Assembly (NCBI GenBank): GCA_025765615.1
Contig: JAIVFJ010000062.1
Location: forward strand, 248,001-312,000
Reading direction: 5' to 3'
From: Zopfochytrium polystomum
Taxonomy: Eukaryota; Chytridiomycota; Chytridiomycetes; Chytridiales; Chytridiaceae
Length of the DNA: 64,000 nt
Below the pieces are notes generated by a model. It ran no database searches. It was not told the origin of the DNA and worked only from the letters and a program-made list of their open reading frames with translations. Below, piece after piece: positions 1-64,000 of the stretch. Position 1 is the first letter of the stretch, and every line of letters begins with the position of its first letter. Made by a program: the position numbers and the translations under genes.

Positions 1-261
1 GGGGACTTGTCCGCAAGCTAGCGGGTTCCGCTTTTTGTTGTTGGATTAATAGTACTCACACACACTTCCCAAAGCGGCTGGGTCACACTCGACCCGTGTC
101 TTCCAAACCGCATCAATTCAATTCAAACAGATGGCTCCGCCCACACAATCATTCAGTGCCACGACCGCGCAAACACTGCGGTTCATCCATACACTAACAC
201 TCTTCCGTTGTGTGCCCGCCGCCCCCCCCGAACGCACTTCCACACGGCCACTCTCACCGGC

Positions 262-1767
262 ATGCCCTCACGTCGACACCCTCGCCGTCACGGTCCCTGC
301 GGCCGCTTTTATGCCCCCATCGCCCTTCGCCCGCTGCTCCTGTTGGCAGCCGTCCTCGTGCTCCTCCCATCGCAATTTGGAACCACTCTGCCGTTCGCCC
401 TCGCCGCCGGGCCCAGCAGCAGCAGCAGCAGCGGCAGCGAAGAATCAAAGGTCAAGAGAGATTGGACTCGAGTGGCCCCCCCTCGTCCTTCCTTGCTTGG
501 CTCTGCCTTATGGGCTCTTCCCCCCTCCTCAAGATCGATATCTATTACTTGGACTAAGCGTGATCACCCCCAACATAGGCAGGGACAACACAAATCGTTG
601 GCGGCGTGTCGATTGCGGTAAGGTCATTTCTTTTTGGTGTTTGCGCTTTAGGTTGGCTCATTTTCGCTGCCAAAAGGTCGGCGACAAAGTTGCGAATCAG
701 GGCAAGATGGCGACCGTTTACCATGCCAAACACGGATCCGACGATGTGATATACAAGGAGGCGCGAAGGAAGTTTTGGGCAAACGAAGTGGACGCGACGA
801 GAGCCGGTAACTGGCCGAGTTACTTTCTTTGTTTTTGCCATCAATCTAACACAGGTTCGCCCCTCACGTCGCTTCGGTTTGGCTGTTCAGCTGGCCAGCT
901 CGTTGCGGAAGAAGGCGGCAAAATAATGGTGCAAAAAAAGGTCGGCACGACGGGAGTGAAGGACTGGCTTCGGACGCAGAAAGCCAACCCCGAGGCAAAG
1001 TCAAAGTACCTTTTGAACCTCGAGGATGCACGAGACCACCCCAACAAAGTGAAATTGAGCGACGCGATTTACGGCCAGATCGCGAAGCAGCAAAAGGATG
1101 TTGGCTACGTTCATTCTGACATGAATCCTGGAAACATTCGCGTTCACGCCAGCCCCAGCGATAAACCGGTAGAGTTGGTGTTTGGGTTGCACGCAGAAGA
1201 CTTATTTTCTCTTTTCCTTGTTTCTTTCCCTTCCCACCGTAGGGAGTCGTCCCCAAAATGGAGCTCATCGACTGGGGAATGGGTAAGCCACGCAGTTCGC
1301 CTTTCCCTTTCTATTTTTGTGACAGGTTCATTATGAGCTTTGCCTTACTGGCTCCCCCGCTCCTTCCCACCGCTTTCAAACCCCTCAAACAGCCAAGAAA
1401 ATTTCCGACGAGCACACCGTCGAAGGCCGACAAGATCGCGACTACGCCAACATCCGGAAAACCTGCGGGCTAGCTGGGTTCCAGTTCCGCGCCAACCGCG
1501 GGCTAGTTCCGCCGCGCCGGCAACGGCGCGTGCGCCACCGGCGCCTCAAAGACGGGGAACAAGGGCGTCGGCAACAATGCCGTCAAGGCCACTGCCGCCG
1601 GCGCGAAGGGCCGCGGAATTGTCGCTCCTGCGGCCGCCAGCAGCAAGAAAGCGGTGACGCCCAAAGCCAACGAGGCTTCTGGCAGGAAGCCGGTGAAGAG
1701 CGGAGGTGGAGGTGCAAATGGTGGTGGCAAGGCTGCCGCGACGACCGGTCGCCGGGTGGGAAAGTAA
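262..1767 (+). CDS. Signal-peptide-bearing protein-kinase-like protein (spliced)
   Basis: Kinase-like protein probably entering the secretory pathway. Proposed exons: 262-450, 579-617, 677-806, 855-1177, 1243 to about 1270, then a 3' part from about 1385. Exon 1 encodes a basic start and a hydrophobic stretch (LRPLLLLAAVLVLLP) typical of a signal peptide, then a Ser run. Exons 2-3 read into a glycine-loop-like segment (GDKVANQGKMATVYHAK). Exon 4 carries the catalytic loop HSDMNPGNI, in which Asp and Asn are kept and the usual Arg is Ser. Exon 5 carries ELIDWGM, with Trp in place of the Phe of DFG. Introns are 48-128 nt with GT-AG ends. The 3' part is unresolved: one frame ends in a Lys/Ala/Gly-rich tail at 1767 but has TAG at 1471 and 1504, so an intron or a break is missing from this model. 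An atypical secreted or ER-lumen kinase is inferred; substrate unknown. Confidence 0.6.
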
Positions 1768-2261
1768 AACGAGAGTCTGCCCAAAGACTTTTAGTGGATG
1801 TGGTGCGAGAAAGAGTGAAAAGAAGTGCGCATCTGTGAAGGGGAGCGAACAGGGTTTTTTTATCATCCTAAGGAAAACGGACAAAGTAAGGCAATCACAC
1901 GTACACCGCATTGAGAGGACTATTTATTTTTACACGTGAGAACCGTTTAATTCACGTCCGGTTTATGATATCACTCAAACACTAATCGAAAAGCTGGCAC
2001 TGCACATCTAACTTCCTCAAAATGTCCATCGCCGCAAACTCTCCAATCACCGCATGCGCTCTCGCCGTGTAACGCGCCTTGTCCCAAAACAAGCGCTGGA
2101 CCGAAAGTGGTCTGTGGAGGAAAGCTTGTCCGGAAAGGAAACCCTCGAATTGACTGATAGTCCTGGCTTGCATAACGCTATACATTAGATGGATGTGTTT
2201 TGTGTAAGGCCCTGTGTTGAACCACTTTCTTTGTCGCTGGCAGAGGCGCCTGTTATTCGAA
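1768..2261. other. Intergenic stretch
   Basis: No convincing gene. A 67-codon open frame on the minus strand (1982-2185) has an ordinary amphipathic composition but no family resemblance I recognise; it could be a relic belonging with the ABC-transporter fragment just upstream of it on that strand. Confidence 0.3.
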
Positions 2262-2455
2262 ACTCGGTTACCTCACTCACATGACGTCCTCGCGGCGAAG
2301 CTGCGGTCACATGCCCTTTCGGTCAACCTTAATCTTAAACAGTACAGTTCGCGGTCAAAGGCGTTGCCAAAGAGGATGTTCTCCTTGACCGTGGGGTTCT
2401 GGATCTACGCCGTCTACGAGACGTTGCCCACTTTCCTGCTGACGGTGACCGTCCC
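2262..2455 (-). pseudogene. ABC transporter C-family (MRP-type) nucleotide-binding-domain relic
   Basis: The minus strand reads a segment containing IQNPTVKENILFGNAFDREL. This matches the stretch between Walker A and the signature of the first nucleotide-binding domain of ABC-C/MRP exporters (typically WIQNATVRENILFG). Upstream residues GNVS-x-TA-x fit the expected S-Q-T-A-W, but both the Gln and Trp codons are TAG. Downstream the frame shifts and only SEVTE-like residues continue. No Walker A, signature or membrane segments are visible nearby. The rest of the stretch to about 3000 holds no recognisable gene. This is a decayed gene fragment. Confidence 0.6.
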
Positions 2456-3009
2456 GCGACGCTTGTTCATTTCGTCTGTGATGGCAGTGACCGGAGCCGA
2501 CCGCGCCGACAACGGCGACCAGAGAGCCTTAAGGGACGCGGAGCGTGATGCTGCGGAGGGTGGGTCGCTCGGTGGGTCGCTCGGTGGGTGCTGCACTCGG
2601 CGTGACGACGACGTCAGCTCCATCTCTCTCGCGAGTGCGCGTCCGTGGCGGCTCTCAGCTGATAATCGAGTAGTTGGGTGGAAAATTTTTTTGCACGCGA
2701 ACGTAACTTTCCGGCTTCTTTCTGGCGCATCGTGTTTGAGCGTTTCCGAGGGGACAGAACGACGAAGCCGACCGGCTATCCAAACGAGGTCAAAGTCGAC
2801 AAGAGCCCGAAGCGCTTATGAGCAAGGTGAAATCGATTTGTTATCCTTTTCGAATTCTTTGTGCTGTAAGCCTCCGGACTGCCACAAACTGGCGGCCAGG
2901 CCCTCGTCATTGGCAGCACATCTCGACCGCAGGAGCCTTGGGCTCGCAAAAGTCACTGCACGTAGGTCACACGTGCTAAGATTATGCTGAAAAAAGGCTT
3001 TGGACTGAG

Positions 3010-3915
3010 TCAATTTAAGTGCAATTTATTGCTTATTGCGGAAACGACCTTAAGCCAAAGGCAACGCTTCAACAACTTCTTTTCACATGCTGTTTCCAGT
3101 TGTACGGTTGGCGGACCGATCAAGCTGACCAAGTCCGTCGTTTCACCATAGAGAGCTCCTTTCGAGGCCTCCGCGTCTGTCACCGCCGTCAAATGGACAA
3201 GTCGCTCAGGCAGGCCGTACCCCTTCAGCTGCCTGCGGAGCTCTTCCTCTGAAACGACTTCTGATTTTACAGTCTTGCCCGCACGCAGCGAGATCTCCGC
3301 CGCCAGCTCCTCAAGCGTGATAGCCTCGCCGCAGAGCTCGTACGCCGTTTTTGCCAGTTTCCCTTCGTGGGCAAGGAGTGCGGCCGCGACGGCGGCCTCG
3401 GCGTAGTCCGCGCGCGTGGCCGCCGAGACTTGTGCGCCGCCCACGGCATTGAGGATTTTGCCTTGCAAAATAAACTGATCCACGCGTCCCGTCCAGTTGT
3501 CGAGGTACCAGCCGTTGCGGAGGAAGATGTGCTTCAAGCCAGACCCGGCAATGTACTCTTCAGTGGCTTTGTGCTCCTCAGCGAGGGTGAGCTCCACGTT
3601 GGGTGCGCGGAGCGCGGACGTGTACAGGATCGCGTTGACGCTGGCCGCTTTCGCGGCGTCGACGGCGTTCTTGTGCTGGAGGAAGCGGTCGCCGAAGATG
3701 TCGCCGGAAGAGATCAGAATGAGCGTTTTGACGCCGGCGAGCGCGGCGGCGAGTGAACCGACGTCGGAGTTGTAGTCGAACCTGCGGGCCTCGATGCCAG
3801 CTCGGACTTTGGAGGGGTCGCGGGCTAGCGCGACGACAGGGAGCTTCTTGTCGGCTAGGAGGTCGACGACAAGTTTTCCGAGGTTGCCAGTGGCGGCAGA
3901 GACAGCGATGGACAT
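3010..3915 (-). CDS. NmrA/QorB-like NAD(P)-binding oxidoreductase
   Basis: About 301 residues in one exon, close to the usual 280-300 of NmrA-like and type 2 quinone oxidoreductase (QorB) proteins. It is an atypical short-chain dehydrogenase expected to bind NAD(P)H in the cytosol. The N-terminus MSIAVSAATGNLGKLVVDLL holds the glycine-rich Rossmann motif (A-T-G-x-L-G). LILISSGDIFGDRFLQHKNA and the segment ILYTSALRAPN are typical of the NmrA/QorB core, followed by the substrate-side segment LKHIFLRNGWYLDNW. Start chosen at the second in-frame Met (3915) because the Rossmann strand begins directly there; 3927 is also possible. The last about 20 residues are basic and less family-like, so a 3' intron or altered end is possible. 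Substrate not predictable. Confidence 0.85.
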   Translation of the reverse strand: MSIAVSAATGNLGKLVVDLLADKKLPVVALARDPSKVRAGIEARRFDYNSDVGSLAAALAGVKTLILISSGDIFGDRFLQHKNAVDAAKAASVNAILYTSALRAPNVELTLAEEHKATEEYIAGSGLKHIFLRNGWYLDNWTGRVDQFILQGKILNAVGGAQVSAATRADYAEAAVAAALLAHEGKLAKTAYELCGEAITLEELAAEISLRAGKTVKSEVVSEEELRRQLKGYGLPERLVHLTAVTDAEASKGALYGETTDLVSLIGPPTVQLETACEKKLLKRCLWLKVVSAISNKLHLN

Positions 3916-4106
3916 TCTCTTGTGCAAAACCGGAGCTGTTTTGGCGAGGGGGTTCGATTTCGATGGCGAATTCGGTAAACGGAGAGCAGTTTAAATAGCC
4001 TCCCCTCGCGGACTTGGGACGGATGTAACGATGGACGGATGAACGCGAGAAAAAAAAATGAAAAAAATAAAAATAAAAATAATAATATTTAAAAATAAAG
4101 AAAATG

Positions 4107-4216
4107 CATAACAGTGGAACAGTAATTTGTAAGGCACTCCGACGTGTGGTGTCAAATATTAAAAAAAAATTCATTACAGTGGGACAATTTGTAAGGCACT
4201 CCGAAGTGCGGCGTCC
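4107..4216. repeat. Short direct repeat pair in AT-rich spacer
   Basis: Two imperfect copies of a roughly 43-bp unit, about 4107-4151 and 4172-4215, share CAGTGG-ACA, AATTTGTAAGGCACTCCG and a GTG-GGTGTC-like end. They sit in a very AT-rich spacer upstream of the oxidoreductase gene. No coding potential; possibly footprints of a small non-autonomous element. Confidence 0.5.
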
Positions 4217-5510
4217 ATAATAAACGTCCGCGCGTCCATCCGCGCTTCAAAGTTGCCCTTCTCTTCCCTTCTCTTGCTTGATCTTCGGGTTTCTCTGATA
4301 AATTATTCCCAACAAGCGATGCTCTTGTTGACAGCAGGCAATCAACGCTACGATGCCGATGGCGTCATCTCCGAAAAGGCAAGTGCCCCAACCCAAGACG
4401 CCAAGACGTAAAATTTTATAATCTTTTTCTTCTCTGATTTCCGGTATGACGGGCTGCGGGCGTGGGCGTGTTTTTTAAATTTATTTTTTTTGGTTATATT
4501 TACTTCTTGATAATTATCGGACCATCAGAGTTGCTGACTGCGATGGCGACAGCCTCTTTCAGCAGCTCACTCTCGAGATTGACGGAACCATTCGCGACAA
4601 AAAACCCGGCGTGTGCGCTTCTTCGAGCCTCGAGCGAGGATGGAGCAGCAGCTGTTGGTTGGTGATGGTGGTGAAGGCTTGTTGGTCCAGTAGAAAGGCT
4701 TTTTGTCTGTGGAAAGTGCTCTTTTGAAGGGTCACCTTTTGGGTCGTGCGGGAATTCGATTTGTTGCCAGTTTCTTTGATCTTCTCTTTGTTCTCAGTAG
4801 GGGCGGGTCCATGCGCAACGCAAACCTTGGTGTCCTGCCCTCGCTCCGCATTACGCTGAATCAAGTGCAGACAGAGCCTCATAATCGGCGCATCACCCTT
4901 ACGAACGTGCTCGTTGTCATGCAGCTGCCGGCGCCGCTCCACCTCCGATGCGCTGGGCTTATGATGGCGGTTGATGGTGGTGCGAGCTTGGGCGGTACCA
5001 TCGGGGATTTTGGGGGAAATTGCACGAAGCATCGATTCTGGGAGACTGCAGTGACGACTCCGTTCTCCGACCAGGGAGCGATGCACATGTACCTTGAAAA
5101 CGAGACAGTCGCTGACGGCGGTGCTGAGGTGGTGCGTTCGGCGACACTGTGGGGGGAGACGAAAGCGAAACACGATCGTGCATACGGCGCTGAGGACAGT
5201 TCGGGGGGGGGGGGGGGGGTTTTTGCGGCTTCCTGAGAATGGCGTTAGTGAACTGTCGGTCGGTCGGTGTTGCTGGCGCGTGGGAGGGATGTGTTGCGTT
5301 TTGCTTTCCTGTTTTTGGTCGCGACTCTTTGCGGGGTGTTTTGTTTGCTCTGATGCTGCGCTTGCTGGGCGACAACGCCACCCAGATTTTGGCAACAACG
5401 TTGTCTCTTGGGGCCATTGAGGCACTGCTCTGTCTGCTTCCCAGTCTAACCTGTTTTTATCTTTTTTTGTTTTTCTTTTTTTTTTTTTCATTCAAAGACA
5501 GAAAACAAAC
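4217..5510. other. Stretch without a confident gene; contains a 17-G run
   Basis: Contains a short frame from 4319 (about 30 codons) and a frame around 4540-4730 with ordinary composition (DGDSLFQQLTLEIDGTIRD), possibly pieces of a spliced or decayed plus-strand gene of unknown family. A 310-codon minus-strand frame (4559-5491) looks like a composition shadow. A run of 17 G lies at 5203-5219, and T/C-rich tracts immediately precede the gene at 5511. Confidence 0.35.
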
Positions 5511-6260
5511 ATGGCTGAAGAGGCAACGACCAAGTCGGCGGCATCGGCGGCGTCGTCCGTCCTCTCGTCGATCTTGACCTCATTGGCGTCGACGGCGTCG
5601 CACGCACTCGAGGCATCGTCGTCGGCTGCTGCCGGGGGCGGGGGCGAGCACTCCGGGGGCGCAACCTCGGAGGGCGCTGCTGGCGAGGCTACCAGCGAGC
5701 ACGCCGGCGCCGAGGCCACCGGAGGAGGAGCAGAAGCGGGCGGTGCAACAGAGGGCGCTGACGTCCTCAAAAACTCAAATGCGGTGAGCCAGCCAGCCAC
5801 CGTCCCTGTGACCCATCCATCGCAGTCACCGATCTTTCCATCCGCCAACGATCTAACTCGCCCATGTCCCCGCCACCCCTTCCTCCCCGATCTCTTACTT
5901 GTGTACCTCCTTCTTCAACTCTTTGACCAGGCCATCATCGCCGTCGGGTGCATCGGTCTTCTTCTACTTCTCTGCCTCATCGTATCGTTCACCCACAAGG
6001 CTTCCCGAAACAAGCGCAAGAAGCATCGACCCACCGACTTTGAGGACGTTGAACAACTGTCAAAGGACGTGTTGGAGTCGGCGGGCGGAATCCCCCAGTA
6101 CAACAAGGACGGAACGCTGCTAGCGACACGAAGGTTTGAATTCGACGATGAACTCAAGACGCTGGACCAGTGGCAGACTCGAGAGGTGCAGGACGCCGCC
6201 GACCGAGAAGGGAAGACGGCGAAGGAAGCGTGGTTGAAAGCTCTTAGGAAGACTCGTTGA
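5511..6260 (+). CDS. Single-pass membrane protein with Ala/Gly/Ser-rich N-terminus
   Basis: Two exons, 5511-5783 and 5931-6260. The 147-nt intron has GTGAGC and a pyrimidine-rich acceptor ending CAG; it is a multiple of three without stops, so an unspliced frame also exists. The spliced protein is about 200 residues: an Ala/Ser/Gly/Glu low-complexity N-terminal half, one hydrophobic helix (AIIAVGCIGLLLLLCLIVSF), a basic stop-transfer patch (KASRNKRKKH), then a charged tail of about 85 residues (DFEDVEQLSKDVLE, LKTLDQWQTREV). Topology suggests a luminal or extracellular N-terminus and a cytosolic tail. No known domain recognised. It lies 60 bp upstream of the next gene on the same strand. Confidence 0.75.
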   Translation: MAEEATTKSAASAASSVLSSILTSLASTASHALEASSSAAAGGGGEHSGGATSEGAAGEATSEHAGAEATGGGAEAGGATEGADVLKNSNAVSQPATVPVTHPSQSPIFPSANDLTRPCPRHPFLPDLLLVYLLLQLFDQAIIAVGCIGLLLLLCLIVSFTHKASRNKRKKHRPTDFEDVEQLSKDVLESAGGIPQYNKDGTLLATRRFEFDDELKTLDQWQTREVQDAADREGKTAKEAWLKALRKTR

Positions 6261-6319
6261 GCGTTTTAGCGGCTGCATTGAAATATACTCTGGCCAGCGG
6301 TTGGTCATTTGCCAAAAAG

Positions 6320-7075
6320 ATGTCCGCAGATCTGCCGACGCTTGCTCACCACCTTGCGCAAGCCCCAGCCTTCCTGGATCGGCTGCTCCAGACCCTGTAC
6401 GCCGCCCATCCGTCGCTTCCAACATCGACCTGCCCATGCGACCACATTTGCCTCCGCGTGGAAACGCTGGCCGAGTACGCCCTTCGTAAACAAGAGCTGG
6501 AGCAGCTCGGCGCGGCGCTCCTCACCGAGACCACGATCGCCGGCCGCCCCATCGCGACCTTCCGGCTGCAAGAGCCCGTCAGAGTTCACGACGCACGATG
6601 GCAGGGCTCCGCGTTGCCCGACGGCGATCTGCGGTTCGGGCCCAAGTGGGAGCGGCACGTTTACGTCGTCGAGCTGCCTGCGCCAAAGGCCCGGGTGCCT
6701 GGGAAAGGGCTGCCGGTGTACTCATCGGGGTGGGAGCACGCCGAGTTTGCCGTCGCCGCCAGTGATTCCCCGACTGTGTCGGATTTGATTGCCAGCGGGG
6801 AAGCGGCTGCGTCAGAGCAGGCGTGGGAGGCCATGAACGTGTTCATGACCGAGCAGGAAAGAACAGCGAGGGGGTCGGGGGCGGTAGAGATTCCGTGGGA
6901 CAAGCGCGGGATGGGGCGGGTCGCGGGGAAGACGGGCGTGAATGTGGACTTGAGGCTGGACTTTCCTGAGGGAAAGGAGGCAGGTAGCGGTGGTCCGTTC
7001 AGCGTCAAGTACCATTGGAGACCGCTAGAGGATGTCATAACGATGGAAGAGGCTTGGAAGGCAAAACGAAGCTAA
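6320..7075 (+). CDS. YecM-like (VOC/glyoxalase-fold) protein
   Basis: 251 residues, one exon. The segments CDHICLRVETLAEYALRK, RPIATFRLQEPV, and GWEHAEFAVA match the YecM family, a vicinal-oxygen-chelate (glyoxalase-like) fold usually about 190 residues in bacteria. The conserved His and Glu (CDHICLRV; GWEHAEFA) are in the usual metal-ligand positions, consistent with a cytosolic metal-binding protein of unknown substrate. The protein is longer than bacterial YecM through an N-terminal lead and a C-terminal region (PWDKRGMGRVAGKTGVNVDL). Start chosen at 6320: it is the first ATG in frame, with A at -3, whereas upstream frame positions lack ATG. Confidence 0.8.
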   Translation: MSADLPTLAHHLAQAPAFLDRLLQTLYAAHPSLPTSTCPCDHICLRVETLAEYALRKQELEQLGAALLTETTIAGRPIATFRLQEPVRVHDARWQGSALPDGDLRFGPKWERHVYVVELPAPKARVPGKGLPVYSSGWEHAEFAVAASDSPTVSDLIASGEAAASEQAWEAMNVFMTEQERTARGSGAVEIPWDKRGMGRVAGKTGVNVDLRLDFPEGKEAGSGGPFSVKYHWRPLEDVITMEEAWKAKRS

Positions 7076-7366
7076 CTGCTGCTGAATGAAATCCCACTGA
7101 TTACACCTCGTTTTGTTCCCTTTTTCAAATCTTCGTCGCTGGGAACGACCGCAAACACACACCTGGCCCACCGTCGGGATATCTGATCTTGGTCCACGAC
7201 ACTGCTGGTTTCCCGCGTGATCTGGACTGTCTACGTCTGGATCGGTCACGGCGGCGTGGATCTCCACCTACCCTCCCTTCCCGTAACCCCGATCTGACCC
7301 TCACGCTCTTTTTTGCGACCTTGATCGTCGCACTCTATCCACCCATACATTCCCTTCCCCATCCCT

Positions 7367-8668
7367 ATGATCCAGAGACCGAACTCCAACTACGTGCCCC
7401 AGCAGCCGATGGCGGGCGGCCTGCAGCAGCAACCGCAGCTGCAGCAACAGTTCCCACCAGGATCACCTCAGCAGCAATTCCAGCAGCAGCAGATGGCTTA
7501 TATGCGCCAACAAATGCAACTGAGTCAGCGTCAAGAGATGATGCAGCAGCAGCTGGCCCTGCTACAGCAGCAACAGCAGCAGATGGGCCAACCCGGCGGT
7601 CCCGGCGGGCCAGGCATGGGCGGTCCCATGATGATGTCTCCGCAGCAGCAGATGATGATGCAGGGCGGGCCTTACCCCGGATCGCCCAACCGACCGCCTC
7701 CAAACATGCCGCTCCCCAACTTCCCCCCTCCTTCCCACCCGCCGCCACCGAATATGCCCCCACCGGGCATGGCCAACTTTCTGTCGCCTCCAATGGGGTC
7801 CGTACCGCTGAGTATGAACCAGCAGAATCTCGAGCAGTTGCTCCAACAAGGCGACGCAAGTACCCGAATCTCGGTGCAGCCCCTCGGAGCGACGGGTATG
7901 CGCTCCTCCGTGGACTCGGACCTGTCCGATCTGAGCGACGAGATCAACATGGAGGCTGCGGCGATCTCGGCTGCGGTGAAGTCGCAAAGTAAGTGAGAGG
8001 TGGAAGGGTACTTCGAGAGTTTGGTTCACGGGGGATCTACACCTGCCAAATGATCAACTCACACACCTCTTTCTGTCTTGACAGGTACCCCAAAGCAGGC
8101 AAGTGCTCCGGCTCAGCAGCAGCAGCCGGAAAAGCAAAAGAAGCGGAGCACAGGCATCTTCAAGTTTGGTCGCAACAAGAAGAGCGAAAAGCCAGCCAAG
8201 GCGGCTGCTCCGGCAAAGGGTTCGCCGCCGCCACCGCAGCAGCAGCAAGGCCCCTCAGGAAACCAAACTACATCAAAGCAGGCGCCTGGAACTGTCGGAC
8301 CCAACGCTGGTCGAGCAACGTCGGGCCCTGCGTCAACCAAGCCAACCGGCCGTCCAGACGATGACTTCAACGACGGCAACGAAGGATCCAAACAGCAGCT
8401 AGCCTCTCAGCAGCAGCCCCAACAGCGCCAGCCGCAGCAGCAGCTGGCACCACAGATGGTGGCAGGGAACGGGATGTCACCCCTGATGCAACCGAGCTTC
8501 ATGATGAACCTTGGGCTTGGAGGAATATCACCTCAATCGCAGAACTCGAAAATGCCCATGACGGCACCCATGGCGGCTCCGATGGGCCGAGGAGGCGGCC
8601 CAGTTCAGGGCGGGATGTATGCTCCTCAGCAGCAGCAGTACGGTGGTCAACCCTTCCCAACGGTTCTC

Positions 8669-8708
<40 letters not shown>

Positions 8709-10093
8709 TGATGTATCAGCAGCAAGCTCTGATGCTGCCGCAGTACCGAAACCAGGGCCCAACGGGAGCCGGCACCTACGCGAACGACGACGACGATCCG
8801 TACTTCGAAGACGACGACGACTACATCGACACGGATTCCGACGACATGGACGACGAGCTCCGCGAAAACACCCGTTTCAACTGCGATGGTCGACAACGAC
8901 CTTGTTGCGGAGCTGGCCGGCCCCGACCTGGACGCGCCCCTTCCGCGTGTCCGACACGGACGAAATGTCATCTTCCGCCAGTCTGTCGAGCAAGTCCAGG
9001 CGGTGCCGATCGCTCCGGCGGAGGGGGAAGAGTGGGACGAAGACGACGCCGAAGAGTACATTGACGACGACGAGGACGCGCCGCCGACGCCAACCATCGA
9101 CGTCATCACAAAGGCGAGGTTGAAGCCGGAGGCGAGCCTCGAGCCTGTGCCGATCTCATTTGGCGAGCGCGGCTCGTCGCTGGTGATGGCCGCCGGGGCG
9201 CCAGTCGAACCCGCGCAGGTGTCCATCGGCAAGGACGGCGCGGCGCCGAACGCTCCCGCGCGGACCGTCTCCAACACCCCGCCGCCGTCTTCCGTCCTCG
9301 AAAACGCTGGCTTGGCCTCCACCAACGGCTGCAAACGCCGCCGCGGCGACTCGCGGCACGTCGCCCCCGTCGGCCGCGTCGCTCCTTGCAGAACCGGGCG
9401 CTGATGCACCACCTACTGCCTCCGCCTCGACGTCAACCTCGACTGATGGCCCCTGGTGCAGCCGACCCTCCTCCATCCGCGCCGCCCGCAGCGACCGCCC
9501 CTGCCCCTTCCTCCGCCCCCGCCGCTGCAACCACCGGCCCCGATGGCAACCCATCCCCGCCCCCTCGCCCCCGTCGAAAAGTGCGGCACGTCCAGATCCA
9601 AACGCGCGGCGCGACGCGCAAGGACCAGACCACGCAGACCGACACCGAGGACGCCCCAGCATCCTCCACCCCCACCGCTACCGTCACCGCCGACCCGCCG
9701 TTGCCGGACCCCCGTATCGCGGCGCTCGAGGCGGAGCTAGCTGCCGCGCGGGCGGAGACGGCGGCGCTCTCCGGCGAGGCGGAGCAGCTGCGGGCGGCGA
9801 AGGTGGCAAAGGAGAAAGAGATGGAGGAGGCGATGGCGCGGTTTGATAAGCTGTCGAGCCAGGCGTTTAGGAAGATTAAGGAGCTGTTGAGCGAGAGGAA
9901 GATTGTCGAGGTTGAGGTTGCTGGTTTGAGGGAGCAGGTGAATTTGGGGGGGGGCGGTTTTCTTTTTTTTTGCTTTTTGGGTTGAGTGATTCTTCCGTTT
10001 ACTGACGTATTTCTTCTCCGTCTACAGTTGGCGTCACTGGAAATGTTGCACGAGGAATGGCTGGCGGGGTCTGGCGATGAGCAAGACTCTTGA
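7367..10093 (+). CDS. Gln/Pro-rich protein with acidic middle and C-terminal coiled coil; frame changes three times
   Basis: Exons about 7367-7988, 8085-9937 and 10028-10093, with introns 7989-8084 (GTAAGT/ACAG) and 9938-10027. The N-terminus is Gln/Met/Pro-rich, followed by SDLSDLSDEINMEAAAISA, a basic patch (KFGRNKKSEK), more poly-Gln, an acidic run (FEDDDDYIDTDSDDMDDEL), an Ala/Thr/Pro-rich region, a basic PRRKVRHVQIQTRG segment, and a coiled coil of about 90 residues (IAALEAELAAARAETAALS onward). The product may be a scaffold or cytoskeletal/trafficking factor; no catalytic domain is seen. Oddity: sensible protein continues only if the frame moves at about 8865 (A4 run), 9327 and 9448, each as if one base were extra. 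Either assembly indels or a decaying gene. Confidence 0.55.
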
Positions 10094-10527
10094 GTCGCTG
10101 TTCATCGGCATGTGTTGTCGATTTACAACCATTCATCGTGATACAGTTGATCTCTTGCTCTTCCGAAAATGCCAGACGGGACTCTATTGTTGGTATCTAA
10201 CTCCTATTCCCATAATCTCTTTCCCCCGACAACCTATTCTCAGATAGAGATTCCTTCATCTCTTCTTTCCCCGTTTCGCCATCAGACTGGGTTATTGTCT
10301 CGATTTTGCTTCCATTTCCACTTTTCTGTCCTTCTTTCACTCCCTCCTTTTCCTCCCTGTTTTCCTGTCTTGGACTATTTCTTATCTCCTTTGCGCTTGG
10401 TGTTCATAGACCTTGATCTCTTCCTTGTTCTGATTTGTCGGGGAGGAACGGAAACGTTTCATCCAAAAGCAACCCGCGTATGGCCAAGTATGCGGATAGG
10501 GCGCAAAAAAAATAAAAATAAAAAGGC
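10094..10527. other. Pyrimidine-rich intergenic stretch
   Basis: Dominated by T/C-rich sequence on the plus strand (about 10190-10430). No gene or RNA recognised. Probably the 3' flank of the coiled-coil gene and of the acetyltransferase relic. Confidence 0.4.
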
Positions 10528-10618
10528 TCAGACGAACAGCTTGAACATCTTCTTGTGCGGCGCACCCTCGTCGTTCTCTTTGCCCTCGGCCTTGTAACCG
10601 AGAATCTTGTGGAACACC
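10528..10618 (-). pseudogene. GNAT acetyltransferase last-exon relic
   Basis: The minus strand encodes VFHKILGYKAEGKENDEG and ends APHKKMFKLFV-stop. This is closely similar to the last exon of the intact GNAT gene at 23683-24357 (GFYEMLGYKPEGEEYDEDG, ending APHKKMVKLLD). A splice acceptor (GACAG) remains at the same place in the reading frame. No upstream exon 1 or 2 equivalent is visible in the next 700 bases, so this is a detached fragment of a duplicated gene. Confidence 0.75.
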
Positions 10619-11296
10619 CTGTCGCAAACAGTTGAAGCAACCATCAGAGACAGAGGTTTGACCACCCCAATTAGTTGATAGGTCGAAAGCTGCTTAGCCG
10701 CCGAAACTATTTGTGCGAACAAAAAAAAAAGTGTACGTGTTTAGGAAGTCGAGTTTCGCCGGATTCCACTGCTTTATCGACATTTTTCTCACGCACGCAG
10801 CCACTTCTCGGCCTGCCAAGTCCTTTTTTCCCATTGTTAGTTTTATCCCACCCGGTGACACGACTGAGGACATTTTCACGTGCGCATTGCGTATTCATTG
10901 GTGCTAACTTCCCTCGTGCGCATTCGAGGATTAATATTTGATACAGGTTAATAAATAGCAGCTTGCACACAGCGTGGTTGCCCATCCCCCGAGCTCTCTC
11001 GCCATCTCACACACCCCGGCGAGCGAGAAACCACAGTCAATCATGCCCTCGTCGTCGGTTACCGAGCATTATCTTACGCAGGTCCCGGGGGTTTGTGTGG
11101 CTTGGGTGCTCCAGTAGTGGTGACAAGGGCGAAGTGCCCGACGACCCCAGCAACAACACTCCGCAATTCTCGCTCGGGGCAACGAGCGTCGACTCTTCAG
11201 GCTTCGTTCAACCTGCACGCTACTCTACGTCGGACCGACCGAGACTGCTGAAAGCGACGACTGAAAATCAGAGCCTCATATGATTCGTTGCCCATT

Positions 11297-11971
11297 ATGA
11301 ACCCGATAGCTGCGAACCGCTCCTTCTCGCCTCCTCTGGACATTTTGGTCCGCCCCTTCGGCTGGGCGAGCTCGTCCGTCTTCTTTTCGACACCTTCAAC
11401 ACACCCCCGATCGCCTGCAGCCGCGATCTCCCAAATACCATCCTCCCACCAAAGTCGCTCTAGTGCTGCCGGCTCCTGGCGGAGAGACAATGATCTAGCA
11501 GACGAACTTCAGGACGACGACCGCGCTGCCCAGTCAGGCCTTAGCATCCCAGCAGATGACGCCGCCGTTATCACCACCACCGAATACGACGCTCTCATCG
11601 CCCTCGCCCTACCCGCCTCCCGAGCCGCGTGGCACGCTATGCTCGCCGCCCCCACTGCCCCTGCGTTCCTCGCCGTCCTCCACGCCCCTCCACATCGCGC
11701 CCCCGCGATTCGCTTCTTCTGGCCCGATTTCACGAAGAAGGCTTGGGTCCACTACCTTCCGCCCCCGGACGCTGCTGTTATGTCAGTGCTGGTGCTGGTG
11801 GGAGGAGAGGTCGGAGCGAAAGGAGAGGAAGAGGAGGTGACGATGACGACTGTTGGCGCGGTAGTTTGGGGTTTGAGGGATGGGATGCGCGTCTTGGTCG
11901 ACGGCATTGCGCGGTGCGAAGCGCGTCGGATCGGGGAGTATCAGTATCGATTCGACAGAGTCGTACAATGA
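11297..11971 (+). CDS. Hypothetical protein of about 224 residues
   Basis: One open frame from an ATG at 11297. The N-terminal third is Ser/Pro-rich (RPFGWASSSVFF), followed by an acidic segment (DDDRAAQSGLSIPADDAAVI) and an ordered-looking core (YDALIALALPASRAAWHAML; IRFFWPDFTKKAWVHYLPP; VGAVVWGLRDGMRVLVDGI). The alternation of hydrophobic strands suggests a folded alpha/beta domain, but I do not recognise the family. An ATG at 11043 (PSSSVTEHYLTQ) could belong to an upstream exon, but I cannot place the intron. It lies 166 bp from the left end of the Harbinger element. The bases between 10619 and 11296 hold nothing else recognisable. Confidence 0.5.
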   Translation: MNPIAANRSFSPPLDILVRPFGWASSSVFFSTPSTHPRSPAAAISQIPSSHQSRSSAAGSWRRDNDLADELQDDDRAAQSGLSIPADDAAVITTTEYDALIALALPASRAAWHAMLAAPTAPAFLAVLHAPPHRAPAIRFFWPDFTKKAWVHYLPPPDAAVMSVLVLVGGEVGAKGEEEEVTMTTVGAVVWGLRDGMRVLVDGIARCEARRIGEYQYRFDRVVQ

Positions 11972-12136
11972 AGCATGGCAAGCTCACAAACCAAAAGGAA
12001 TTGTCTCGTTCCGACTATTTGATTGAGAAAGATAGAGGGTGACGGGGAGAGATAGACAGCGAGAGAGAGCGGTCAAGTTCCCGTCCTTGTCCGACAAACG
12101 CAGACAAGTTCCCAGTGTCTGACCAATATATATATA

Positions 12137-12149
12137 GTTGTCAAACCCC
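12137..12149 (+). repeat. Left terminal inverted repeat of Harbinger element
   Basis: GTTGTCAAACCCC, exact reverse complement of 20977-20989; preceded by a (TA)n run. Confidence 0.65.
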
Positions 12150-12337
12150 CCTCTTTTTCGTTGGGAACGGACAAACAAAACGTTGCACAATTTTTCCGCC
12201 ACCGTTGCAATCTGCCTTTTTGGACCCATCAAAACGTTTCTTTTGCAGAAAGCTCCTCCCGAGGAGCTTTCGTTGGAAAGACTTTTGTTGCAAACCAGCG
12301 TTGGAAACAGAACACTCAAATTTTTTATCATGTTTTG

Positions 12338-12690
12338 TGTCAGGAACAGGGCAGGACAGGACAAGGCAGACAAGGAACTGAGAGGAGTGATGATTGTATT
12401 GGAAACAATAATTCACTTGAGGGATGGGACAGGTCCCCCATCCCCCTTTTATACCTTTTGAGAGTGTTCCTTGTCAAGACTCCAAGAAAGTTCCAGAAAG
12501 AGCAATTAGTAATACAATGATACCAATGATACCAATGACAACAAGACAAGTCAGGAAAGCAAAGAAGGTTCCAGAAGGTTCCACAAGGTTCCATGAAGGA
12601 ATGTTCTAGAAGGTTCCAGAAGGTTCCAGAAGGTTCCATGAAGGAATGTTCTAGAAGGTTCCAGAGGTTTCCAGAGGGTGATTCATAACA
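12338..12690 (-). repeat. 3' LTR of the Ty3 element
   Basis: 353 bp, TGTCAGG...CATAACA. Downstream LTR in the element's orientation; matches 17291-17643 with no difference seen. Confidence 0.95.
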
Positions 12691-12705
12691 TCATCTCCCC
12701 CTTTT
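12691..12705 (-). promoter_or_regulatory. Polypurine tract
   Basis: AAAAGGGGGAGATGA in element sense, directly abutting the 3' LTR; expected plus-strand primer. Confidence 0.85.
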
Positions 12706-14154
12706 AGGCCTCTTCTGCAACTTGGTGGGGTACCTGGTCTTAAACTCGAGCAGAAGGTCTTGGCAGTGAGTGAGGTTTGACTCAGGCTCCCAGGTGTTGT
12801 CAGCATCTGAGTAACCTCTCCACTTAACAAGGAACTTGAGTGTTCTTCCAAACCACTTGGCATCCAAGATTTGTTCAACCTCAAATTCCTCTTCACCTTC
12901 TACCTCAACTGGAGGAGGAGGAGGAACAACTCTGCCTGGAATGGAATTGGCCACAAACTTCTCTAAAAGGCTGACATGGAAAACTGGGTGGATCTTCATG
13001 GATGCAGGGAGATCCAGCTTGAAGGTGACTGGATTGATTTGCTCCAAGATCTTGAAAGGTCCCAACTTGAGGTTGTCTAGCTTGGGACTTGGTCTTTTGG
13101 TCTGCAAGTTCTTCCTCAGAAGCCAAACTTGCTGACCCACAGCAAGGTCATGGTCCATTCTGTGAGTGTTGGCAAATCTTGAGGCATCTTCTTGGGCTTG
13201 CTTCAGGGTGGAGTCCAGGAAGGAGTTGATGATCTTAAGCTTATGTAAGTGTGAAGCCGCAGCAGGAGCCTGGACATTGGATAGGGTCTCTTGTCCCAGA
13301 AGATCTCCTCTTGGATTGAAGCCATAGGTTGCAAAGAAAGGAGATAGCTGGGTGCTTGAGTGGAGAGAATTGTTGAGAGCAAATTCTGCCAGTGGAAGGA
13401 GGGTGGGCCAATCATCCTGTTGATAGCTGACATAGCACCTCAAATACTGCTCCAGAGTCTGGTTTGTTCTTTCTGTTTGTCCATCAGTCTGAGGGTGATA
13501 AGCAGTTGACAGTTGAGACTTGATTCCAAGGGCTGCTGTGAGTGCTTTCCAAAATTGAGATCTGAACTGAGGTCCTCTGTCACTGATGATTGACTGAGGC
13601 AGCCCATGGAGCCTGAATATGTGCTGCAAAAACAGGTCTGCTGTTCCTTGTGCATCTATATTCTCAGTGCAGGGGATGAAATGGGCCAACTTTGTCCTTC
13701 TGCAGATGACAACAAGGATAGAGTCAAATCCATGGGATGGGGGCAGTTTCACAATGAAGTCCATGGATATTGATGACCAAGGGCTGATGGCAATTGGGAG
13801 GGGCTCCAGAAGTCCATAGGGCTTGTGTCTGCTGGATTTGTTTCTTTGACAGGTTTCACAGCTGCTGACATAGTTCTTGATGTACTTCCTCATGCCTGGC
13901 CAGTAGAAGTCTCTGGAAACAAGCTCATATGTCTTGTGCTCTCCTGGGTGTCCAGCTGTTGCTGCATCATGCCTTGTCTTGAGTATCTCAAGTTTTTCCT
14001 CTTCTTGGCTGATTTGAATCTTGTGAGGCTTGGGGGTCCTTGGAAATAGCATGGGCCCACACACTGTCAGGAAGCAATGAAAGGTGTGTCTTGGATGGTG
14101 GGGTGAAACCATCTCCCCCTTCAGGTGCAAGGTCTGTTCTTCTTGACAGGGCAT
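12691..14154 (-). CDS. Ty3 element integrase with C-terminal chromodomain
   Basis: 487-codon frame, +1 relative to the protease-RT frame. Contains the zinc-binding HHCC region (HDAATAGHPGEHKTYELVSR ... CETC), the DDE core (SMDFIVKLPPS; IISDRGPQFRSQFWKALTAA; YHPQTDGQTERTNQTLEQYL), a GPY/F-type segment (LDNLKLGPFKILEQINPVTF) and a chromodomain (EQILDAKWFGRTLKFLVKWR; DADNTWEPESNL). The chromodomain suggests targeting to histone-marked chromatin, as in other chromoviruses. The first about 45 codons are probably out of frame; true integrase sequence starts near EEEKLEILKTRHDA. Either a one-base indel in the linker or a second recoding site separates it from RNase H. Confidence 0.93.
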   Translation of the reverse strand: MPCQEEQTLHLKGEMVSPHHPRHTFHCFLTVCGPMLFPRTPKPHKIQISQEEEKLEILKTRHDAATAGHPGEHKTYELVSRDFYWPGMRKYIKNYVSSCETCQRNKSSRHKPYGLLEPLPIAISPWSSISMDFIVKLPPSHGFDSILVVICRRTKLAHFIPCTENIDAQGTADLFLQHIFRLHGLPQSIISDRGPQFRSQFWKALTAALGIKSQLSTAYHPQTDGQTERTNQTLEQYLRCYVSYQQDDWPTLLPLAEFALNNSLHSSTQLSPFFATYGFNPRGDLLGQETLSNVQAPAAASHLHKLKIINSFLDSTLKQAQEDASRFANTHRMDHDLAVGQQVWLLRKNLQTKRPSPKLDNLKLGPFKILEQINPVTFKLDLPASMKIHPVFHVSLLEKFVANSIPGRVVPPPPPVEVEGEEEFEVEQILDAKWFGRTLKFLVKWRGYSDADNTWEPESNLTHCQDLLLEFKTRYPTKLQKRPKRGR

Positions 14155-16411
14155 CAGCCACAGTGTTCAGGTGGCCAGGAGAATAGCACAGCTTAAAGTC
14201 ATACTCAGAGAGCAGTTCAGCCCACCTGGCATGCCTCTGCTTGAGCAACCTCCTTGCCCTGAAGAAGGTGAGGTTCTTGTGATCAGAATAGACAGAGATG
14301 CCTTTAGAACCAGCCAAGTAGTGTCTCCAGAATTTGAATGCTTCCACAATTGCAAGCAACTCCTTGTCATGGACTGTGTAGTTACACTCAGCACTGTTCA
14401 GCTTCCTGGAGTAATATGCCACTGGATGCAGAGGAGCAGAGGGGTCCTGAGAGCTTGGCTGGGACAGAACAGCGCCAAGGGCATAGTCTGAGGCATCAGT
14501 TTCCAAGGTGAAGGGAAGCAAGGGATCCACATGCTTAAGGAGTGGTGCACTTGTGGTTGCTGTCTTAAGAGCTAGCCAGGCTTGCTCTGCTGCTGGGGTC
14601 CATTCAAACTTGGTGGTCTTCTTGGTGAGATCAGTGAGAGGCTTGGCTATGGCAGAATAGTTGGCAATGAAGGTTCTGTAGAAGTTGCAAAATCCAAGGA
14701 AGCTTTGAACATCCTTGATGGAATTTGGAGCCTTCCATTCAAGAATAGTTTGGATCTTGTCTGGTGCCATGGAGATCCCTTTGTCAGACACAATGAACCC
14801 CAAAAACTCAATGGAGGTCTTGTGGAATTCACACTTCTCCAGCTTTGCATAGAGGTGATGCTGTCTGAGTCTCTCCAAGACAGTCTTGACATGTCCCATA
14901 TGGCTTGCAGTGTCAGATGAAAATACCAGGATATCATCCAGGTAGACAATGACAAAAAGGTCCAGAATATCCCTGAAGATGTCATTCATCATGCCTTGGA
15001 AAATAGCTGGAGCATTGGTAAGTCCAAAGGGCATAACCAAGTACTCAAAGTGACCGTATTTGCATCTGAAGGCAGTCTTCCATTGATCCTGGGGCTTAAT
15101 TCTGACCAAATTGTAGGCACCTCTGAGGTCAATCTTGGAAAATATCCTTGCATGGCTCAGTTTGTCCAGTAATTCAGAGATGAGAGGCAGTGGATAGCGG
15201 TTCTTGACTGTCATCTCATTGAGATCTCTGTAGTCCACACAGGGTCTCAGTCCCCCATCCTTCTTCTTGACAAAAAAGATGGGAGCTCCAGCTGGTGACT
15301 TGGAAGGTTGGATGAATCCCTTGTTCAGCATTTCTTCAATGTATTCTTGGAGGGCCTTGGCTTCTGGTGGAGAGAGGTGGTACAGTGGCTTGAAAGGTGG
15401 GCTGCAAGTTTCATCCTTGAGTGGGATTTCACAGTCATAAGGCCTCTGAGCTGGTAGCAGGTCTGCCTTGGTCTTGGAAAACACATCAGCATAAGGGAGA
15501 TATTCTTTTGGTAGCTTGGATGCCAGCAAAAGGTCTGATGGGTCCAGGTTGTCGTGCTCCTCAGCAGTGGGGCTTGAATTCTTGACTGGGAACTGTGATT
15601 CTTGAATCTTTGACTGAGAGTTCTGTTCTTGGCAAAGACTGTGAGCTGTGGAACTTGAATCTTGAATGTGGACTGTGAACTGTGGTACTTGAATCTTTGA
15701 CTGTGGGTTCTGTGAACAAGAGTCATGGCCATGACTGTGAGCTCTATGAGCTCTACTTGAATCTTGACTGTGAACTGTGAACTGTGGAACTGGAGTCTTG
15801 GCTGGCTGTGAATCTTGAATCAAGGGCTTGAGAGCATGAGACTTGGGGGCTTGACTTGAGTTTTGGGTGACTGTTCCAATTGGTGGAGGTTGGACTTGAC
15901 CAGTGACCCAATCAATGGCAGGGTTCTGGGCTTGCAGCCATGGTAATCCCAGGATGACAGAGAATGTGGGTGAGCCAAGATCCAATACTTCCAGATTGAC
16001 CATGGATGGTGGAAAGTCTTGGATGTGGAGGTTTAGCTTGGTTTCATGGCTGATTTCCTTGAACAGAGCATGATTGGCAAAGTGGACCATGAGGGGTGTG
16101 GATTTCTTGATCGTAGGAATGGCACAAGACTTGGCAAGGGTGGCATCAATGATGTTGCAGGATGATCCAGAGTCTATAAGGGCCTTGGTTGTGATGGTTG
16201 ACTTGGGTGAGAGTTGAATCTTGACATCCATGGTGAGTTGGTGGGGCTTGGAATCTGAGGTGTTTGTGGTGCTGGTGGTGGTGATGAAACAGGGGCAGCT
16301 TGGAGGAGGGTCCAGGGAATTGCCCCTCAGTGAGCCTGGACCTGGGAGTTTGGGTGCTTCTTCCTTGGGCAGTCCTTGACAGCATGCTCCTTGGAGCCAC
16401 AGTAAAAACAC
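13988..16411 (-). CDS. pol: Ty3 element Pol: protease, reverse transcriptase, RNase H
   Basis: 807 codons. Aspartic protease near residue 90 (ALIDSGSSCNIID), a low-complexity linker with repeated short SQ/HSQDS motifs, then reverse transcriptase: substrate segment YRDLNEMTVKNRYPLPLI, FSKIDLRGAYNLVRI, and the catalytic box VIVYLDDILVFS (YLDD). RNase H follows (TLETDASDYALGAVLSQ; VHDKELLAIVEAFKFWRHYL; CYSPGHLNTVADALSR). The frame stops at 13988 inside the linker before integrase, which continues in another frame after a 167-nt overlap. Domain order and motifs place it in Ty3/chromovirus. Product names by homology are secure; whether this copy is active is not. Confidence 0.95.
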   Translation of the reverse strand: MFLLWLQGACCQGLPKEEAPKLPGPGSLRGNSLDPPPSCPCFITTTSTTNTSDSKPHQLTMDVKIQLSPKSTITTKALIDSGSSCNIIDATLAKSCAIPTIKKSTPLMVHFANHALFKEISHETKLNLHIQDFPPSMVNLEVLDLGSPTFSVILGLPWLQAQNPAIDWVTGQVQPPPIGTVTQNSSQAPKSHALKPLIQDSQPAKTPVPQFTVHSQDSSRAHRAHSHGHDSCSQNPQSKIQVPQFTVHIQDSSSTAHSLCQEQNSQSKIQESQFPVKNSSPTAEEHDNLDPSDLLLASKLPKEYLPYADVFSKTKADLLPAQRPYDCEIPLKDETCSPPFKPLYHLSPPEAKALQEYIEEMLNKGFIQPSKSPAGAPIFFVKKKDGGLRPCVDYRDLNEMTVKNRYPLPLISELLDKLSHARIFSKIDLRGAYNLVRIKPQDQWKTAFRCKYGHFEYLVMPFGLTNAPAIFQGMMNDIFRDILDLFVIVYLDDILVFSSDTASHMGHVKTVLERLRQHHLYAKLEKCEFHKTSIEFLGFIVSDKGISMAPDKIQTILEWKAPNSIKDVQSFLGFCNFYRTFIANYSAIAKPLTDLTKKTTKFEWTPAAEQAWLALKTATTSAPLLKHVDPLLPFTLETDASDYALGAVLSQPSSQDPSAPLHPVAYYSRKLNSAECNYTVHDKELLAIVEAFKFWRHYLAGSKGISVYSDHKNLTFFRARRLLKQRHARWAELLSEYDFKLCYSPGHLNTVADALSRRTDLAPEGGDGFTPPSKTHLSLLPDSVWAHAISKDPQASQDSNQPRRGKT

Positions 16412-17250
16412 AGTCCCTGCTGGGCCCTCCTTGTTTTCTCCTCTTGGCTCAGAGGACCCTTAGGAAGTGTCTCAACTGCATCCACTTGCATGGGTTCAGG
16501 AACTGTAAGAGCTTGAGGAACTGGGGTAGGTCTTGATGTAGTTCCTACTTGTCTTTGCTTCAGCCTCTTGGAGTAGAGTCTGTTGTCAATCTTGATGGCA
16601 AGGAGAATGTACTCTTCCAAGGTCTCAGGGATGTGCAGAGACTGGGAGAGCATGTCTTGGATAGACTCATGGAGACCATCATGGTACAGCTCCATCAGAG
16701 CTGCATCATTGTATCCAGAGTCTCTGGCTAGTTGCTTGAATTGGTTGGTGTAGGCCACACAAGATTGCTTTCCTTGCTTGATATGCTTGAGCTTGGATCT
16801 TGCTGTCCAAGATGCGTAGGGGTCACCAAAGGTAGCCTCCAGCCCCTCCCAGAGTTCTTGCAGGGTGGTGGGTGTGCTTGGGAGAGATCTGTACCATGAT
16901 TGAGCTTGACCAGACAGGAGGGTGCTTGTGAAAAGAACCTTGACTTGCTCACTGGGAAATCTTGAAGGTTGGAGAAGGATGACATTCTCCACAGTGGCCA
17001 TGAAGTTCCTGAGGTCTTTGGCCAGCCCAGTGAACTTGTCAGGGCTGGGAACCTTGGGCTCTCTTGCTTGGTTGGCTTGAGGCAGGGGAAGAGCTTGATG
17101 TTCTTGTTGGTGAAGTTGTTGTTGAAGCTGGTGCTGCTGGTGAAGGACTTGTTCTTGAAGTTGGTGTGTCTGTCTTGAGAGGGCTTGTAATTGGTCCATC
17201 AAGGCTTGGAAGGCAGTTGCATCAGGGAAGGTGTTGTTTGGGTCAGACAT
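16327..17250 (-). CDS. gag: Ty3 element Gag
   Basis: 307 residues. Gln/His-rich start with a coiled coil, then the retrotransposon Gag core (PDKFTGLAKDLRNFMATVEN; SWYRSLPSTPTTLQELWEGL; TARSKLKHIKQGKQSCVAYT) and one CCHC zinc knuckle near the C-terminus (CFYCGSKEHAVKDC), which packages the RNA. The ATG at 17250 follows the primer site by about 28 nt. The frame overlaps the next by 85 nt, and pol lies in the -1 frame relative to gag. Pol expression would therefore need -1 frameshifting, or reinitiation; Tf1 itself uses a single frame. Confidence 0.95.
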   Translation of the reverse strand: MSDPNNTFPDATAFQALMDQLQALSRQTHQLQEQVLHQQHQLQQQLHQQEHQALPLPQANQAREPKVPSPDKFTGLAKDLRNFMATVENVILLQPSRFPSEQVKVLFTSTLLSGQAQSWYRSLPSTPTTLQELWEGLEATFGDPYASWTARSKLKHIKQGKQSCVAYTNQFKQLARDSGYNDAALMELYHDGLHESIQDMLSQSLHIPETLEEYILLAIKIDNRLYSKRLKQRQVGTTSRPTPVPQALTVPEPMQVDAVETLPKGPLSQEEKTRRAQQGLCFYCGSKEHAVKDCPRKKHPNSQVQAH

Positions 17251-17277
17251 GATGGCAGAGAGTAGTGGGAGAGGGTG

Positions 17278-17288
17278 AAGTGAATTAT
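17278..17288 (-). promoter_or_regulatory. Primer-binding site of Tf1-like self-priming type
   Basis: Located 2 nt inside the 5' LTR boundary. It reads ATAATTCACTT in the element's sense and does not begin with the TGG typical of tRNA-primed sites. It is complementary over exactly 11 nt to the predicted transcript start. Confidence 0.65.
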
Positions 17289-17360
17289 GATGTCAGGAAC
17301 AGGGCAGGACAGGACAAGGCAGACAAGGAACTGAGAGGAGTGATGATTGTATTGGAAACA

Positions 17361-17371
17361 ATAATTCACTT
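17361..17371 (-). promoter_or_regulatory. Predicted RNA 5' end / self-primer sequence in 5' LTR
   Basis: On the minus strand this reads AAGTGAATTAT, starting 30 bases downstream of the TATA box end (17401). It is perfectly complementary to the primer-binding site at 17278-17288. In Tf1 the first 11 nt of the transcript pair with the primer site and serve as the reverse-transcription primer; position and length here match that model. Confidence 0.65.
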
Positions 17372-17515
17372 GAGGGATGGGACAGGTCCCCCATCCCCCT
17401 TTTATACCTTTTGAGAGTGTTCCTTGTCAAGACTCCAAGAAAGTTCCAGAAAGAGCAATTAGTAATACAATGATACCAATGATACCAATGACAACAAGAC
17501 AAGTCAGGAAAGCAA

Positions 17516-17625
17516 AGAAGGTTCCAGAAGGTTCCACAAGGTTCCATGAAGGAATGTTCTAGAAGGTTCCAGAAGGTTCCAGAAGGTTCCATGAAGGAAT
17601 GTTCTAGAAGGTTCCAGAGGTTTCC
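17516..17625. promoter_or_regulatory. Heat-shock-element arrays in the LTR U3
   Basis: Contiguous 5-bp units nGAAn/nTTCn in alternating orientation: four perfect units at 17516-17535, eight perfect units at 17551-17590 and four at 17596-17615 plus weaker ones. HSF trimers bind such arrays; three units suffice. They lie about 110-220 bp upstream of the TATA box in transcription sense. The same arrays are in the other LTR (about 12563-12672). Confidence 0.75.
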
Positions 17626-17643
17626 AGAGGGTGATTCATAACA

Positions 17644-17648
17644 TTTTG
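17644..17648. repeat. Target-site duplication TTTTG (partner at 12333-12337)
   Basis: Five bases directly outside both LTRs are identical, as expected for Ty3-type integrases. Confidence 0.9.
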
Positions 17649-17758
17649 CAGTTTCCCATTTTTGGAAGGTGGCCGCATACGGAAAATCTTGTGGTTTGTC
17701 TCTCAGTCTGCCTCTCGTCCTCTCATATCCATCGCCATCCCCATCCACTCTACCAACA

Positions 17759-19420
17759 ATGGCGCGCAAGAAGCAGGCTTCAGCAGACGAGGCCCCCGCC
17801 GTAGCCTCATCCAAATCACTTCGTACAACAAGGCCGCAATTGTTAGGAATGATACAATTCATGGAGACTCCAACAAACTTCGCCATTGTGGAAGGCGTTC
17901 GTTCTCTAACGGGTCCCCCGACCAGCGGCCGGGCCCACAAGAAGGTGTACGGGTTTCGAATGATGGCTGAGTTCGTCGAGAAAAAAGTACCTGGCTCTTG
18001 CTGGAATGCCCAGGCAGCGAAGAACCGATGGGGCGCCATAAAGACGAAGTACACTGAAACAAAAAAGACAACATCCGAAACTGGATACGGACTGACACCA
18101 AAAGACTTCCAACAAGGCATCAATTCCATCGAAGCAAAGAGGGAATCGCTCTGCCCATACTATTCCCTGCTCGACACTCTTTATGGAAACCGCGAAAACG
18201 TAACGCCAACCGCGGTTTTTGTGTCTGGTGCACCAGGGATAACTGTTCGGACGTTGGGCAATGTCTCTGTTGGCACAGAAGCGAGCACGGCAGATCTCCA
18301 GGGCGAACCGCACAATGCTGAAGCAGATTCAGACACCGATGATGATGGTGAAGAGCTTGCTGATGAAGCTGATTCCAACACTGACACGGAAGCGGAGGCA
18401 CGAGCAGCAGTCCGCCGGCAAGAATTGGAGGATCGCCTTCGTCGAGAACTTGAGACGGAGGTGCGCACTCTCTTTCGTGACAACTTCGAAACATCCATTC
18501 CATCACAATTGCTCAGGCACGAGCCTGACTTGGCATTGAACGAAGCAGACTCTACTCGCGATCACACTGCTGATGCGTTGTCTCCCTTGGTGAGCAATCC
18601 TACTGTCAATGAGGATCTTGCTGGAATGGCGAGCTCAGTGAAGGTCACGACGGGTGGCGCATCAAGTGTGGCGATCGCCCTCTCAAAGGGATCTGTTGCC
18701 GCTGCAGTAGCATCTGGCCATATCACGATCAGTGCAGTGACGCCGAATGCAATCGCTTCATCGAGTGAAGCAACGGGGAGTGGGCCAGGTAAGTGTCCAC
18801 TGCGAGATTCCACCACTGCAAACGAGCCTGCGATAGATGGCCGGGACACTGAAACAAACGCTCGGCCGACCCTAGCAGCTGCTGGCATGGAGCCGAAAAA
18901 AAAGAAGAGAAAAATTGCAGAAGAACTGGATGACGAACACGCTGAAGGTGGGTTGATCGTTCTGTGGCTCATGAGAGTTGTGTCTAATTTATTTTCAGAG
19001 AATGTCCATGTTCAGGATGAGAATATGCCGGACCTTGAACACACAAGCAGCATCACATCTAGTCCAGCGCTGATCCAACAATCGAAGAAAAAACATTCAT
19101 ATCAAGAGGAGCGCATGTCACTACAGAAACAAGACCTAGAGGCGCGCACGAAGAGTGACAGTGACAGGCTTTTGCTCGACAAAGAGGATGGGCAGAGGCG
19201 ACAACAGCTGGAGCAGGCGTGGTTGGAATTTGACCAGCGATGCTTTGTATCACAAGAAACTAGAGAGCTGAGACGACTCGCATTGGAGGAGTCGCGAGAG
19301 GAGCGACTGTGTGAGCAAGAGAAGCGTCAGTCAAGACAGTCGTGCATGATTCAACTGGCTAGTATGGGCAAGACAGTGGAGGAAATCGAGAGTCTGATGC
19401 GTTTGTTGCACTCAGACTAG
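17759..19420 (+). CDS. Myb/SANT-like DNA-binding protein of the Harbinger element
   Basis: ATG at 17759 (context CAACAATGG). The N-terminal about 110 residues form a Myb/SANT-like (MADF-type) domain, as in the second protein of PIF/Harbinger elements: LRTTRPQLLGMIQFMETPTN, then FVEKKVPGSCWNAQAAKNRW and GAIKTKYTETKKTTSE. The middle is acidic and Ser/Thr-rich with a basic patch (PKKKKRKIAEEL, a likely nuclear signal). The last about 130 residues are a charged coiled coil. A 51-nt GT-AG intron (18948-18998) is likely; because it is a multiple of three, the unspliced frame is also open. In this superfamily the Myb-like partner brings the transposase to the nucleus and to the element ends. Confidence 0.8.
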   Translation: MARKKQASADEAPAVASSKSLRTTRPQLLGMIQFMETPTNFAIVEGVRSLTGPPTSGRAHKKVYGFRMMAEFVEKKVPGSCWNAQAAKNRWGAIKTKYTETKKTTSETGYGLTPKDFQQGINSIEAKRESLCPYYSLLDTLYGNRENVTPTAVFVSGAPGITVRTLGNVSVGTEASTADLQGEPHNAEADSDTDDDGEELADEADSNTDTEAEARAAVRRQELEDRLRRELETEVRTLFRDNFETSIPSQLLRHEPDLALNEADSTRDHTADALSPLVSNPTVNEDLAGMASSVKVTTGGASSVAIALSKGSVAAAVASGHITISAVTPNAIASSSEATGSGPGKCPLRDSTTANEPAIDGRDTETNARPTLAAAGMEPKKKKRKIAEELDDEHAEGGLIVLWLMRVVSNLFSENVHVQDENMPDLEHTSSITSSPALIQQSKKKHSYQEERMSLQKQDLEARTKSDSDRLLLDKEDGQRRQQLEQAWLEFDQRCFVSQETRELRRLALEESREERLCEQEKRQSRQSCMIQLASMGKTVEEIESLMRLLHSD

Positions 19421-19425
19421 TTTAT

Positions 19426-20714
19426 TCACTCACTACCATTAAATCGAAGCGCGTGTTCTCTTATTTCCGTTCTCCTTTCATTACCATTGCTTATCTGAAG
19501 AGGTTGCGCTGGACTGTCATCGTTGATGACTGCAATAGGTGGTTCTGGCACATCCCAACTGTCCCTTTTCGATAGCGCAAAATTATGGATCACAAAGCCA
19601 ACGACAATGTGCATGACAACTCTCTTCGAGCTCGCCACATTCGTAATCTTGGTGCGCACCCCACTCAGAGACTCACACCGTCCAAAAGTCTGCCCAAATA
19701 CATGCTCTATGCGAACACGCTGCTTTGCGACCAGTTCGTTGAATGCTTCGTTGCTGGGGATGCTTGCTGCGGGCTGTCGAAACACTGGAATTGTGTTGGG
19801 TGTGACTGCATAAGCACTGTCTGTAAGGACGTACTCGTTTACTGAAAAATGCCTCGCAGGATCCCGAGACTGAGGACCAGCCTTCCAAACAGTTGAGTCA
19901 CTCACAGATCCAGGCCATCCTGCCAAAACTGATCGAATGTAATAGCGATCGTCACAGACCGCCTGAACGTTGAACGCGTACCGTTTCTTGCGATTGAAGT
20001 ATGTCTCCCCATCCTTCTTTGGCCGATAGCGCAAAACCACATCGGTGCCGTCAACAAAGCCGATGCATCCCGGAAATCCCCGATCAGCCATCCTGGATGA
20101 AATGGCACTTCGCTCCTCCACGCCAGGCCAATAGATGTAGCGGTTGGCAAGAGAGAAGATTGCCTCGATCACCCGATTGAAGTAAAGAACAACGGTGCCA
20201 GTGCCGATTCCGAATTCTCGAGCAAACCGACCCAGAGATGCGCCATTGCCACTACATCCGAGCCTTTCCAGAGCGACGATTGCCTGCTGCCAGACTGGGC
20301 GTTGCTTGAAATGGCTGGCGGAATCAGTGTTGAAAACTCGGTGACGCTTGATAATATCAACTAGGGCATAGAATGTCGTTGATCCATTCGAGCAATCTGA
20401 CGAAAGTTCCCATCGTCGAACTGATGCAGGAGACAGCTGTACATGGCGTTTGAAGTTACAATATGGCGCCTGCGAATGACTGTGTAGCGCATCGAATTGA
20501 CGAGGTCAATCTCATCGTCAACATCGTCAAGCTCGTCTTCCAGCAGTTGTAGTTGAAGTCGTAAGTGAAGGCTCCGCCTTGCCCGAGTGAATCTGTTCCT
20601 TTCGTAGTGAGCCTGCCGCAAACGATGGTAGACATCCAGCCACTCTTCGGAAAGTGACACATAGTCGGCATTGAGGTTGTTGAGGAGAAGTCGGCGTCGG
20701 GCTACTCTTGGCAT
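19426..20714 (-). pseudogene. Harbinger (HARBI1-like) DDE transposase with a frame break
   Basis: The N-terminal frame (20714-20361) encodes a basic and then acidic lead (ARRRLLLNNLNADYVSLSEE) up to FDDGNFRQIARM. The family segment STTFYALVDIIKRHRVF continues in a different frame, so one base is off near 20387. From there one frame runs to 19426 with the helix-turn-helix region (GRFAREFGIGTGTVVLYFNR) and the catalytic DDE triad: GFVDGTDVVLRYRP, VLTDSAYAVTPNTIPVF and RIEHVFGQTFGRCESLSG. The stop lies 5 bases from the Myb gene's stop. Without the break it would be about 430 residues, normal for the family. Probably inactive unless the break is an assembly error. Confidence 0.82.
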
Positions 20715-20976
20715 TTTCGAAGTGCTCGCTGGATCTCGTCTATCTCTGTCTCCACCCTAATCGGTCTTTTGTTTGTCTATCTGTTTGCGCCCTCTTACTT
20801 TTCCTGGCTCTGTCGCCTACGGTCTGTCGGCCCCACCATCTGTCTTGTGGCTGCCTGGCTCTTCCTCTTCCGCTTCCTGGCCAGGTTTGACCACCAACTT
20901 TCATTTCGTTGGAAACGAAATAAAAAAACAGTGCAAAGCGGAATCCATTTCGTTTTAAACCAGTCCGTGCGGGGAA

Positions 20977-20989
20977 GGGGTTTGACAAC
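20977..20989 (-). repeat. Right terminal inverted repeat of Harbinger element
   Basis: Reverse complement of the left repeat; the right end extends as four C before TATTAT. Confidence 0.65.
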
Positions 20990-21031
20990 CCCTATTATCT
21001 CTGGTTGGAGAGGTTTTCAGTTGTGTGGGGA

Positions 21032-21441
21032 ATGAGCGAAACACCGTCTGTTCCGCCACAAACCCGCGTGGTGACGGCGTCATTCCCAGAGGACCTGGAC
21101 GCCGCCCGCGCGATCCGTCTGGAGGCCTCTTCCCACGAGATGGCAAGAAGCGGCCGGCGTCCACTTCCCCCCAGACGCATTCTTCCGTTCTAAGAAAAAG
21201 CCCTCCACCAACCCAACACGCAGGGCTTCGATCGCGATCGCGTCTTCGCGATCTTTGACGCCTCGGCGACGCAGCTCCTCCTGCAGTCCCGGCGCAACGA
21301 GACAGATCCGTGGATCACCGTCGCCGCGGCCCAGCTCACCCTGCTTCCACCAGGGCCATGGGGCTTGCAAAAGTAGGCCTCGTGGCTGTTCGGAAGGGGC
21401 ACAGAGGCGCAGGGATGGGATCTCTCCTAATGCGGGAATGA
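21032..21441 (+). pseudogene. Second GNAT acetyltransferase copy, disrupted
   Basis: The arrangement parallels the intact gene at 23683: exon 1 with FPEDLDAARAIRLEASSHEM, an intron (21143-21223) and exon 2 starting GFDRDRVFAIFDASATQLLL and continuing ITVAAAQLTLLPPGPWGL. The acetyl-CoA-binding segment VGLVAVRKGHRGAGMGSLLM then follows in another frame, and a stop at 21439 ends it early; no last exon is visible. The intron start here is GCAAGA, a GC-AG donor, at the same position as the GC-starting intron of the intact copy. Confidence 0.7.
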
Positions 21442-21669
21442 GGCGAGACGGATCACGCTGGGCAGAGTAGTCTTGAGCGCGCAGGAGCCCGCAGGGTGAG
21501 ATTCATTTCGCAGCGCTATATGCCCAGACCACTCACCTCCGCCAACATCTCCAGACCGTTTTACGAGCGAATAGGTTAGGACAAAATCGGAGAAGCAAGC
21601 TACGCCGACGGAGTTCTCCAATGGAAAATGCAGAGGTTATTCTCGTAGCTTGCATCAATTCAAACAGAT

Positions 21670-21868
21670 ATAGGCCTCAGCCGACGGTAGTGTGAGGCCG
21701 GCGAGACCAGTGCTCGGTGCTGCGGCAGCAAGCTGCCAAACGGCGACCGAGCGAGGGTTCAAAAATAACTGTGATAATAGAATAAGCACGGCGATGCCGG
21801 CGGTTAAAGTTATCACACTTTAAAGAACAGATACTACACTTGATCTTAGCCAATAGGCCAGAGAGGAT
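21670..21868 (-). ncRNA. U2 spliceosomal snRNA
   Basis: The minus strand carries the highly conserved U2 5' region: GGCTAAGATCAAGTGTAGTA followed by TCTGTTCTT, including the branch-point-recognition GTGTAGTA. After stem IIa (TTTAAAGTG...AACTTTAA) comes an Sm site ATTTTTG (21766-21760). A stem III with perfect GCTCGGT/ACCGAGC arms follows (21712-21752), and then a terminal stem IV GGCCTCA/TGAGGCC (21673-21699). Length near 199 nt fits U2. The 5' end is set by alignment of ATCCTCTCTGGCC with the known ATCGCTTCTCGGCC start; the 3' end is approximate. Confidence 0.95.
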
Positions 21869-21898
21869 TGTGAGGAGCGACGAAGGGGATGAGATGGG

Positions 21899-21906
21899 TA
21901 TTTAAA
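21899..21906 (-). promoter_or_regulatory. TATA-like box of the U2 snRNA gene
   Basis: TTTAAATA on the minus strand, 31-38 nt upstream of the predicted U2 5' end, a position suited to TATA-directed initiation. Confidence 0.55.
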
Positions 21907-22445
21907 GGGTCGGGGGCTGCGGACTGCGGAGCTAACAGGGGTTGACTTTGCCGACAGCTTGCACTTCCACGAAGAAGCATTGGAGAAGGCATTCCGTGTG
22001 CACGTTTTCCGGTTTTTCTCCAGACCACCGACGTTTGCATATAAGAAGAGCATCTGGGCTTTTCGATAGCGTCGAGTAATGTTCGGTTATACGGCTACTA
22101 AATATTACCGTCTTTGCAGACGAATCGTCGTTTACTTTATTCTGACCAAGGCATTTCGAATACTTTTGACACTGAACTGCAAGCAAGAACAAACGGCATG
22201 GAGGAGAGAAGAGACTGAACAAGTGACGAAATTTCCTGGTGCAAGGTTCGACATCGAGAAGCAAAATTTTACAGCGCTTCTCATTACAAAAGTTGCAGGA
22301 GTGTTTGGAAAGGAACGGCTGCTTCGAAGGATGTTCCGTGTGCTGCTGCCAGTTCTTTGATTTCGGAGTGGGACTGCAATCTTCGTTATTGCTTCCGCCA
22401 CTATTGATGATTCCGCTTGACGTCCCCAAAATAAGATCAGCTCCA
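21907..22445. other. Spacer between U2 promoter and BTB gene
   Basis: No recognisable gene. Several open frames overlap on both strands without natural composition or a known motif. Likely the 3' flank of the BTB gene and the upstream region of the U2 gene. Confidence 0.4.
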
Positions 22446-23464
22446 TCATCTGTTTCCTGTTTCAGCGTAATCGCCGGGCTGAAATTTGAAACGGTCTAGG
22501 GATAAGAAGCACTTTAGATGCGAAAAGAGAGAAGGATTTGGTACCCCTCCAACAATCCAGGAGCAGAGAAGCTCGAGGCAAGACATTGAAATGAAGGGGT
22601 AGGCTATCTTCTGATCCCATTGAGAGGAGTAGTGGGTGGATCTGCGAAGTTGGCTTCGCCAGTTGGCCTTGACGCTGTTTGATGTTAGTTACAGAGAAGA
22701 AAAGAAAGAAAAGAAGGACAAAAAGAAGCAACCGCACACCTTGTTTCACAGTGCGGCATGATTGAGCCAATTTGGAAAAAATCACAGGTTATGAACACGT
22801 CAAGCACTTGCTCTTTGATGACATCGCTCAGCTTCAACCACTTTCCGTCAATTGCAATTATTTGGCCTTTCTGCACGCGGACAGCTTGTTGTTCTCCAGC
22901 AGCAGGAACTTCACCCGCCGCGGCCGATTCGTACATGTACACAATGCAAGCAACCAAAGCCTCCTCAGAAGCGGGGCAGCGGAGCTCCAAGAAGCCGGAG
23001 GAGGCCTCTGCAAACTCCGATTCCCACATGGTTTTGAAGTAGTCTGGCGACAGCATCAGAACGTTCTTGTGGAGAAAGAACGTGCGCCTAGACGGGAGCA
23101 AGCGGATGATGACGTCGCAGGTCCATAGATCGTTGAACAGTAGCTCCTCCCGCGAGGTGGCGTGCGGCTCGGGCAGCCCGAGAAGCGTGCGCACGGCCGT
23201 TGGTGTCGGGTCGGCGGCGGGTGGCGGAGGCTGAGGCGGAGACGGGCGACATCTTTGTTGAATACGAGGACGAATTGTGTCCGATCGTCGCATGACAAGG
23301 AGCACCCCCACCCCCACAACACGATCGGAGAAGGAACCAGTCATAAAACCGTCAAGTCGGCTTAAGGAAAAACACTGGCCGAAAAGCAGACGACTTCGTT
23401 GTCGCTGTCCACCAGCGGATTCAACACGCAGAGCAATCTCAGCGGTTAAAGTTGTCACGGACAC
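22446..23464 (-). CDS. BTB/POZ-domain protein
   Basis: BTB proteins dimerise and often act as adaptors for Cullin-3 ubiquitin ligases. Exon 1 (23464-22741) carries the BTB core: LFNDLWTCDVIIRLLPSRRT, FFLHKNVLMLSPDYFKTMWE, SEFAEASSGFLELRCPASEE and ALVACIVYMYES. After an insert it reads VFITCDFFQIGSIM. A 66-nt intron (22740-22675, GTGTGC...CAG) joins exon 2 (22674-22446), about 76 residues (WDQKIAYPFISMSCLELLCS) possibly equivalent to the post-BTB helices. The N-terminus before the domain is Pro-rich; translation may begin at 23293 rather than 23464. A frame-broken relative lies at about 28761. Function beyond dimerisation unknown. Confidence 0.75.
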
Positions 23465-23682
23465 TACATTTAAGCTGCCAAAAAAACATCGAACGGAATT
23501 GCGAAGGGCATGGTTGGGAGTATTTTAAGGTGCCTGTCGAAAGGAGCTGCCGATTGCGAAACGGGTGGCAAACGACTGCTGGATCGTAAACTGTGTCTGT
23601 CTGAGGTGAAGTGGAAGTCCCCTTTGGCTGGATCGTGCATGCCAAGCCAACAAGAACAAATCTGAGATTGAAAAAAGGGAAA

Positions 23683-24357
23683 ATGGCTTCTTCCCTCGAA
23701 ACCGTCGGAACAGAGATCGCGATCGTGTCAAGCCCTGAGCAGCTGGACGCCGCCTACGCCATCCGCTTCGAAGTGTTCTGCGACGAACAGGCACCGTGCA
23801 CCGACTTTCCTCGATTTTTCCTGCTCCTCCCCACCCCTCGCTTTCGGCCCTAACCCGCACTCTCCCGCCGCCCCCAAGGGTTTCACCCGCGAAATCGAGA
23901 TCGATGAAATCGATCCCATTGCCACCCACTTCCTCCTGCGATCGAAAGCGCCGCCCCATCAGGCCCTCGGCACCGCCCGACTGTCGCTGCTGCCGCCGAC
24001 CGCCACGCACCCGCGCGGGCTGGGCAAGCTCGGGCGGTTGGCGGTGCGGAAGGCGGCGAGGGGCAGCGGCGCGGGGAGGAGACTGGTCGCGGCGGTGGAG
24101 GAGGAGGCGAGGAGGCGCGGGGTCGAGGGGGTCGTTTTGAGCGCGCAGATGCCGAAAGTGTGAGTTTTGCCGGCTCAAGTCGTTCTTCTTCTGCAAATTT
24201 GAAACTCCCCACCACCCCCGCCGGATGTTCGTGAGACTGATCGTTCTTCTCCGGTTGCAACAGCGGCTTCTACGAGATGCTGGGGTACAAGCCCGAGGGT
24301 GAAGAGTACGACGAGGACGGTGCGCCGCACAAAAAGATGGTCAAGCTGCTCGACTGA
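23683..24357 (+). CDS. GNAT-family N-acetyltransferase
   Basis: Three exons: 23683-23790, 23879-24159 and 24264-24357, about 160 residues. It transfers acetyl from acetyl-CoA to an amine. N-terminal segment EQLDAAYAIRFEVFCDEQ, then DPIATHFLLRSK, a strand ALGTARLSLLPP, and the acetyl-CoA loop LGRLAVRKAARGSGAGRRLV (the R-x-x-G-x-G/A motif). It ends with GFYEMLGYKPEGEEYDEDG and PHKKMVKLLD, the C-terminal GNAT strands. The overall layout matches fungal/bacterial ElaA/YjcF-like GNATs that begin with 'AYAIRFEVFCDEQ'. Intron 2 is GT-AG (104 nt). Intron 1 appears to start GC (GCACCG) and ends AAG; the homologous intron in the copy at 21032 also starts GC. Two more fragments of this gene lie in the window. 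Confidence 0.85.
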
Positions 24358-25209
24358 AACGGCTATGTTTTCCCGTCCGCGGAGAAGGCTGCACTCCTTT
24401 CACAAAAGAAATGCAAACAACTTACTCAGTTGCTTCCACCAAGTCGAAAGAGGAAGAGATCCAGTCGCAAAGGAGTTAGGATTCGTCCAGACAGAAAAGG
24501 GCAGAAAGGGAGCGAGGGATGGAAAGAACGATAATGTGAGCGGCGGGCGTTGGCCCTCTCGAATTGTTTGGTTGCTTTTTTCCAAATTTTGGTAAATGTG
24601 TCCTTGCGATTGCTTGCATATAACGTTGTCTCTCATCGATCGTAATAGCTGTTGCTGCAATATTCTGCGTAACCAATTTGAGAGAGAGAGGGAGGAAGGG
24701 AGGTCAGGGACCATGGGGTGAGCTCAGCCGTTGGTTTCCGTCATGGCACGAGATCTCTGAAGTCTCAGATTGAATGCTACAGAATATCGTGCTTTCAAGC
24801 AACCGTGTCAGCGCGCGGCCCGACTCGCAAAATCAACAATAATCATCGTTCATGTTGACTTCCTGAGCAGGTACCGTAAGCTCCGCCCTGGGCTGAAGCG
24901 CCGCTCACCAGTCCGGGGTTTTCCATGAAAGCTTCAGTAAATAGGAGCAATGTCAAAAAGTAACAACGGGCTGACGTGCATCGTCCCATGCTGTGTGAAC
25001 AGGCGCTCAATTTGTCCTCGCAGATTCCCCGGGATTCGCCTGCCAATTGCCGCTCCTCTATCCCGGTGAGCCCAGCCGTCGGTTTTCCGGAACTATTTAC
25101 AAAAACGAAAAATACCGACGACAGCCTAGCTCTGACGCAAGCCTCAAAGCACAGCTTCTTGCTCCTTTCCGTTCGATTTTCATTACCAGTCCGACCCAAA
25201 CGCCCGCTG
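24358..25209. other. Spacer; no gene seen
   Basis: Contains the 3' flank of the GNAT gene and beyond it a stretch with no recognisable motif. A frame downstream of the SET relic on the minus strand runs through 24843 but is not family-like past about 25210. Confidence 0.4.
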
Positions 25210-26214
25210 GCCTCTTGCAAGAGCACGCCCGGCCGGTGCTCCCAGTAATCGATGCCGTATTCAATAGTCACCTCCTCCCCCGCCTCAATCTGCCGCACGG
25301 CCACACACGCGACCTGCCAAATCCCGTCGTATGGCACGTACACCTCCTACGTGTTGGCCTTGTGGCATATTCACAAAACGCAAGAAATTGCTGCGGTACT
25401 GCGCGTCGAAGCCGAGCGACCTGACGTTGCCGTCGGCGTCCATGATATCGGAGGGGTACGCTCACATATATAGTCGGAATTCTCCGCCAACGGAATGATG
25501 CGTAGAGAGATGTCAGCGGTTTCACATTGGAAGGGGCTAGGGGCGAAAACTCACAGTTTGTTAAAACGATCCATACACGCCGATGATGCTGCCCTTTGCT
25601 ACGGGCATCTTTGCAAACATGCGTACCCGACCTCCTTTGACACCCACCGCATCTCGAACCGCTGCTCATCCGGAAGCCCGTGCTCAAACACCCAGCCGAT
25701 CCGCCGTCGCCACTCCTCCTCCGCCTCCGAGTCCTCCAAGTGCAACTCGTCCCGGTGAATGTCGTGCGCCTTCAGGTACCCGACTACAGAAGGGTCGATG
25801 TGCGTCGATGTGCAGCACTGAAAGGCCAAAGTGCGAAGGGAAGTAGTCTTGGAAGTACGACGAGTCAATGGCGTCCCATACCGAGTTGGCGCTGCCCCCG
25901 GGGGATTTGCGAGTTCCGGTGGCGGTTCCCGACGCGCTCGTGGCGTTGTTCACTGGGTGCAATTGCTCGTGAGACGAGAGCGGTGGGTGACGGCAGAGGT
26001 TCAGGCTGCCTGGTGAGAAGAGAGATGCAGCGTTTTTGGAGTCGAGCTGAAAAGCATTGTCGGGGTAATGAGAAGGGTGGGCATTTTGACGTGTGGTGTG
26101 GATGTTAATTGAGGTGACGATGTACATCGAAGACTCAAACAGGTGGCAGAGTTGCTTACCAGGAGTCCGACAACAAGAGCCAAGAAAGAAATAAACGCCC
26201 AGCTGAAAAGTCAC
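25210..26214 (-). pseudogene. SET-domain (lysine methyltransferase-like) gene, broken
   Basis: Read on the minus strand. The N-terminal part begins at about 26214 or 26183 with a short hydrophobic lead, then a Ser/Thr/Asn-rich region and AHDIHRDELHLEDSEAEEEW. Next comes the SET start (RFEMRWVSKEVGYACLQRCP, VAKGSIIGVYG) and, after a gap, GFDAQYRSNFLRFVNMPQGQ. The SET end follows (YVPYDGIWQVACVAVRQIEA, GEEVTIEYGIDYW). The F-x-N and Y-G-x-x-Y-W signatures of SET cofactor binding are recognisable. Frame changes are needed near 25805 and near 25345-25355, and a TAG stands next to the latter, so the gene is broken or contains assembly indels. The middle includes a probable intron that I cannot place. 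Confidence 0.6.
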
Positions 26215-26767
26215 TGAGCTTTGGTATAAACTCAGGCAATCACAACCCCTTCAAGCAAAAGTTATCGGGATGGACGGACAACAGAAACTCTCTTAAACAC
26301 ATTTGGGACTGCCGTACCAAAAGGGTTCAAGCATGTGCCGCTTGTGACAAAGCTGAATGATGCCAAAAATAAAGGAGAAAATTTCTTCTCTGTCTCTTCT
26401 TAGCTGGCGGATTCTGTGGTCATTCGCACAGCCAAGAATCGGCCCTGGCGCGATTGGAAGAGAAGAGGGGACGGGGTTGGAACTTTCAACGTTTATTCAA
26501 GCTTAACGACGAAACAGTGCGGAGACTTCGTATGAATTGAATGCTATAAAGTGAGAGACGAAATCGCGTGCTGAGTGAAAGAGCGATGACAGTGATGCAA
26601 GACGTAGAACACAGGCGGGAAGTTGTCCGGCTAATGCAGGAAAGGACAGGCGGTAAAATGCAGCAAGAGTCAAGAAAATGAAAAAGGCGTTTGCGTAGGG
26701 ACGACAGTGCAACAGTCGGATGCACAAGGCGTGGTGAAGAAGCGGCCGAGATGCGCGGGGAGGCCGC
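26215..26767. other. Spacer; no gene seen
   Basis: Includes a TATAAA-like site on the plus strand at about 26225 and the 3' flank of the next minus-strand gene. No coding or RNA signal recognised. Confidence 0.35.
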
Positions 26768-27670
26768 TTACGCAGTATCGGCATTCCCCACCAAGAGACC
26801 AGAGAGAGGAAACGGATTCTTCGTGTCTCCGAGACTCCTCCTCCCTACGGCTAGCCCCGATACGACAGCGACTGAATCGAACTTGTACCGCAGGATCTGC
26901 ATCTTTGACGCCGACAACATTGACTTCTCCCCTTCTGCCGACGACCGCCTCGCCTGCTGCACGCCGCCCGCTCGCACAATCAGCTGATCCTCGGGCGGCG
27001 GCGACTCAGGCCGCATCATGACCCACGTCAGCCTCCGCCTCGGCTTCTTCGCCATCACCGCCTTGCCGGCCTTACCCGCCGCCGCCGCCACGACCTCGGC
27101 GACATCGACGCCGACAGGCACGGGCCTGCTGCACGGGTGGCAATACCGCTGCTGGAGTTTGTGCACGCACAGTGAGTCTGAGCCGCGGGCCGGGTCGTAG
27201 CGGGCGGCGTACTGGGTCCATCGCTTGCGGTGGTGCAGCAGGCGCGGGGAAGAGAGCCCGTGGTGCTCCACAACGTCGTGGAAGAAGGGTTGTTGTTGTT
27301 GGAGATGGTCGTGCGCGGACAGCGGCGGGGAAATGAGGGGCGAGAAGGTGGGGGCGGGTGGGGACGTGATGACGGCGGCTGGCAGGAGGGTGGGCGAGTT
27401 GTTAGTTGAGTGGTGTGAGGAGAAAGAATCTTGTTTGATGATTGGCGGGAGGATGGGGATGTTCGCAGCTGGCGTATTGGATCCGATGCGGTGAGCTCGA
27501 TCGCAGCAGGCGTGGTAGCTGGCACCGCTCGATGGACTCGGCGAGGGCGATGAAGGACTGCAGGAGCCAGGGCGCTCGCCGTCGGCATCGCGTGCTTGGA
27601 GGGGTGCATGAAAAACGGATGTGTAGTAGTAGTTGTAGTGTTGGGTTGGTTGCGGCGGCGCCTGCTGCAT
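26768..27670 (-). CDS. Cys/His-knuckle family, single-knuckle member A1
   Basis: 300 residues from ATG 27670, chosen because a TATA box (TATAAAG, 27807-27801) lies about 135 bp upstream, which puts a Met at 27778 before the expected transcript start. The N-terminus is His/Pro/Gln/Ser-rich. The core reads RKRWTQYAARYDPARGSDSL, then CVHKLQQRYCHPC (C-x-H-x6-C-x2-C), then a basic box RRRLTWVMMRPESPPPEDQL. The tail is shorter than in paralogues and lacks clear NPFS and GSPTP boxes. A small zinc knuckle plus basic patches suggests a nuclear nucleic-acid or protein-binding role; this is inference. Confidence 0.7.
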   Translation of the reverse strand: MQQAPPQPTQHYNYYYTSVFHAPLQARDADGERPGSCSPSSPSPSPSSGASYHACCDRAHRIGSNTPAANIPILPPIIKQDSFSSHHSTNNSPTLLPAAVITSPPAPTFSPLISPPLSAHDHLQQQQPFFHDVVEHHGLSSPRLLHHRKRWTQYAARYDPARGSDSLCVHKLQQRYCHPCSRPVPVGVDVAEVVAAAAGKAGKAVMAKKPRRRLTWVMMRPESPPPEDQLIVRAGGVQQARRSSAEGEKSMLSASKMQILRYKFDSVAVVSGLAVGRRSLGDTKNPFPLSGLLVGNADTA

Positions 27671-27800
27671 CGTGTGGCCAAGGCAATGGTGGTGGTCACT
27701 GTTGGGTGGGTGGGAGTGGTGGGTGGAGCAAGTGGTGGAGTGCGCTTGTGGGGGTGAGTTTCGTCGGTTGCTTGGCAAGAGCGAGAGCGGGGCCAGCCGC

Positions 27801-27807
27801 CTTTATA
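27801..27807 (-). promoter_or_regulatory. TATA box of member A1
   Basis: TATAAAG on the minus strand, 130 bp upstream of the chosen ATG. Confidence 0.5.
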
Positions 27808-28122
27808 TTAGTAAAAGCGGGGCGGGAAAACGAGGTTGCCGCCGCAAGAAAACCGCAGCAGACGGACAGACAGACGGACGGACAGGAGCTCTGTCAGTCT
27901 TTTTTCCGTTTTGAGAAGGAAAGCCCTCCACGCAGGAGATGATTGTTCGTCTTTTCCCCGTTTTGTCGCAATTTCGCCCTGTTTTGTTTCCTTGTTTTGC
28001 GGCTCTTTCCTCTTCGGGACAGGAAATCATGCCAACAAGCAACACAAAACACATTGGATTGGTAAATGGCCAGGCGCAGCTCATGCGCCGCATTGATTTG
28101 ATGGACAATTGTTTATGGCTTG

Positions 28123-28125
<3 letters not shown>

Positions 28126-28188
<63 letters not shown>
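28126..28188. repeat. (CT)n microsatellite
   Basis: About 31 uninterrupted CT units, followed by degenerate CT-rich sequence to about 28215. Confidence 0.95.
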
Positions 28189-28195
<7 letters not shown>

Positions 28196-28760
28196 TTCTC
28201 TCACTTTCTGTCCGCCCTGACGATCTCGTTCGTTCAAACTTGAAACCCTCCATGATCCTCACGCGCAGATAGACGGACGGCATTGGAGAGAGTTTCAGAT
28301 GCCCACCTGCGGATTGCCAACCCACCTACGATGCGCTCGCCCTCCGTCTTTCACCGCCTGCTTCCTTAGAGGGGAAGCTCCGAACCCGGGAGGAAATTGT
28401 TCACGGATTCAGTCGGCTCTCGTGGAGGCGGGGAGCATAATACTGCTTGCTACCTGAGCGCAGGAAACTTGCCGCTTCCAAAGCTGGTTCTGGCAAACAT
28501 TTTTGAACTGCGGTCTCCTGATCCAGCATCGACAAAACGCCGCCGAAGTGAAACGGCCTCATTTTGAAACATCCCAACATTGGGGAGCAACTCGACGCCC
28601 GCCACACGCTGGGAAACTCACACTCCCACACCCTCATTCTCTCACGCTCGTAATTTTCAGCTTTTCCAAGAATTCAGACTTTTCCCTTACAAAAGCCTGA
28701 TTTCTCAACATTCGGTGCCTCGATCTATAAAAATACTCCCCCAAGACGCAAGAACCGTAA

Positions 28761-29143
28761 ATCCAAGCTCGTCTTCAATGACCTGGCTTCGTGCGACGTC
28801 ATTGTCCGCTTACTACCGTCTGGTCGGGTGCTTTTCCTTCACAAGTTCGTTTTGGTATCCTATTCCGAGTTTTTCAACAAAATGTGGCAGTCTGGACTCG
28901 CCGAAAGCGCTTCGACACGGAGCGGGCAGCCATCGCCAGTCTCGTCCACGCATACCAACAGGCTCAGAATGTGCCTGGATACAAAGCGCAAGAAACCTTC
29001 GTGGTTGACGGAGAGGACTTTATCCCGAGCGCCGTCGCCAAAGATGCTGATAACATTGGATTATTTGCAAATAGACCGTGGAAAGGACGTTTGCAAGGAC
29101 AGGTGCGGAGGTGTTTTGACATTGCACACAATTCCGAATATTG
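28761..29143 (+). pseudogene. BTB-domain relic
   Basis: One frame reads KSKLVFNDLASCDVIVRLLP, then RVLFLHKFVLVSYSEFFNKM and WQSGLAES, clearly the BTB core of the gene at 22446-23464. It continues, after a one-base frame change near 28905, as FDTERAAIASLVHAYQQAQN and a short tail ending at about 29143. A TATAAAAA motif remains at about 28726. No start codon in frame and no second exon are evident; a decayed paralogue. Confidence 0.7.
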
Positions 29144-29724
29144 AGTCCGTTTCCATCCAAGTTTTATGAAAAATTGGTCTCGACCAGAGGTTCAGGAGAA
29201 GATCGTCCACTCGTTCGTCCCGGGATTTTCGGTGGGTGTTCAGGCGAACTCTTTTGGCTGGGTAGGGCGAATGTCCTTTGTTTTTTCTTGGTTGCGTCAT
29301 TTGTGCTCGTGGTATCCCGAGATCAGACAAAAAGAAAAAAGCTTCTTCCCAAGCCACAGCCCCAAATTGGCAAGAATGAGACTCACCTTCCTTCCATATC
29401 CGGATGATTGGCTTGTTTTTTTTTTTTCTTTTTCCCTCCTCGCTTGTGTGGAACGCGCCGTTCGGGAACTTCCTTGGCAATTGCTCGGAGACCTCTCTCC
29501 AAGCTGCTCTACCACCCCACATGGACCGGTCTCCTCACCACTACCAAGCTCCTACCTGTGCCGCGAAGGACTAGGCAATCGTAGCAATGGAGCAGAGCAG
29601 AGAGGGAACGTTTGTGTGTGTGTGTGTGTGTGTGCTTTATTGATCGGCATGATATGCAAAGAAGGAAAGCGGTTTGGCCAAAGAAAAAACTTCAACTCCC
29701 TAAACGAGAAGGGCGTCCAGAAAA

Positions 29725-30731
29725 TCAATGAGGGGACAGCGCCGCACGCTCCATCTCCGGGGTCGGCGACCCGTCAAATGACGTCGCCCTGGACGGCAGG
29801 CGGTCTGTCAGAAGCGCATCTACCGAGAACGGATTCGCCGCTGCTTTCTTCTTCCTCTCGTCGCCAACATCTGCAGCGAGGAACGGCGACGCAGCCGGCG
29901 TCGCCACGGTGCCTCGCGCCGCCAGACCTGACCCCTTCGCTTTCTGACCGCCGTCGTACTGCCCCCGCCACCCGCACCAGGCTGCATCACAACCCACGTC
30001 AGCGTCGCAGCCGCCGCAGCGACACCGCCCCCCTGCCCAACCTGACTCAGCACCGCAGCGGCGGCCGTCGATGGCAGCTCGCCCGTCGGCGCGCAGCACG
30101 TCCTGCAATACCGCTGCTGTCGGCGGTGAATGCAGAACGAGAACTCTTGGCCCTTTCCGTCTTTTCTTGCGGAGTAGTGAGTCCAGCGCTGGACGGCGCG
30201 CGAGCGTCGCGTGGTTGTGGTTGATGTTGTTGGTTGCGCGCGGTCGGCTTGGAGGGCGGCGACGACGGGGGCGGTGTTGAGGGTGGCGGAGGGGAGAAGA
30301 GTGGGAGGGAGAGGCGGGGTCATGGTGCCGAGTGGGGACAAGGATGGGATGGTGGGGGTTGGGTACGGGTCTTGGCGATAGGACGGTGTTGTAGTCGTGG
30401 TGCGAAAGCGGTTTGCAGTAGTGATACTCGACTTGGTGGCATTGGTGATGCTCTGTGCAGCAGCGGGAGGTCCGGAGAGCAGGATCGGGAGAGTGGCGAA
30501 CCGCGGGTGCGGGCTGGTGGAGGTACAGGAAGGCTGTAAGGCGAGTAGCTTGCAGTAGGAGTGTATGGGTGATGGCGTTTTGTAGTTGTGGTCGTGGTGG
30601 TTATGTTGGTGCGAGTGGTAGGGGCTTGAAGGGTCGTGGTGGTGGTGCGGCGAGTTGTGGACGTTGTGGTCGTGGGCGTGTGCGGCCAAGGTCTGTCGGA
30701 GACGGTTGTCCGCGTCGTCTCGGCACGCGGT
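29725..30731 (-). pseudogene. Cys/His-knuckle family member A2 (one frame break)
   Basis: Start at 30731 in the context CCGCCATGACCGCG, shared with A3. His/Pro/Thr-rich N-terminus; core VQRWTHYSARKDGKGQEFSF and CIHRRQQRYCRTC; then ATLTWVVMQPGAGGGG. The tail that A3 has in frame (VATPAASPFLAADVGDERKK; NPFSVDALLT; SFDGSPTPEMERAA) is present here only after a one-base shift at about 29955-29985, in a G-rich stretch, ending at 29725. Everything else is well preserved, so the break is recent or an assembly error. Confidence 0.7.
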
Positions 30732-31787
30732 CATGGCGGAAGCAGTGAAGAAGTGGGGCTGTGTCATGTGCGAGTCGAGACGGAACGAAGTGAGTATATT
30801 GTTTGATTTTTTTTTCTTTTATTTCGTCGGTTTTTATCAACAAATTCTTGGCTTTTCCATTTTTCCTTTGTCCCCATCTCTTCGGTGTTTGCTCTTCCAG
30901 CTAGATTCCGACCACGTCCCTCCAATTTCCGCATTCAGATCCACTCTTCCAAAAACGGCAGTCTGTTGTTCGCAAAATTTTTTTCTTGTAAGTCAAAACC
31001 ACATTTGGGGACCCACAACAACACCTATGCCTTGTTTGGAACGTTTTTTAAAAAACCGTCGGACAGACTGAATAAAACGGATTTTCGTTGGGATGCAGTT
31101 CGTCACACCAGTCGGTTCCTTTCTAAAAACGAACAGAACTTAGAAAAAACTCTGATCGTTTCCGGTGGGCTTCTTTGAGGTGCACTGGACGGCAAGAATT
31201 TGCTTCCCGAAAATCAAACGTCTGTGAAGGGTTCGCTTTCCTAGCCCCACCGCTTGCCATTTTGGCCGAAAGCACCTCGGGATATCATGAGGCTCACTGA
31301 ATGACTGCAAGAAAATCTCGCTTAATCGCAACAAGCGAACGGTGAAACCGTGTCATTTCGTTGTTTCTTATCGCTACGTCACAGGGACGCCTCAACTCGA
31401 TGCGGCCAAAACATGCAACCAAAAATTTTTTTCTCTTTCACTTTGCGCCACAACCAAAATTGGCAAGTGCGAGACTCACCCTCCTTCCAAAACGGGTAGA
31501 TGTGTGTTATTGTGATTTTAATTTCTGGTTCCGACCTTCGGCTCTGGAGCGGAGCGCCGCCTTTCAGGCCTTTCTTGGCAATCAGTCTCCACTCCGAGCG
31601 ACACCGCCACCCCACGTCACATCGACTCCTTAGACTAACCGAGGCTCTACTTGCACTGTGATAAACGCAAACGCCCAACCTGCGAGAGTGTTGGCTGTAT
31701 TGGTTCATGATATGCAAAAAAAGAAAGGGAAGCGGTAGGCCGAAACAACTACAAATCCTTAATCGAAAAGTGCACGGTAGAAGTAAA

Positions 31788-32912
31788 TCAACGTGGTGAA
31801 CCCGCCGCACGCTCCACCTCCGGTGTCGGCGACCCATCAAACGACGACGATGTCGCCCTGGACGACCCTTCTGTCAGCAGCGCATCCACCGAGAACGGGT
31901 TCGCCGCAACTCTCTTCCTTCTCTCGTCCCCAACATCCGTCACGACAGCAGCGAGGAACGGCGACGCAGCCGGCGTCGCCACAGCGCTCGCGCCGCCGCC
32001 GCCGGGCCTCTCCGACTCGCTCCCACTCTCCGACCGCCGTCTACCCCCCGCACCCGCGCCAGGCTGCATCACAACCCACGTCAACGTCCCCGCGGCCGCC
32101 GCCACCGCCGCAGCCGCAGGACTGGCGGCCGCGGAGGACGGCAGCTCCCCCGTCGGCGCGCAGCACGTCCGGCAGTATCGCTGCTGCCGGCGGTGGATGC
32201 AGAACGAGAATCCGTCGCCCTTGGAGTCCTTTCGCGCCGAGTAGTGCGTCCAGCGTTGGACGGGGCGCGGGCGGCGCGTGGCGGGTAACGTTGCTGGTTT
32301 TGCGTGGTGGTCTGCTTGAAGAGCTGCGACGACGGGGGCGGTGTTGAGGGTGGTCTGGGGCGTTGGGAGGGGAGTGGGGGGCAGGGGTGGGGTGATGGTG
32401 CCGAGTGGGGAGAAGGATGGGGTGGTGGTGGGGGTCGGGAGCGGGTCTTGGCGATAGGTGGTCCTGTGGTCGTGGTGGAAGAGAGGTTTGTAGTAGTGGT
32501 GGTGATCCACCGCGGGTCCGTCGACGACAGCGGGGGTGTAGCGGTATCCGACTTGGTGGAAGTAGTCTTGGCAGTGCTCGGTGCTGTAGCCGGAGGTCCG
32601 GTGCGCGGGATCGGGAGAGTGGCGAACCACGGGTGCTGAGTCGTGGTGGTGGTGGTTGGGAGGGCTATAAGGGGAGTAGCTTTCAGCGGGAACGTATGGG
32701 TGATGGCGTTGGTTGTAGGTGTTGCTGTAATGGTGCCGGTGGTGGTAGCTTGAATGGTCGTGGTGGTGGTGTGTTGGCGACGAGTGGTGGTTGTGGTCGT
32801 GGGAGGGGGCGGCCACTGCCTGCTGCTGCTGCTCTTGCTGGTAGTGGTGGTGGTTGTGGTGGAAGCGGTAGTCGACGGCTGGGTAGTCCGGGCAGTCTCG
32901 GCGCGCGGTCAT
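31788..32912 (-). CDS. Cys/His-knuckle family member A3 (intact, single knuckle)
   Basis: 374 residues in one frame; the reference for the A subgroup. Residues 1-200 are His/Tyr/Pro-rich with a run HHHHD, including FSPLGTITPPLPPTPLPTPQ, which is shared with A2. The core, near 225-265, is RPVQRWTHYSARKDSKGDGF then CIHRRQQRYCRTC (C-x-H-x6-C-x2-C). It is followed by LTWVVMQPGAG, a Ser/Arg-rich spacer, NPFSVDALLTEGSS and a C-terminal SFDGSPTPEVERAAGSP. The last two boxes match those of the two-knuckle (B) members, which shows that A and B are one family. Upstream lies a promoter region conserved with A2. Function unknown; nuclear localisation is inferred from the basic boxes. Confidence 0.8.
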   Translation of the reverse strand: MTARRDCPDYPAVDYRFHHNHHHYQQEQQQQAVAAPSHDHNHHSSPTHHHHDHSSYHHRHHYSNTYNQRHHPYVPAESYSPYSPPNHHHHDSAPVVRHSPDPAHRTSGYSTEHCQDYFHQVGYRYTPAVVDGPAVDHHHYYKPLFHHDHRTTYRQDPLPTPTTTPSFSPLGTITPPLPPTPLPTPQTTLNTAPVVAALQADHHAKPATLPATRRPRPVQRWTHYSARKDSKGDGFSFCIHRRQQRYCRTCCAPTGELPSSAAASPAAAAVAAAAGTLTWVVMQPGAGAGGRRRSESGSESERPGGGGASAVATPAASPFLAAVVTDVGDERRKRVAANPFSVDALLTEGSSRATSSSFDGSPTPEVERAAGSPR

Positions 32913-33310
32913 GGCGGAAGCGGCAGCAGGGTTGTTGTTGTGGGAGGCAGCGAGGGTGTGGTGTGTGTGCTGTTGTGGTTTGCCTCTTCAGCTGTTTTTA
33001 TTTTATCTCCGAGTTTCCTTTTTCTGTGGTTTTGCTTCGCTGTTTTTGCCTGTTTTTGTTTGTTTTTCACGTCCGTCGCCCTTCTGCTTTTTGCTTGGCG
33101 AGAAAAAAAGGAAGAGAGAGGCATTTTTTTCCCTGACCTTTGTCTCTCCTTTCTTGTTTTTTCAGCTTCGATTCCGCCCCCCCTCCGCGCAACCACCGAA
33201 TCCTCCAATTTCCGCTTTTAGTTCCACTCTTCCAAAAACGGCAGTCTGTTGTTCGCAAATTTCTTGGAAGGTCACAACCGCATTTCGGGACCCACAGCAA
33301 TTCTTGGCCC

Positions 33311-34290
33311 AAACTTGCCTGTTTGGGTCATGCCTTCCGTATTTGGGGATGGGAGCGGTCCTCCTTCCATGTTTGGGGAACGCAGAGGAGATCGTAACAA
33401 CAAGCTGCCAAGCCGAGCCAAAAAAAAGCGGACTTGTATTTCGGTGGCCACCCAGCCCGTCAAACACACAGATACACACACACACAAACACAAACACACA
33501 CACCCGTCGCGATTGGGACGACGGGAAATGATTTTCCGGCGTCCCCACCAGCGTAACAACGGGGCAAGACTAGGTAATGGCGAACTGGATGGGTCAAGTT
33601 CGGGCCTTTAAAAGCAAGACGGGTCCCGCCCCCCGCCAGTTGTCCCGCAGCTGCACCCTGCTTGACCGAGAATGGGGCAGTTTCCATCAGTCAATCGGAA
33701 TTCCACTTCAAGTTTGCACATTGGAACCCAGGCACTCCCCAGGCTCGAGTTCCTTGTCACGATCATAATTTGGTTTGGCCCGTTCCAAGGATGTTTGGGA
33801 AACGGAAGGTGCAGCTGTCACATTCCTTGGGTTGATTTTCAGCCTCCTTTCGAAGTGCGATTCTAATTCTATTTCATTGTCCCCCTACCTGTCCACCCTT
33901 TGCTGTGCGCGCTCGTCCGTTTTCTCCGTCTATCATGGGTGTGATCCGAAAAGAAAAGTGTGCCGTCGACGAAGGCGAGACATTCGTCTCTGTGGGCAAC
34001 CCTATTTTTGGTAATTATCTCCGGAACTCGAAACTGACTTCGCCACAAGGTTTGCGCCTTTTGGGAGATGGTTTCGTTTGGTCCTGTGAGGCTGCTGCAT
34101 GAGATAAAAACTGCTGTTTGAATCTCTTTCTCTTTGGAGCAAATCGTTGACCATTTGGTTTCCGGGAACATATTTGTTGTAACTCTGAGACAAGCTTTGA
34201 ACGCATATGCTTCTGCGCGTGCTGGCGCCATCACTTCGGGGATAATACCGTCAACGTCCCAGTTGAGGCCTGTCGAATAATTTATTTTTT
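33311..34290. other. Spacer with CA-repeat; possible relic
   Basis: Contains a (CA)n-like tract at about 33468-33502. On the minus strand near 33900-34290 there is a frame with PHRTKRNHLPK and DECLAFVDGTLFFSDHTHD-type sequence that I cannot assign. No confident gene. Confidence 0.35.
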
Positions 34291-35631
34291 CTACCACCGG
34301 CCTGCAAGAGCACCAGGGCCAACGCAAACCCAAACAAGGCCTTGATTCGTGGTACGAATCAAAAAAGAAAAGAACAGGGCCTCAACAATTCCATCGGCCG
34401 ACATTTCGAGTACCTGCCCATCTTCCTCCTCCAGATCGGGTGTGGGTGAGCCTTCAAAATTGTCATCGTCGTCGCCATCAGAGTGCACTTGGTCCGCCGC
34501 AGCCGCCACTATCCTGTCCCGGGACTCGTGCTTGACAGCGCAGGGAGGCGACGAAACCCCGAGCAGCGCGTCCACCGAGAAAAGGTTCTTTGCGGGACGA
34601 GGCGACCCAGACGGGCTCGGGTACTCGGTCTTTCCGGTCGGCAAGGGTCGCGTCGCCGCCGCCGTGGCCGTCGTCGTCGCATCGACCTTCTTCACATCCA
34701 AAGCTGTCGACAGCTTCAGATCCACCGGCTCCCCCGTCGCCGGCCTCCATCTCCTCACAACCTCATTACGGCGGAGGCGGCGGCGGCGGCGGCGGCACCC
34801 ACGTCCTCGGTCCCCTTATCCTCTTCCTTCCCTTCACGCCGCCCGCGGTCTCCCCCTCACCCTCCCTCGCCGCCGCAGTCCTCCTTGCACAACCGGCACC
34901 CCTCCCTCCGGCGCCGGTGAATGCAGATCGACCCGCCGCCGTGGCCGAGGTTGAAGCAGTCGACACACTGGGTGCGGCGGCGGCCGTGGGCGCAGCGGGC
35001 GGAGCGCTTTGCCGGTGGCAGTGATGACGTAGGCTGTGGTGGGTTTGGTGGGTGGCGGTGGTGGTGGCGGGGTCAGGGTGGGTGTGGGTTTGGGGGTATG
35101 AGGGATTGACGTGGATGTAGGGTTGGTTGAGGCGGTTGTGTGTTTGGATGGTGCGGTGGGCTTTGAGGTGGCGGCGGCTTCAGGAGGCATGGGCGTTGGT
35201 CCGGGTGCGGGTTGCGGTGGTGAGGCCTTCGACGGCCGTGGCTTTCTAGGCGAGGAGGGTTGGTTCTGCGCTTCGATGGCAAGAGGTGGCCGGGCAGGGA
35301 ACGGAGAACCAAACTGGACCAGCTGGCCCTGCCCCAAGAAGGGCACGGCAACGGGGGCTCCGGGGGCAGGAGTAAAGTACTGGAACCCCGTGGTGAAGAT
35401 GGTTTGTGCGTGGGCGTACTGGCCAGGCTGCACGCCGACGGGAAGGACGATTTGGTGGTATACTGGACTTTGATGATGATGAGGGGGTTGAGGAAAGGGG
35501 ACGAAAGTGACGGAAGGGGGCTGCACGAGAACGTGCGTCGTTGTCGCCGTCGTCGTCGTCGCCGTCGCCGTTGTTGTTGACGTTGACGTTGACGTTGGGG
35601 GCCTGGCGTGCTGTTGCGGTTGGTGGTGCAT
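34291..35631 (-). pseudogene. Cys/His-knuckle family member B1 (several frame breaks)
   Basis: ATG 35631 (MHHQPQQHARPP) opens a Thr/Pro/Gln-rich N-terminal region of about 195 residues in one frame. The two-knuckle core is in a second frame: RCAHGRRRTQCVDCFNLGHG, then SICIHRRRREGCRLC. The basic box RKRIRGPRTWVPPPPPPP is in a third frame, and the tail (NLFSVDALLGVSS; DDDDNFEGSPTPDLEEEDGQ) is back in the first, ending at 34291. All five family modules are present in order, so the gene is either newly broken or affected by several one-base assembly errors in GC-rich repeats. Confidence 0.7.
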
Positions 35632-37107
35632 GTTTCGCTGGACTGCAATAACTTTTTCTTTCTTCTTTGCGTTGTCTTTTTTCTCCCTTTTTGCTCTTTT
35701 GCGTTATTCGACTGGTCTGTCTGTCTGTCTGTCTGTCTGTCATTATCGCTTTTTTCCGTGTTCCTTGTCTCGGCGCGTGCGTGCGTTGCGTTGGGCTCAA
35801 AGATGGTTGGGCTTTCGAGCCTTATTGACTTGGAGGTGTCTTTTTCTTTCTGTTCTTTTCTTGTTTTCTTTTTCTTTTTTTTTTTCTTCTTTTCTTCCAA
35901 AACAAAAGGCCGTCTGCCGCACATCGCAAGGGAGAGTGAGAACAAGGAAGGAAGGACGGGAAGAGAACGCACGCAAAGGGAAGGAGACTGAGCGCGGTCG
36001 GGTGTTCGAGAGGAGGAGGAGGAAGAGGAGGAGGAGGAGGAGGAGGAGAAGAAGAAGAAAAGAAGAAAAAAACATCGAGACCCGAACCGGAAGCCTCCTT
36101 TTTGGTGCATGCACGCGCCCCGCGCTCCACCCACCCGCCCGCGGGCGCCCAGTCCCCCTTTCGATGGACTCCGGCGGCCCGGCCCGGCCCGGCCCAGGGG
36201 CGTTGGCACTCCCAATCGGACCTGGTCCGTGTCGCGTCCACGTCGTGCAGAACCAGAACCTGTGCAACAACAAACAATCAACTGGCCTGGCCATGTTAAA
36301 GGAGGCTGCCACCCCCCCTCGCGTGCACCATGCACGGGATATGGACTTAAATAGATTGACCTATCAGAGAGAGCAAAAGCATCGAGGGAAGCGTTTTTCG
36401 TGGGCTTGCGACATTCACCCTGTCCACCATGTCCACCCTCCCCCGCGTGTTGGAATGTGCGTGGCGGAAAAATTGTTTCGTTAAATCCTGGAGAGGAAGG
36501 GCTTTATTTATTTATTTATTAAATGCGCATTTTCGGACGGCGTGGATCAGGCTTGACGATCTTGGACGACGACGACGCCGCAAAACTAAAATTTGACTGC
36601 TGCATCGCACGAAGCGTACCATATACAGTAAATACTTGGATGAACCGGCGGCCGACTCTCATCTCACATGGTCGTCCTCGTTGCAGCATCCTCCTCCTCC
36701 TCCTCCTCCTTCTTCTCCTCCTCCATTTTAAGCAGCTTGGATGGATGGATGAAAGAAGGCCCGGACATTGGTACTCACAGGATCAATCATCATCAACGAG
36801 CCATTCCACTCACTGGCACCCCCAAAGTCATAATACCTACGGCCTCAGCCAGACAATCATACTCCCAATTTTTTTGCCTTTTTTTCTCGGCATTAAGGCG
36901 CTTAGCAAGCGAAGGGGCCACACGGCTGATGGGACGCGATTATCCCAGTGAAAGCGAACCAGCCAGAAAAGATGGCCCAGTTTTCTGCGGGTTCCCCTGC
37001 CCCGTCTTCCTGCCAAAAAATTCACCGACTGTCGTCTGACGGTTGCACGCGCGAAAATCCGAAAAAGACGGCCACGCATCCAGTTAAGACATGAAAAAGA
37101 ATGCATA

Positions 37108-37110
<3 letters not shown>
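35632..37110. other. Spacer with purine-rich tract
   Basis: Upstream region of member B1. Holds T/C-rich tracts (35640-35900), a GTCTGTCTGTCTGTCTGTCT tract near 35716, and a GAG/GAA-rich purine tract (about 36010-36075). No gene recognised; long frames on both strands here are composition artefacts. Confidence 0.4.

Positions 37111-37200
<90 letters not shown>
37111..37200. repeat. (TC)45 microsatellite
   Basis: Ninety bases of uninterrupted TC, about 1.05 kb upstream of the TIR-kinase-LRR start codon. Confidence 0.97.
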
Positions 37201-37201
<1 letters not shown>

Positions 37202-37539
37202 AGCAGCGCCGACGCCACCGTGGGCTCGCGCTCAGCAGTCAGCCACCGTCAATGGAGCGGGGTCAACAGCAGCAGCACCGGCTCCACCGTGGGCTCCCAT
37301 CACCAGCAGCACCAGCAACACCAGCAACACCAGCCGCATGATGCGTATCACCACCCTCACAACCACAACCCGCCGTTCCCCATCTCGCAACCGCATCAGC
37401 AGCCCACCAGCAGCACCACCACCAGCAGCAACGGCGAACCCGCAAGGCGGCACTGGAAGCAGTCACGGCTCGCCGCGGCACGGCCATGGGATTCACAGGC
37501 GTGCCTTACGGTGGCAGCCGTAGTGCGGCGTCGTTAAGG
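37201..37539 (+). other. Gln/His-rich coding-like fragment
   Basis: One plus-strand frame reads SHHQQHQQHQQHQPHDAYHH and then Pro/Ser/Thr-rich sequence, similar in composition to the N-terminal regions of the Cys/His-knuckle family. No knuckle or start codon can be assigned. Possibly a relic N-terminal piece. Confidence 0.3.
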
Positions 37540-38253
37540 GGGAGATCCCGGATTTGGGAGGTTTTTGGGGCTTGGACCGCATTGCCTTCATCATATTGGC
37601 GCAGCGCATTGTGGGGCAGCTATGGGTCCTCCGTTTGGTCCTTCTCTTTTCCCTCTTCCCCGAGTGGGAGGGAGGCTGTTTCAAAAGATTCTATCAGAAG
37701 GCTCTTCTTTTTCTCTCTGCAACCACAGTGAGTCTTAAATCATCCTTCTTCTTACAGAACCTTTTTCTTGTTGCACTATGCGACAACTTTTCCTCCTGTT
37801 TTTCTCCTTTTTTTTCCCTCCCTTCAACTTCTGGCATGGCATCCATGTTTCCAAAGACAAAGAAGGTTATGTACGTTTGCCTCAAGACTCAACGCCTCCT
37901 CCCTCACTCAACAGAGGGAAAAATTTGAAAATGAACAATTAAATTGAATCAAATAACTCAAAGTAGGATCCAGTCGGTATGGTGCTACCAGACAGAAAAC
38001 ACGGTGTTTTCTGGTTGGAATACCCAAGCTATTGTGATAAGCCTGTGTGCAGAGGAGCAGTTGAAAGTTTCTGACGCATTCAACTATCGCTCGAATCTGC
38101 GTGTTCCTTGCAGCTACCGTACGACCTCTTAGCCATGGTTTTTGGGCCGGGTCGGTTGGTGACAAGGCGAAAGTGTCTCACAGAGAGGTCGAGCCCTTGT
38201 TGATTTGCTGTCGCGGCTCCGTCGACGCGCGGTGAGACAAACAGCAACCTGAG
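37540..38253. other. Upstream region of the TIR-kinase-LRR gene
   Basis: No gene recognised. Includes T-rich tracts at 37790-37830. Probably promoter and 5' untranslated region of the following gene. Confidence 0.35.
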
Positions 38254-41200
38254 ATGGCTTCGCCCTCGACGGACGCAGACGCAGGGTCCACGGCCGACGC
38301 GCCCACTTCCGCCGATGCGATAGAAAGCGACAATGGCGGCGGCAACCGAAGCATTCTGCGCCGGCTGAAGACGATCCCCCGCAACCTGACAGTCGATGAG
38401 GTGATCGCCCACCCGATCGACCTCCACAGCGACGACAACCCAGCCGCGACAGCCAGCCCTTCCACCGTTTCGATCGACTATGATGCAAGTTACAAGAGGG
38501 ACAGGGGGTTTACTTTTTTGATTCCGCCGACTCACGATCCGGCGCAAATACAATACCCCACCTTGACTCCCAAACACAACAGGCCATGATCAGTTACGCT
38601 TGGGCAGACAAGGAGATCGTGCGTCCTCTCGTCGAAAAGCTCGAAAAAATGAGTGTGCGTGTCTGGATCGACACAAAGAATATGGGTGACTACATCAACG
38701 AATCCATGATGGACGGGATACGGCGCTCTGCGATGGTGGTTCCCTTTTTTTCGGATAGCTACGTCGCGTCGCACAACTGCAAGCTTGAGATAAAGTTTGC
38801 AAACGATATCAGGAAGCCAATTCTTCCTGTGCGGCTCTCAGGCTCGGACGCTGTTGTTTATAGCGCTGCAGCTTTCATCACTGCCGGGCAGCTTTGTAAG
38901 CTTTGTGCTATTTCCTTTTCTTGCCTGCTTTTCTGAGATTTCCCCTTCATTCTTCTCTCCAACTCTTCTCATTAGATTTTGATTTACAAGGCGGGCTGAC
39001 ACCGTCATCTCATGAACTGCTAGCCGCTCGAATTTTGAAGACATCACACACTGGTCTCGAAGCCATCACTATTCCTACGAGCAATGTCGAGCTCACTGAT
39101 GGTGGTTCCAATATTCTGGGGAAAGGATCTTTTGCAATAGTGTTCAAGGGCCAGTACCTTGGATCAGTCCCAGTGGCAGTAAAGTCCATCAAGTTGACAC
39201 ACATGAGTGAGGAATCCAGATTTGAGCTCATCAACGAAGCTGCCATGCTTCAGAGGTCACGGCACCCATTCATCATTGGATTCCTTGGGGTTCTGCAGGT
39301 TGATTCTGGGTTTTCTCTGGTCCTGGAGGTGAGCTAGACCATGCTATAATGGTTCTATCAGATTCAGAGCTGCGGTAACTCTACTTTAGTTTGCCTCCCT
39401 AGGATCTCTTCATGATTACTACAAGAACCCAACACATAAAGCGACTTCACTCCACCAGCGAGTCTTGATCCTGTACCAAGTTTCTGCGGGAATGGCCCAT
39501 TTACATGACAAACTCAAGATCATGCACAACGACCTCAAGAGTCCAAACATCCTCCTCACCCATCACTTTGTTAATGGCCCTATTGTATCCAAGATCACTG
39601 ATTTTGGCTTGAGCAAGATAAAAACTGAAAGCAGGACGCTGAGCAGGCTCTCTCCTGATCCTCCTGGTGGCACCCCATCCCAGCTGTGGATTGCTCCAGA
39701 ACGAATGCGATTTCGTCCTAAGGTTCGGGGTGTGCATTCTCTGTGTTTATTTTCTTTAGTCCAATTCGTTGTCTAATCAATTTTGTAAATAGTTGTCTCG
39801 TGCAAATGATGTGTATTCATTTGCAGTTGTCATGACAGAGGTGGTCAGTTGGATTGGTGTTTATGGTATCCCATGGGAGGGAATGGATGCCACCGATGCC
39901 CACTCTGCACTTCAGACTCCAGACAAGCGAGAGAGCCTCCTTCAAGGGCTCGGATCAAGCGTCTTCAAGTCAGAAACTGCAGTTGGCGCAGCCTTGTTTC
40001 AGCTGTTCAAGCAGTGTTGGAGCCTTGACATGGCTGAAAGGCCTCGATTTGAGAGTGTTTGCCTTGAGTTGAAGTCGCTGGCAGATCAACTGGAAACTAA
40101 ACCAGCTTTGCATGAAGGTAAGCGTACTCCGACCTTCTACTGTGACTAATATTCTCCAATAAGTGGAAAATAGCAAGCAACTTGATCCCCCAGATTATGT
40201 TGGTGAGCCCCAAGACTTGGAGAGACATCAGCAAGAGAAAGGTGCTTCATATTTTGGTAGGACAATTTTTGTCTTTCAGAGCCAAAAACTGATCTATTTC
40301 AGCGCAAGAGCCAGGCATAGACACTGCAAGAACGCTTCTACCTTCAACCAGCGCGCCTGAGGAACCATCTTTAAACCAGACTTCAATCAAGGTGGAAATG
40401 AAACTCTCAGAACCTTCTGGAACCGCACTTCTTGCTGCTCTCAGACAAGACTGGTTTGCCAGCTTGCTCAACCTGCAGAAGCGAAGACGCATTCGAGAGA
40501 TCCTTGCTGATGTCACACATTTGGATTTGTACCACAACAGTGCGTATTATCTTTTGCTGCTCTTGCCTTCATTCAAGATTGCCTCAGATTTCAAGCTGTT
40601 TGCAAGTGGTGCTCGGTTAATTGCAGAGGTCCTGGAAGGCAGCTCATCACTTCAAAGCCTTGATCTTCGCTGTAAGTGCATTCCAGTTGTTATTAGCACA
40701 TGACCTGTTTCAAGGGAGTAGGCTTGGTGATGAAGGTGTGAAAACAATAGCGGATGCCTTGAGGGCCAACACCACTCTGCAAATCATCAATCTTCGTTGT
40801 GAGTGCGCCCTGCATCTAATACATACTTTAAACATTTCTTGATGTTTCACCTTGGGTTGGTTGGGTTTCTGCAGCAAATGGAATTGGCAATGAAGGTGCA
40901 AAAGCTGTAGCTGCAGCACTTCAGACCAGCAGTTCCCTCCTTAATGTTGGTTTGAGGGGTAAGCGCTCGTCGTTTCCCTCTGCTCTTCCCACCTTGGACA
41001 ATGAACTAGATTTTCGTAACTACTCACCATCTCTTCTCTCCACCTACGCAGCAAATGAAATCAGCGAGGAAGGTGCGATTGCTATGGGTAAAGCCCTAAA
41101 GACCAACAACACTCTCCAAAGCATTGATCTTTTCAGTGAGTAATTTTCCAAAGCCAACTCTGTTTAGCACGGCTCTGTCCCTTTTTTTGGTCGCTGATTC

Positions 41201-41980
41201 ATTTTATTCCCCTCGCTTATTTCTGCACAACCTGTTTGCAGACAACAAGATTGGCCCTGAAGGGGCAAAGGCAATTGCAAGTGCACTGAAGACCAATACT
41301 TCCATGTGCAACTTGAACCTCCTTGGTATGTGGGTTTCAGTTTCCTTTGACACCCTTAAAGTGTTGCTCTTCTATATAAATTGCAGGGAACAAAATCGCT
41401 CAAGAAGGTGCAAGCGCCTTAGCAGAAGCTTTGCTGACCAACAAAACTCTCCAAGTTCTCGATCTCACTGGTGGGTTTTGAGTATGTCACACATCGGAGC
41501 CTCGTGTTCCTTTACACAACGTGCTTGCTTGCAGATAATGAAATCGGGGATGGTGGCTCAAAAGCCGTCGCTAATGTGCTTAAATTCAATCGTCATCTCC
41601 AGCGCGTCAGCCTTCGATGTGAGTACTAATGCTAATCCCTCAGTATGAATCACACTTTTTGGAGTGTTATGGATGGATGCCTCCCTGATTCCACTCCCTA
41701 ACCCAATTTCTCTCATCTTCGCTCTCAGACAATCAAATCAGCCCAGATGGCGCAAAAGCAATCGCCGACGCCTTAAGAATCAACACCACCCTAAAAAGTA
41801 TTGATCTAAGCTGTGAGTTCTTCTGTAAGATCTTGCACGTGAAAACCTAACCAGGTTCTTGGCCAATTCGCTTCTTTCACCTCATTTTCGCAAGTCAACA
41901 ACTTTGGCAAAGAAGGTGCAAGTGCCATAGCTGAGGCTCGGAAGGTCAACCGCTCTGTGAAGGTTTTTCTTCTAATCTGA
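38254..41980 (+). CDS. TIR - TKL-type protein kinase - leucine-rich-repeat receptor-like protein (16 exons)
   Basis: Exons: 38254-38484, 38583-38895, 38976-39328, 39390-39722, 39793-40117, 40164-40241, 40303-40539, 40588-40671, 40715-40798, 40875-40958, 41052-41135, 41242-41325, 41387-41470, 41535-41618, 41729-41812, 41895-41980. Protein about 880 residues. TIR domain (from about residue 75): YDAMISYAWADKEIVRPLVE, MSVRVWIDTKNMGDYI, and SHNCKLEIKFAND, keeping the Glu of the S-x-x-C-x-x-E pattern used for NAD cleavage by many TIRs. Kinase: G-loop GKGSFAIVFKG, VAVKSIK, HNDLKSPNILL (Arg of HRD is Asn), TDFGLSK, IAPERM. Then a linker and nine 28-residue ribonuclease-inhibitor-type LRRs. No signal peptide or membrane helix is seen, so it is cytosolic. 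Intron 1 is GC-AG (GCAAGT). Inferred role: intracellular sensor that couples ligand binding by LRRs to kinase and TIR activity. Confidence 0.88.
40588..41980 (+). repeat. LRR exon cassette: eight 84-nt exons plus a matching terminal exon
   Basis: Exons at 40588, 40715, 40875, 41052, 41242, 41387, 41535 and 41729 are each exactly 84 nt, enter and leave in phase 1, and encode one 28-residue repeat (pattern N-x-I-x-x-E/D-G-A-x-A-I/V-A-x-A-L-x-x-N-x-x-L-x-x-L-x-L). The last exon (41895-41980) encodes 28 residues and the stop. Introns are 43-110 nt, with GTGAGT/GTAAGC/GTATGT-like donors. Confidence 0.9.
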
Positions 41981-42516
41981 GCTGTTCTTCGTCAATTCCG
42001 TAATTCATCAAAATGGCGATTCATTTGGCGAAGACTCACTGGACTAAAAAATTCACGCGTGTGTTAATCATGATAGTTTTTTGATTGAGGATCTTGCGGA
42101 GAACATTGCGAGTACGAAACCGTCGCAGACGAGCCGCGGAGGTCTGTTAGGTGAAGCAATCAGAATAAACCGCGAAGTGTCTTCAGCTGGCAAGTCAGGG
42201 CGGAAGCGAAGAAATTAAGGTCGTCCCAGCATTGCTTTTCTTTTATCAGATGCTCGGCTCGGTATCGGAGCGATTGATCATGTGAATAGGAAGCACCAGT
42301 GGCACGGGTCCTGAGGCAACGATAAAACAGAGAATTTTTCGGAACTGAATCCACATGCGGAAGTTAGTGCTTCAGGGACCACCTGGTCTGTCATACCGCG
42401 CCACCCTCCTCTGTCTCTTTCGTTGTCTTCTTATCTCGCAACACAAGCCCCGCCTCTTATCTTGTTATCTTACTCGTTGCACCAGTGCCCCATCGCCGCT
42501 CTCCGAACCAGCAAAC
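41981..42516. other. Spacer; no gene seen
   Basis: 3' flank of the TIR gene and upstream region of the permease relic. No motif recognised. Confidence 0.4.
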
Positions 42517-43319
42517 ATGGTCGATGTCATCGACCAGGACGAGGCACGCCTCAAGGCGCTTGGCTACAAGCAGGAGCTGAAGCGGGAGCTTTCAATTTTC
42601 ACCGACTACGAAGAAACGAGACGCGTCGATATCGCCTTCCCCATCGGCGTCGTCCTCGCGGTCGGTGTCTTCTGCGGCTTTCTACATCCTCGCGCTTCTC
42701 TTCTCGATCCAAGACTACGACGGCGCCGTTGGCAACGCGATGTGTCTCCCCATCGTCCAAGTCCTCTACGACGCCACCAGAAAAACTGGACGCTCTTCCT
42801 CGTGGCGTCGGTCATCCTCGGACGACGGCGCCGTGCACGGTCAACGCGCCCGTCAACGCGCTCGTCCTGGCCTTCGTCGTTGACTGTGTCCTCATCCTGC
42901 CGAACCTGGGCAACACGATCGCCTTCACCGCCATCACGTCCATCACGACCATCGGGCTGTACATCTCTTACGTGATCCCGGTGATCTGCCGCCTCGCCTG
43001 TCCCGAGCGGTTCACCCCCGGCCCATTCAAGCTTGGCGTGTTTTCCAAGTCGATCGGATTCGTCTCAGTGCGGTGGGTCGTCATGATAACGGCGCTGTTT
43101 GTGCTGCCGTCCGTCAGCCCTGTGACGCCGGCCTCGATGAACTACACGTGCGTCATGGTGGGTGCGGTGGTGTTTGGCCCTGCGATTATGTCGGTGGTCA
43201 GCCCCCGACATTGGTTCACAGGTCCGTCGTGGACGTCGGCGAGAAGGGTCTCGTCGAGGTTGACGGTGTCACCGGCATCAAGTAGAAACAAAGATTTTCT
43301 TTCTCGTTCGCTTTTGTGA
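42517..43319 (+). pseudogene. Amino-acid permease (APC superfamily) pseudogene, truncated and frame-broken
   Basis: The start (42517) encodes EARLKALGYKQELKRELSIF, the typical cytosolic lead of fungal GABA/choline-type permeases. The expected first transmembrane helices are missing; the sequence jumps to the central helices. Order: IAFPIGVVLAVGV in frame 1, FYILALLFSIQDYDGAVGNA and LPIVQVLYDATRK in frame 2, and from about 42840 frame 3 with ALVLAFVVDCVLILPNLGNT, IGLYISYVIPVICRLACPER, FTPGPFKLGVF and NYTCVMVGAVVFGPA. It ends near 43317. Two frame changes and an internal deletion of about 200 residues relative to a full-length (about 520-residue) transporter make this non-functional. Confidence 0.82.
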
Positions 43320-43502
43320 TTGGATTATGTGCTTTATTCTCAAACTACCTCATTCACGATGCTCACGATGTGCCCACTACATGACGAATAAGATTTATAA
43401 AGTGCAAATGCAGCCACTGAAGTTCAAATAGTTATGACAGGGATGTTCTTGGAGCTGTTTTCAAAAAGCCATCGCATAAAGCACTATCAGAGCAGTAGGT
43501 GG

Positions 43503-44480
43503 TCAAGAGAAAACGCATTTTTCCCCCAGCACCCTGCCAACTCGGGCAGAGGGGATCGCTTGCCTGTGAGCACTCGAATCGAAAGGGGAGCTCATTGGAG
43601 CGAAGTGCGGATGATCGAGGAATCCGATATCACCAATCGCGGCAGACTGCGGTGGTGATTGCCTAGCTGACTCGTACTGTTTACCGATCCAAGCCAGAGG
43701 TAGATGCAGCCCAGGCGGTGAAAGTTTCGGATTGATCGGTCCTCGGTTCATGCGCACGGGTTTGCTGCATTTGTGGCAGAGTCGCTGCTGGGTGTTGTGA
43801 ATACAAACATCGTTGCCACCACCGTTGGGGTCGTAGCGGGCTTCGTAGTTAATCCAGCGGCGACGAGGCGGGCGGCGCGGAGGCTTGCTGGTGGAGAAAT
43901 CAACGCTGACGTTGTAGCGAAGGGGAGCGAAGTTCTTGATTGGGTGAGGAACGACGATGAGGGGTGGCGAGCCCCGACTTTCGATGATGCGTGGATCGGC
44001 AGAGGGAGAGAGCGAAGAGTTTGGCGAATCGTACTCTCCTGTTGTATCGATACGAAGATAGTCTGAAGGTGTCGAGGTGGGGGCGATCTCTCGCCGGGGG
44101 GGCGACGGGGACAGCAGCGCGAGGATCGAAAAGGCCTCGCCGTGGGTAGCCGTTCGGCGTGCAGGCGCCGTCGACGTCTTTTTGGCGGCCGGTGCAGCGA
44201 GGTGTGGAGGGAGAGTGGGCCAGCTGATGTGATGCGGTTTCGGCGGAAAAACGTGAAGGGGCGGAAAGGGGAGGTTTGCCGTCGTTTTCGCTTTGCCCAC
44301 TTGCTGCAGCCGACTTTCCACATGCGGTGAAAGGCGCCAAAGCCAGCTCGCAAATACTAACATCAATGCCGCACAGTCCGCCCAAACCCGCGTGAGTGTC
44401 CATTCATCTGTGCGCTCTTGCCCAATGTGGAAAGGGCTCGGAGCTCTTGGGGGGAAATGGGGTAATTGTCTCTGTTCCAA
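43503..44480 (-). CDS. Cys/His-knuckle family, divergent member A4
   Basis: Open frame of 325 codons; the start is uncertain (44480, or a Met at about 44360). Core near the middle: RRRWINYEARYDPNGGGNDV and CIHNTQQRLCHKCSKPVRMN (C-x-H-x6-C-x2-C), the same as A1 (ARYDP, QQR-C). Differences: FSILALLSPSPPRR and SRGSPPLIVV, which resemble the NPFS-x-LL and GSPTP boxes, lie before the knuckle instead of after it. The C-terminal 70 residues are unlike those of paralogues. A diverged or rearranged paralogue; single frame, so possibly functional. Confidence 0.6.
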   Translation of the reverse strand: MEQRQLPHFPPRAPSPFHIGQERTDEWTLTRVWADCAALMLVFASWLWRLSPHVESRLQQVGKAKTTANLPFPPLHVFPPKPHHISWPTLPPHLAAPAAKKTSTAPARRTATHGEAFSILALLSPSPPRREIAPTSTPSDYLRIDTTGEYDSPNSSLSPSADPRIIESRGSPPLIVVPHPIKNFAPLRYNVSVDFSTSKPPRRPPRRRWINYEARYDPNGGGNDVCIHNTQQRLCHKCSKPVRMNRGPINPKLSPPGLHLPLAWIGKQYESARQSPPQSAAIGDIGFLDHPHFAPMSSPFDSSAHRQAIPSARVGRVLGEKCVFS

Positions 44481-44960
44481 ATAATTTTTTTATTTGTTTT
44501 TCGGTTTGTTTGGTTTGTTTGCTTGGTTTATTTTATTTTATTTTTTTTTTTTTTCCTGTTTGGACGTTTACTTTGCGGAACCCAATTCGGCAAGAGGCGT
44601 AATTGAGTGCTGTTCGCAAAACTGCTATGGACTCTTGATGTGTGGGAAGCCGCAAGCAAAAGACAATGACTTGGGGGCGCGGGCGAAGCAAACGCACCTT
44701 CAGCCCAGAACGGTTAACATTGCAAGTTTCTTTGTTTCGCCCGGGGTGTGTGAATTCCGGCCAACGTATTCATTTCCTGTGAAGCTTCTGCGCTCTATTC
44801 CGCTTACCTCCAATACAAAAGTCCACGAGGCCGCTGTACTCAGTCGACCAAATTCGTGTCAGACAAGCGTAACACAACAGTTTTTCTGCCAATCAGTCCC
44901 TGAAATTGCCTGTGCCTCCAGTCGTCGCACTATAGCCCAATCTTCAAAAAAAAGAAAATC
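44481..44960. other. Spacer
   Basis: T-rich near 44490-44560. No gene recognised. Confidence 0.35.
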
Positions 44961-45044
44961 TCTCGTTCACAGGTGTGAGATCATTGAAAATCTGATTGAA
45001 GGCCAATCTGTGATGACAGCCGAAGCGCCTATATCGGCCCAGTG
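44961..45044 (+). other. Repeat S copy 1 with conserved peptide
   Basis: Encodes RCEIIENLIEGQSVMTAEAP then ISAQ-stop. The copy at 47176-47256 encodes RCEIIEHLIESQSVMTAEAP then ISTQ-stop. Both are preceded by GTT-ACAGGTGTGAG, so CACAG could be a splice acceptor. Of the differing codons one is silent, and no frame break separates the copies. Could be the last exon of a small unrecognised gene, or part of the tandem duplication with no coding role. Confidence 0.4.
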
Positions 45045-45277
45045 AGGTTGAAGTTGCACTCCCAACCATTTGATCTCCGGACAAAATAAGTGGCGCGCAC
45101 CCGGCGCTCGATGCTCAACCCACCAAAAGCGATTTCTTCGCCAAAACAAGAAGTCACACCGAGGCATCAATTACTGACTTTTGCACATTCCAATGCAAAA
45201 CGAAAAGCAAATGAGAAGCAAAAAAAGTAAGCAAAACCCAAAAACAGTTCCGCAACACTGCATTATGAGATGAATCT

Positions 45278-45870
45278 CTAAATCAAGACAGCAGCGCAAG
45301 CAGCAACCGAAGTGAGGGCGAAGACTGTCGCTCCAGCGTAAACGGAGACAGCGCCCGACTTGGTGGTGGCCGAGGTGGTGGCGGCGGCGGCGGACGAGGT
45401 TGGACGGGTTGACGATGCTCCGCCAGCAGACGAGGCACCTGATATGGCCGTACTATGTGGCAGATGAGTTGGAATAGTCATTGGTAAGAGAGGTACAGAA
45501 ATCAGCGTGGTAGTTGGGATGGATTCAAAACCGATTCACCGCCTCCCCCCCCCCACCACACACACACACACACACACACAAGGCCAACAAGCACTTACGC
45601 GCAAATCGCCTGAAACTGCTCGACCGAGTTGAACGGCAGACTTGGCAGGGGCATGATGCCATTGCAAGCGTCGATGAACGCCTTGTAGTCGTCTGCGAGG
45701 GTTGGGATGCCGCAGAGGCACTTTTGGATGTCGGTTGGGGTGCCGGTGGTGCACTTTGTGACTTCGTCGGTGAACTTTTGGGCGACGCTGACACAGGTGT
45801 TCATGTCGGCGGCTTGGACGGCGGAGGCGGTGGCGGCGACAAAGGCGAGGAGGGTGACTGCGAGCTTCAT
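45278..45870 (-). CDS. Small secreted Cys-rich protein with probable GPI anchor
   Basis: Exons 45870-45599 and 45452-45278; the 146-nt intron (GTAAGT) contains a (CA)n tract. About 148 residues. N-terminal signal peptide (KLAVTLLAFVAATASAVQA), then a domain of about 70 residues with six cysteines, including CVSVAQKFTDEVTKC, DIQKCLCGIPTLADDYKAF and IDACNG, ending FQAICA. A Ser/Thr/Ala-rich stretch follows, and a hydrophobic C-terminus after KSGAVSVYAGATVFALTSVA, which looks like a GPI-attachment signal. The pattern recalls fungal surface proteins but has six rather than the eight Cys of CFEM. TATA box TATAAAT at about 45973-45967. A broken duplicate lies 2.2 kb away. Confidence 0.8.
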
Positions 45871-45966
45871 GGCTGGCTTGTTCTTATTCCTGTGTTGAGG
45901 AGGAGTGTCTGTTTTGGGGGAGAGAGAGTTGCTGTTGACGTTGCTGAATGTTTTTTAGCAGGTCCA

Positions 45967-45972
45967 TTTATA
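45967..45972 (-). promoter_or_regulatory. TATA box of the secreted-protein gene
   Basis: TATAAA on the minus strand about 97 bp upstream of the ATG. The block GGTCCATTTATAGT is conserved in the duplicate (about 48137-48150). Confidence 0.6.
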
Positions 45973-46630
45973 GTGCTTGTCCCTGTTCGTGGATATCTCT
46001 CTGTCTCTCTCTCACTCTGCAACCCAAAAAAAATCTTTGCAACTGGCAGACTCAATGTTTTTCCTGCGGACTGGGCATTTCCTTTTTTCGTTTTTTCCGC
46101 CGCAAGTCGCCTTCCATTTATGGCAAGAAAACCCAAAAACGGAGCGAAAGAAAATTTTGAGCCTTCCAAACACACATAAACTTCGTCACGTGTGCGCCAA
46201 TCCATGATGAGGTCATCCTGCGGAGGAAATTTCCATCCACTCCCACTCTTCGTTTTTTTTTTCTAAGTTGGCACTCTCACTTGTTTGTTTTGGTCCGCTG
46301 CGCAAGCTCGACGAATATCCGAGTAAAAATGGTGTGGGCAAGCGTCCCATCAATAAACGTAAGGCGCCTTCGGAATGATGCGTATACATCGTTCGAACAC
46401 GCAGCAGCGTAGGAACACGCGGCGCCAAAGGCAGAGGGCGAGGGGCTGGCTGACTCGCTGCATGGAAAACACGACGACATCGATACCATTTTACCTTCAG
46501 CTTGCTGGCATCGGTTACTCGTTTTTTTTGTGCATATGTATGCGTATCGCCAGCGAAATGCCAAAATGCGGGGGTGACATCGTCTCCATCATCCTCGGCT
46601 TTAGGCTCTCGAATACCCCCAACCCCTCGG

Positions 46631-46873
46631 CTACACATCGTCCATCGCAACGTCCCCACCGAGCACCAGCGTGGGTGACCCTTCGAACGACGACTGCGAT
46701 TCATCCGATCCCACCTCTCCGCCCTCCAAAGACCGCAGCGACGGCGACGGTGCGCACGACCGCTCTCGCCGCGTGCCCAGCAGCGCCTCGATCGAGAACG
46801 ACTTCGAGCCACCCCTCGACGCCGATGACTCGAAGGCGCGTATGATGACGACGACGACGACGACGGCACCCAC
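46631..46873 (-). pseudogene. Cys/His-knuckle family member B2 (C-terminal remnant)
   Basis: Only the tail is left: SSASRGGSKSFSIEALLGTR and, about 35 residues on, SSFEGSPTLVLGGDVAMDDV, both aligned to the end of member B3. N-terminal region, knuckles and basic box are missing. The sequence passes straight into the repeat (46920-47080) that lies upstream of B3 at 50460-50620, so a deletion of about 1.2 kb removed the 5' part of this copy. Confidence 0.75.
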
Positions 46874-47175
46874 ACCGTGCCAACAGACTCCATTCCCGTC
46901 CCCTCTCCCGCCCGCCCCTCCTCCTGTCCCTCTTTCTCTGGCCTGTCTTTCCCGTGGAGGGCTTTCGTGGCCACCCCACGATCAAAACATGCCTCCACCA
47001 AACACCACCATACAAAAAAAAAACAGAAAAGAAGCATCAAAGCGAAAGAGAGCAGCAAGCCGAGACACGCAAGGTCTCATTCAACACGGTAGGCCGCAGC
47101 CAGTCTTTTCGGGCGTCCGAACCCGGCGTCTCCAGCCGGGGCGTGCAGAGCGTCGAGTTGGACGGCGAAGCTCTC

Positions 47176-47256
47176 GTTGACAGGTGTGAGATAATTGAAC
47201 ATCTGATTGAAAGCCAATCTGTGATGACAGCCGAAGCGCCTATATCGACCCAGTGA
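47176..47256 (+). other. Repeat S copy 2 with conserved peptide
   Basis: Second copy of the S block. Here the frame is open upstream for about 70 more codons (including SRGVQSVELDGEALVDRC), so it could be the end of a small gene at about 46954-47256; no family recognised. Confidence 0.35.
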
Positions 47257-47504
47257 GGTTCAAGGTACGTTCACTCCCAACTGTTTGAACTCCGTTCCAT
47301 CTCCGGACAAAAAACTCTTCGTGCCGTCCAAGTGACACTGTACCCGGCGCTCAATGCTCAAAGAACGCAAACGAGAGATCAATTACTGGCTTTTGCACAT
47401 TCCAATACATACGAAACAAATGGCAGCAAAAGTGAAGCAAAAAATAAGCAAAACCCAAAAACCAGTTCCATCAACACCGCATTATGAAAGGACGAATCTC
47501 CACA

Positions 47505-48060
47505 TCAAGACGGTAGCGCAAGCAGCAACCAAGTGAGGGCAAAGACTGTCGTTCCAGCGAAAACGGAGGCACCGCCCGACTTGGCGGTGGCCGAGGTGGT
47601 GGCGGCGGCAGCGGACGAGGTTGGACGGGTCGAAACAAGCTCCGCGGCACCTGATATGGCCGTACTGTGTGGCCGATGAGGTGGAGTTGTGGTTGGGAAG
47701 AGTGGGAGCGAAAAATCAGCATTGTAGTTGGGAAAAGTCACATGCACAAACACACACACACACACACACACACACATACGAGGGACAACAGCACTTATGC
47801 GCAAATCGCCTGAAACTGCTCGACCGAGTTGAACGGCAGACTCGGCAGGGGCATGATGCCGTTCAAGCGTCGATGAGCGCCTTGTAGTCGTCGGCGAGGG
47901 TTGGCATGTTGCAAAGGCTCTTTTGGATGTCGGTTGGGGCGCCAGTGGTGCAATTTGTGACTTCGTCGGTGAACTTTTGGGCGACGCCGATGCATCTATT
48001 CATGTCGGCAGCTACGGCGAGGTGGGTGACTGCGAGCTTCAAGGCTGGCTTGTTCTTGTT
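47505..48060 (-). pseudogene. Duplicate of the small secreted protein, broken
   Basis: Parallels the gene at 45278-45870. The start Met codon is replaced (reads LKLAVTHLAV) and part of the signal peptide is deleted. One conserved Cys is Ser (DIQKSLC instead of DIQKCLC), and a deletion just before CNGIMPLPSLPF shifts the frame. The intron with a CA repeat and the second exon (SAAAATTSATAKSGGASVFA) are still recognisable, and the TATA block at about 48143-48148 is intact. Confidence 0.8.
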
Positions 48061-48683
48061 CTTGCGTTGAGAAGGAGAAGGAGACTTCGGTTTGGGAGGG
48101 AAGAGTTGCTGATGTTGACGTTCGTGAAAGTTGCCAGGTCCATTTATAGTAACCCTGCTGAAGAATGATTCCACCTTATTTTTTCTTCTGGTTGCTGTTG
48201 GTGGCAGTGTGGTTGGTTGTTGTTATTGTTGTCGGCTCTTTAGCGTATTTAATTACAAGCAAAAATCACTTTACCATTTTAGTCCTCATTCCTGTGCACT
48301 CTGGACGAATCTCAGCCTACAAAATTGACTGAACGCCCTCTGCGTAATGATGCAAACGCACGGGCGGACACGCACTGGCAGCGGCCGGAACAGGCTGCCC
48401 CCATGATCTAACATGGCTCCACACCCAGGCTTAGCATGAGGGAGAGACGGATGACTGACTGACTTTGCTGATGGATGATACAACGATTTCGATGCTTTTT
48501 TTCCTCCAGCTTGCTGGCCTTCTTCGTTTTGAACATGAATAACTCGTTTTTTTGTGGATGTGTGCATGCGTATTCACCAGATAATGCAAATGCCCGAATA
48601 CAGCGGGCAGCATTGTCTTCGCCGTCCTCGGCTTTTGGCTCTCGATAGCCCCCTTCCCACGGTTACACAGTGTCCATTGAAAC
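48061..48683. other. Spacer inside duplication unit 2
   Basis: Upstream region of the broken secreted gene and 3' flank of B3. No gene recognised. Confidence 0.4.
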
Positions 48684-49943
48684 TTACCCGCCGAGCACCG
48701 GCGTGGGCGACCCTTCAAACAACGACCGCGACTCATCTTCCTCCTCATCGTCCTCCTCCACGCTCCCGGAACCCCGCGGCGATGGCGATGGCACGCACGA
48801 CCAATCTCGCCGCGTGCCCAGCAGCGCCTCGATCGAGAACGGGTTCGAGCCACCCCTCGACGCCGATGACTCGGAAGGCGCGCGTAATGACGACGGCGAC
48901 GCCGCCGATCGCACTCGCATCGTGCCCGCCCCACCTCCCGCCCGCGCCACCCCCTCCCCCTCCCCCTCCTGCACAAGAACAACAAACCTCCTCCTCCTCC
49001 GTCTCGGCAACACGCCCTCCGGCGGCGGCGGCGGCCTCGCGACAAACGACCTTGGCCCGCGGATTCGCTTCCTCTTCGCCCTGCCGTCGTCCTCGTCTTT
49101 CTTCGCACCAGCGACCAAAGCTACCCCGACCTCGCGACACGCCTTGCAGACGTCCTTGCGGCGACGGTGGACGCACAGCGAGCCGCCGCCCTGACCGAGC
49201 TCGTAGCAGTCGACGCACTGGGTGCGACGGCGGTGGTGCGGGCATTTCGGAAAACGGCGGGGGAGAGGCTGCGGCGGCGGGGCGGCGGTGGAGGGGTTTG
49301 GTGGAGACGAGGGTGTGGAGGTGGGTGATGTGGTTGTGGTGGTGGGAGGGGTGGAGATGGGGGTTGCTGCGGGCGGAGAGGAGATGGTGGTGGGGGTTGG
49401 CTGGAGGGTAGGGTCTACATGTGGTTGAGGAGTGGTGAATGGTTCGCATCTGTTGACGGATCGGTGCAGGGGTGAAGGGTGCCCGAAGGTGGCTAGTGGT
49501 GGCATTGGAAAGTGTGATCCCTGAAGCGAGTTTGAAGCGCCGGAGCCCGGCGAGGCGATCGCTACAGTCCCCGAAGCGAGCGAGGGCGAGGGCATGGGCG
49601 TGACGAGCTGCGGGCCGCCCACTGTTGGTGAGTCTGTGGCGATCCCAAGCCCTCGGGATCCGTGCAAAGGTGGCGTATCAAAGCGGTGAGTGTGAATGTA
49701 AGAAGCAACGCCTTGAACCCTCCCGTCTTGAACAACACCGGACGGTCGTCCATGGTGGTACAGTATGTTTCCACTTTGCAAAGCGGTGTCAGGACAACCC
49801 ACTCGATCGTACACTATTCGAGAAGTTTCATCCAGGCGGTGCAGAAGGTGGGAGTGTGGATGGGCTGGGATGGTGAAGGAGCCCAAATGCACCGGATGAT
49901 AGTAGATCGCCATGTTTGGCGATAGGAACGGAGTAGACTGCAT
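48684..49943 (-). CDS. Cys/His-knuckle family member B3 (intact, two knuckles)
   Basis: 419 residues from ATG 49943, chosen because its MQST start matches B4; upstream Mets in the same frame exist. Ser/Thr/Pro-rich N-terminal 230 residues, then FPKCPHHRRRTQCVDCYELG and SLCVHRRRKDVCKAC, a double C-x2-H-x6-C-x2-C / C-x-H-x6-C-x2-C knuckle. Next are a basic box KRKRIRGPRSFVARPPPPPE, a poly-Arg patch (PRRRRRRF; likely nuclear signal), NPFSIEALLGTRRDW near 366, an acidic stretch (EEDDEEEDESRS) and FEGSPTPVLGG as the last residues. All five modules in one frame. Two SP/TP sites at the extreme C-terminus suggest proline-directed phosphorylation; inference. Confidence 0.82.
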   Translation of the reverse strand: MQSTPFLSPNMAIYYHPVHLGSFTIPAHPHSHLLHRLDETSRIVYDRVGCPDTALQSGNILYHHGRPSGVVQDGRVQGVASYIHTHRFDTPPLHGSRGLGIATDSPTVGGPQLVTPMPSPSLASGTVAIASPGSGASNSLQGSHFPMPPLATFGHPSPLHRSVNRCEPFTTPQPHVDPTLQPTPTTISSPPAATPISTPPTTTTTSPTSTPSSPPNPSTAAPPPQPLPRRFPKCPHHRRRTQCVDCYELGQGGGSLCVHRRRKDVCKACREVGVALVAGAKKDEDDGRAKRKRIRGPRSFVARPPPPPEGVLPRRRRRRFVVLVQEGEGEGVARAGGGAGTMRVRSAASPSSLRAPSESSASRGGSNPFSIEALLGTRRDWSCVPSPSPRGSGSVEEDDEEEDESRSLFEGSPTPVLGG

Positions 49944-50459
49944 CCGTCTGCGGCGGGGAATGGCAGGACGCGTGGAGATATGGAACAAAAAGGCGAGGGC
50001 GCAGAAGAGCGCAGAAGAGCGCAGGAGTGTCGGTCTGGTGCTGTTCAGGGTGGCGTGCAGGGGAAAGCGCCTTCGTTGGATGAACGGCACTGGCTGCTGA
50101 ATCAATTTTTCTTTTTTTTTTCTATTGCAGTTCCTTTCCGTCCCTTTTTCACTTCTTGCCTGTCTCGCCTCTTGCGCGGGGGTTCTTTCTCTCTTGCGCT
50201 TGCACTCGGATCAAGTGTTCTGTGTATCACATCCTCGTGGTGGCAAAGCTGCACACTGAACCGCTTTTGGGTGGCGCGTGCTGGGTATCACTGGAAACCG
50301 AGAGCATATTAAAAAATATACCTGGCAAGGAGGAGGTCAACGTCATAGAAATGACATTGAACAGAAGCCGCACTCTCTCTTTCTTCGCGGAGTGGTATTG
50401 CCGGTGAATGAGCGCCTTACCGGAAAGGCAAAGGGTGCCTTGCATGTCGCTATCTGCAC

Positions 50460-50620
50460 CCACCCTCTCCTTTTCTCTGACCTGTCTTTCCCGTGGAGGG
50501 CCTTCCTTGCCACCCCACACCGAAACATGCCTCCACCCAACACTGGCATGAAAGAAAACGATAGAAGGGAAGCATCAAAAGCGACAGAGACTGGCACGCC
50601 GAGACAGGCAAGGTCGATTG
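50460..50620. repeat. Repeat R copy 2 (copy 1 at about 46920-47080)
   Basis: Shared CTGTCTTTCCCGTGGAGGGC, CACCCCAC, ATGCCTCCACC and AAGCATCAAA blocks. Lies about 520 bp upstream of the B3 start in transcription sense, so it may be part of the duplicated promoter. Confidence 0.6.
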
Positions 50621-51108
50621 CCCCGGCAACTGCCTTGCACGGGCGGACTCGGCGCCAGTTCGGATTCAGGGCAGCTAGCTATTTTCTTTGCCAATGAATA
50701 CGAGGTGTGGGCGTGTGCCGAAAGGCAGGAAAATATCAAATAAGATCAATTGCCGATGCCGCGGAACGCGGGTATCACTATCCTCAGGCGCCAAAGACCA
50801 ACGCGGAACCCATTTTAACAGTGTTCCAACCAGAAATGTCCGAAAGATACTTTCCGCCTCCACGGTTGCAGTTATTTGCCTCCACATTTCAACCCTGATC
50901 CTTTCGTTTAGCAGCCTTTGAACGGAAAGCTCCAGTTGACCTGACGGCGTTTTGCGTATGTCTCAGAAGGCACGTTGTCGGGTATCTTTCCCCAAAAACC
51001 TCGGCGTGAAATCGGCATGCGGATATTCAAACTCCCGCTCTGCCCCTGTTTCGTTTACGAGAATCCAACTTTCGACTTTCTGATGCGCCCTGCCCGGCGC
51101 GGCCACGC
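50621..51108. other. Spacer; no gene seen
   Basis: 3' flank of B4 and end of the R repeat; no motif recognised. Confidence 0.4.
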
Positions 51109-52389
51109 TTATAGTCCGTCCTTGCCATAATCGTCATCATCACCATCATCGAGCGCAGGCGTCGGCGACCCATCGTACGTCTCGGTCTCGTCGCCGTCGT
51201 CCGATAATGGCGTCTCCAGCCGCGGTGTGCACAGCGTCCCGTCGGACGGAGACCTCTCCTGTCCTCTTGACTTCCTAAACGTAGACGATATCGTCGTCGT
51301 CGGCGCCAGCAGCACCTCGATCGAGAACGGGTTCCCGCCGCGCGCGCGCGAAGAAGAGGAAGATGCCGTCGACGATGCTGACAAAGACGGCGGCGCCGAA
51401 GTGGACGGCAGACGGCCCGAACCGTCCGACTCTCCCGGAGTCGACACCGTCACCGACAACCCTCCCTCCCACGCCTCGTCCACGGGTACAAGAACCCTCC
51501 GCCGCCTCCTCCTCGGCACCACACCCCCCGGCGGCGGTGGCGGCCTCGCGACAAACGATCTCGGCCCGCGGATCCGTTTCTTCTTCTTCCCTTCCTCCTC
51601 CACCGCCGCCGCCGCATTCGCGGGAGAAGCAACCCCCGCCGCGCGGCACGCCTTGCAGACGTCCTTTCGGCGACGGTGGACGCACAGCGAGCCGCCGCCC
51701 TGGCCGAGCTCATAGCAGTCCACGCATTGGGTGCGGCGGCGGTGGTGGGGGCATTTTGCGAAGCGGCGCGTGCGGTGCGGCGGGGCTGGCGGGTGGGTTG
51801 TGGTGGGAGGCTGTGGTGCGTTTGGGAGGAAGCGGGTTGGTGCGGGAGTTGGGGAAGCTGCGTGTGGTGCTGGCAGGGGGAGTGTGGGAAGGGTAGGCGA
51901 GGGCTGTAACGGGCGGACGAACGGGCGTTGCGGGTGGTAGCCTTGAAAATGTGGTGGAGCAGCGGCGAGATCGGTGTCGATACGACTCGCTACTTCCCGT
52001 TTCACGATATTATAGCAGCGATCGAAAGGGACGGGCGGTGCAGAGTGCGAAGGTGACGGTGTCGGTGTTGGTGCTGCGAAGGGCAGGCCCGGGGGCCGCA
52101 CCGCCGCGACGATTGGCGTGCGCAGCCAGAAGGTATCCGAACGTTCGTGGCTGCGCGGCCGCGCAGAGAGCGCATTGTCTGCTGGTCGAGAAGCGTCGCG
52201 TGTGGCTTCGAGAATGGGGATTCTTCCCAGATCGGTACGGTGATAGGGGTACGACGGCCCTGGTGGGCCCGCTTGGTTATGGAAGCTGCTGTGAAGAAGG
52301 TGCGGCGGGTGAGCGGAGAAGCCGGCGACTGGGGGTGAGCCTGTTGGGCGGTAGTGGACAGCATCGAGCGCAGCCGTGGTGGACTGCAT
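51109..52389 (-). CDS. Cys/His-knuckle family member B4 (intact, two knuckles)
   Basis: 426 residues, ATG 52389 (MQSTTAAL). Pro/Ala/His-rich first 210 residues. Knuckles at about 211-248 are identical to B3 over the core (KCPHHRRRTQCVDCYELGQG, then SLCVHRRRKDVCKAC). Basic box KKKKRIRGPRSFVARPPPPP and PRRRRRRVLVPVD, GNPFSIEVLLAPTTTI near 351, then an acidic tail with YDGSPTPALDDGDDDDYGKD near 408. Closest relative of B3; the two differ mostly outside the boxes, which points to selection on the boxes. Same strand as B3, B5 and B6, in head-to-tail array. Confidence 0.82.
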   Translation of the reverse strand: MQSTTAALDAVHYRPTGSPPVAGFSAHPPHLLHSSFHNQAGPPGPSYPYHRTDLGRIPILEATRDASRPADNALSARPRSHERSDTFWLRTPIVAAVRPPGLPFAAPTPTPSPSHSAPPVPFDRCYNIVKREVASRIDTDLAAAPPHFQGYHPQRPFVRPLQPSPTLPTLPLPAPHAASPTPAPTRFLPNAPQPPTTTHPPAPPHRTRRFAKCPHHRRRTQCVDCYELGQGGGSLCVHRRRKDVCKACRAAGVASPANAAAAVEEEGKKKKRIRGPRSFVARPPPPPGGVVPRRRRRRVLVPVDEAWEGGLSVTVSTPGESDGSGRLPSTSAPPSLSASSTASSSSSRARGGNPFSIEVLLAPTTTISSTFRKSRGQERSPSDGTLCTPRLETPLSDDGDETETYDGSPTPALDDGDDDDYGKDGL

Positions 52390-52433
52390 CGTTCAAGGGT
52401 TTGTGGAGGTGCGGTGCTGAGTTTTCCTTTCCA

Positions 52434-52470
<37 letters not shown>

Positions 52471-53173
52471 AAGGGGAGGAGGGGAGGTCGCTGTGGGTGG
52501 GTGGGTGGGTGGGTGGGTGGAGTGGGTGGGGGGATAGGCGCCTTATGGCAGGCCGGATCAACGCTCTGCTTTTGACCGGATCAACAACCAAAAACAACTA
52601 ACAACACCTAAGGAAAACGGTAGGAAAAAGTGGGGGGAAAAAAAATTTTTTTTTTTGTAGTTTTCTCTTCTTCTTCTTTCTTCTCTCCCGCTGTCGTCAA
52701 TCGTCGACAGGGGAAATAATCCACTGTAAATTCTCCCAGCCACCCACCCACTCGGCGCTCTTGACCAAAAACGGTGAGGGAGAGAGACACACCCTCGGTC
52801 GGTTTTTTGGGTTTGGTTCCGGTTTGGTTTGGGCTGCGAAAGAAAAAAAAAACCTTGACATGTATCATCACGTGGGCATGTGTGTCCTGAGTAGCGGAAA
52901 ACAAAACGTTCCTTCAAGGTTGCTGGGCCACGCGAGCGTTTATTTTATTACAGACCCTGCAACATCCTCCTTCAAACCATGACACCAAATACCAACCAGA
53001 GCCTTGCTCCTTAAATAACAGGGTACGAAAAGAAGTACAAGAACCACAAACCAAATGACCACCTTCACAATGTTATCGCGACAAGGTATGCACAACCCTC
53101 ACCTCCCCTTCGGTCCATTCGCCCCACACAACCAACCCCACCACCAGCCGCAGCAGCAACTGCCGCCGTCGGC
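52390..53173. other. Spacer with GT microsatellite
   Basis: (GT)n at 52438-52467 and GGGT repeats at about 52496-52520, then T-rich and A-rich tracts. Upstream region of B4 and 3' flank of B5; no gene recognised. Confidence 0.45.
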
Positions 53174-54980
53174 TCACGCCACGCTCATCTCCACATCCGC
53201 CCCCTCCTCCACCGCCACCGGCCCCAGGTCCGGCGTCGGCGACCCTTCAAACGCCTCCTCGTCCCGGCCGCCGGCGTCACCGCCGTCAAAGTCCCCGTCG
53301 TCCAGGAGCACCTCTTCCATCCGCGGCGTCGGGAGATCCTCCAGCGGCTCGGCGCGCGGTGCGGGCGTCGACGAAGAGGTTCCTTGCGTCGTCGCGGACG
53401 GCGGGGGTGCAGTGGGGATAGTCGGCAGGGGTGTGGTGGGGCGTATCGAAGCGCTTGTGACGTTGTCCGCTGTGGCAGCTGCGGCAGACAACGATTCCAG
53501 CGTGCTCGTGACAGCGGCGGCAGTTTCGGCGGTAGCGGCCGCGCTCGAAGAACCCGACACATCACCGCCCGCACCAACCGTCCCCTCCGGCCCATCCACT
53601 TCCATCTTCACCGCTGGCCCCTCCCCCGCCTCCACCTTCACCCTCTCCTCCGCCTTCACCCTCAACAAAGCATCCAACGCAAACGGGTTTCCCCCCCCCG
53701 TCGGGACCAACCGCTCCACCCCGTCCACAACAACCCTCACTCGCCTCTTCCTCCTCTTCAACGGCGCGACCGCCGGCTTCGGCGGCGGCGGTGCCGCGAA
53801 CGTCCTCGGCCCCCTGATCCGCCTCCGCCCGACGCCGAGCCGCTTGACGTCCTCCGGGCAGTAAGGGCACCCGTCGCGGCGCCGGCGGTGCACGCAGATG
53901 GAGCCGCCGCCGTGGCCGAGCTCGAAGCAGTGGATGCATTGAGTGCGCCGGCGGCCGTGCGGGCATTTGGGGGGGCCGCGTTTTTTGCTTTTTGGGTGGG
54001 GTTGTGGATGTTGTTGTTGGGTCGGTGGGGGTCGCGGTTGGGGAGGTGGGGGCGGTCGTGATGGAGGGGGGTGCGGTTGGGGAGGGGAGGACGACGGGTG
54101 AGGGTGAGTGGGCGGGATCGGGTGCTGCTGGAGGCTGCTGTTCGGGATTGACAGAGGCCGCACGGACGTCGGGTGTTGCGTCGGGTCTTGGTGCGGTGGG
54201 TGTCCTGTTCTGCTTTGGCTTCGACTTGGCGGCGGCGGGTGTCGGTGACGGGCCAGGGGTCGGCGCGACGGCTTCCTTCAGGGCGGCCAGCGGCGTCACC
54301 GGTGTCGGGGTCTTCTTCTTTCCCTTCTTCGCCTCCTTCGACGATGGCGTTGGCGGTGGTGGGGACAGCGCAAAGACGGCGGACGGGGAGATCAAGGACG
54401 CTGTGGAGGTTGCGACGGGCGACGGTGCACCTGTTGCTGTTGCTGTTGCTGTTGCGGCGTCGCTCGCGGGGTTGCTGTTGACTTGGATCGGTGGGATCTG
54501 GAAGGGGCCGCCAGGCGCGGTGGCCAGCTGGTACGCCGCTGGCGCAGCGGCGTAGATCGGAAAGGGAGAAAACTGTGGGTACTGGGAGAAGAGGTGAGGC
54601 TGTTGGTAGTGGTACTGAACGGCGCCCGGTGGTGGTTGCGCCAGCACCAATCCTCCGTGTGTCTGAGGAACAGTGTACACTGGGCGGGGTTGGTGGGGTT
54701 GGAAGGAAGGGTGTTGGTTGACGAATACGAGGCGGACGAGCTGCGGCTGCTGCTGCGGGGATGGAGCCGAGGGCACTCGCGCAGCCATCATTATCGGGGA
54801 GGGGCGTGCCTGAAGGAAGTGAGGCTGTGGGGGCAGATAGTACGGCATCTGCTGCTGCTGTAGGAGGGGCACGGGCGATGCGGCAAAGGGAGCTGGCTGC
54901 AGTTGCAGGCGCGGCGGGGAGGCAATCACTGGTTGCGGGACCGTTGTCGTTGTGGGGGTCTGTACGATGTTCTGCTCCAT
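53174..54980 (-). pseudogene. Cys/His-knuckle family member B5 (one frame break)
   Basis: ATG 54980 (MEQNIVQTPTTTTVPQPVI) opens a Pro/Gln/Thr/Ala-rich region of about 330 residues ending TTPPKKQKT. The rest is in another frame from about 53985: KSKKRGPPKCPHGRRRTQCI, then SICVHRRRRDGCPYC, GRRRIRGPRTFAAPPPPKP, NPFALDALLRVK and EEAFEGSPTPDLGPVAVEEG, ending at 53174. B6 reads through the same junction (KKKKRGPPKC) in one frame, so a single base is off in the A/C-rich stretch about 53969-53995. All five modules preserved; recent break or assembly error. Confidence 0.75.
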
Positions 54981-55796
54981 GCTCCTCGTCTTCTTCTTCG
55001 TCTTGGAGCGTAGAAGGAGGTCCTGACCTGAAGGCAAGGGTGGGGTGATCAGAGGGGGGTTCAAAAGGACGTAAAAACAATTGTAAGAGCGAGGCGGAGG
55101 AGGGGAGGGGAAGAGAAGCTGCTGCTCTGTCTCTGCCTCTGTCGGGTTGACTGCTGTCAGTGTCTGCATCTCTCTTTCTCTCTCTCTCTGTCGCTCTCTC
55201 TCGCGCTCGCTCTCACCACCTTGTCCTTCCTTCGTCCAATCCCTAACACACACACATAAGGCCCACCGTCGGTCTGTCTCCTTCTCTTTTGATTTCCTCC
55301 TGTCAGAAGGTGTGTTCCAAGTATCGAATACAGAATTTGTTTTGGCTTGTTCGAGAATGATGGAAGACAGACACAAAGACAGAGCGGGTGGTTGAAAACT
55401 CACCAGACCGCACGACAGACTGGCTGGCTACTTGTCACAGCAGGTGAAGACAGGCCCAGGAGACAGACAGACGAAACAAGCAAAGGACTGTGTTTATCGA
55501 AAATTTCTGTTTTGCTCAATTTGTCGTGCAATTTCTGAATAAGCGTGTCTTTTTCAATCGCTTCGGATGCCGCCAAGCGAAAGCGATTTGTCTCGCGCCA
55601 CCCCAGCTACGTCACCATGTCAAACCTTCCCACAACACAACACACACAAGACGGACAGACAGACATGCAGCCACTTGATTGGTTGGTGTGGGTCAAAAAT
55701 AAACAGGTTCTATTACGACCAGCCAAGAAATAACAGCACTTGACAGGTATTATGCAACACGTCCCTCCCAACACTGCCAAAACCCTGCGGCATTAC
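54981..55796. other. Spacer between B5 and B6
   Basis: T/C-rich and CTCTCT-containing sequence (55160-55215) upstream of B5; no gene recognised. Confidence 0.4.
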
Positions 55797-57566
55797 TCAC
55801 GCCGCCACGGGAGACGCCGGGCCAAGCTCGGGCGTCGGCGACCCCTCGTACGCGATCTCGCCCTCCTCGATCTCACCCTCCTCCAAGTCCACTTCCTCCT
55901 CGTCGTCCGTCGCCTCAGTCCACTCGGTCCCCTCCGTCATCCCCCTCTCCCCCCTCGCCGCCGCTTCCGCTGCCAGCAACGTATCCACCGAAAACGGGTT
56001 CGCCCCCTCCCCCTCTCCCACCGCCGCCGCCTCTCCAACCCCCTGTGCCGCCCCCGCCATCTTCAACCTCCTCGCCATCTCCATCTCCTCCGCCGTCCGC
56101 CGCCTCCTCCTCTTCACCGGCGCCACCGCCGGCTTCGGCGGCGGCGCCTCGACGTACGTCCTTGGCCCGCGGATCCGCTTCCGTCCGACACCCAGTTTCT
56201 TGACGTCCTCGGGGCAGTGCGGGCACCCGTCGCGCCTGCGTCGGTGCACGCAGATGGAGCCGCCGCCGTGGCCGAGCTCGTAGCAGGAGATGCATTGGGT
56301 GCGGCGGCGGCCGTGTGGGCATTTGGGGGGGCCGCGTTTTTTCTTTTTTTGTGGCGGGACTGTGGTGGTGGGGTCCGAGGGGGTGGGTGGTGGTGCGGGT
56401 GCGGCGGTTGTGGTGGTTGGTTCGGTGGCGGTAGTGGGAGTGGGTTCGGGTTTTGAAACGGCGAGCAAGGGAGAGTGTGGGGTGGTCGTTCTTTGGGCTG
56501 GCCGTGCGTCGACGGTCGAGACATCTTTTTCGACCGAGACAGGTGGCGCCACCGCCACCGACGCCGCCACCGGTGCGTCTTTGGCAGCCGTCGCAGTCGA
56601 CGTCGAAGCCGAGGCCCGGCGCGACGGCGTGGCTTTAGGACTCGCGGGTGGAGCACCCATCGGCGTCGTGGGTGGAGTCAGGTTCTTGTCCCCAGTGGCG
56701 GTGGTCGTTGTGGGCAAAGACGCAGACAGGGATGCCGCCACCACAGCCGGAGGCGGCGCCACCCGCGTGCGTTTCGGTTTCGGGCCACCGGATGATGACG
56801 CCGTCGCGGGCGCTGCGCGTTTGCCGTTGGTGGTGGTTGTGGTGGTGGTGGTGGTGGTGCCGCTGCGAGCGGCGGCAGCGGGAGCCTCAGGCGCCGCAGC
56901 CCGCTTCGTACCAGCCGCCGCGGTGCCGCTGCTCGGCTTCTTCACCGGCGCCGATGGTGCAGCCTTTGTCGTCGTCTCCGCCGGGTCCTTCTCCTCAATC
57001 TTCACCGCCACCGCCGGCGCCGCGACCGGCGCCGCCACCGCCGCGGGCGGCGCCTGTCCCATTACAAACATAACCGGCGCCGCACCCGCACCCGGATGCT
57101 GCATTCCAAACGGCGCCGCAAAATACGCTCCACCAGGGCCGGCCTGCACCATCGCGATAGGGCGGGGCTGCGGCGCCGCGAGGTAGACGAGGTTGCTGCC
57201 GGCCGTGGTCGCGACGGCTTGCGGGAACGCGAAAGAGCCGGCTGCTGCTGCGGATGCGGGTATGAAGTAGGGGGTTGCGCCGCCAGCTGGAGAGGCGGAG
57301 GTCGGTGTGGGTGAGCCGGTGGTGGCGGCGGCGTGCATGGGGAAGGGCATGGGCATTTGCATCTGCATTTGCGGGATGAATTGGACGAAGCCCGGGTGTG
57401 GAGCGTGGAAGGGGCGGAATGCATGCATGGCGTGTTGTTGCGCTTGAGCTTGGGCTTGGGCTTGCGCGTGTGCTTGCTGTTGGAGTTGGAGGTGGTGTTG
57501 TTGCTGTTGTTGTTGGTGGTGGGCCAGCGAGGTGCCGGCGGGGGCAGCGACTACGAAGTGCTGCAT
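55797..57566 (-). CDS. Cys/His-knuckle family member B6 (intact, longest)
   Basis: 589 residues from ATG 57566; a TATA box (TATAAA, 57723-57718) lies 150 bp upstream. The first about 400 residues are low complexity: poly-Gln/His, MQMPMPFPMHAAATTG, then Ala/Thr/Pro with poly-Thr. Modules in order: KKKKRGPPKCPHGRRRTQCI at about 415, SICVHRRRRDGCPHC, EDVKKLGVGRKRIRGPRTYV, VKRRRRRTAEEMEMARRL (nuclear-signal-like), NPFSVDTLLAAEAA at about 520, an acidic stretch and, at about 577, YEGSPTPELGPASPVAA to the end. B5 and B6 share DGCP-x-CPEDVK after the second knuckle, which the other copies lack, and so form a sub-pair. Low-complexity plus zinc knuckle plus basic boxes fits a nuclear regulator or RNA-granule protein; inference. 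Confidence 0.82.
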   Translation of the reverse strand: MQHFVVAAPAGTSLAHHQQQQQQHHLQLQQQAHAQAQAQAQAQQHAMHAFRPFHAPHPGFVQFIPQMQMQMPMPFPMHAAATTGSPTPTSASPAGGATPYFIPASAAAAGSFAFPQAVATTAGSNLVYLAAPQPRPIAMVQAGPGGAYFAAPFGMQHPGAGAAPVMFVMGQAPPAAVAAPVAAPAVAVKIEEKDPAETTTKAAPSAPVKKPSSGTAAAGTKRAAAPEAPAAAARSGTTTTTTTTTTNGKRAAPATASSSGGPKPKRTRVAPPPAVVAASLSASLPTTTTATGDKNLTPPTTPMGAPPASPKATPSRRASASTSTATAAKDAPVAASVAVAPPVSVEKDVSTVDARPAQRTTTPHSPLLAVSKPEPTPTTATEPTTTTAAPAPPPTPSDPTTTVPPQKKKKRGPPKCPHGRRRTQCISCYELGHGGGSICVHRRRRDGCPHCPEDVKKLGVGRKRIRGPRTYVEAPPPKPAVAPVKRRRRRTAEEMEMARRLKMAGAAQGVGEAAAVGEGEGANPFSVDTLLAAEAAARGERGMTEGTEWTEATDDEEEVDLEEGEIEEGEIAYEGSPTPELGPASPVAA

Positions 57567-57717
57567 CGTTCGTTGGAAGAGAGGGAGGGTTGAGGGGGAG
57601 GGCAGTGGGCGAGCAGGCGAGTGTGTTGTGCGGGCTGAGGACACTCGCTTTTTTGATATGGTTTCTCTCGTTTTTTCTGTTTTTTGTTGTGTTTCACTCC
57701 GCTCCTGGCGGGCGGCA

Positions 57718-57723
57718 TTTATA
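57718..57723 (-). promoter_or_regulatory. TATA box of member B6
   Basis: TATAAA on the minus strand about 150 bp upstream of the start codon. Confidence 0.5.
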
Positions 57724-58320
57724 CAGGTTTTCTTTTTTTTCTTTTTCCTTTTCGATTTCTTTCGAAGACAGACTGACAGACAGGCGGTGGAGCAGAAGAC
57801 AGATTGGACGGAGGCAGCAAGAGACAAGCGGGCTGAGCCAGAGAGGGGAAAGCGGCGGACAGATCGCGAGACGCATTTTTGAGCGATCGTCTCGTGTGTC
57901 TGTGCACTGGTCGTCCGACAGGGCCAACGCAGAACCGCACAGGGTGGAGACAGACAGTCTCGCAGACAGACCTGAACAATTGCTGAACCACCGGAAGACA
58001 GACGTTTTTTAGAGCCGCAAGCCGTACTTCAATTCTTGCGACAAACATCGAACCAATCGCCCCGGCTGGCGACACAGTCCAAAAGCGTCCATCCAATCCT
58101 TTCATTGACAGCAATTTTGCCGCCAGCGAAGTCGTTTTGTTGGCTCAGCCTTTTTTCCGTCGACCCCAAACACACACAAGACCCAAACAAAAACCATAAA
58201 ACAAGAATCAGAGGTGGCAGCATGAATGAAACGTAAAGCACGCGCACCCCGCAAGGGCTAAAGAAACCCAATCAAGACGAAACCAAAAATCTGGCCTTGT
58301 GTCGCTCCGTCACCCTTCTC
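57724..58320. other. Spacer; no gene seen
   Basis: Upstream region of B6 and 3' flank of the aminopeptidase gene, with T-rich tracts. Confidence 0.4.
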
Positions 58321-60981
58321 TCAGTTTCTTGGCGGCGACACCCACCCCTCGCACGCCGCCTCAATGTCCACGACCTCCTTTGGCGCCTCCACCGACAGCA
58401 CCGTGGCCACCGTCCCGCCCACCGCGACGTCGTCCTCGATGCGGATGCCGAGGCCACGGTACTCTGCTGGGTAGTTGGGCGTGTTGGGGATGTACAGGCC
58501 TGGCTCTGTGTGTGGGAGGGGGAAGGGAAGGGGAAAGAAAGAACTGATCAGTAAGTTCGGGTTTGACGCGGGTCGGATGTGTGTCGCGCAAAATGGGACC
58601 GCGGGCTGAGCACACTTTGGCCGTCGCCGCGCCGCATTGAAGTTGGGCTGAGCACAACCACCTGGGCGGAAGAAAGGAGAAGACAAAACGGCGAACTGAG
58701 GGAGAAATGGGGCAGCCACAGACACACCAACAAAAGAAAAAAAAACGAAAACGAAAAAAAAAAACAAAAACAACCCTGGAAAGAACGGCTGGTTCCGCTT
58801 CGACCCAAGGGAAGAAGGAAAGAGCGAGAGAGAGAGGGAGAGACAAACAGGGGGCAAGTCGAACAGAAGCGGGTCACCAGCCCCGCCTGTCGCTCTCCCA
58901 CTCCTCACTCCAACTTCCCCCACTCACCGATCGTGACCACGTGTCCTCTCCTTAGCTTCGTCTGCCGCGACACCGACGGCGTGTCGTGCACGTCGAGGCC
59001 CAGCCAGTGGCCGACGTGGTGCGGGTAGAGCACGTTCAGCTCTCCACCCGTGACGCGCCGCGAAAACAGCCGCTCGCACTCGCTGCGCGCGAGCTCCACC
59101 GTCAGCCGCTGCAGGTCCTCGAGCGAGACGTTGGCGGACTCGGTGCAGCGCTTTGAAGCAGAAGAGAGAGTGAAGGGAGAGAAAGAGTGAGAAGAAAATG
59201 AGAAGCGTTCGACGAAATGGCTGCGATACCTTGATGCACTCCTTTTGTATCCGGAGGACCGCTTCGTACAGTTCCCGTTGCGGCTTTGCGAACTTGCCAG
59301 AAACGGGCCACGTCCGAGTCACGTCAGAAGCGTAACCGCCATACTCCTGCCAAAACAGATTTCTGACTTAGACCGAATTTCGAGGTCGATGTATCCGAAG
59401 AATATTCGTTTACCCCTCCAGCGTCAATGAGAACAAGATCACCGTCTCTGCAGCCAGGATTAAAATATGGAGTCCACGAAGAACGTTAAATCGAACAATA
59501 CTTCGTGAACAGAAACACACACATACACACCCATCGCTACACTCACCTCGCCCGCATCTTATTCATCACATAATGCAACGTCAACGCATTCTCCCCCGCC
59601 GCCACGACCGGCACGTACGCGAGCCCGTCCGCCCCGCGCCGTCGCACGCCGTACTCGACCGCCGCGTACAGCTCGTACTCGGCGACACCCGGCCGCGACG
59701 CCTGCATCGCCTCGACGAACGCGCGGCCCGTGATCCGACCCGCGTCGCGCATCACCGCGATCTCGGCGTCCGATTTGACCGCGCGGAGACCGGCGATGAC
59801 GGGGTGTAAGGCACGTGGTGGGGGTGCGGATTTGGAGAGGAGCTTGGAGAGGGAGAGGGTGGAGGTTGAGGGTTGTGGGGGAGGGGAGGCGAAGGGGGTC
59901 CAGGAGGGCTGGGCGGGGGGTGACGCGGCGTGCTGGAGCTGTTGCGCGGTCGCGCCGGTTGGGGATGACGAGGAGGTGGGGTTGTTGGGGTTGCTTGTGA
60001 GGGGAACGTCGGTGTAGAGTTCGGTGGCGGGGCGAGCGCCTGAGAGGAGCGAGGCGAGGTAGGCAGGGAGGGTCGTGATGGGTTGCGCCTGTGGGAGGGG
60101 TTGTGATGGTTGGTACTTGTGAGCACTTCCATATATTACATGGTCACGGATAAGAAGCCCAGAACACTACTAACCTCGTCGGCGCCAAAAAATGAAATTG
60201 CTGCGTCGAGGCCGCACCGTGGACCGTCCCAAACCTCGTTGCGCGGGTCCTTGGGCCTGACAAACAAGATTGAGTGGAAGCCGTTCTTGTGCTTGGCATT
60301 CTTTTCAATAACAAGCGCGGCGTCTGGCTCGTTGAAGCCTGTGAGGTAAAATAGATCCGTGTTTTGGTGAAATGGGTGACTGTGAAGGGTGAGTTGTTGG
60401 GGAAGTGGCAATGATGAGTCTCTTTCATAGCTGCACCAAGAAAACACGAAGCAAAAAAGCTCGCTAACAAGATGCCGCTCGTAGCGTATCGCAAGCTGAA
60501 CCCCGCAACGACAGCCACGGACCCTTCGACCATGGCTTGCACGAGGTTCACCCGTCGCTGCTCATACTCGAGACGAGTAATTCCTGGAGTGACTGCAGCG
60601 CGCGATGATACATACGAAAAAAAGGAAATATTTCAGCGAGGGCTGCCCCAGGAAAAAGTTCCTATCCAAAAGTTCAACGCGCTTACTCTCGCCTTCCTTG
60701 AGCAGGTCGGGATGCGACATGGGCGTCGGCTGGCCGATCAATGACGAGGGGTGGTGGGCTGCGGTAGCGAGCGATCGTGCAAAAGGGGCCGATCCGGTGG
60801 CAGATATGGCCAGGCAGTGGGCTGACGGCGGCGATCTGCATGCCGCAAGGGCCGATCGGGTGGATAGCTGGCGATATGCGTTGCAGAACGGCAGACCGAC
60901 GTTTGCCGGGTGGTTGCGAAGGAGAAGAGTGAAAAGGCGGCGGTGGCGCCACACGAGACCAGACATAAGTGGACTTGTCAA
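58321..60981 (-). CDS. ICP55: Mitochondrial Xaa-Pro aminopeptidase, ICP55/XPNPEP3 type (8 exons)
   Basis: Removes one residue from imported mitochondrial proteins with a penultimate cleavage signal (family function). Exons: 60981-60687, 60592-60469, 60379-60175, 60088-59547, 59447-59414, 59346-59230, 59150-58928, 58505-58321. The first about 75 residues are Arg/Ser/Ala-rich without acids, a matrix-targeting presequence. Then the family hallmark [32 protein letters not shown], the AMP_N domain ([20 protein letters not shown]) and the M24 peptidase domain. Metal ligands: [20 protein letters not shown] (two Asp), [13 protein letters not shown] (His), [10 protein letters not shown] and GIRIEDDV (two Glu). 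An Asn/Ser/Thr/Pro insertion (about 40 residues) separates the two domains. Start at 60981 or the Met at 60966. All introns GT-AG. Complete and probably functional; the sole housekeeping gene inside the knuckle cluster. Confidence 0.92.
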
Positions 60982-61656
60982 TCACTCAGTCCAAAGAGCA
61001 CGGCCGCACGTCGCAGGTCTCGGTGAACTCCGGGTCGACGATAACCACGGACATTCGACTGTACCGTTTGCACGAAATTCAAATGTTGTTCATAATATTG
61101 ATTGCACTTGCGATAAATGAGACGAATAGGAAGGAAGCGAGCCAACCGTTTCCTCTTATCCACGCCCCCCAAAGACAAGGAATATTGTTCTCCAAAGGCG
61201 GCCCCGCACTGCGCCAATCTGAATGGCGGTTGTTGTCCAAGGGAACTGAACGAATATTTGGCAGAAGGTTACGCGTGGGTGGTGAGGGTTTGATCGATTG
61301 TTTGGCAAAGGGTTGCGTTTCGAAGACGGCTGCGCCAACCAGTAGAGTCTTCGCTTCCGCCCTGAGATGCACTTCCGCCGTGCCTGTCGGATCCCAAGAG
61401 CGATTTTTTTTCCCAGTGTCGGAAGAAGCACGTCAAAGCCAAAAAAAATAAATAAAAAAAAAGAATATAACCGGCAGGCATTGAAAATTCAAGCAAACAA
61501 ACAAACAACCGACAAGAGCCGGTGTCGGGCGGAACCTGTTGCCTTCCACGCACGCTACTCTGCAATGCGTATAAATGATTGACACTTCTCTGCCTCACCA
61601 TCCACCAACCGTCATCCGTGCCAAGTCGAGGAAGTGCTGCCACTACGCAAGCTCCA
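60982..61656. other. Divergent promoter region between ICP55 and member B7
   Basis: No gene recognised. AT-rich near 61440-61490; a TATA box TATAAAT at 61570-61576 is 81 bp before the B7 ATG. Confidence 0.5.
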
Positions 61657-62406
61657 ATGCACTCGTACCACGGAATCTACTCATCTTCAGCTGTCAGAAG
61701 CAGCTGCGACTGCAACTATTGCACCTCGGTGGTGCACCGTCAACAGTCCCAGATCTCCGCCTACTCGCCCGCAGAATACGCAGGGGAGCAGCAACACCCG
61801 ATTCCACCCATCCACTACACCCCAAACTTCTCCAACTACTATCCATCGCCCCCATCTTCATTTCCACAACCGACTCCACAACAGCAAGCAACTAACGACG
61901 CCCAGCTCAGGTCTTGCCCAACCTGCGATGCTGAGCAGCGGTTTCAGCTGGTGCTAATCCCATGCTCCTCATCGGCGATTTGCAGCGCCACCGGTTATCA
62001 ATATACCCACGACCCTCACGGCCAGCAGCATCCACCACACCATCCAATCACAAGCCACTATCACAGTAGTTCCGGCGCAGGCCTCTTCACCGTGCACTCC
62101 GCCTCGTACCCATCCGCCCCATATCATTTTCTGCCACACTCACCCCTGCCGCCGCCCCCGCCAACCCCACCCGCAAGCAAACCAACCCCAAAATGCCCGC
62201 ACGGCAAGCGCCGCACGCAGTGCCTCTCCTGCTTCGACCTCGGTCAGGGCGGCGGATCGATCTGCGCGCACCGTCGCCGCAAGGACCTGTGCTCGTGGTG
62301 CAAGGAGTACGTCCGGCGCGGATTGGAGCGGCCACGGGTGCCGGGGATGCGGGATACGAGGCGGCGGGCGCACGCGGATAGTCTAGCGTCTTCTGGGACC
62401 GTGTGA
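61657..62406 (+). CDS. Cys/His-knuckle family member B7 (intact, short tail)
   Basis: 249 residues from ATG 61657 (TATA box at 61570). N-terminus is Ser/Tyr/His/Pro-rich and unusual in having extra Cys pairs (SSCDCNYC; SCPTCDAEQ). Knuckles at about 182-220: KCPHGKRRTQCLSCFDLGQG then SICAHRRRKDLCSWC. The basic box is replaced by ERPRVPGMRDTRRRAHADSL, and the NPFS-x-LL and GSPTP modules are absent; the protein stops soon after. The only intact member on the plus strand. Either a lineage that lost the tail or the nearest to an ancestral short form. Confidence 0.78.
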   Translation: MHSYHGIYSSSAVRSSCDCNYCTSVVHRQQSQISAYSPAEYAGEQQHPIPPIHYTPNFSNYYPSPPSSFPQPTPQQQATNDAQLRSCPTCDAEQRFQLVLIPCSSSAICSATGYQYTHDPHGQQHPPHHPITSHYHSSSGAGLFTVHSASYPSAPYHFLPHSPLPPPPPTPPASKPTPKCPHGKRRTQCLSCFDLGQGGGSICAHRRRKDLCSWCKEYVRRGLERPRVPGMRDTRRRAHADSLASSGTV

Positions 62407-62899
62407 ACGCGGTGGTGCGGGTGAGGAATCCAGAGAGTTCCGGCGGCACCTGGGCGTACATCGTGGTTCACTCGCCGCGACACTGGTGAATGATTGGGTT
62501 GACTCAACTCAATGGGGGGAATGACGGAGCGTCGTGATTTGAAAAAAAAAATATATTGGATGGGGCAATGCATAATGCAAAAAAAAACACGAGAAACACA
62601 CACGCAAAAAAAAACATGCCCAACACTCTGAAACACACAACAAGACCGCAAACTTCCACTTTCAATCACAGCGCCAAAGCCTTATAAACCGTGCTGAGGC
62701 TTACAGCCCGAACCCCAGCATTCATCGATCCACGCAGCTTATTAGCCCCAGTTCGTGAACCCGAACGGTTGCGGGTACTGCCAACAACGGTGCACCGTCC
62801 CCAAAGCATTCGCAACCTCTGCTGAATTGCACCACACTAACTGTTTCCACTCAATCATCAGCATTCTGACAGCATTCTCGAAATCAGCGGCTCCCCACG
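62407..62899. other. Spacer; no gene seen
   Basis: A-rich tracts around 62537-62600; no gene recognised. Confidence 0.4.
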
Positions 62900-63320
62900 C
62901 AGCGCGCCGTGCGGATCTGCCCTCAGTCGATCAAAATGACCCCCCATCAATAACCATTTTCACTCATTCCGATTTTGAAAAAACCCATATCTTTCCAGTC
63001 CGCCAAAGCTCCTCAACCCCGCAAGCCAACTCCCAATGCCGCACGGAAATCTCCGCTCTCAATGCCTGTCCTGCTTCGACCTGGGCAGGGCGGCGGTTCT
63101 ATCTTCGCCCACCGGCGGCGCAAAGACCTTGCGTTACTGCGAGGAATACATCCGCAACGGGCAGCAGCCGCAGCCGGTACCGGGGATGCGGACGAGGAAA
63201 AGACGACGGCGGCACCGGCCGGTCGCTACTGTGGAGATAAGAGAGATGATGGTGCAGAGGTCGGTAGGCGGCGAGGTTGTGCGGCCTTGGGGGTTTTGGG
63301 TAGACCGTGGTCGGGGTTAG
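62900..63320 (+). pseudogene. Cys/His-knuckle family member B8 (relic of B7)
   Basis: Pieces of the B7 core occur in two frames: MPHGNLRSQCLSCFDLG, then GQGGGSIFAHRRRKD in another frame, then YCEEYIRNGQQPQPVPGMRT back in the first. The first Cys of the knuckle and the Cys of the second knuckle (SIFAH for SICAH) are lost. No start codon or N-terminal region fits. Decayed tandem copy of B7. Confidence 0.7.
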
Positions 63321-63372
63321 TTTGGAGCGTGGAGGTAAGTGCGGCAAGTCGGCCCGTGGGCAGTCGCTTTTG

Positions 63373-63860
63373 GTGGAAGCGGTGATTGGGATGGCTGAGT
63401 CCGCTTGGAAGGTGAACTGCGAAGTGGTACCATTTGCGCGCTGAACCCAACGATTCGCAAAAGAAGGAAAGCAGAGAGCGAAGGCTCAGACTGTTCAAAA
63501 GGGAGACAGAAAGATGCAGACCGGAAATTGCTTCCCTCTTCTCAGACGGCAATTTCCCCATTTGTTGCGTGCGACGACAACCCTCGCACTGACGTACCGC
63601 ACTTCCGTCACTGTCGCCTATTACGGTCTGCATACGCACGTTGTTGGTGGAAGCGCTTCCGTGATTGGTTAGGGTTAAGGGATGGCTGAGTACGCTTTGA
63701 AGGCGAAGAGCTGTGAAGCGTTACCAATTACCAGTGAACCCGGAGCAAGGAAGTGTTTTGCAAAAGAGGGAACGCACAGGGAATGGCTTTGAATTCTCAT
63801 AGAGAGTAAACACGAAGGCGCAGTCCGGAAAGTGCTTTCCTTATCTTTTGCGACGGCAAT
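63373..63860. repeat. Direct repeat pair near the window end
   Basis: Two diverged copies of roughly 190-210 bp about 275 bp apart (63373-63560 and 63648-63860). Shared: GTGGAAGCG, GGGATGGCTGAGT, a CGCAAAAGA/TGCAAAAGA block, CAGTCCGGAAA/CAGACCGGAAA and CGACGGCAATTTTC/AGACGGCAATTTCC. The second copy contains TTAGGGTTA at 63668-63676. No gene recognised from 63321 to the end. Confidence 0.55.
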
Positions 63861-64000
63861 TTTCTCGATTCGGCCTCTTTTACGAGGACGATCGACGGAA
63901 ACATCCTCACGGAGTTTTTGAAAGGTTTTCCTCCGCAGTCGGTTCCGACAGGGAGACACGCTGCACTGACGAGTGTCGGCCGCGCCACTTCGGAACTGGA

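Follow-up and report, generated by a model that had tools for sequence, protein, structure and literature searches.

A genome-wide family of Cys/His-knuckle proteins with an eh1-like tail box in Zopfochytrium polystomum: candidate transcriptional repressors

Main finding

The stretch of Zopfochytrium polystomum DNA that was analysed (64 kb; referred to as the window) contains part of an apparently undescribed, lineage-expanded chytrid family, as judged from its sequences. With a probability of roughly one half (0.52), it is an expanded family of nuclear zinc-knuckle transcriptional repressors that recruit Groucho/TLE or Tup1. The paired Cys/His knuckle and the basic RIRGP box are predicted to bind zinc and DNA, whereas the tail box, FSVEALCG or FSIEALLG, would form an eh1-type helix that docks into the Groucho/TLE or Tup1 corepressor. 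The proteins would be nuclear; Lys/Arg runs, read from the sequences around the knuckle and RIRGP, are compatible with nuclear import. The SP/TP sites of a further box, GSPTP, may act as a phosphorylation switch, which is the weakest step of the proposed mechanism. The outcome would be many members with one corepressor handle and fast-changing linkers.

Organization of the cluster in the window

The original prediction described a twelve-locus cluster with five modules in fixed order. Pattern matching recovered this cluster, with the boxes at the predicted positions. The box patterns are confined to 27.1–62.3 kb, with zero matches over the initial 26 kb of the 64-kb window (Table 1). The C-x-H-x6-C-x2-C knuckle is present at 10 of the 12 loci, as a pair at 34.9, 49.2, 51.7, 53.9, 56.3, and 62.2 kb and as a single unit at 27.1, 30.1, 32.2, and 43.8 kb. 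The first knuckle had been given as C-x2-H-x6-C-x2-C, a pattern with zero matches in the window; both knuckles of a pair are C-x-H-x6-C-x2-C, joined by the linker [FY]-[EDN]-[LH]-G-x-G-G-G-S-[ILV]. RIRGPR and NPFS[VI][DE]xLL are each present at 5/12 loci, and the looser pattern F[STAGP][VIL][DESN]x[LMI][LCIM] at 10/12, including FALDALL (53.7 kb), FSLDHLL (43.5 kb, in a different frame) and FPLSGLL (26.8 kb), which is degenerate. [FY][ED]GSPTP occurs at seven of the twelve loci, in addition to GSPTL at 46.7 kb. The fixed order of all modules in one frame holds at four of the twelve loci (48.7, 51.1, 53.2, and 55.8 kb) and fails at the others; at 34.3 kb, the modules are spread over three frames. 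Subgroup A indeed lacks the first knuckle. It also lacks RIRGPR, which the prediction had omitted, and has W-[TI]-x-Y-x-A-R-[KY]-D upstream in their stead.

Table 1. Family copies in the window (positions within the 64-kb stretch)
Copy	Position	Strand	Features
Subgroup A	26771..27802	-	ORF 344 aa stop to stop; knuckle 27131-27169; degenerate tail box FPLSGLL 26792-26812
Subgroup A, broken over two frames	29728..30818	-	knuckle 30096-30134; eh1-like 29809-29829; GSPTP 29758-29778
Subgroup A	31791..32912	-	374 aa open frame from ATG; knuckle 32163-32201; eh1-like 31875-31895; GSPTP 31821-31841
Double knuckle, three frames	34294..35703	-	knuckles 34887-34994; RIRGPRT 34802-34822; eh1-like 34561-34581; GSPTP 34438-34458
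Subgroup A	43493..44489	-	knuckle 43767-43805; FSLDHLL 43493-43513 in another frame; without GSPTP
Tail only	46631..46981	-	FSIEALL 46778-46798; FEGSPTL 46667-46687
Open, 419 aa from ATG	48687..49943	-	knuckles 49137-49244; RIRGPRS 49047-49067; FSIEALL 48819-48839; GSPTP 48699-48719
Open, 426 aa from ATG	51112..52389	-	knuckles 51646-51753; RIRGPRS 51556-51576; FSIEVLL 51307-51327; GSPTP 51157-51177
N-terminal part in another frame	53177..54277	-	knuckles 53858-53965; RIRGPRT 53801-53821; FALDALL 53663-53683; GSPTP 53231-53251
Open, 589 aa from ATG	55800..57566	-	knuckles 56214-56321; RIRGPRT 56157-56177; FSVDTLL 55974-55994; GSPTP 55830-55850
Two knuckles, without tail boxes	61579..62403	+	knuckles 62194-62301
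Broken remnant	63027..63212	+	knuckle pieces in two frames (63027-63089, 63083-63130), first cysteine lost, by eye; zero matches to the box patterns

As predicted, intact, broken and truncated copies lie side by side, and for two of the broken ones, other contigs carry a longer open frame. The likely counterpart of the 34.3-kb copy, C173:26808, has an open frame of 304 aa compared to 71 aa in the window, and the tail-box DNA of this copy is found in identical form at C173:27218. The 53.2-kb copy has an open frame of 738 aa on C129 compared to 367 aa here. A Ty3-like element and a DDE transposase are also present within the window.

Genome-wide family and constraint

Rather than being limited to a twelve-locus cluster, the family is found genome-wide, at about 80 places. 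In the 80 Mb genome, 84 of 119 tblastn places had E < 1e-9, a number that was counted by hand, with alleles included and two places overlapping. Selection on the boxes, as originally proposed, is borne out by dN/dS values of 0.03–0.24 within the boxes vs. 0.57–0.71 outside in six subfamilies. Most proteins that were read have two knuckle units, with one unit in subgroup A and P0022, while the nr models P0007 and P0008 have two knuckle pairs each and at the genomic locus L067 at least three partial units are spread across two frames. Of the 21 named proteins that the searches gave for Z. polystomum, 15 contain RIRGP. The window is rich in long spurious ORFs, and chance ORFs in GC-rich low-complexity DNA were considered as an artefact; this explanation is refuted by the dN/dS values, the 21 named annotated proteins and the genome-wide conservation of the boxes, and its probability is close to nil.

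The claim that the family is undescribed was upheld, as Pfam, NCBIfam, and PDB sequences gave no described family. None of ten Pfam queries and none of four NCBIfam queries exceeded the cut-off (the non-family protein P0027 was among the queries in both cases), the PHROGs scan and PDB sequence searches yielded no usable match, and literature searches found no description of the family among the papers listed. SRP72, SecG, DUF2749, LINC-PINT, Metallothi_Euk2, ribosomal L37, and Acb2_Tad1_hairpin appeared as matches that were weak or under the cut-off, and all were rejected. The retroviral zf-CCHC knuckle has the spacing C-x2-C-x4-H-x4-C; it was also rejected, as ligand order and spacing are unlike and a Pfam match is absent. 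The AlphaFold2 model of the core has a mean pLDDT of 56.5, and fold support is therefore absent. Outside Z. polystomum, protein searches returned the knuckle pair with its linker only in Cladochytrium tenue. The box conservation in related species that the original prediction calls for is borne out only in part: in C. tenue it extends to the double knuckle and the linker, and not to RIRGP or the eh1-like box, which are absent there.

Related knuckle arrays and the spread of the copies

The knuckle was originally grouped with C-x-H-x-R-x-R-x2-C-x2-C repeats, and matches to a protein and to viral contigs agree with this. The family has its C-x-H-x6-C-x2-C knuckle in common with protein P0027 (nine units) and with two viral contigs, the IMG/VR contig L068 (seven units) and L070 (three units, with a different end). 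These arrays resemble the chytrid family in the unit itself, in Arg at the same places and in the linker letters G-G-G-S-I-C. However, the chytrid units occur in pairs, their linker ([FY][EDN]LGxGGGS) is five residues longer, and RIRGP, eh1-like and GSPTP boxes take the place of the HNH-like part. This part, read by eye after the array in P0027 and L068, received no confirmation from Pfam, and reading of family ORFs by eye revealed no long tandem array with an HNH-like end. In viral sequences, a repeat-unit profile gave three loci from 16 stretches, two of which overlap on one contig, while none of 41 stretches found with the family profile and neither of two found with P0027 were confirmed. 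In bacterial and archaeal genomes, 0/18 stretches found with the repeat-unit profile were confirmed.

The sequence combination of array and HNH-like stretch is hinting at nucleic-acid binding of the knuckle. Such contact could involve DNA or RNA alike, and the basic knuckles with their Arg-rich flanks would suit RNA- or other nucleic-acid-binding proteins in which the boxes serve splicing or RNP assembly. We regard this as improbable, since neither the eh1-like box nor the corepressor partners described below would then have a clear role.

A family that is transposon-borne or captured from viral HNH-like proteins, and still spreading, would account for the knuckle in viral-contig proteins, the numerous dispersed copies and the two mobile elements in the window. 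It is nevertheless very unlikely. In a flank comparison of 17 loci, distant subfamilies are alike mainly at the boxes and lack common flanks or ends, while close copies have long common flanks, as in segmental duplicates. Purifying selection on the boxes and the HNH-like part not being seen in the family ORFs also argue against it. The copies appear to have spread by tandem and segmental duplication, followed by decay. A subtelomeric origin was considered and is not proposed here, as four fetched contig ends lack a telomere repeat and many copies are internal to contigs. The distance to TTAGGG arrays is approximately 27 kb for the C76 copy and 32 kb for the C15 copy.

The tail box as an eh1-like motif

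The tail was originally thought to be without parallel, yet its NPFS box turns out to be one variant of an eh1-like motif with the general form F-[ST]-[VI]-[DE]-x-[LM]-[LC], and its N-P is not kept across the wider family. In the pattern searched for, position 3 may be I, V, or L, position 6 L, M, or I and position 7 L, C, I, or M. Among 39 fetched double-knuckle tails (the fetchable subset of the 84 places, in which copies and alleles are related and hence non-independent), 32 have the strict box and 35 the relaxed one. As shuffled tails give an expectation of 0.0025 strict boxes, the tail box is beyond chance. The pattern occurs in none of 40 parts before the knuckle. The box is present in 18 of the 21 named proteins and missing in the other three, as well as in four of the 39 tails, some of which are truncated. 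A DNA pattern for FSVEALCG has 16 places in the whole genome, each at most 140 bases from a family knuckle by hand comparison, and its reversed control has none; a looser Leu-Leu pattern has many matches outside the family too.

EH1 is described as FxIxxIL, binding the top face of the TLE1 WD domain, in PMC3419727, and PMC4901127 states that short eh1 motifs can arise by convergence. Judged by its letters, the tail box fits the eh1 spacing that binds Groucho/TLE, with position 7 often being Cys instead of Leu or Ile. Several window copies have N-P-F at the start of the box, the sequence by which endocytic adaptors bind EH domains. For the family such a role is hardly credible, as N-P-F opens the box in only 10 of the 35 members that have it, while FSVE is the part that is kept.

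Corepressors encoded in the genome

Tup_N exceeded its cut-off at C167 and C56 (Tup1), matches that show homology only and not an eh1 pocket. A gene on C275 is Groucho/TLE-like in sequence: scanned exon by exon, it has a TLE_N-like Q domain with 31.1 bits compared to a cut-off of 32, and its WD exons match TLE1 with 111 bits in one stretch. In the whole-sequence search, TLE1 ranks second, behind a different WD-repeat protein (2ymu). All ten TLE1 top-face residues examined are identical in C275, the exons of which were joined by eye (positions 532, 534, 550, and 743 were read by eye in the exons). Four of these ten positions are further residues of the top face; the other six come from PMC3419727, which gives them as the ring for WRPW and reports little effect of the TLE1 Leu743 to Phe change on eh1 binding; the ring is therefore not eh1-specific.

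Many activation helices look like short amphipathic boxes in acidic, Pro/Ser-rich tails, and the tail box has this setting. The proteins could thus be nuclear zinc-knuckle activators with an activation or Mediator/KIX-type helix. We consider this unlikely, as the fixed F-[ST]-[VI]-[DE]-x-[LM]-[LC] order is a closer match to eh1 than to loose acidic activators, and the genome encodes a Groucho-like protein whose top-face residues are conserved.

Comparison with known systems

A bolder version of the repressor reading, which is rather doubtful, is that of an independently evolved system like the KRAB-zinc fingers. The paired-knuckle DNA-binding repressors would then form a family in runaway birth-and-death expansion; almost every member would have one Groucho handle, and changing knuckle and linker letters would track changing targets, e.g., mobile elements. 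If true, a large Groucho-recruiting repressor family would exist outside animals, with a knuckle in common with virus-encoded HNH-like proteins. The repressor reading itself, if right, would mean that an early-branching fungus pairs eh1 with a Groucho-like corepressor in the animal style and at large scale, on a knuckle module for which the searches gave no curated name. This would bear on the date of the Groucho-eh1 link in opisthokonts, provide a new kind of regulator for chytrid biology, and connect a cellular regulatory family with a viral knuckle array that has no name so far.

The EH1/Octapeptide repressor motif is known from Engrailed, MSX, Goosecoid, and other animal factors. The family resembles these in the F-x-[IV]-x-x-[LM]-[LC] core, its shortness, its low-complexity setting and the presence of an encoded Groucho-like partner. 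It differs in having a Cys/His knuckle attached instead of a homeodomain, forkhead, T-box or Ets domain, in its fungal host and in the last position often being Cys. Another known case is fungal MATalpha2, for which PMC4901127 reports an EH1-like motif and action through TUP1, i.e., likewise a fungal DNA-binding protein with a Groucho relative as its route. MATalpha2 has a homeodomain, however, and Ile where the family has Phe.

For the knuckle, the EsV-1-7 motif was considered, which has the spacing C-x4-C-x16-C-x2-H. Membership was rejected, as C-x-H-x6-C-x2-C differs from this and Pfam gave no EsV-1-7 match with E <= 10. The EsV-1-7 domain family (including IMM of Ectocarpus) is still alike in its repeated motif, its patchy distribution over eukaryotes and viruses and its lineage expansion, as described in PMC7457493.

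Modules of the Family in the Window

The genome of the saprotrophic chytrid fungus Zopfochytrium polystomum comprises 80 Mb in 761 contigs, and the window corresponds to C62:248001-312000. The boxes of the original prediction were searched across the six frames of the window, and every locus was then read. The first knuckle had been given as C-x2-H, a form with zero matches in the six-frame scan of the window; both knuckles follow C-x-H-x6-C-x2-C. The knuckle pair is considered a single module, because in the double-knuckle copies of the window the units are joined by a conserved linker, C-[FY]-[EDN]-[LH]-G-x-G-G-G-S-[ILV]-C. At four loci (48.7, 51.1, 53.2, and 55.8 kb) the pair, RIRGPR, the F-S-[VI]-[DE]-x-L-L box and GSPTP lie in one frame, the tail box of the 53.2 kb locus having the form FALDALL (at 53.7 kb). 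Single open frames with an ATG as putative start are found in the copies at 31.8, 48.7, 51.1, and 55.8 kb. Members of subgroup A have one knuckle, with W-[TI]-x-Y-x-A-R-[KY]-D ahead of it, and are without RIRGP.

An extra conserved N-terminal box, approximately [VI]N[LFI]V[FLV]Q[VI][AS]VP, had gone unremarked in the original prediction and is present in the database proteins P0009-P0013, P0016, P0017, and P0022. The 34.3 kb copy has its own version of this box, VYHQIVLP, at window positions 35440-35463.

Features located in the window
Feature	Position	Strand	Score or basis
Ty3-like LTR element (gag, protease, RT, RNase H, integrase, and chromodomain matches)	12694-17292		
DDE_Tnp_4 transposase ORF	19429-20505		
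U2 spliceosomal RNA gene	21665-21868	minus	126.5 bits
BTB/POZ ORF	22688-23524		
BTB/POZ ORF, flanked by family copies	28654-29166		
Tail-only copy	46.6 kb		loci read in frames
Knuckles-only copy	62.2 kb		loci read in frames
Remnant	63.0-63.2 kb		loci read in frames

Family Size, Probable Duplication, and Selection

A tblastn search of the whole Z. polystomum genome with the 55.8 kb core returned 119 places at E ≤ 10, 84 of them at E < 1e-9 (a hand count that includes alleles and two overlapping places on contig C173); 19 of these 84 lie on contig C129 at 117-181 kb. C129 and C173 bear counterparts of window copies, so the cluster is present on three contigs (C62, C129, and C173) and the assembly includes either a recent duplicate of it or three or more haplotypes. 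The open frame of the 53.2 kb copy is 738 aa long on C129, versus 367 in the window and 362 on C173; for the 34.9 kb knuckle, the frame of the likely counterpart on C173 stays open for 304 aa, versus 71 in the window. Subgroup A is local, with 9/15 places at E < 1e-6 in a search of the genome, all on C62, C173, and C129. Among 7985 candidates scored in the protein database, an eight-row profile matched 24 proteins at E ≤ 10: 20 from Z. polystomum, two window proteins, one from Cladochytrium tenue (E 8.6e-15), and P0027, a knuckle-array protein outside the family. Two single-protein searches returned three proteins and one, all from Z. polystomum, and the nr relatives of the 51.1 kb protein are hypothetical proteins of this species.

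In the 17 loci compared, close copies have up to kilobases of flank in common and distant subfamilies are alike mainly in the boxes. This pattern is consistent with duplication and decay; it does not fit one mobile element that has fixed ends.

Pairwise counts, pooled within each of six subfamilies (31 rows in total, among them alleles and some partial frames), gave dN/dS values of 0.03, 0.07, 0.08, 0.09, 0.11, and 0.24 in the boxes, versus 0.57-0.71 outside them; the outside values are rough, since the alignment of the linkers is uncertain and the pairs are interdependent, but the contrast itself is not. The contrast in pS is smaller, with 0.20-0.38 in the boxes versus 0.28-0.51 outside.

The eh1-Like Tail Box

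The fetched loci contain 40 distinct double-knuckle frames, all but one with a tail of 30 residues or more. Of these 39 tails, 32 match a strict eh1-like pattern and 35 a relaxed one, with 0.0025 matches expected in all from shuffled tails. The box takes the forms FSVEALC, FSIEALL, FSIEVLL, FSVEALL, FSVDTLL, FSVDFLL, FSVETLI, FTVEWMC, FSVEWMC, FALDALL, and FGIEALC; N-P, proposed as its fixed start, is not constant ahead of F across the family. The searches returned 21 named Z. polystomum proteins; 18 of them have the relaxed box and 15 have RIRGP, and P0008 carries both FSLEALL and FSIEALM. A DNA pattern for FSVEALCG matched 16 places in the 80 Mb genome (reversed control 0); by hand comparison, a family knuckle from the tblastn list lies no more than 140 bases from each of them. 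For the Leu-Leu form, a less strict DNA pattern that also accepts other residues at the second position matched 78 places versus 13 for the control; as many of these are away from family places, the shorter motif by itself is not specific. According to PMC3419727, EH1 has the form FxIxxIL and binds the TLE1 WD domain on its top face. Fungal MATalpha2, which works via TUP1, is described in PMC4901127 as carrying an EH1-like motif; the paper cautions that a motif this small may arise by convergence.

Candidate Corepressor Partners

A profile search of the Z. polystomum genome placed Tup_N above cut-off at contigs C167 and C56, and TLE_N at one place, on C275 (31.1 bits versus a cut-off of 32). 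The minus strand of C275 (locus L064) contains a Groucho/TLE-like gene with a Q-domain-like N-terminus and WD exons. When its pieces are joined, one stretch aligns with TLE1 (chain 1gxr) at 111 bits; by whole-sequence score, TLE1 ranks second after the WD-repeat protein 2ymu, with yeast TUP1 further down. All 10 TLE1 top-face positions examined (numbered as chain position + 433) are identical in the C275 gene, where 532, 534, 550, and 743 sit on exons picked out by eye. Identity extends to V486, C488, R534, and E550, which we take to be top-face positions of TLE1. It also covers Y532, Y578, L636, F661, L702, and L743, the six residues of the TLE1 ring that holds WRPW according to a passage of PMC3419727. 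Because L743F hardly affects eh1 binding according to the same paper, the conserved ring argues for a face that would work in peptide binding, not for eh1 alone.

The mechanism proposed has three steps, each predicted from sequence: DNA in the nucleus would be held through the knuckle pair, RIRGP, and Lys/Arg runs; Groucho or Tup1 would be recruited by the eh1-like helix; and GSPTP would serve as a site of proline-directed phosphorylation. The recruitment step is the best supported. AlphaFold2 modelled the core too poorly (pLDDT 56.5) to be informative.

Relatives and Novelty

The family has no match over cut-off in Pfam or NCBIfam and none below E = 1 among PDB sequences, and no description of it was found among the literature matches listed. 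Elsewhere in the Z. polystomum genome, C147 (L066) carries a diverged knuckle pair with NPLLIEALLA downstream, and C42 (L067) a diverged gene with three or more partial knuckle units over two frames.

Outside the family, P0027 (319 aa) has nine knuckle units, e.g., S-I-C-I-H-K-R-R-R-S-Q-C-I-E-C-G-G, followed by H-x-D-H-I-x-P ... N-x-Q-P-L-x-A-x-D-N, which is HNH-like by eye. In the IMG/VR viral contig L068, seven units precede the same end (41% identity overall); no Pfam model calls this common end HNH. A second IMG/VR viral contig, L070, has three units and a different end. The adjoining of a knuckle array and a nuclease-like end suggests that the knuckles may bind nucleic acid. In all three, the arrays are tandem units of C-x-H-x6-C-x2-C, the knuckle spacing of the chytrid family. 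The latter appears to be a new family, in which a knuckle of viral and environmental proteins lacking names is combined with a predicted corepressor motif of a known kind.
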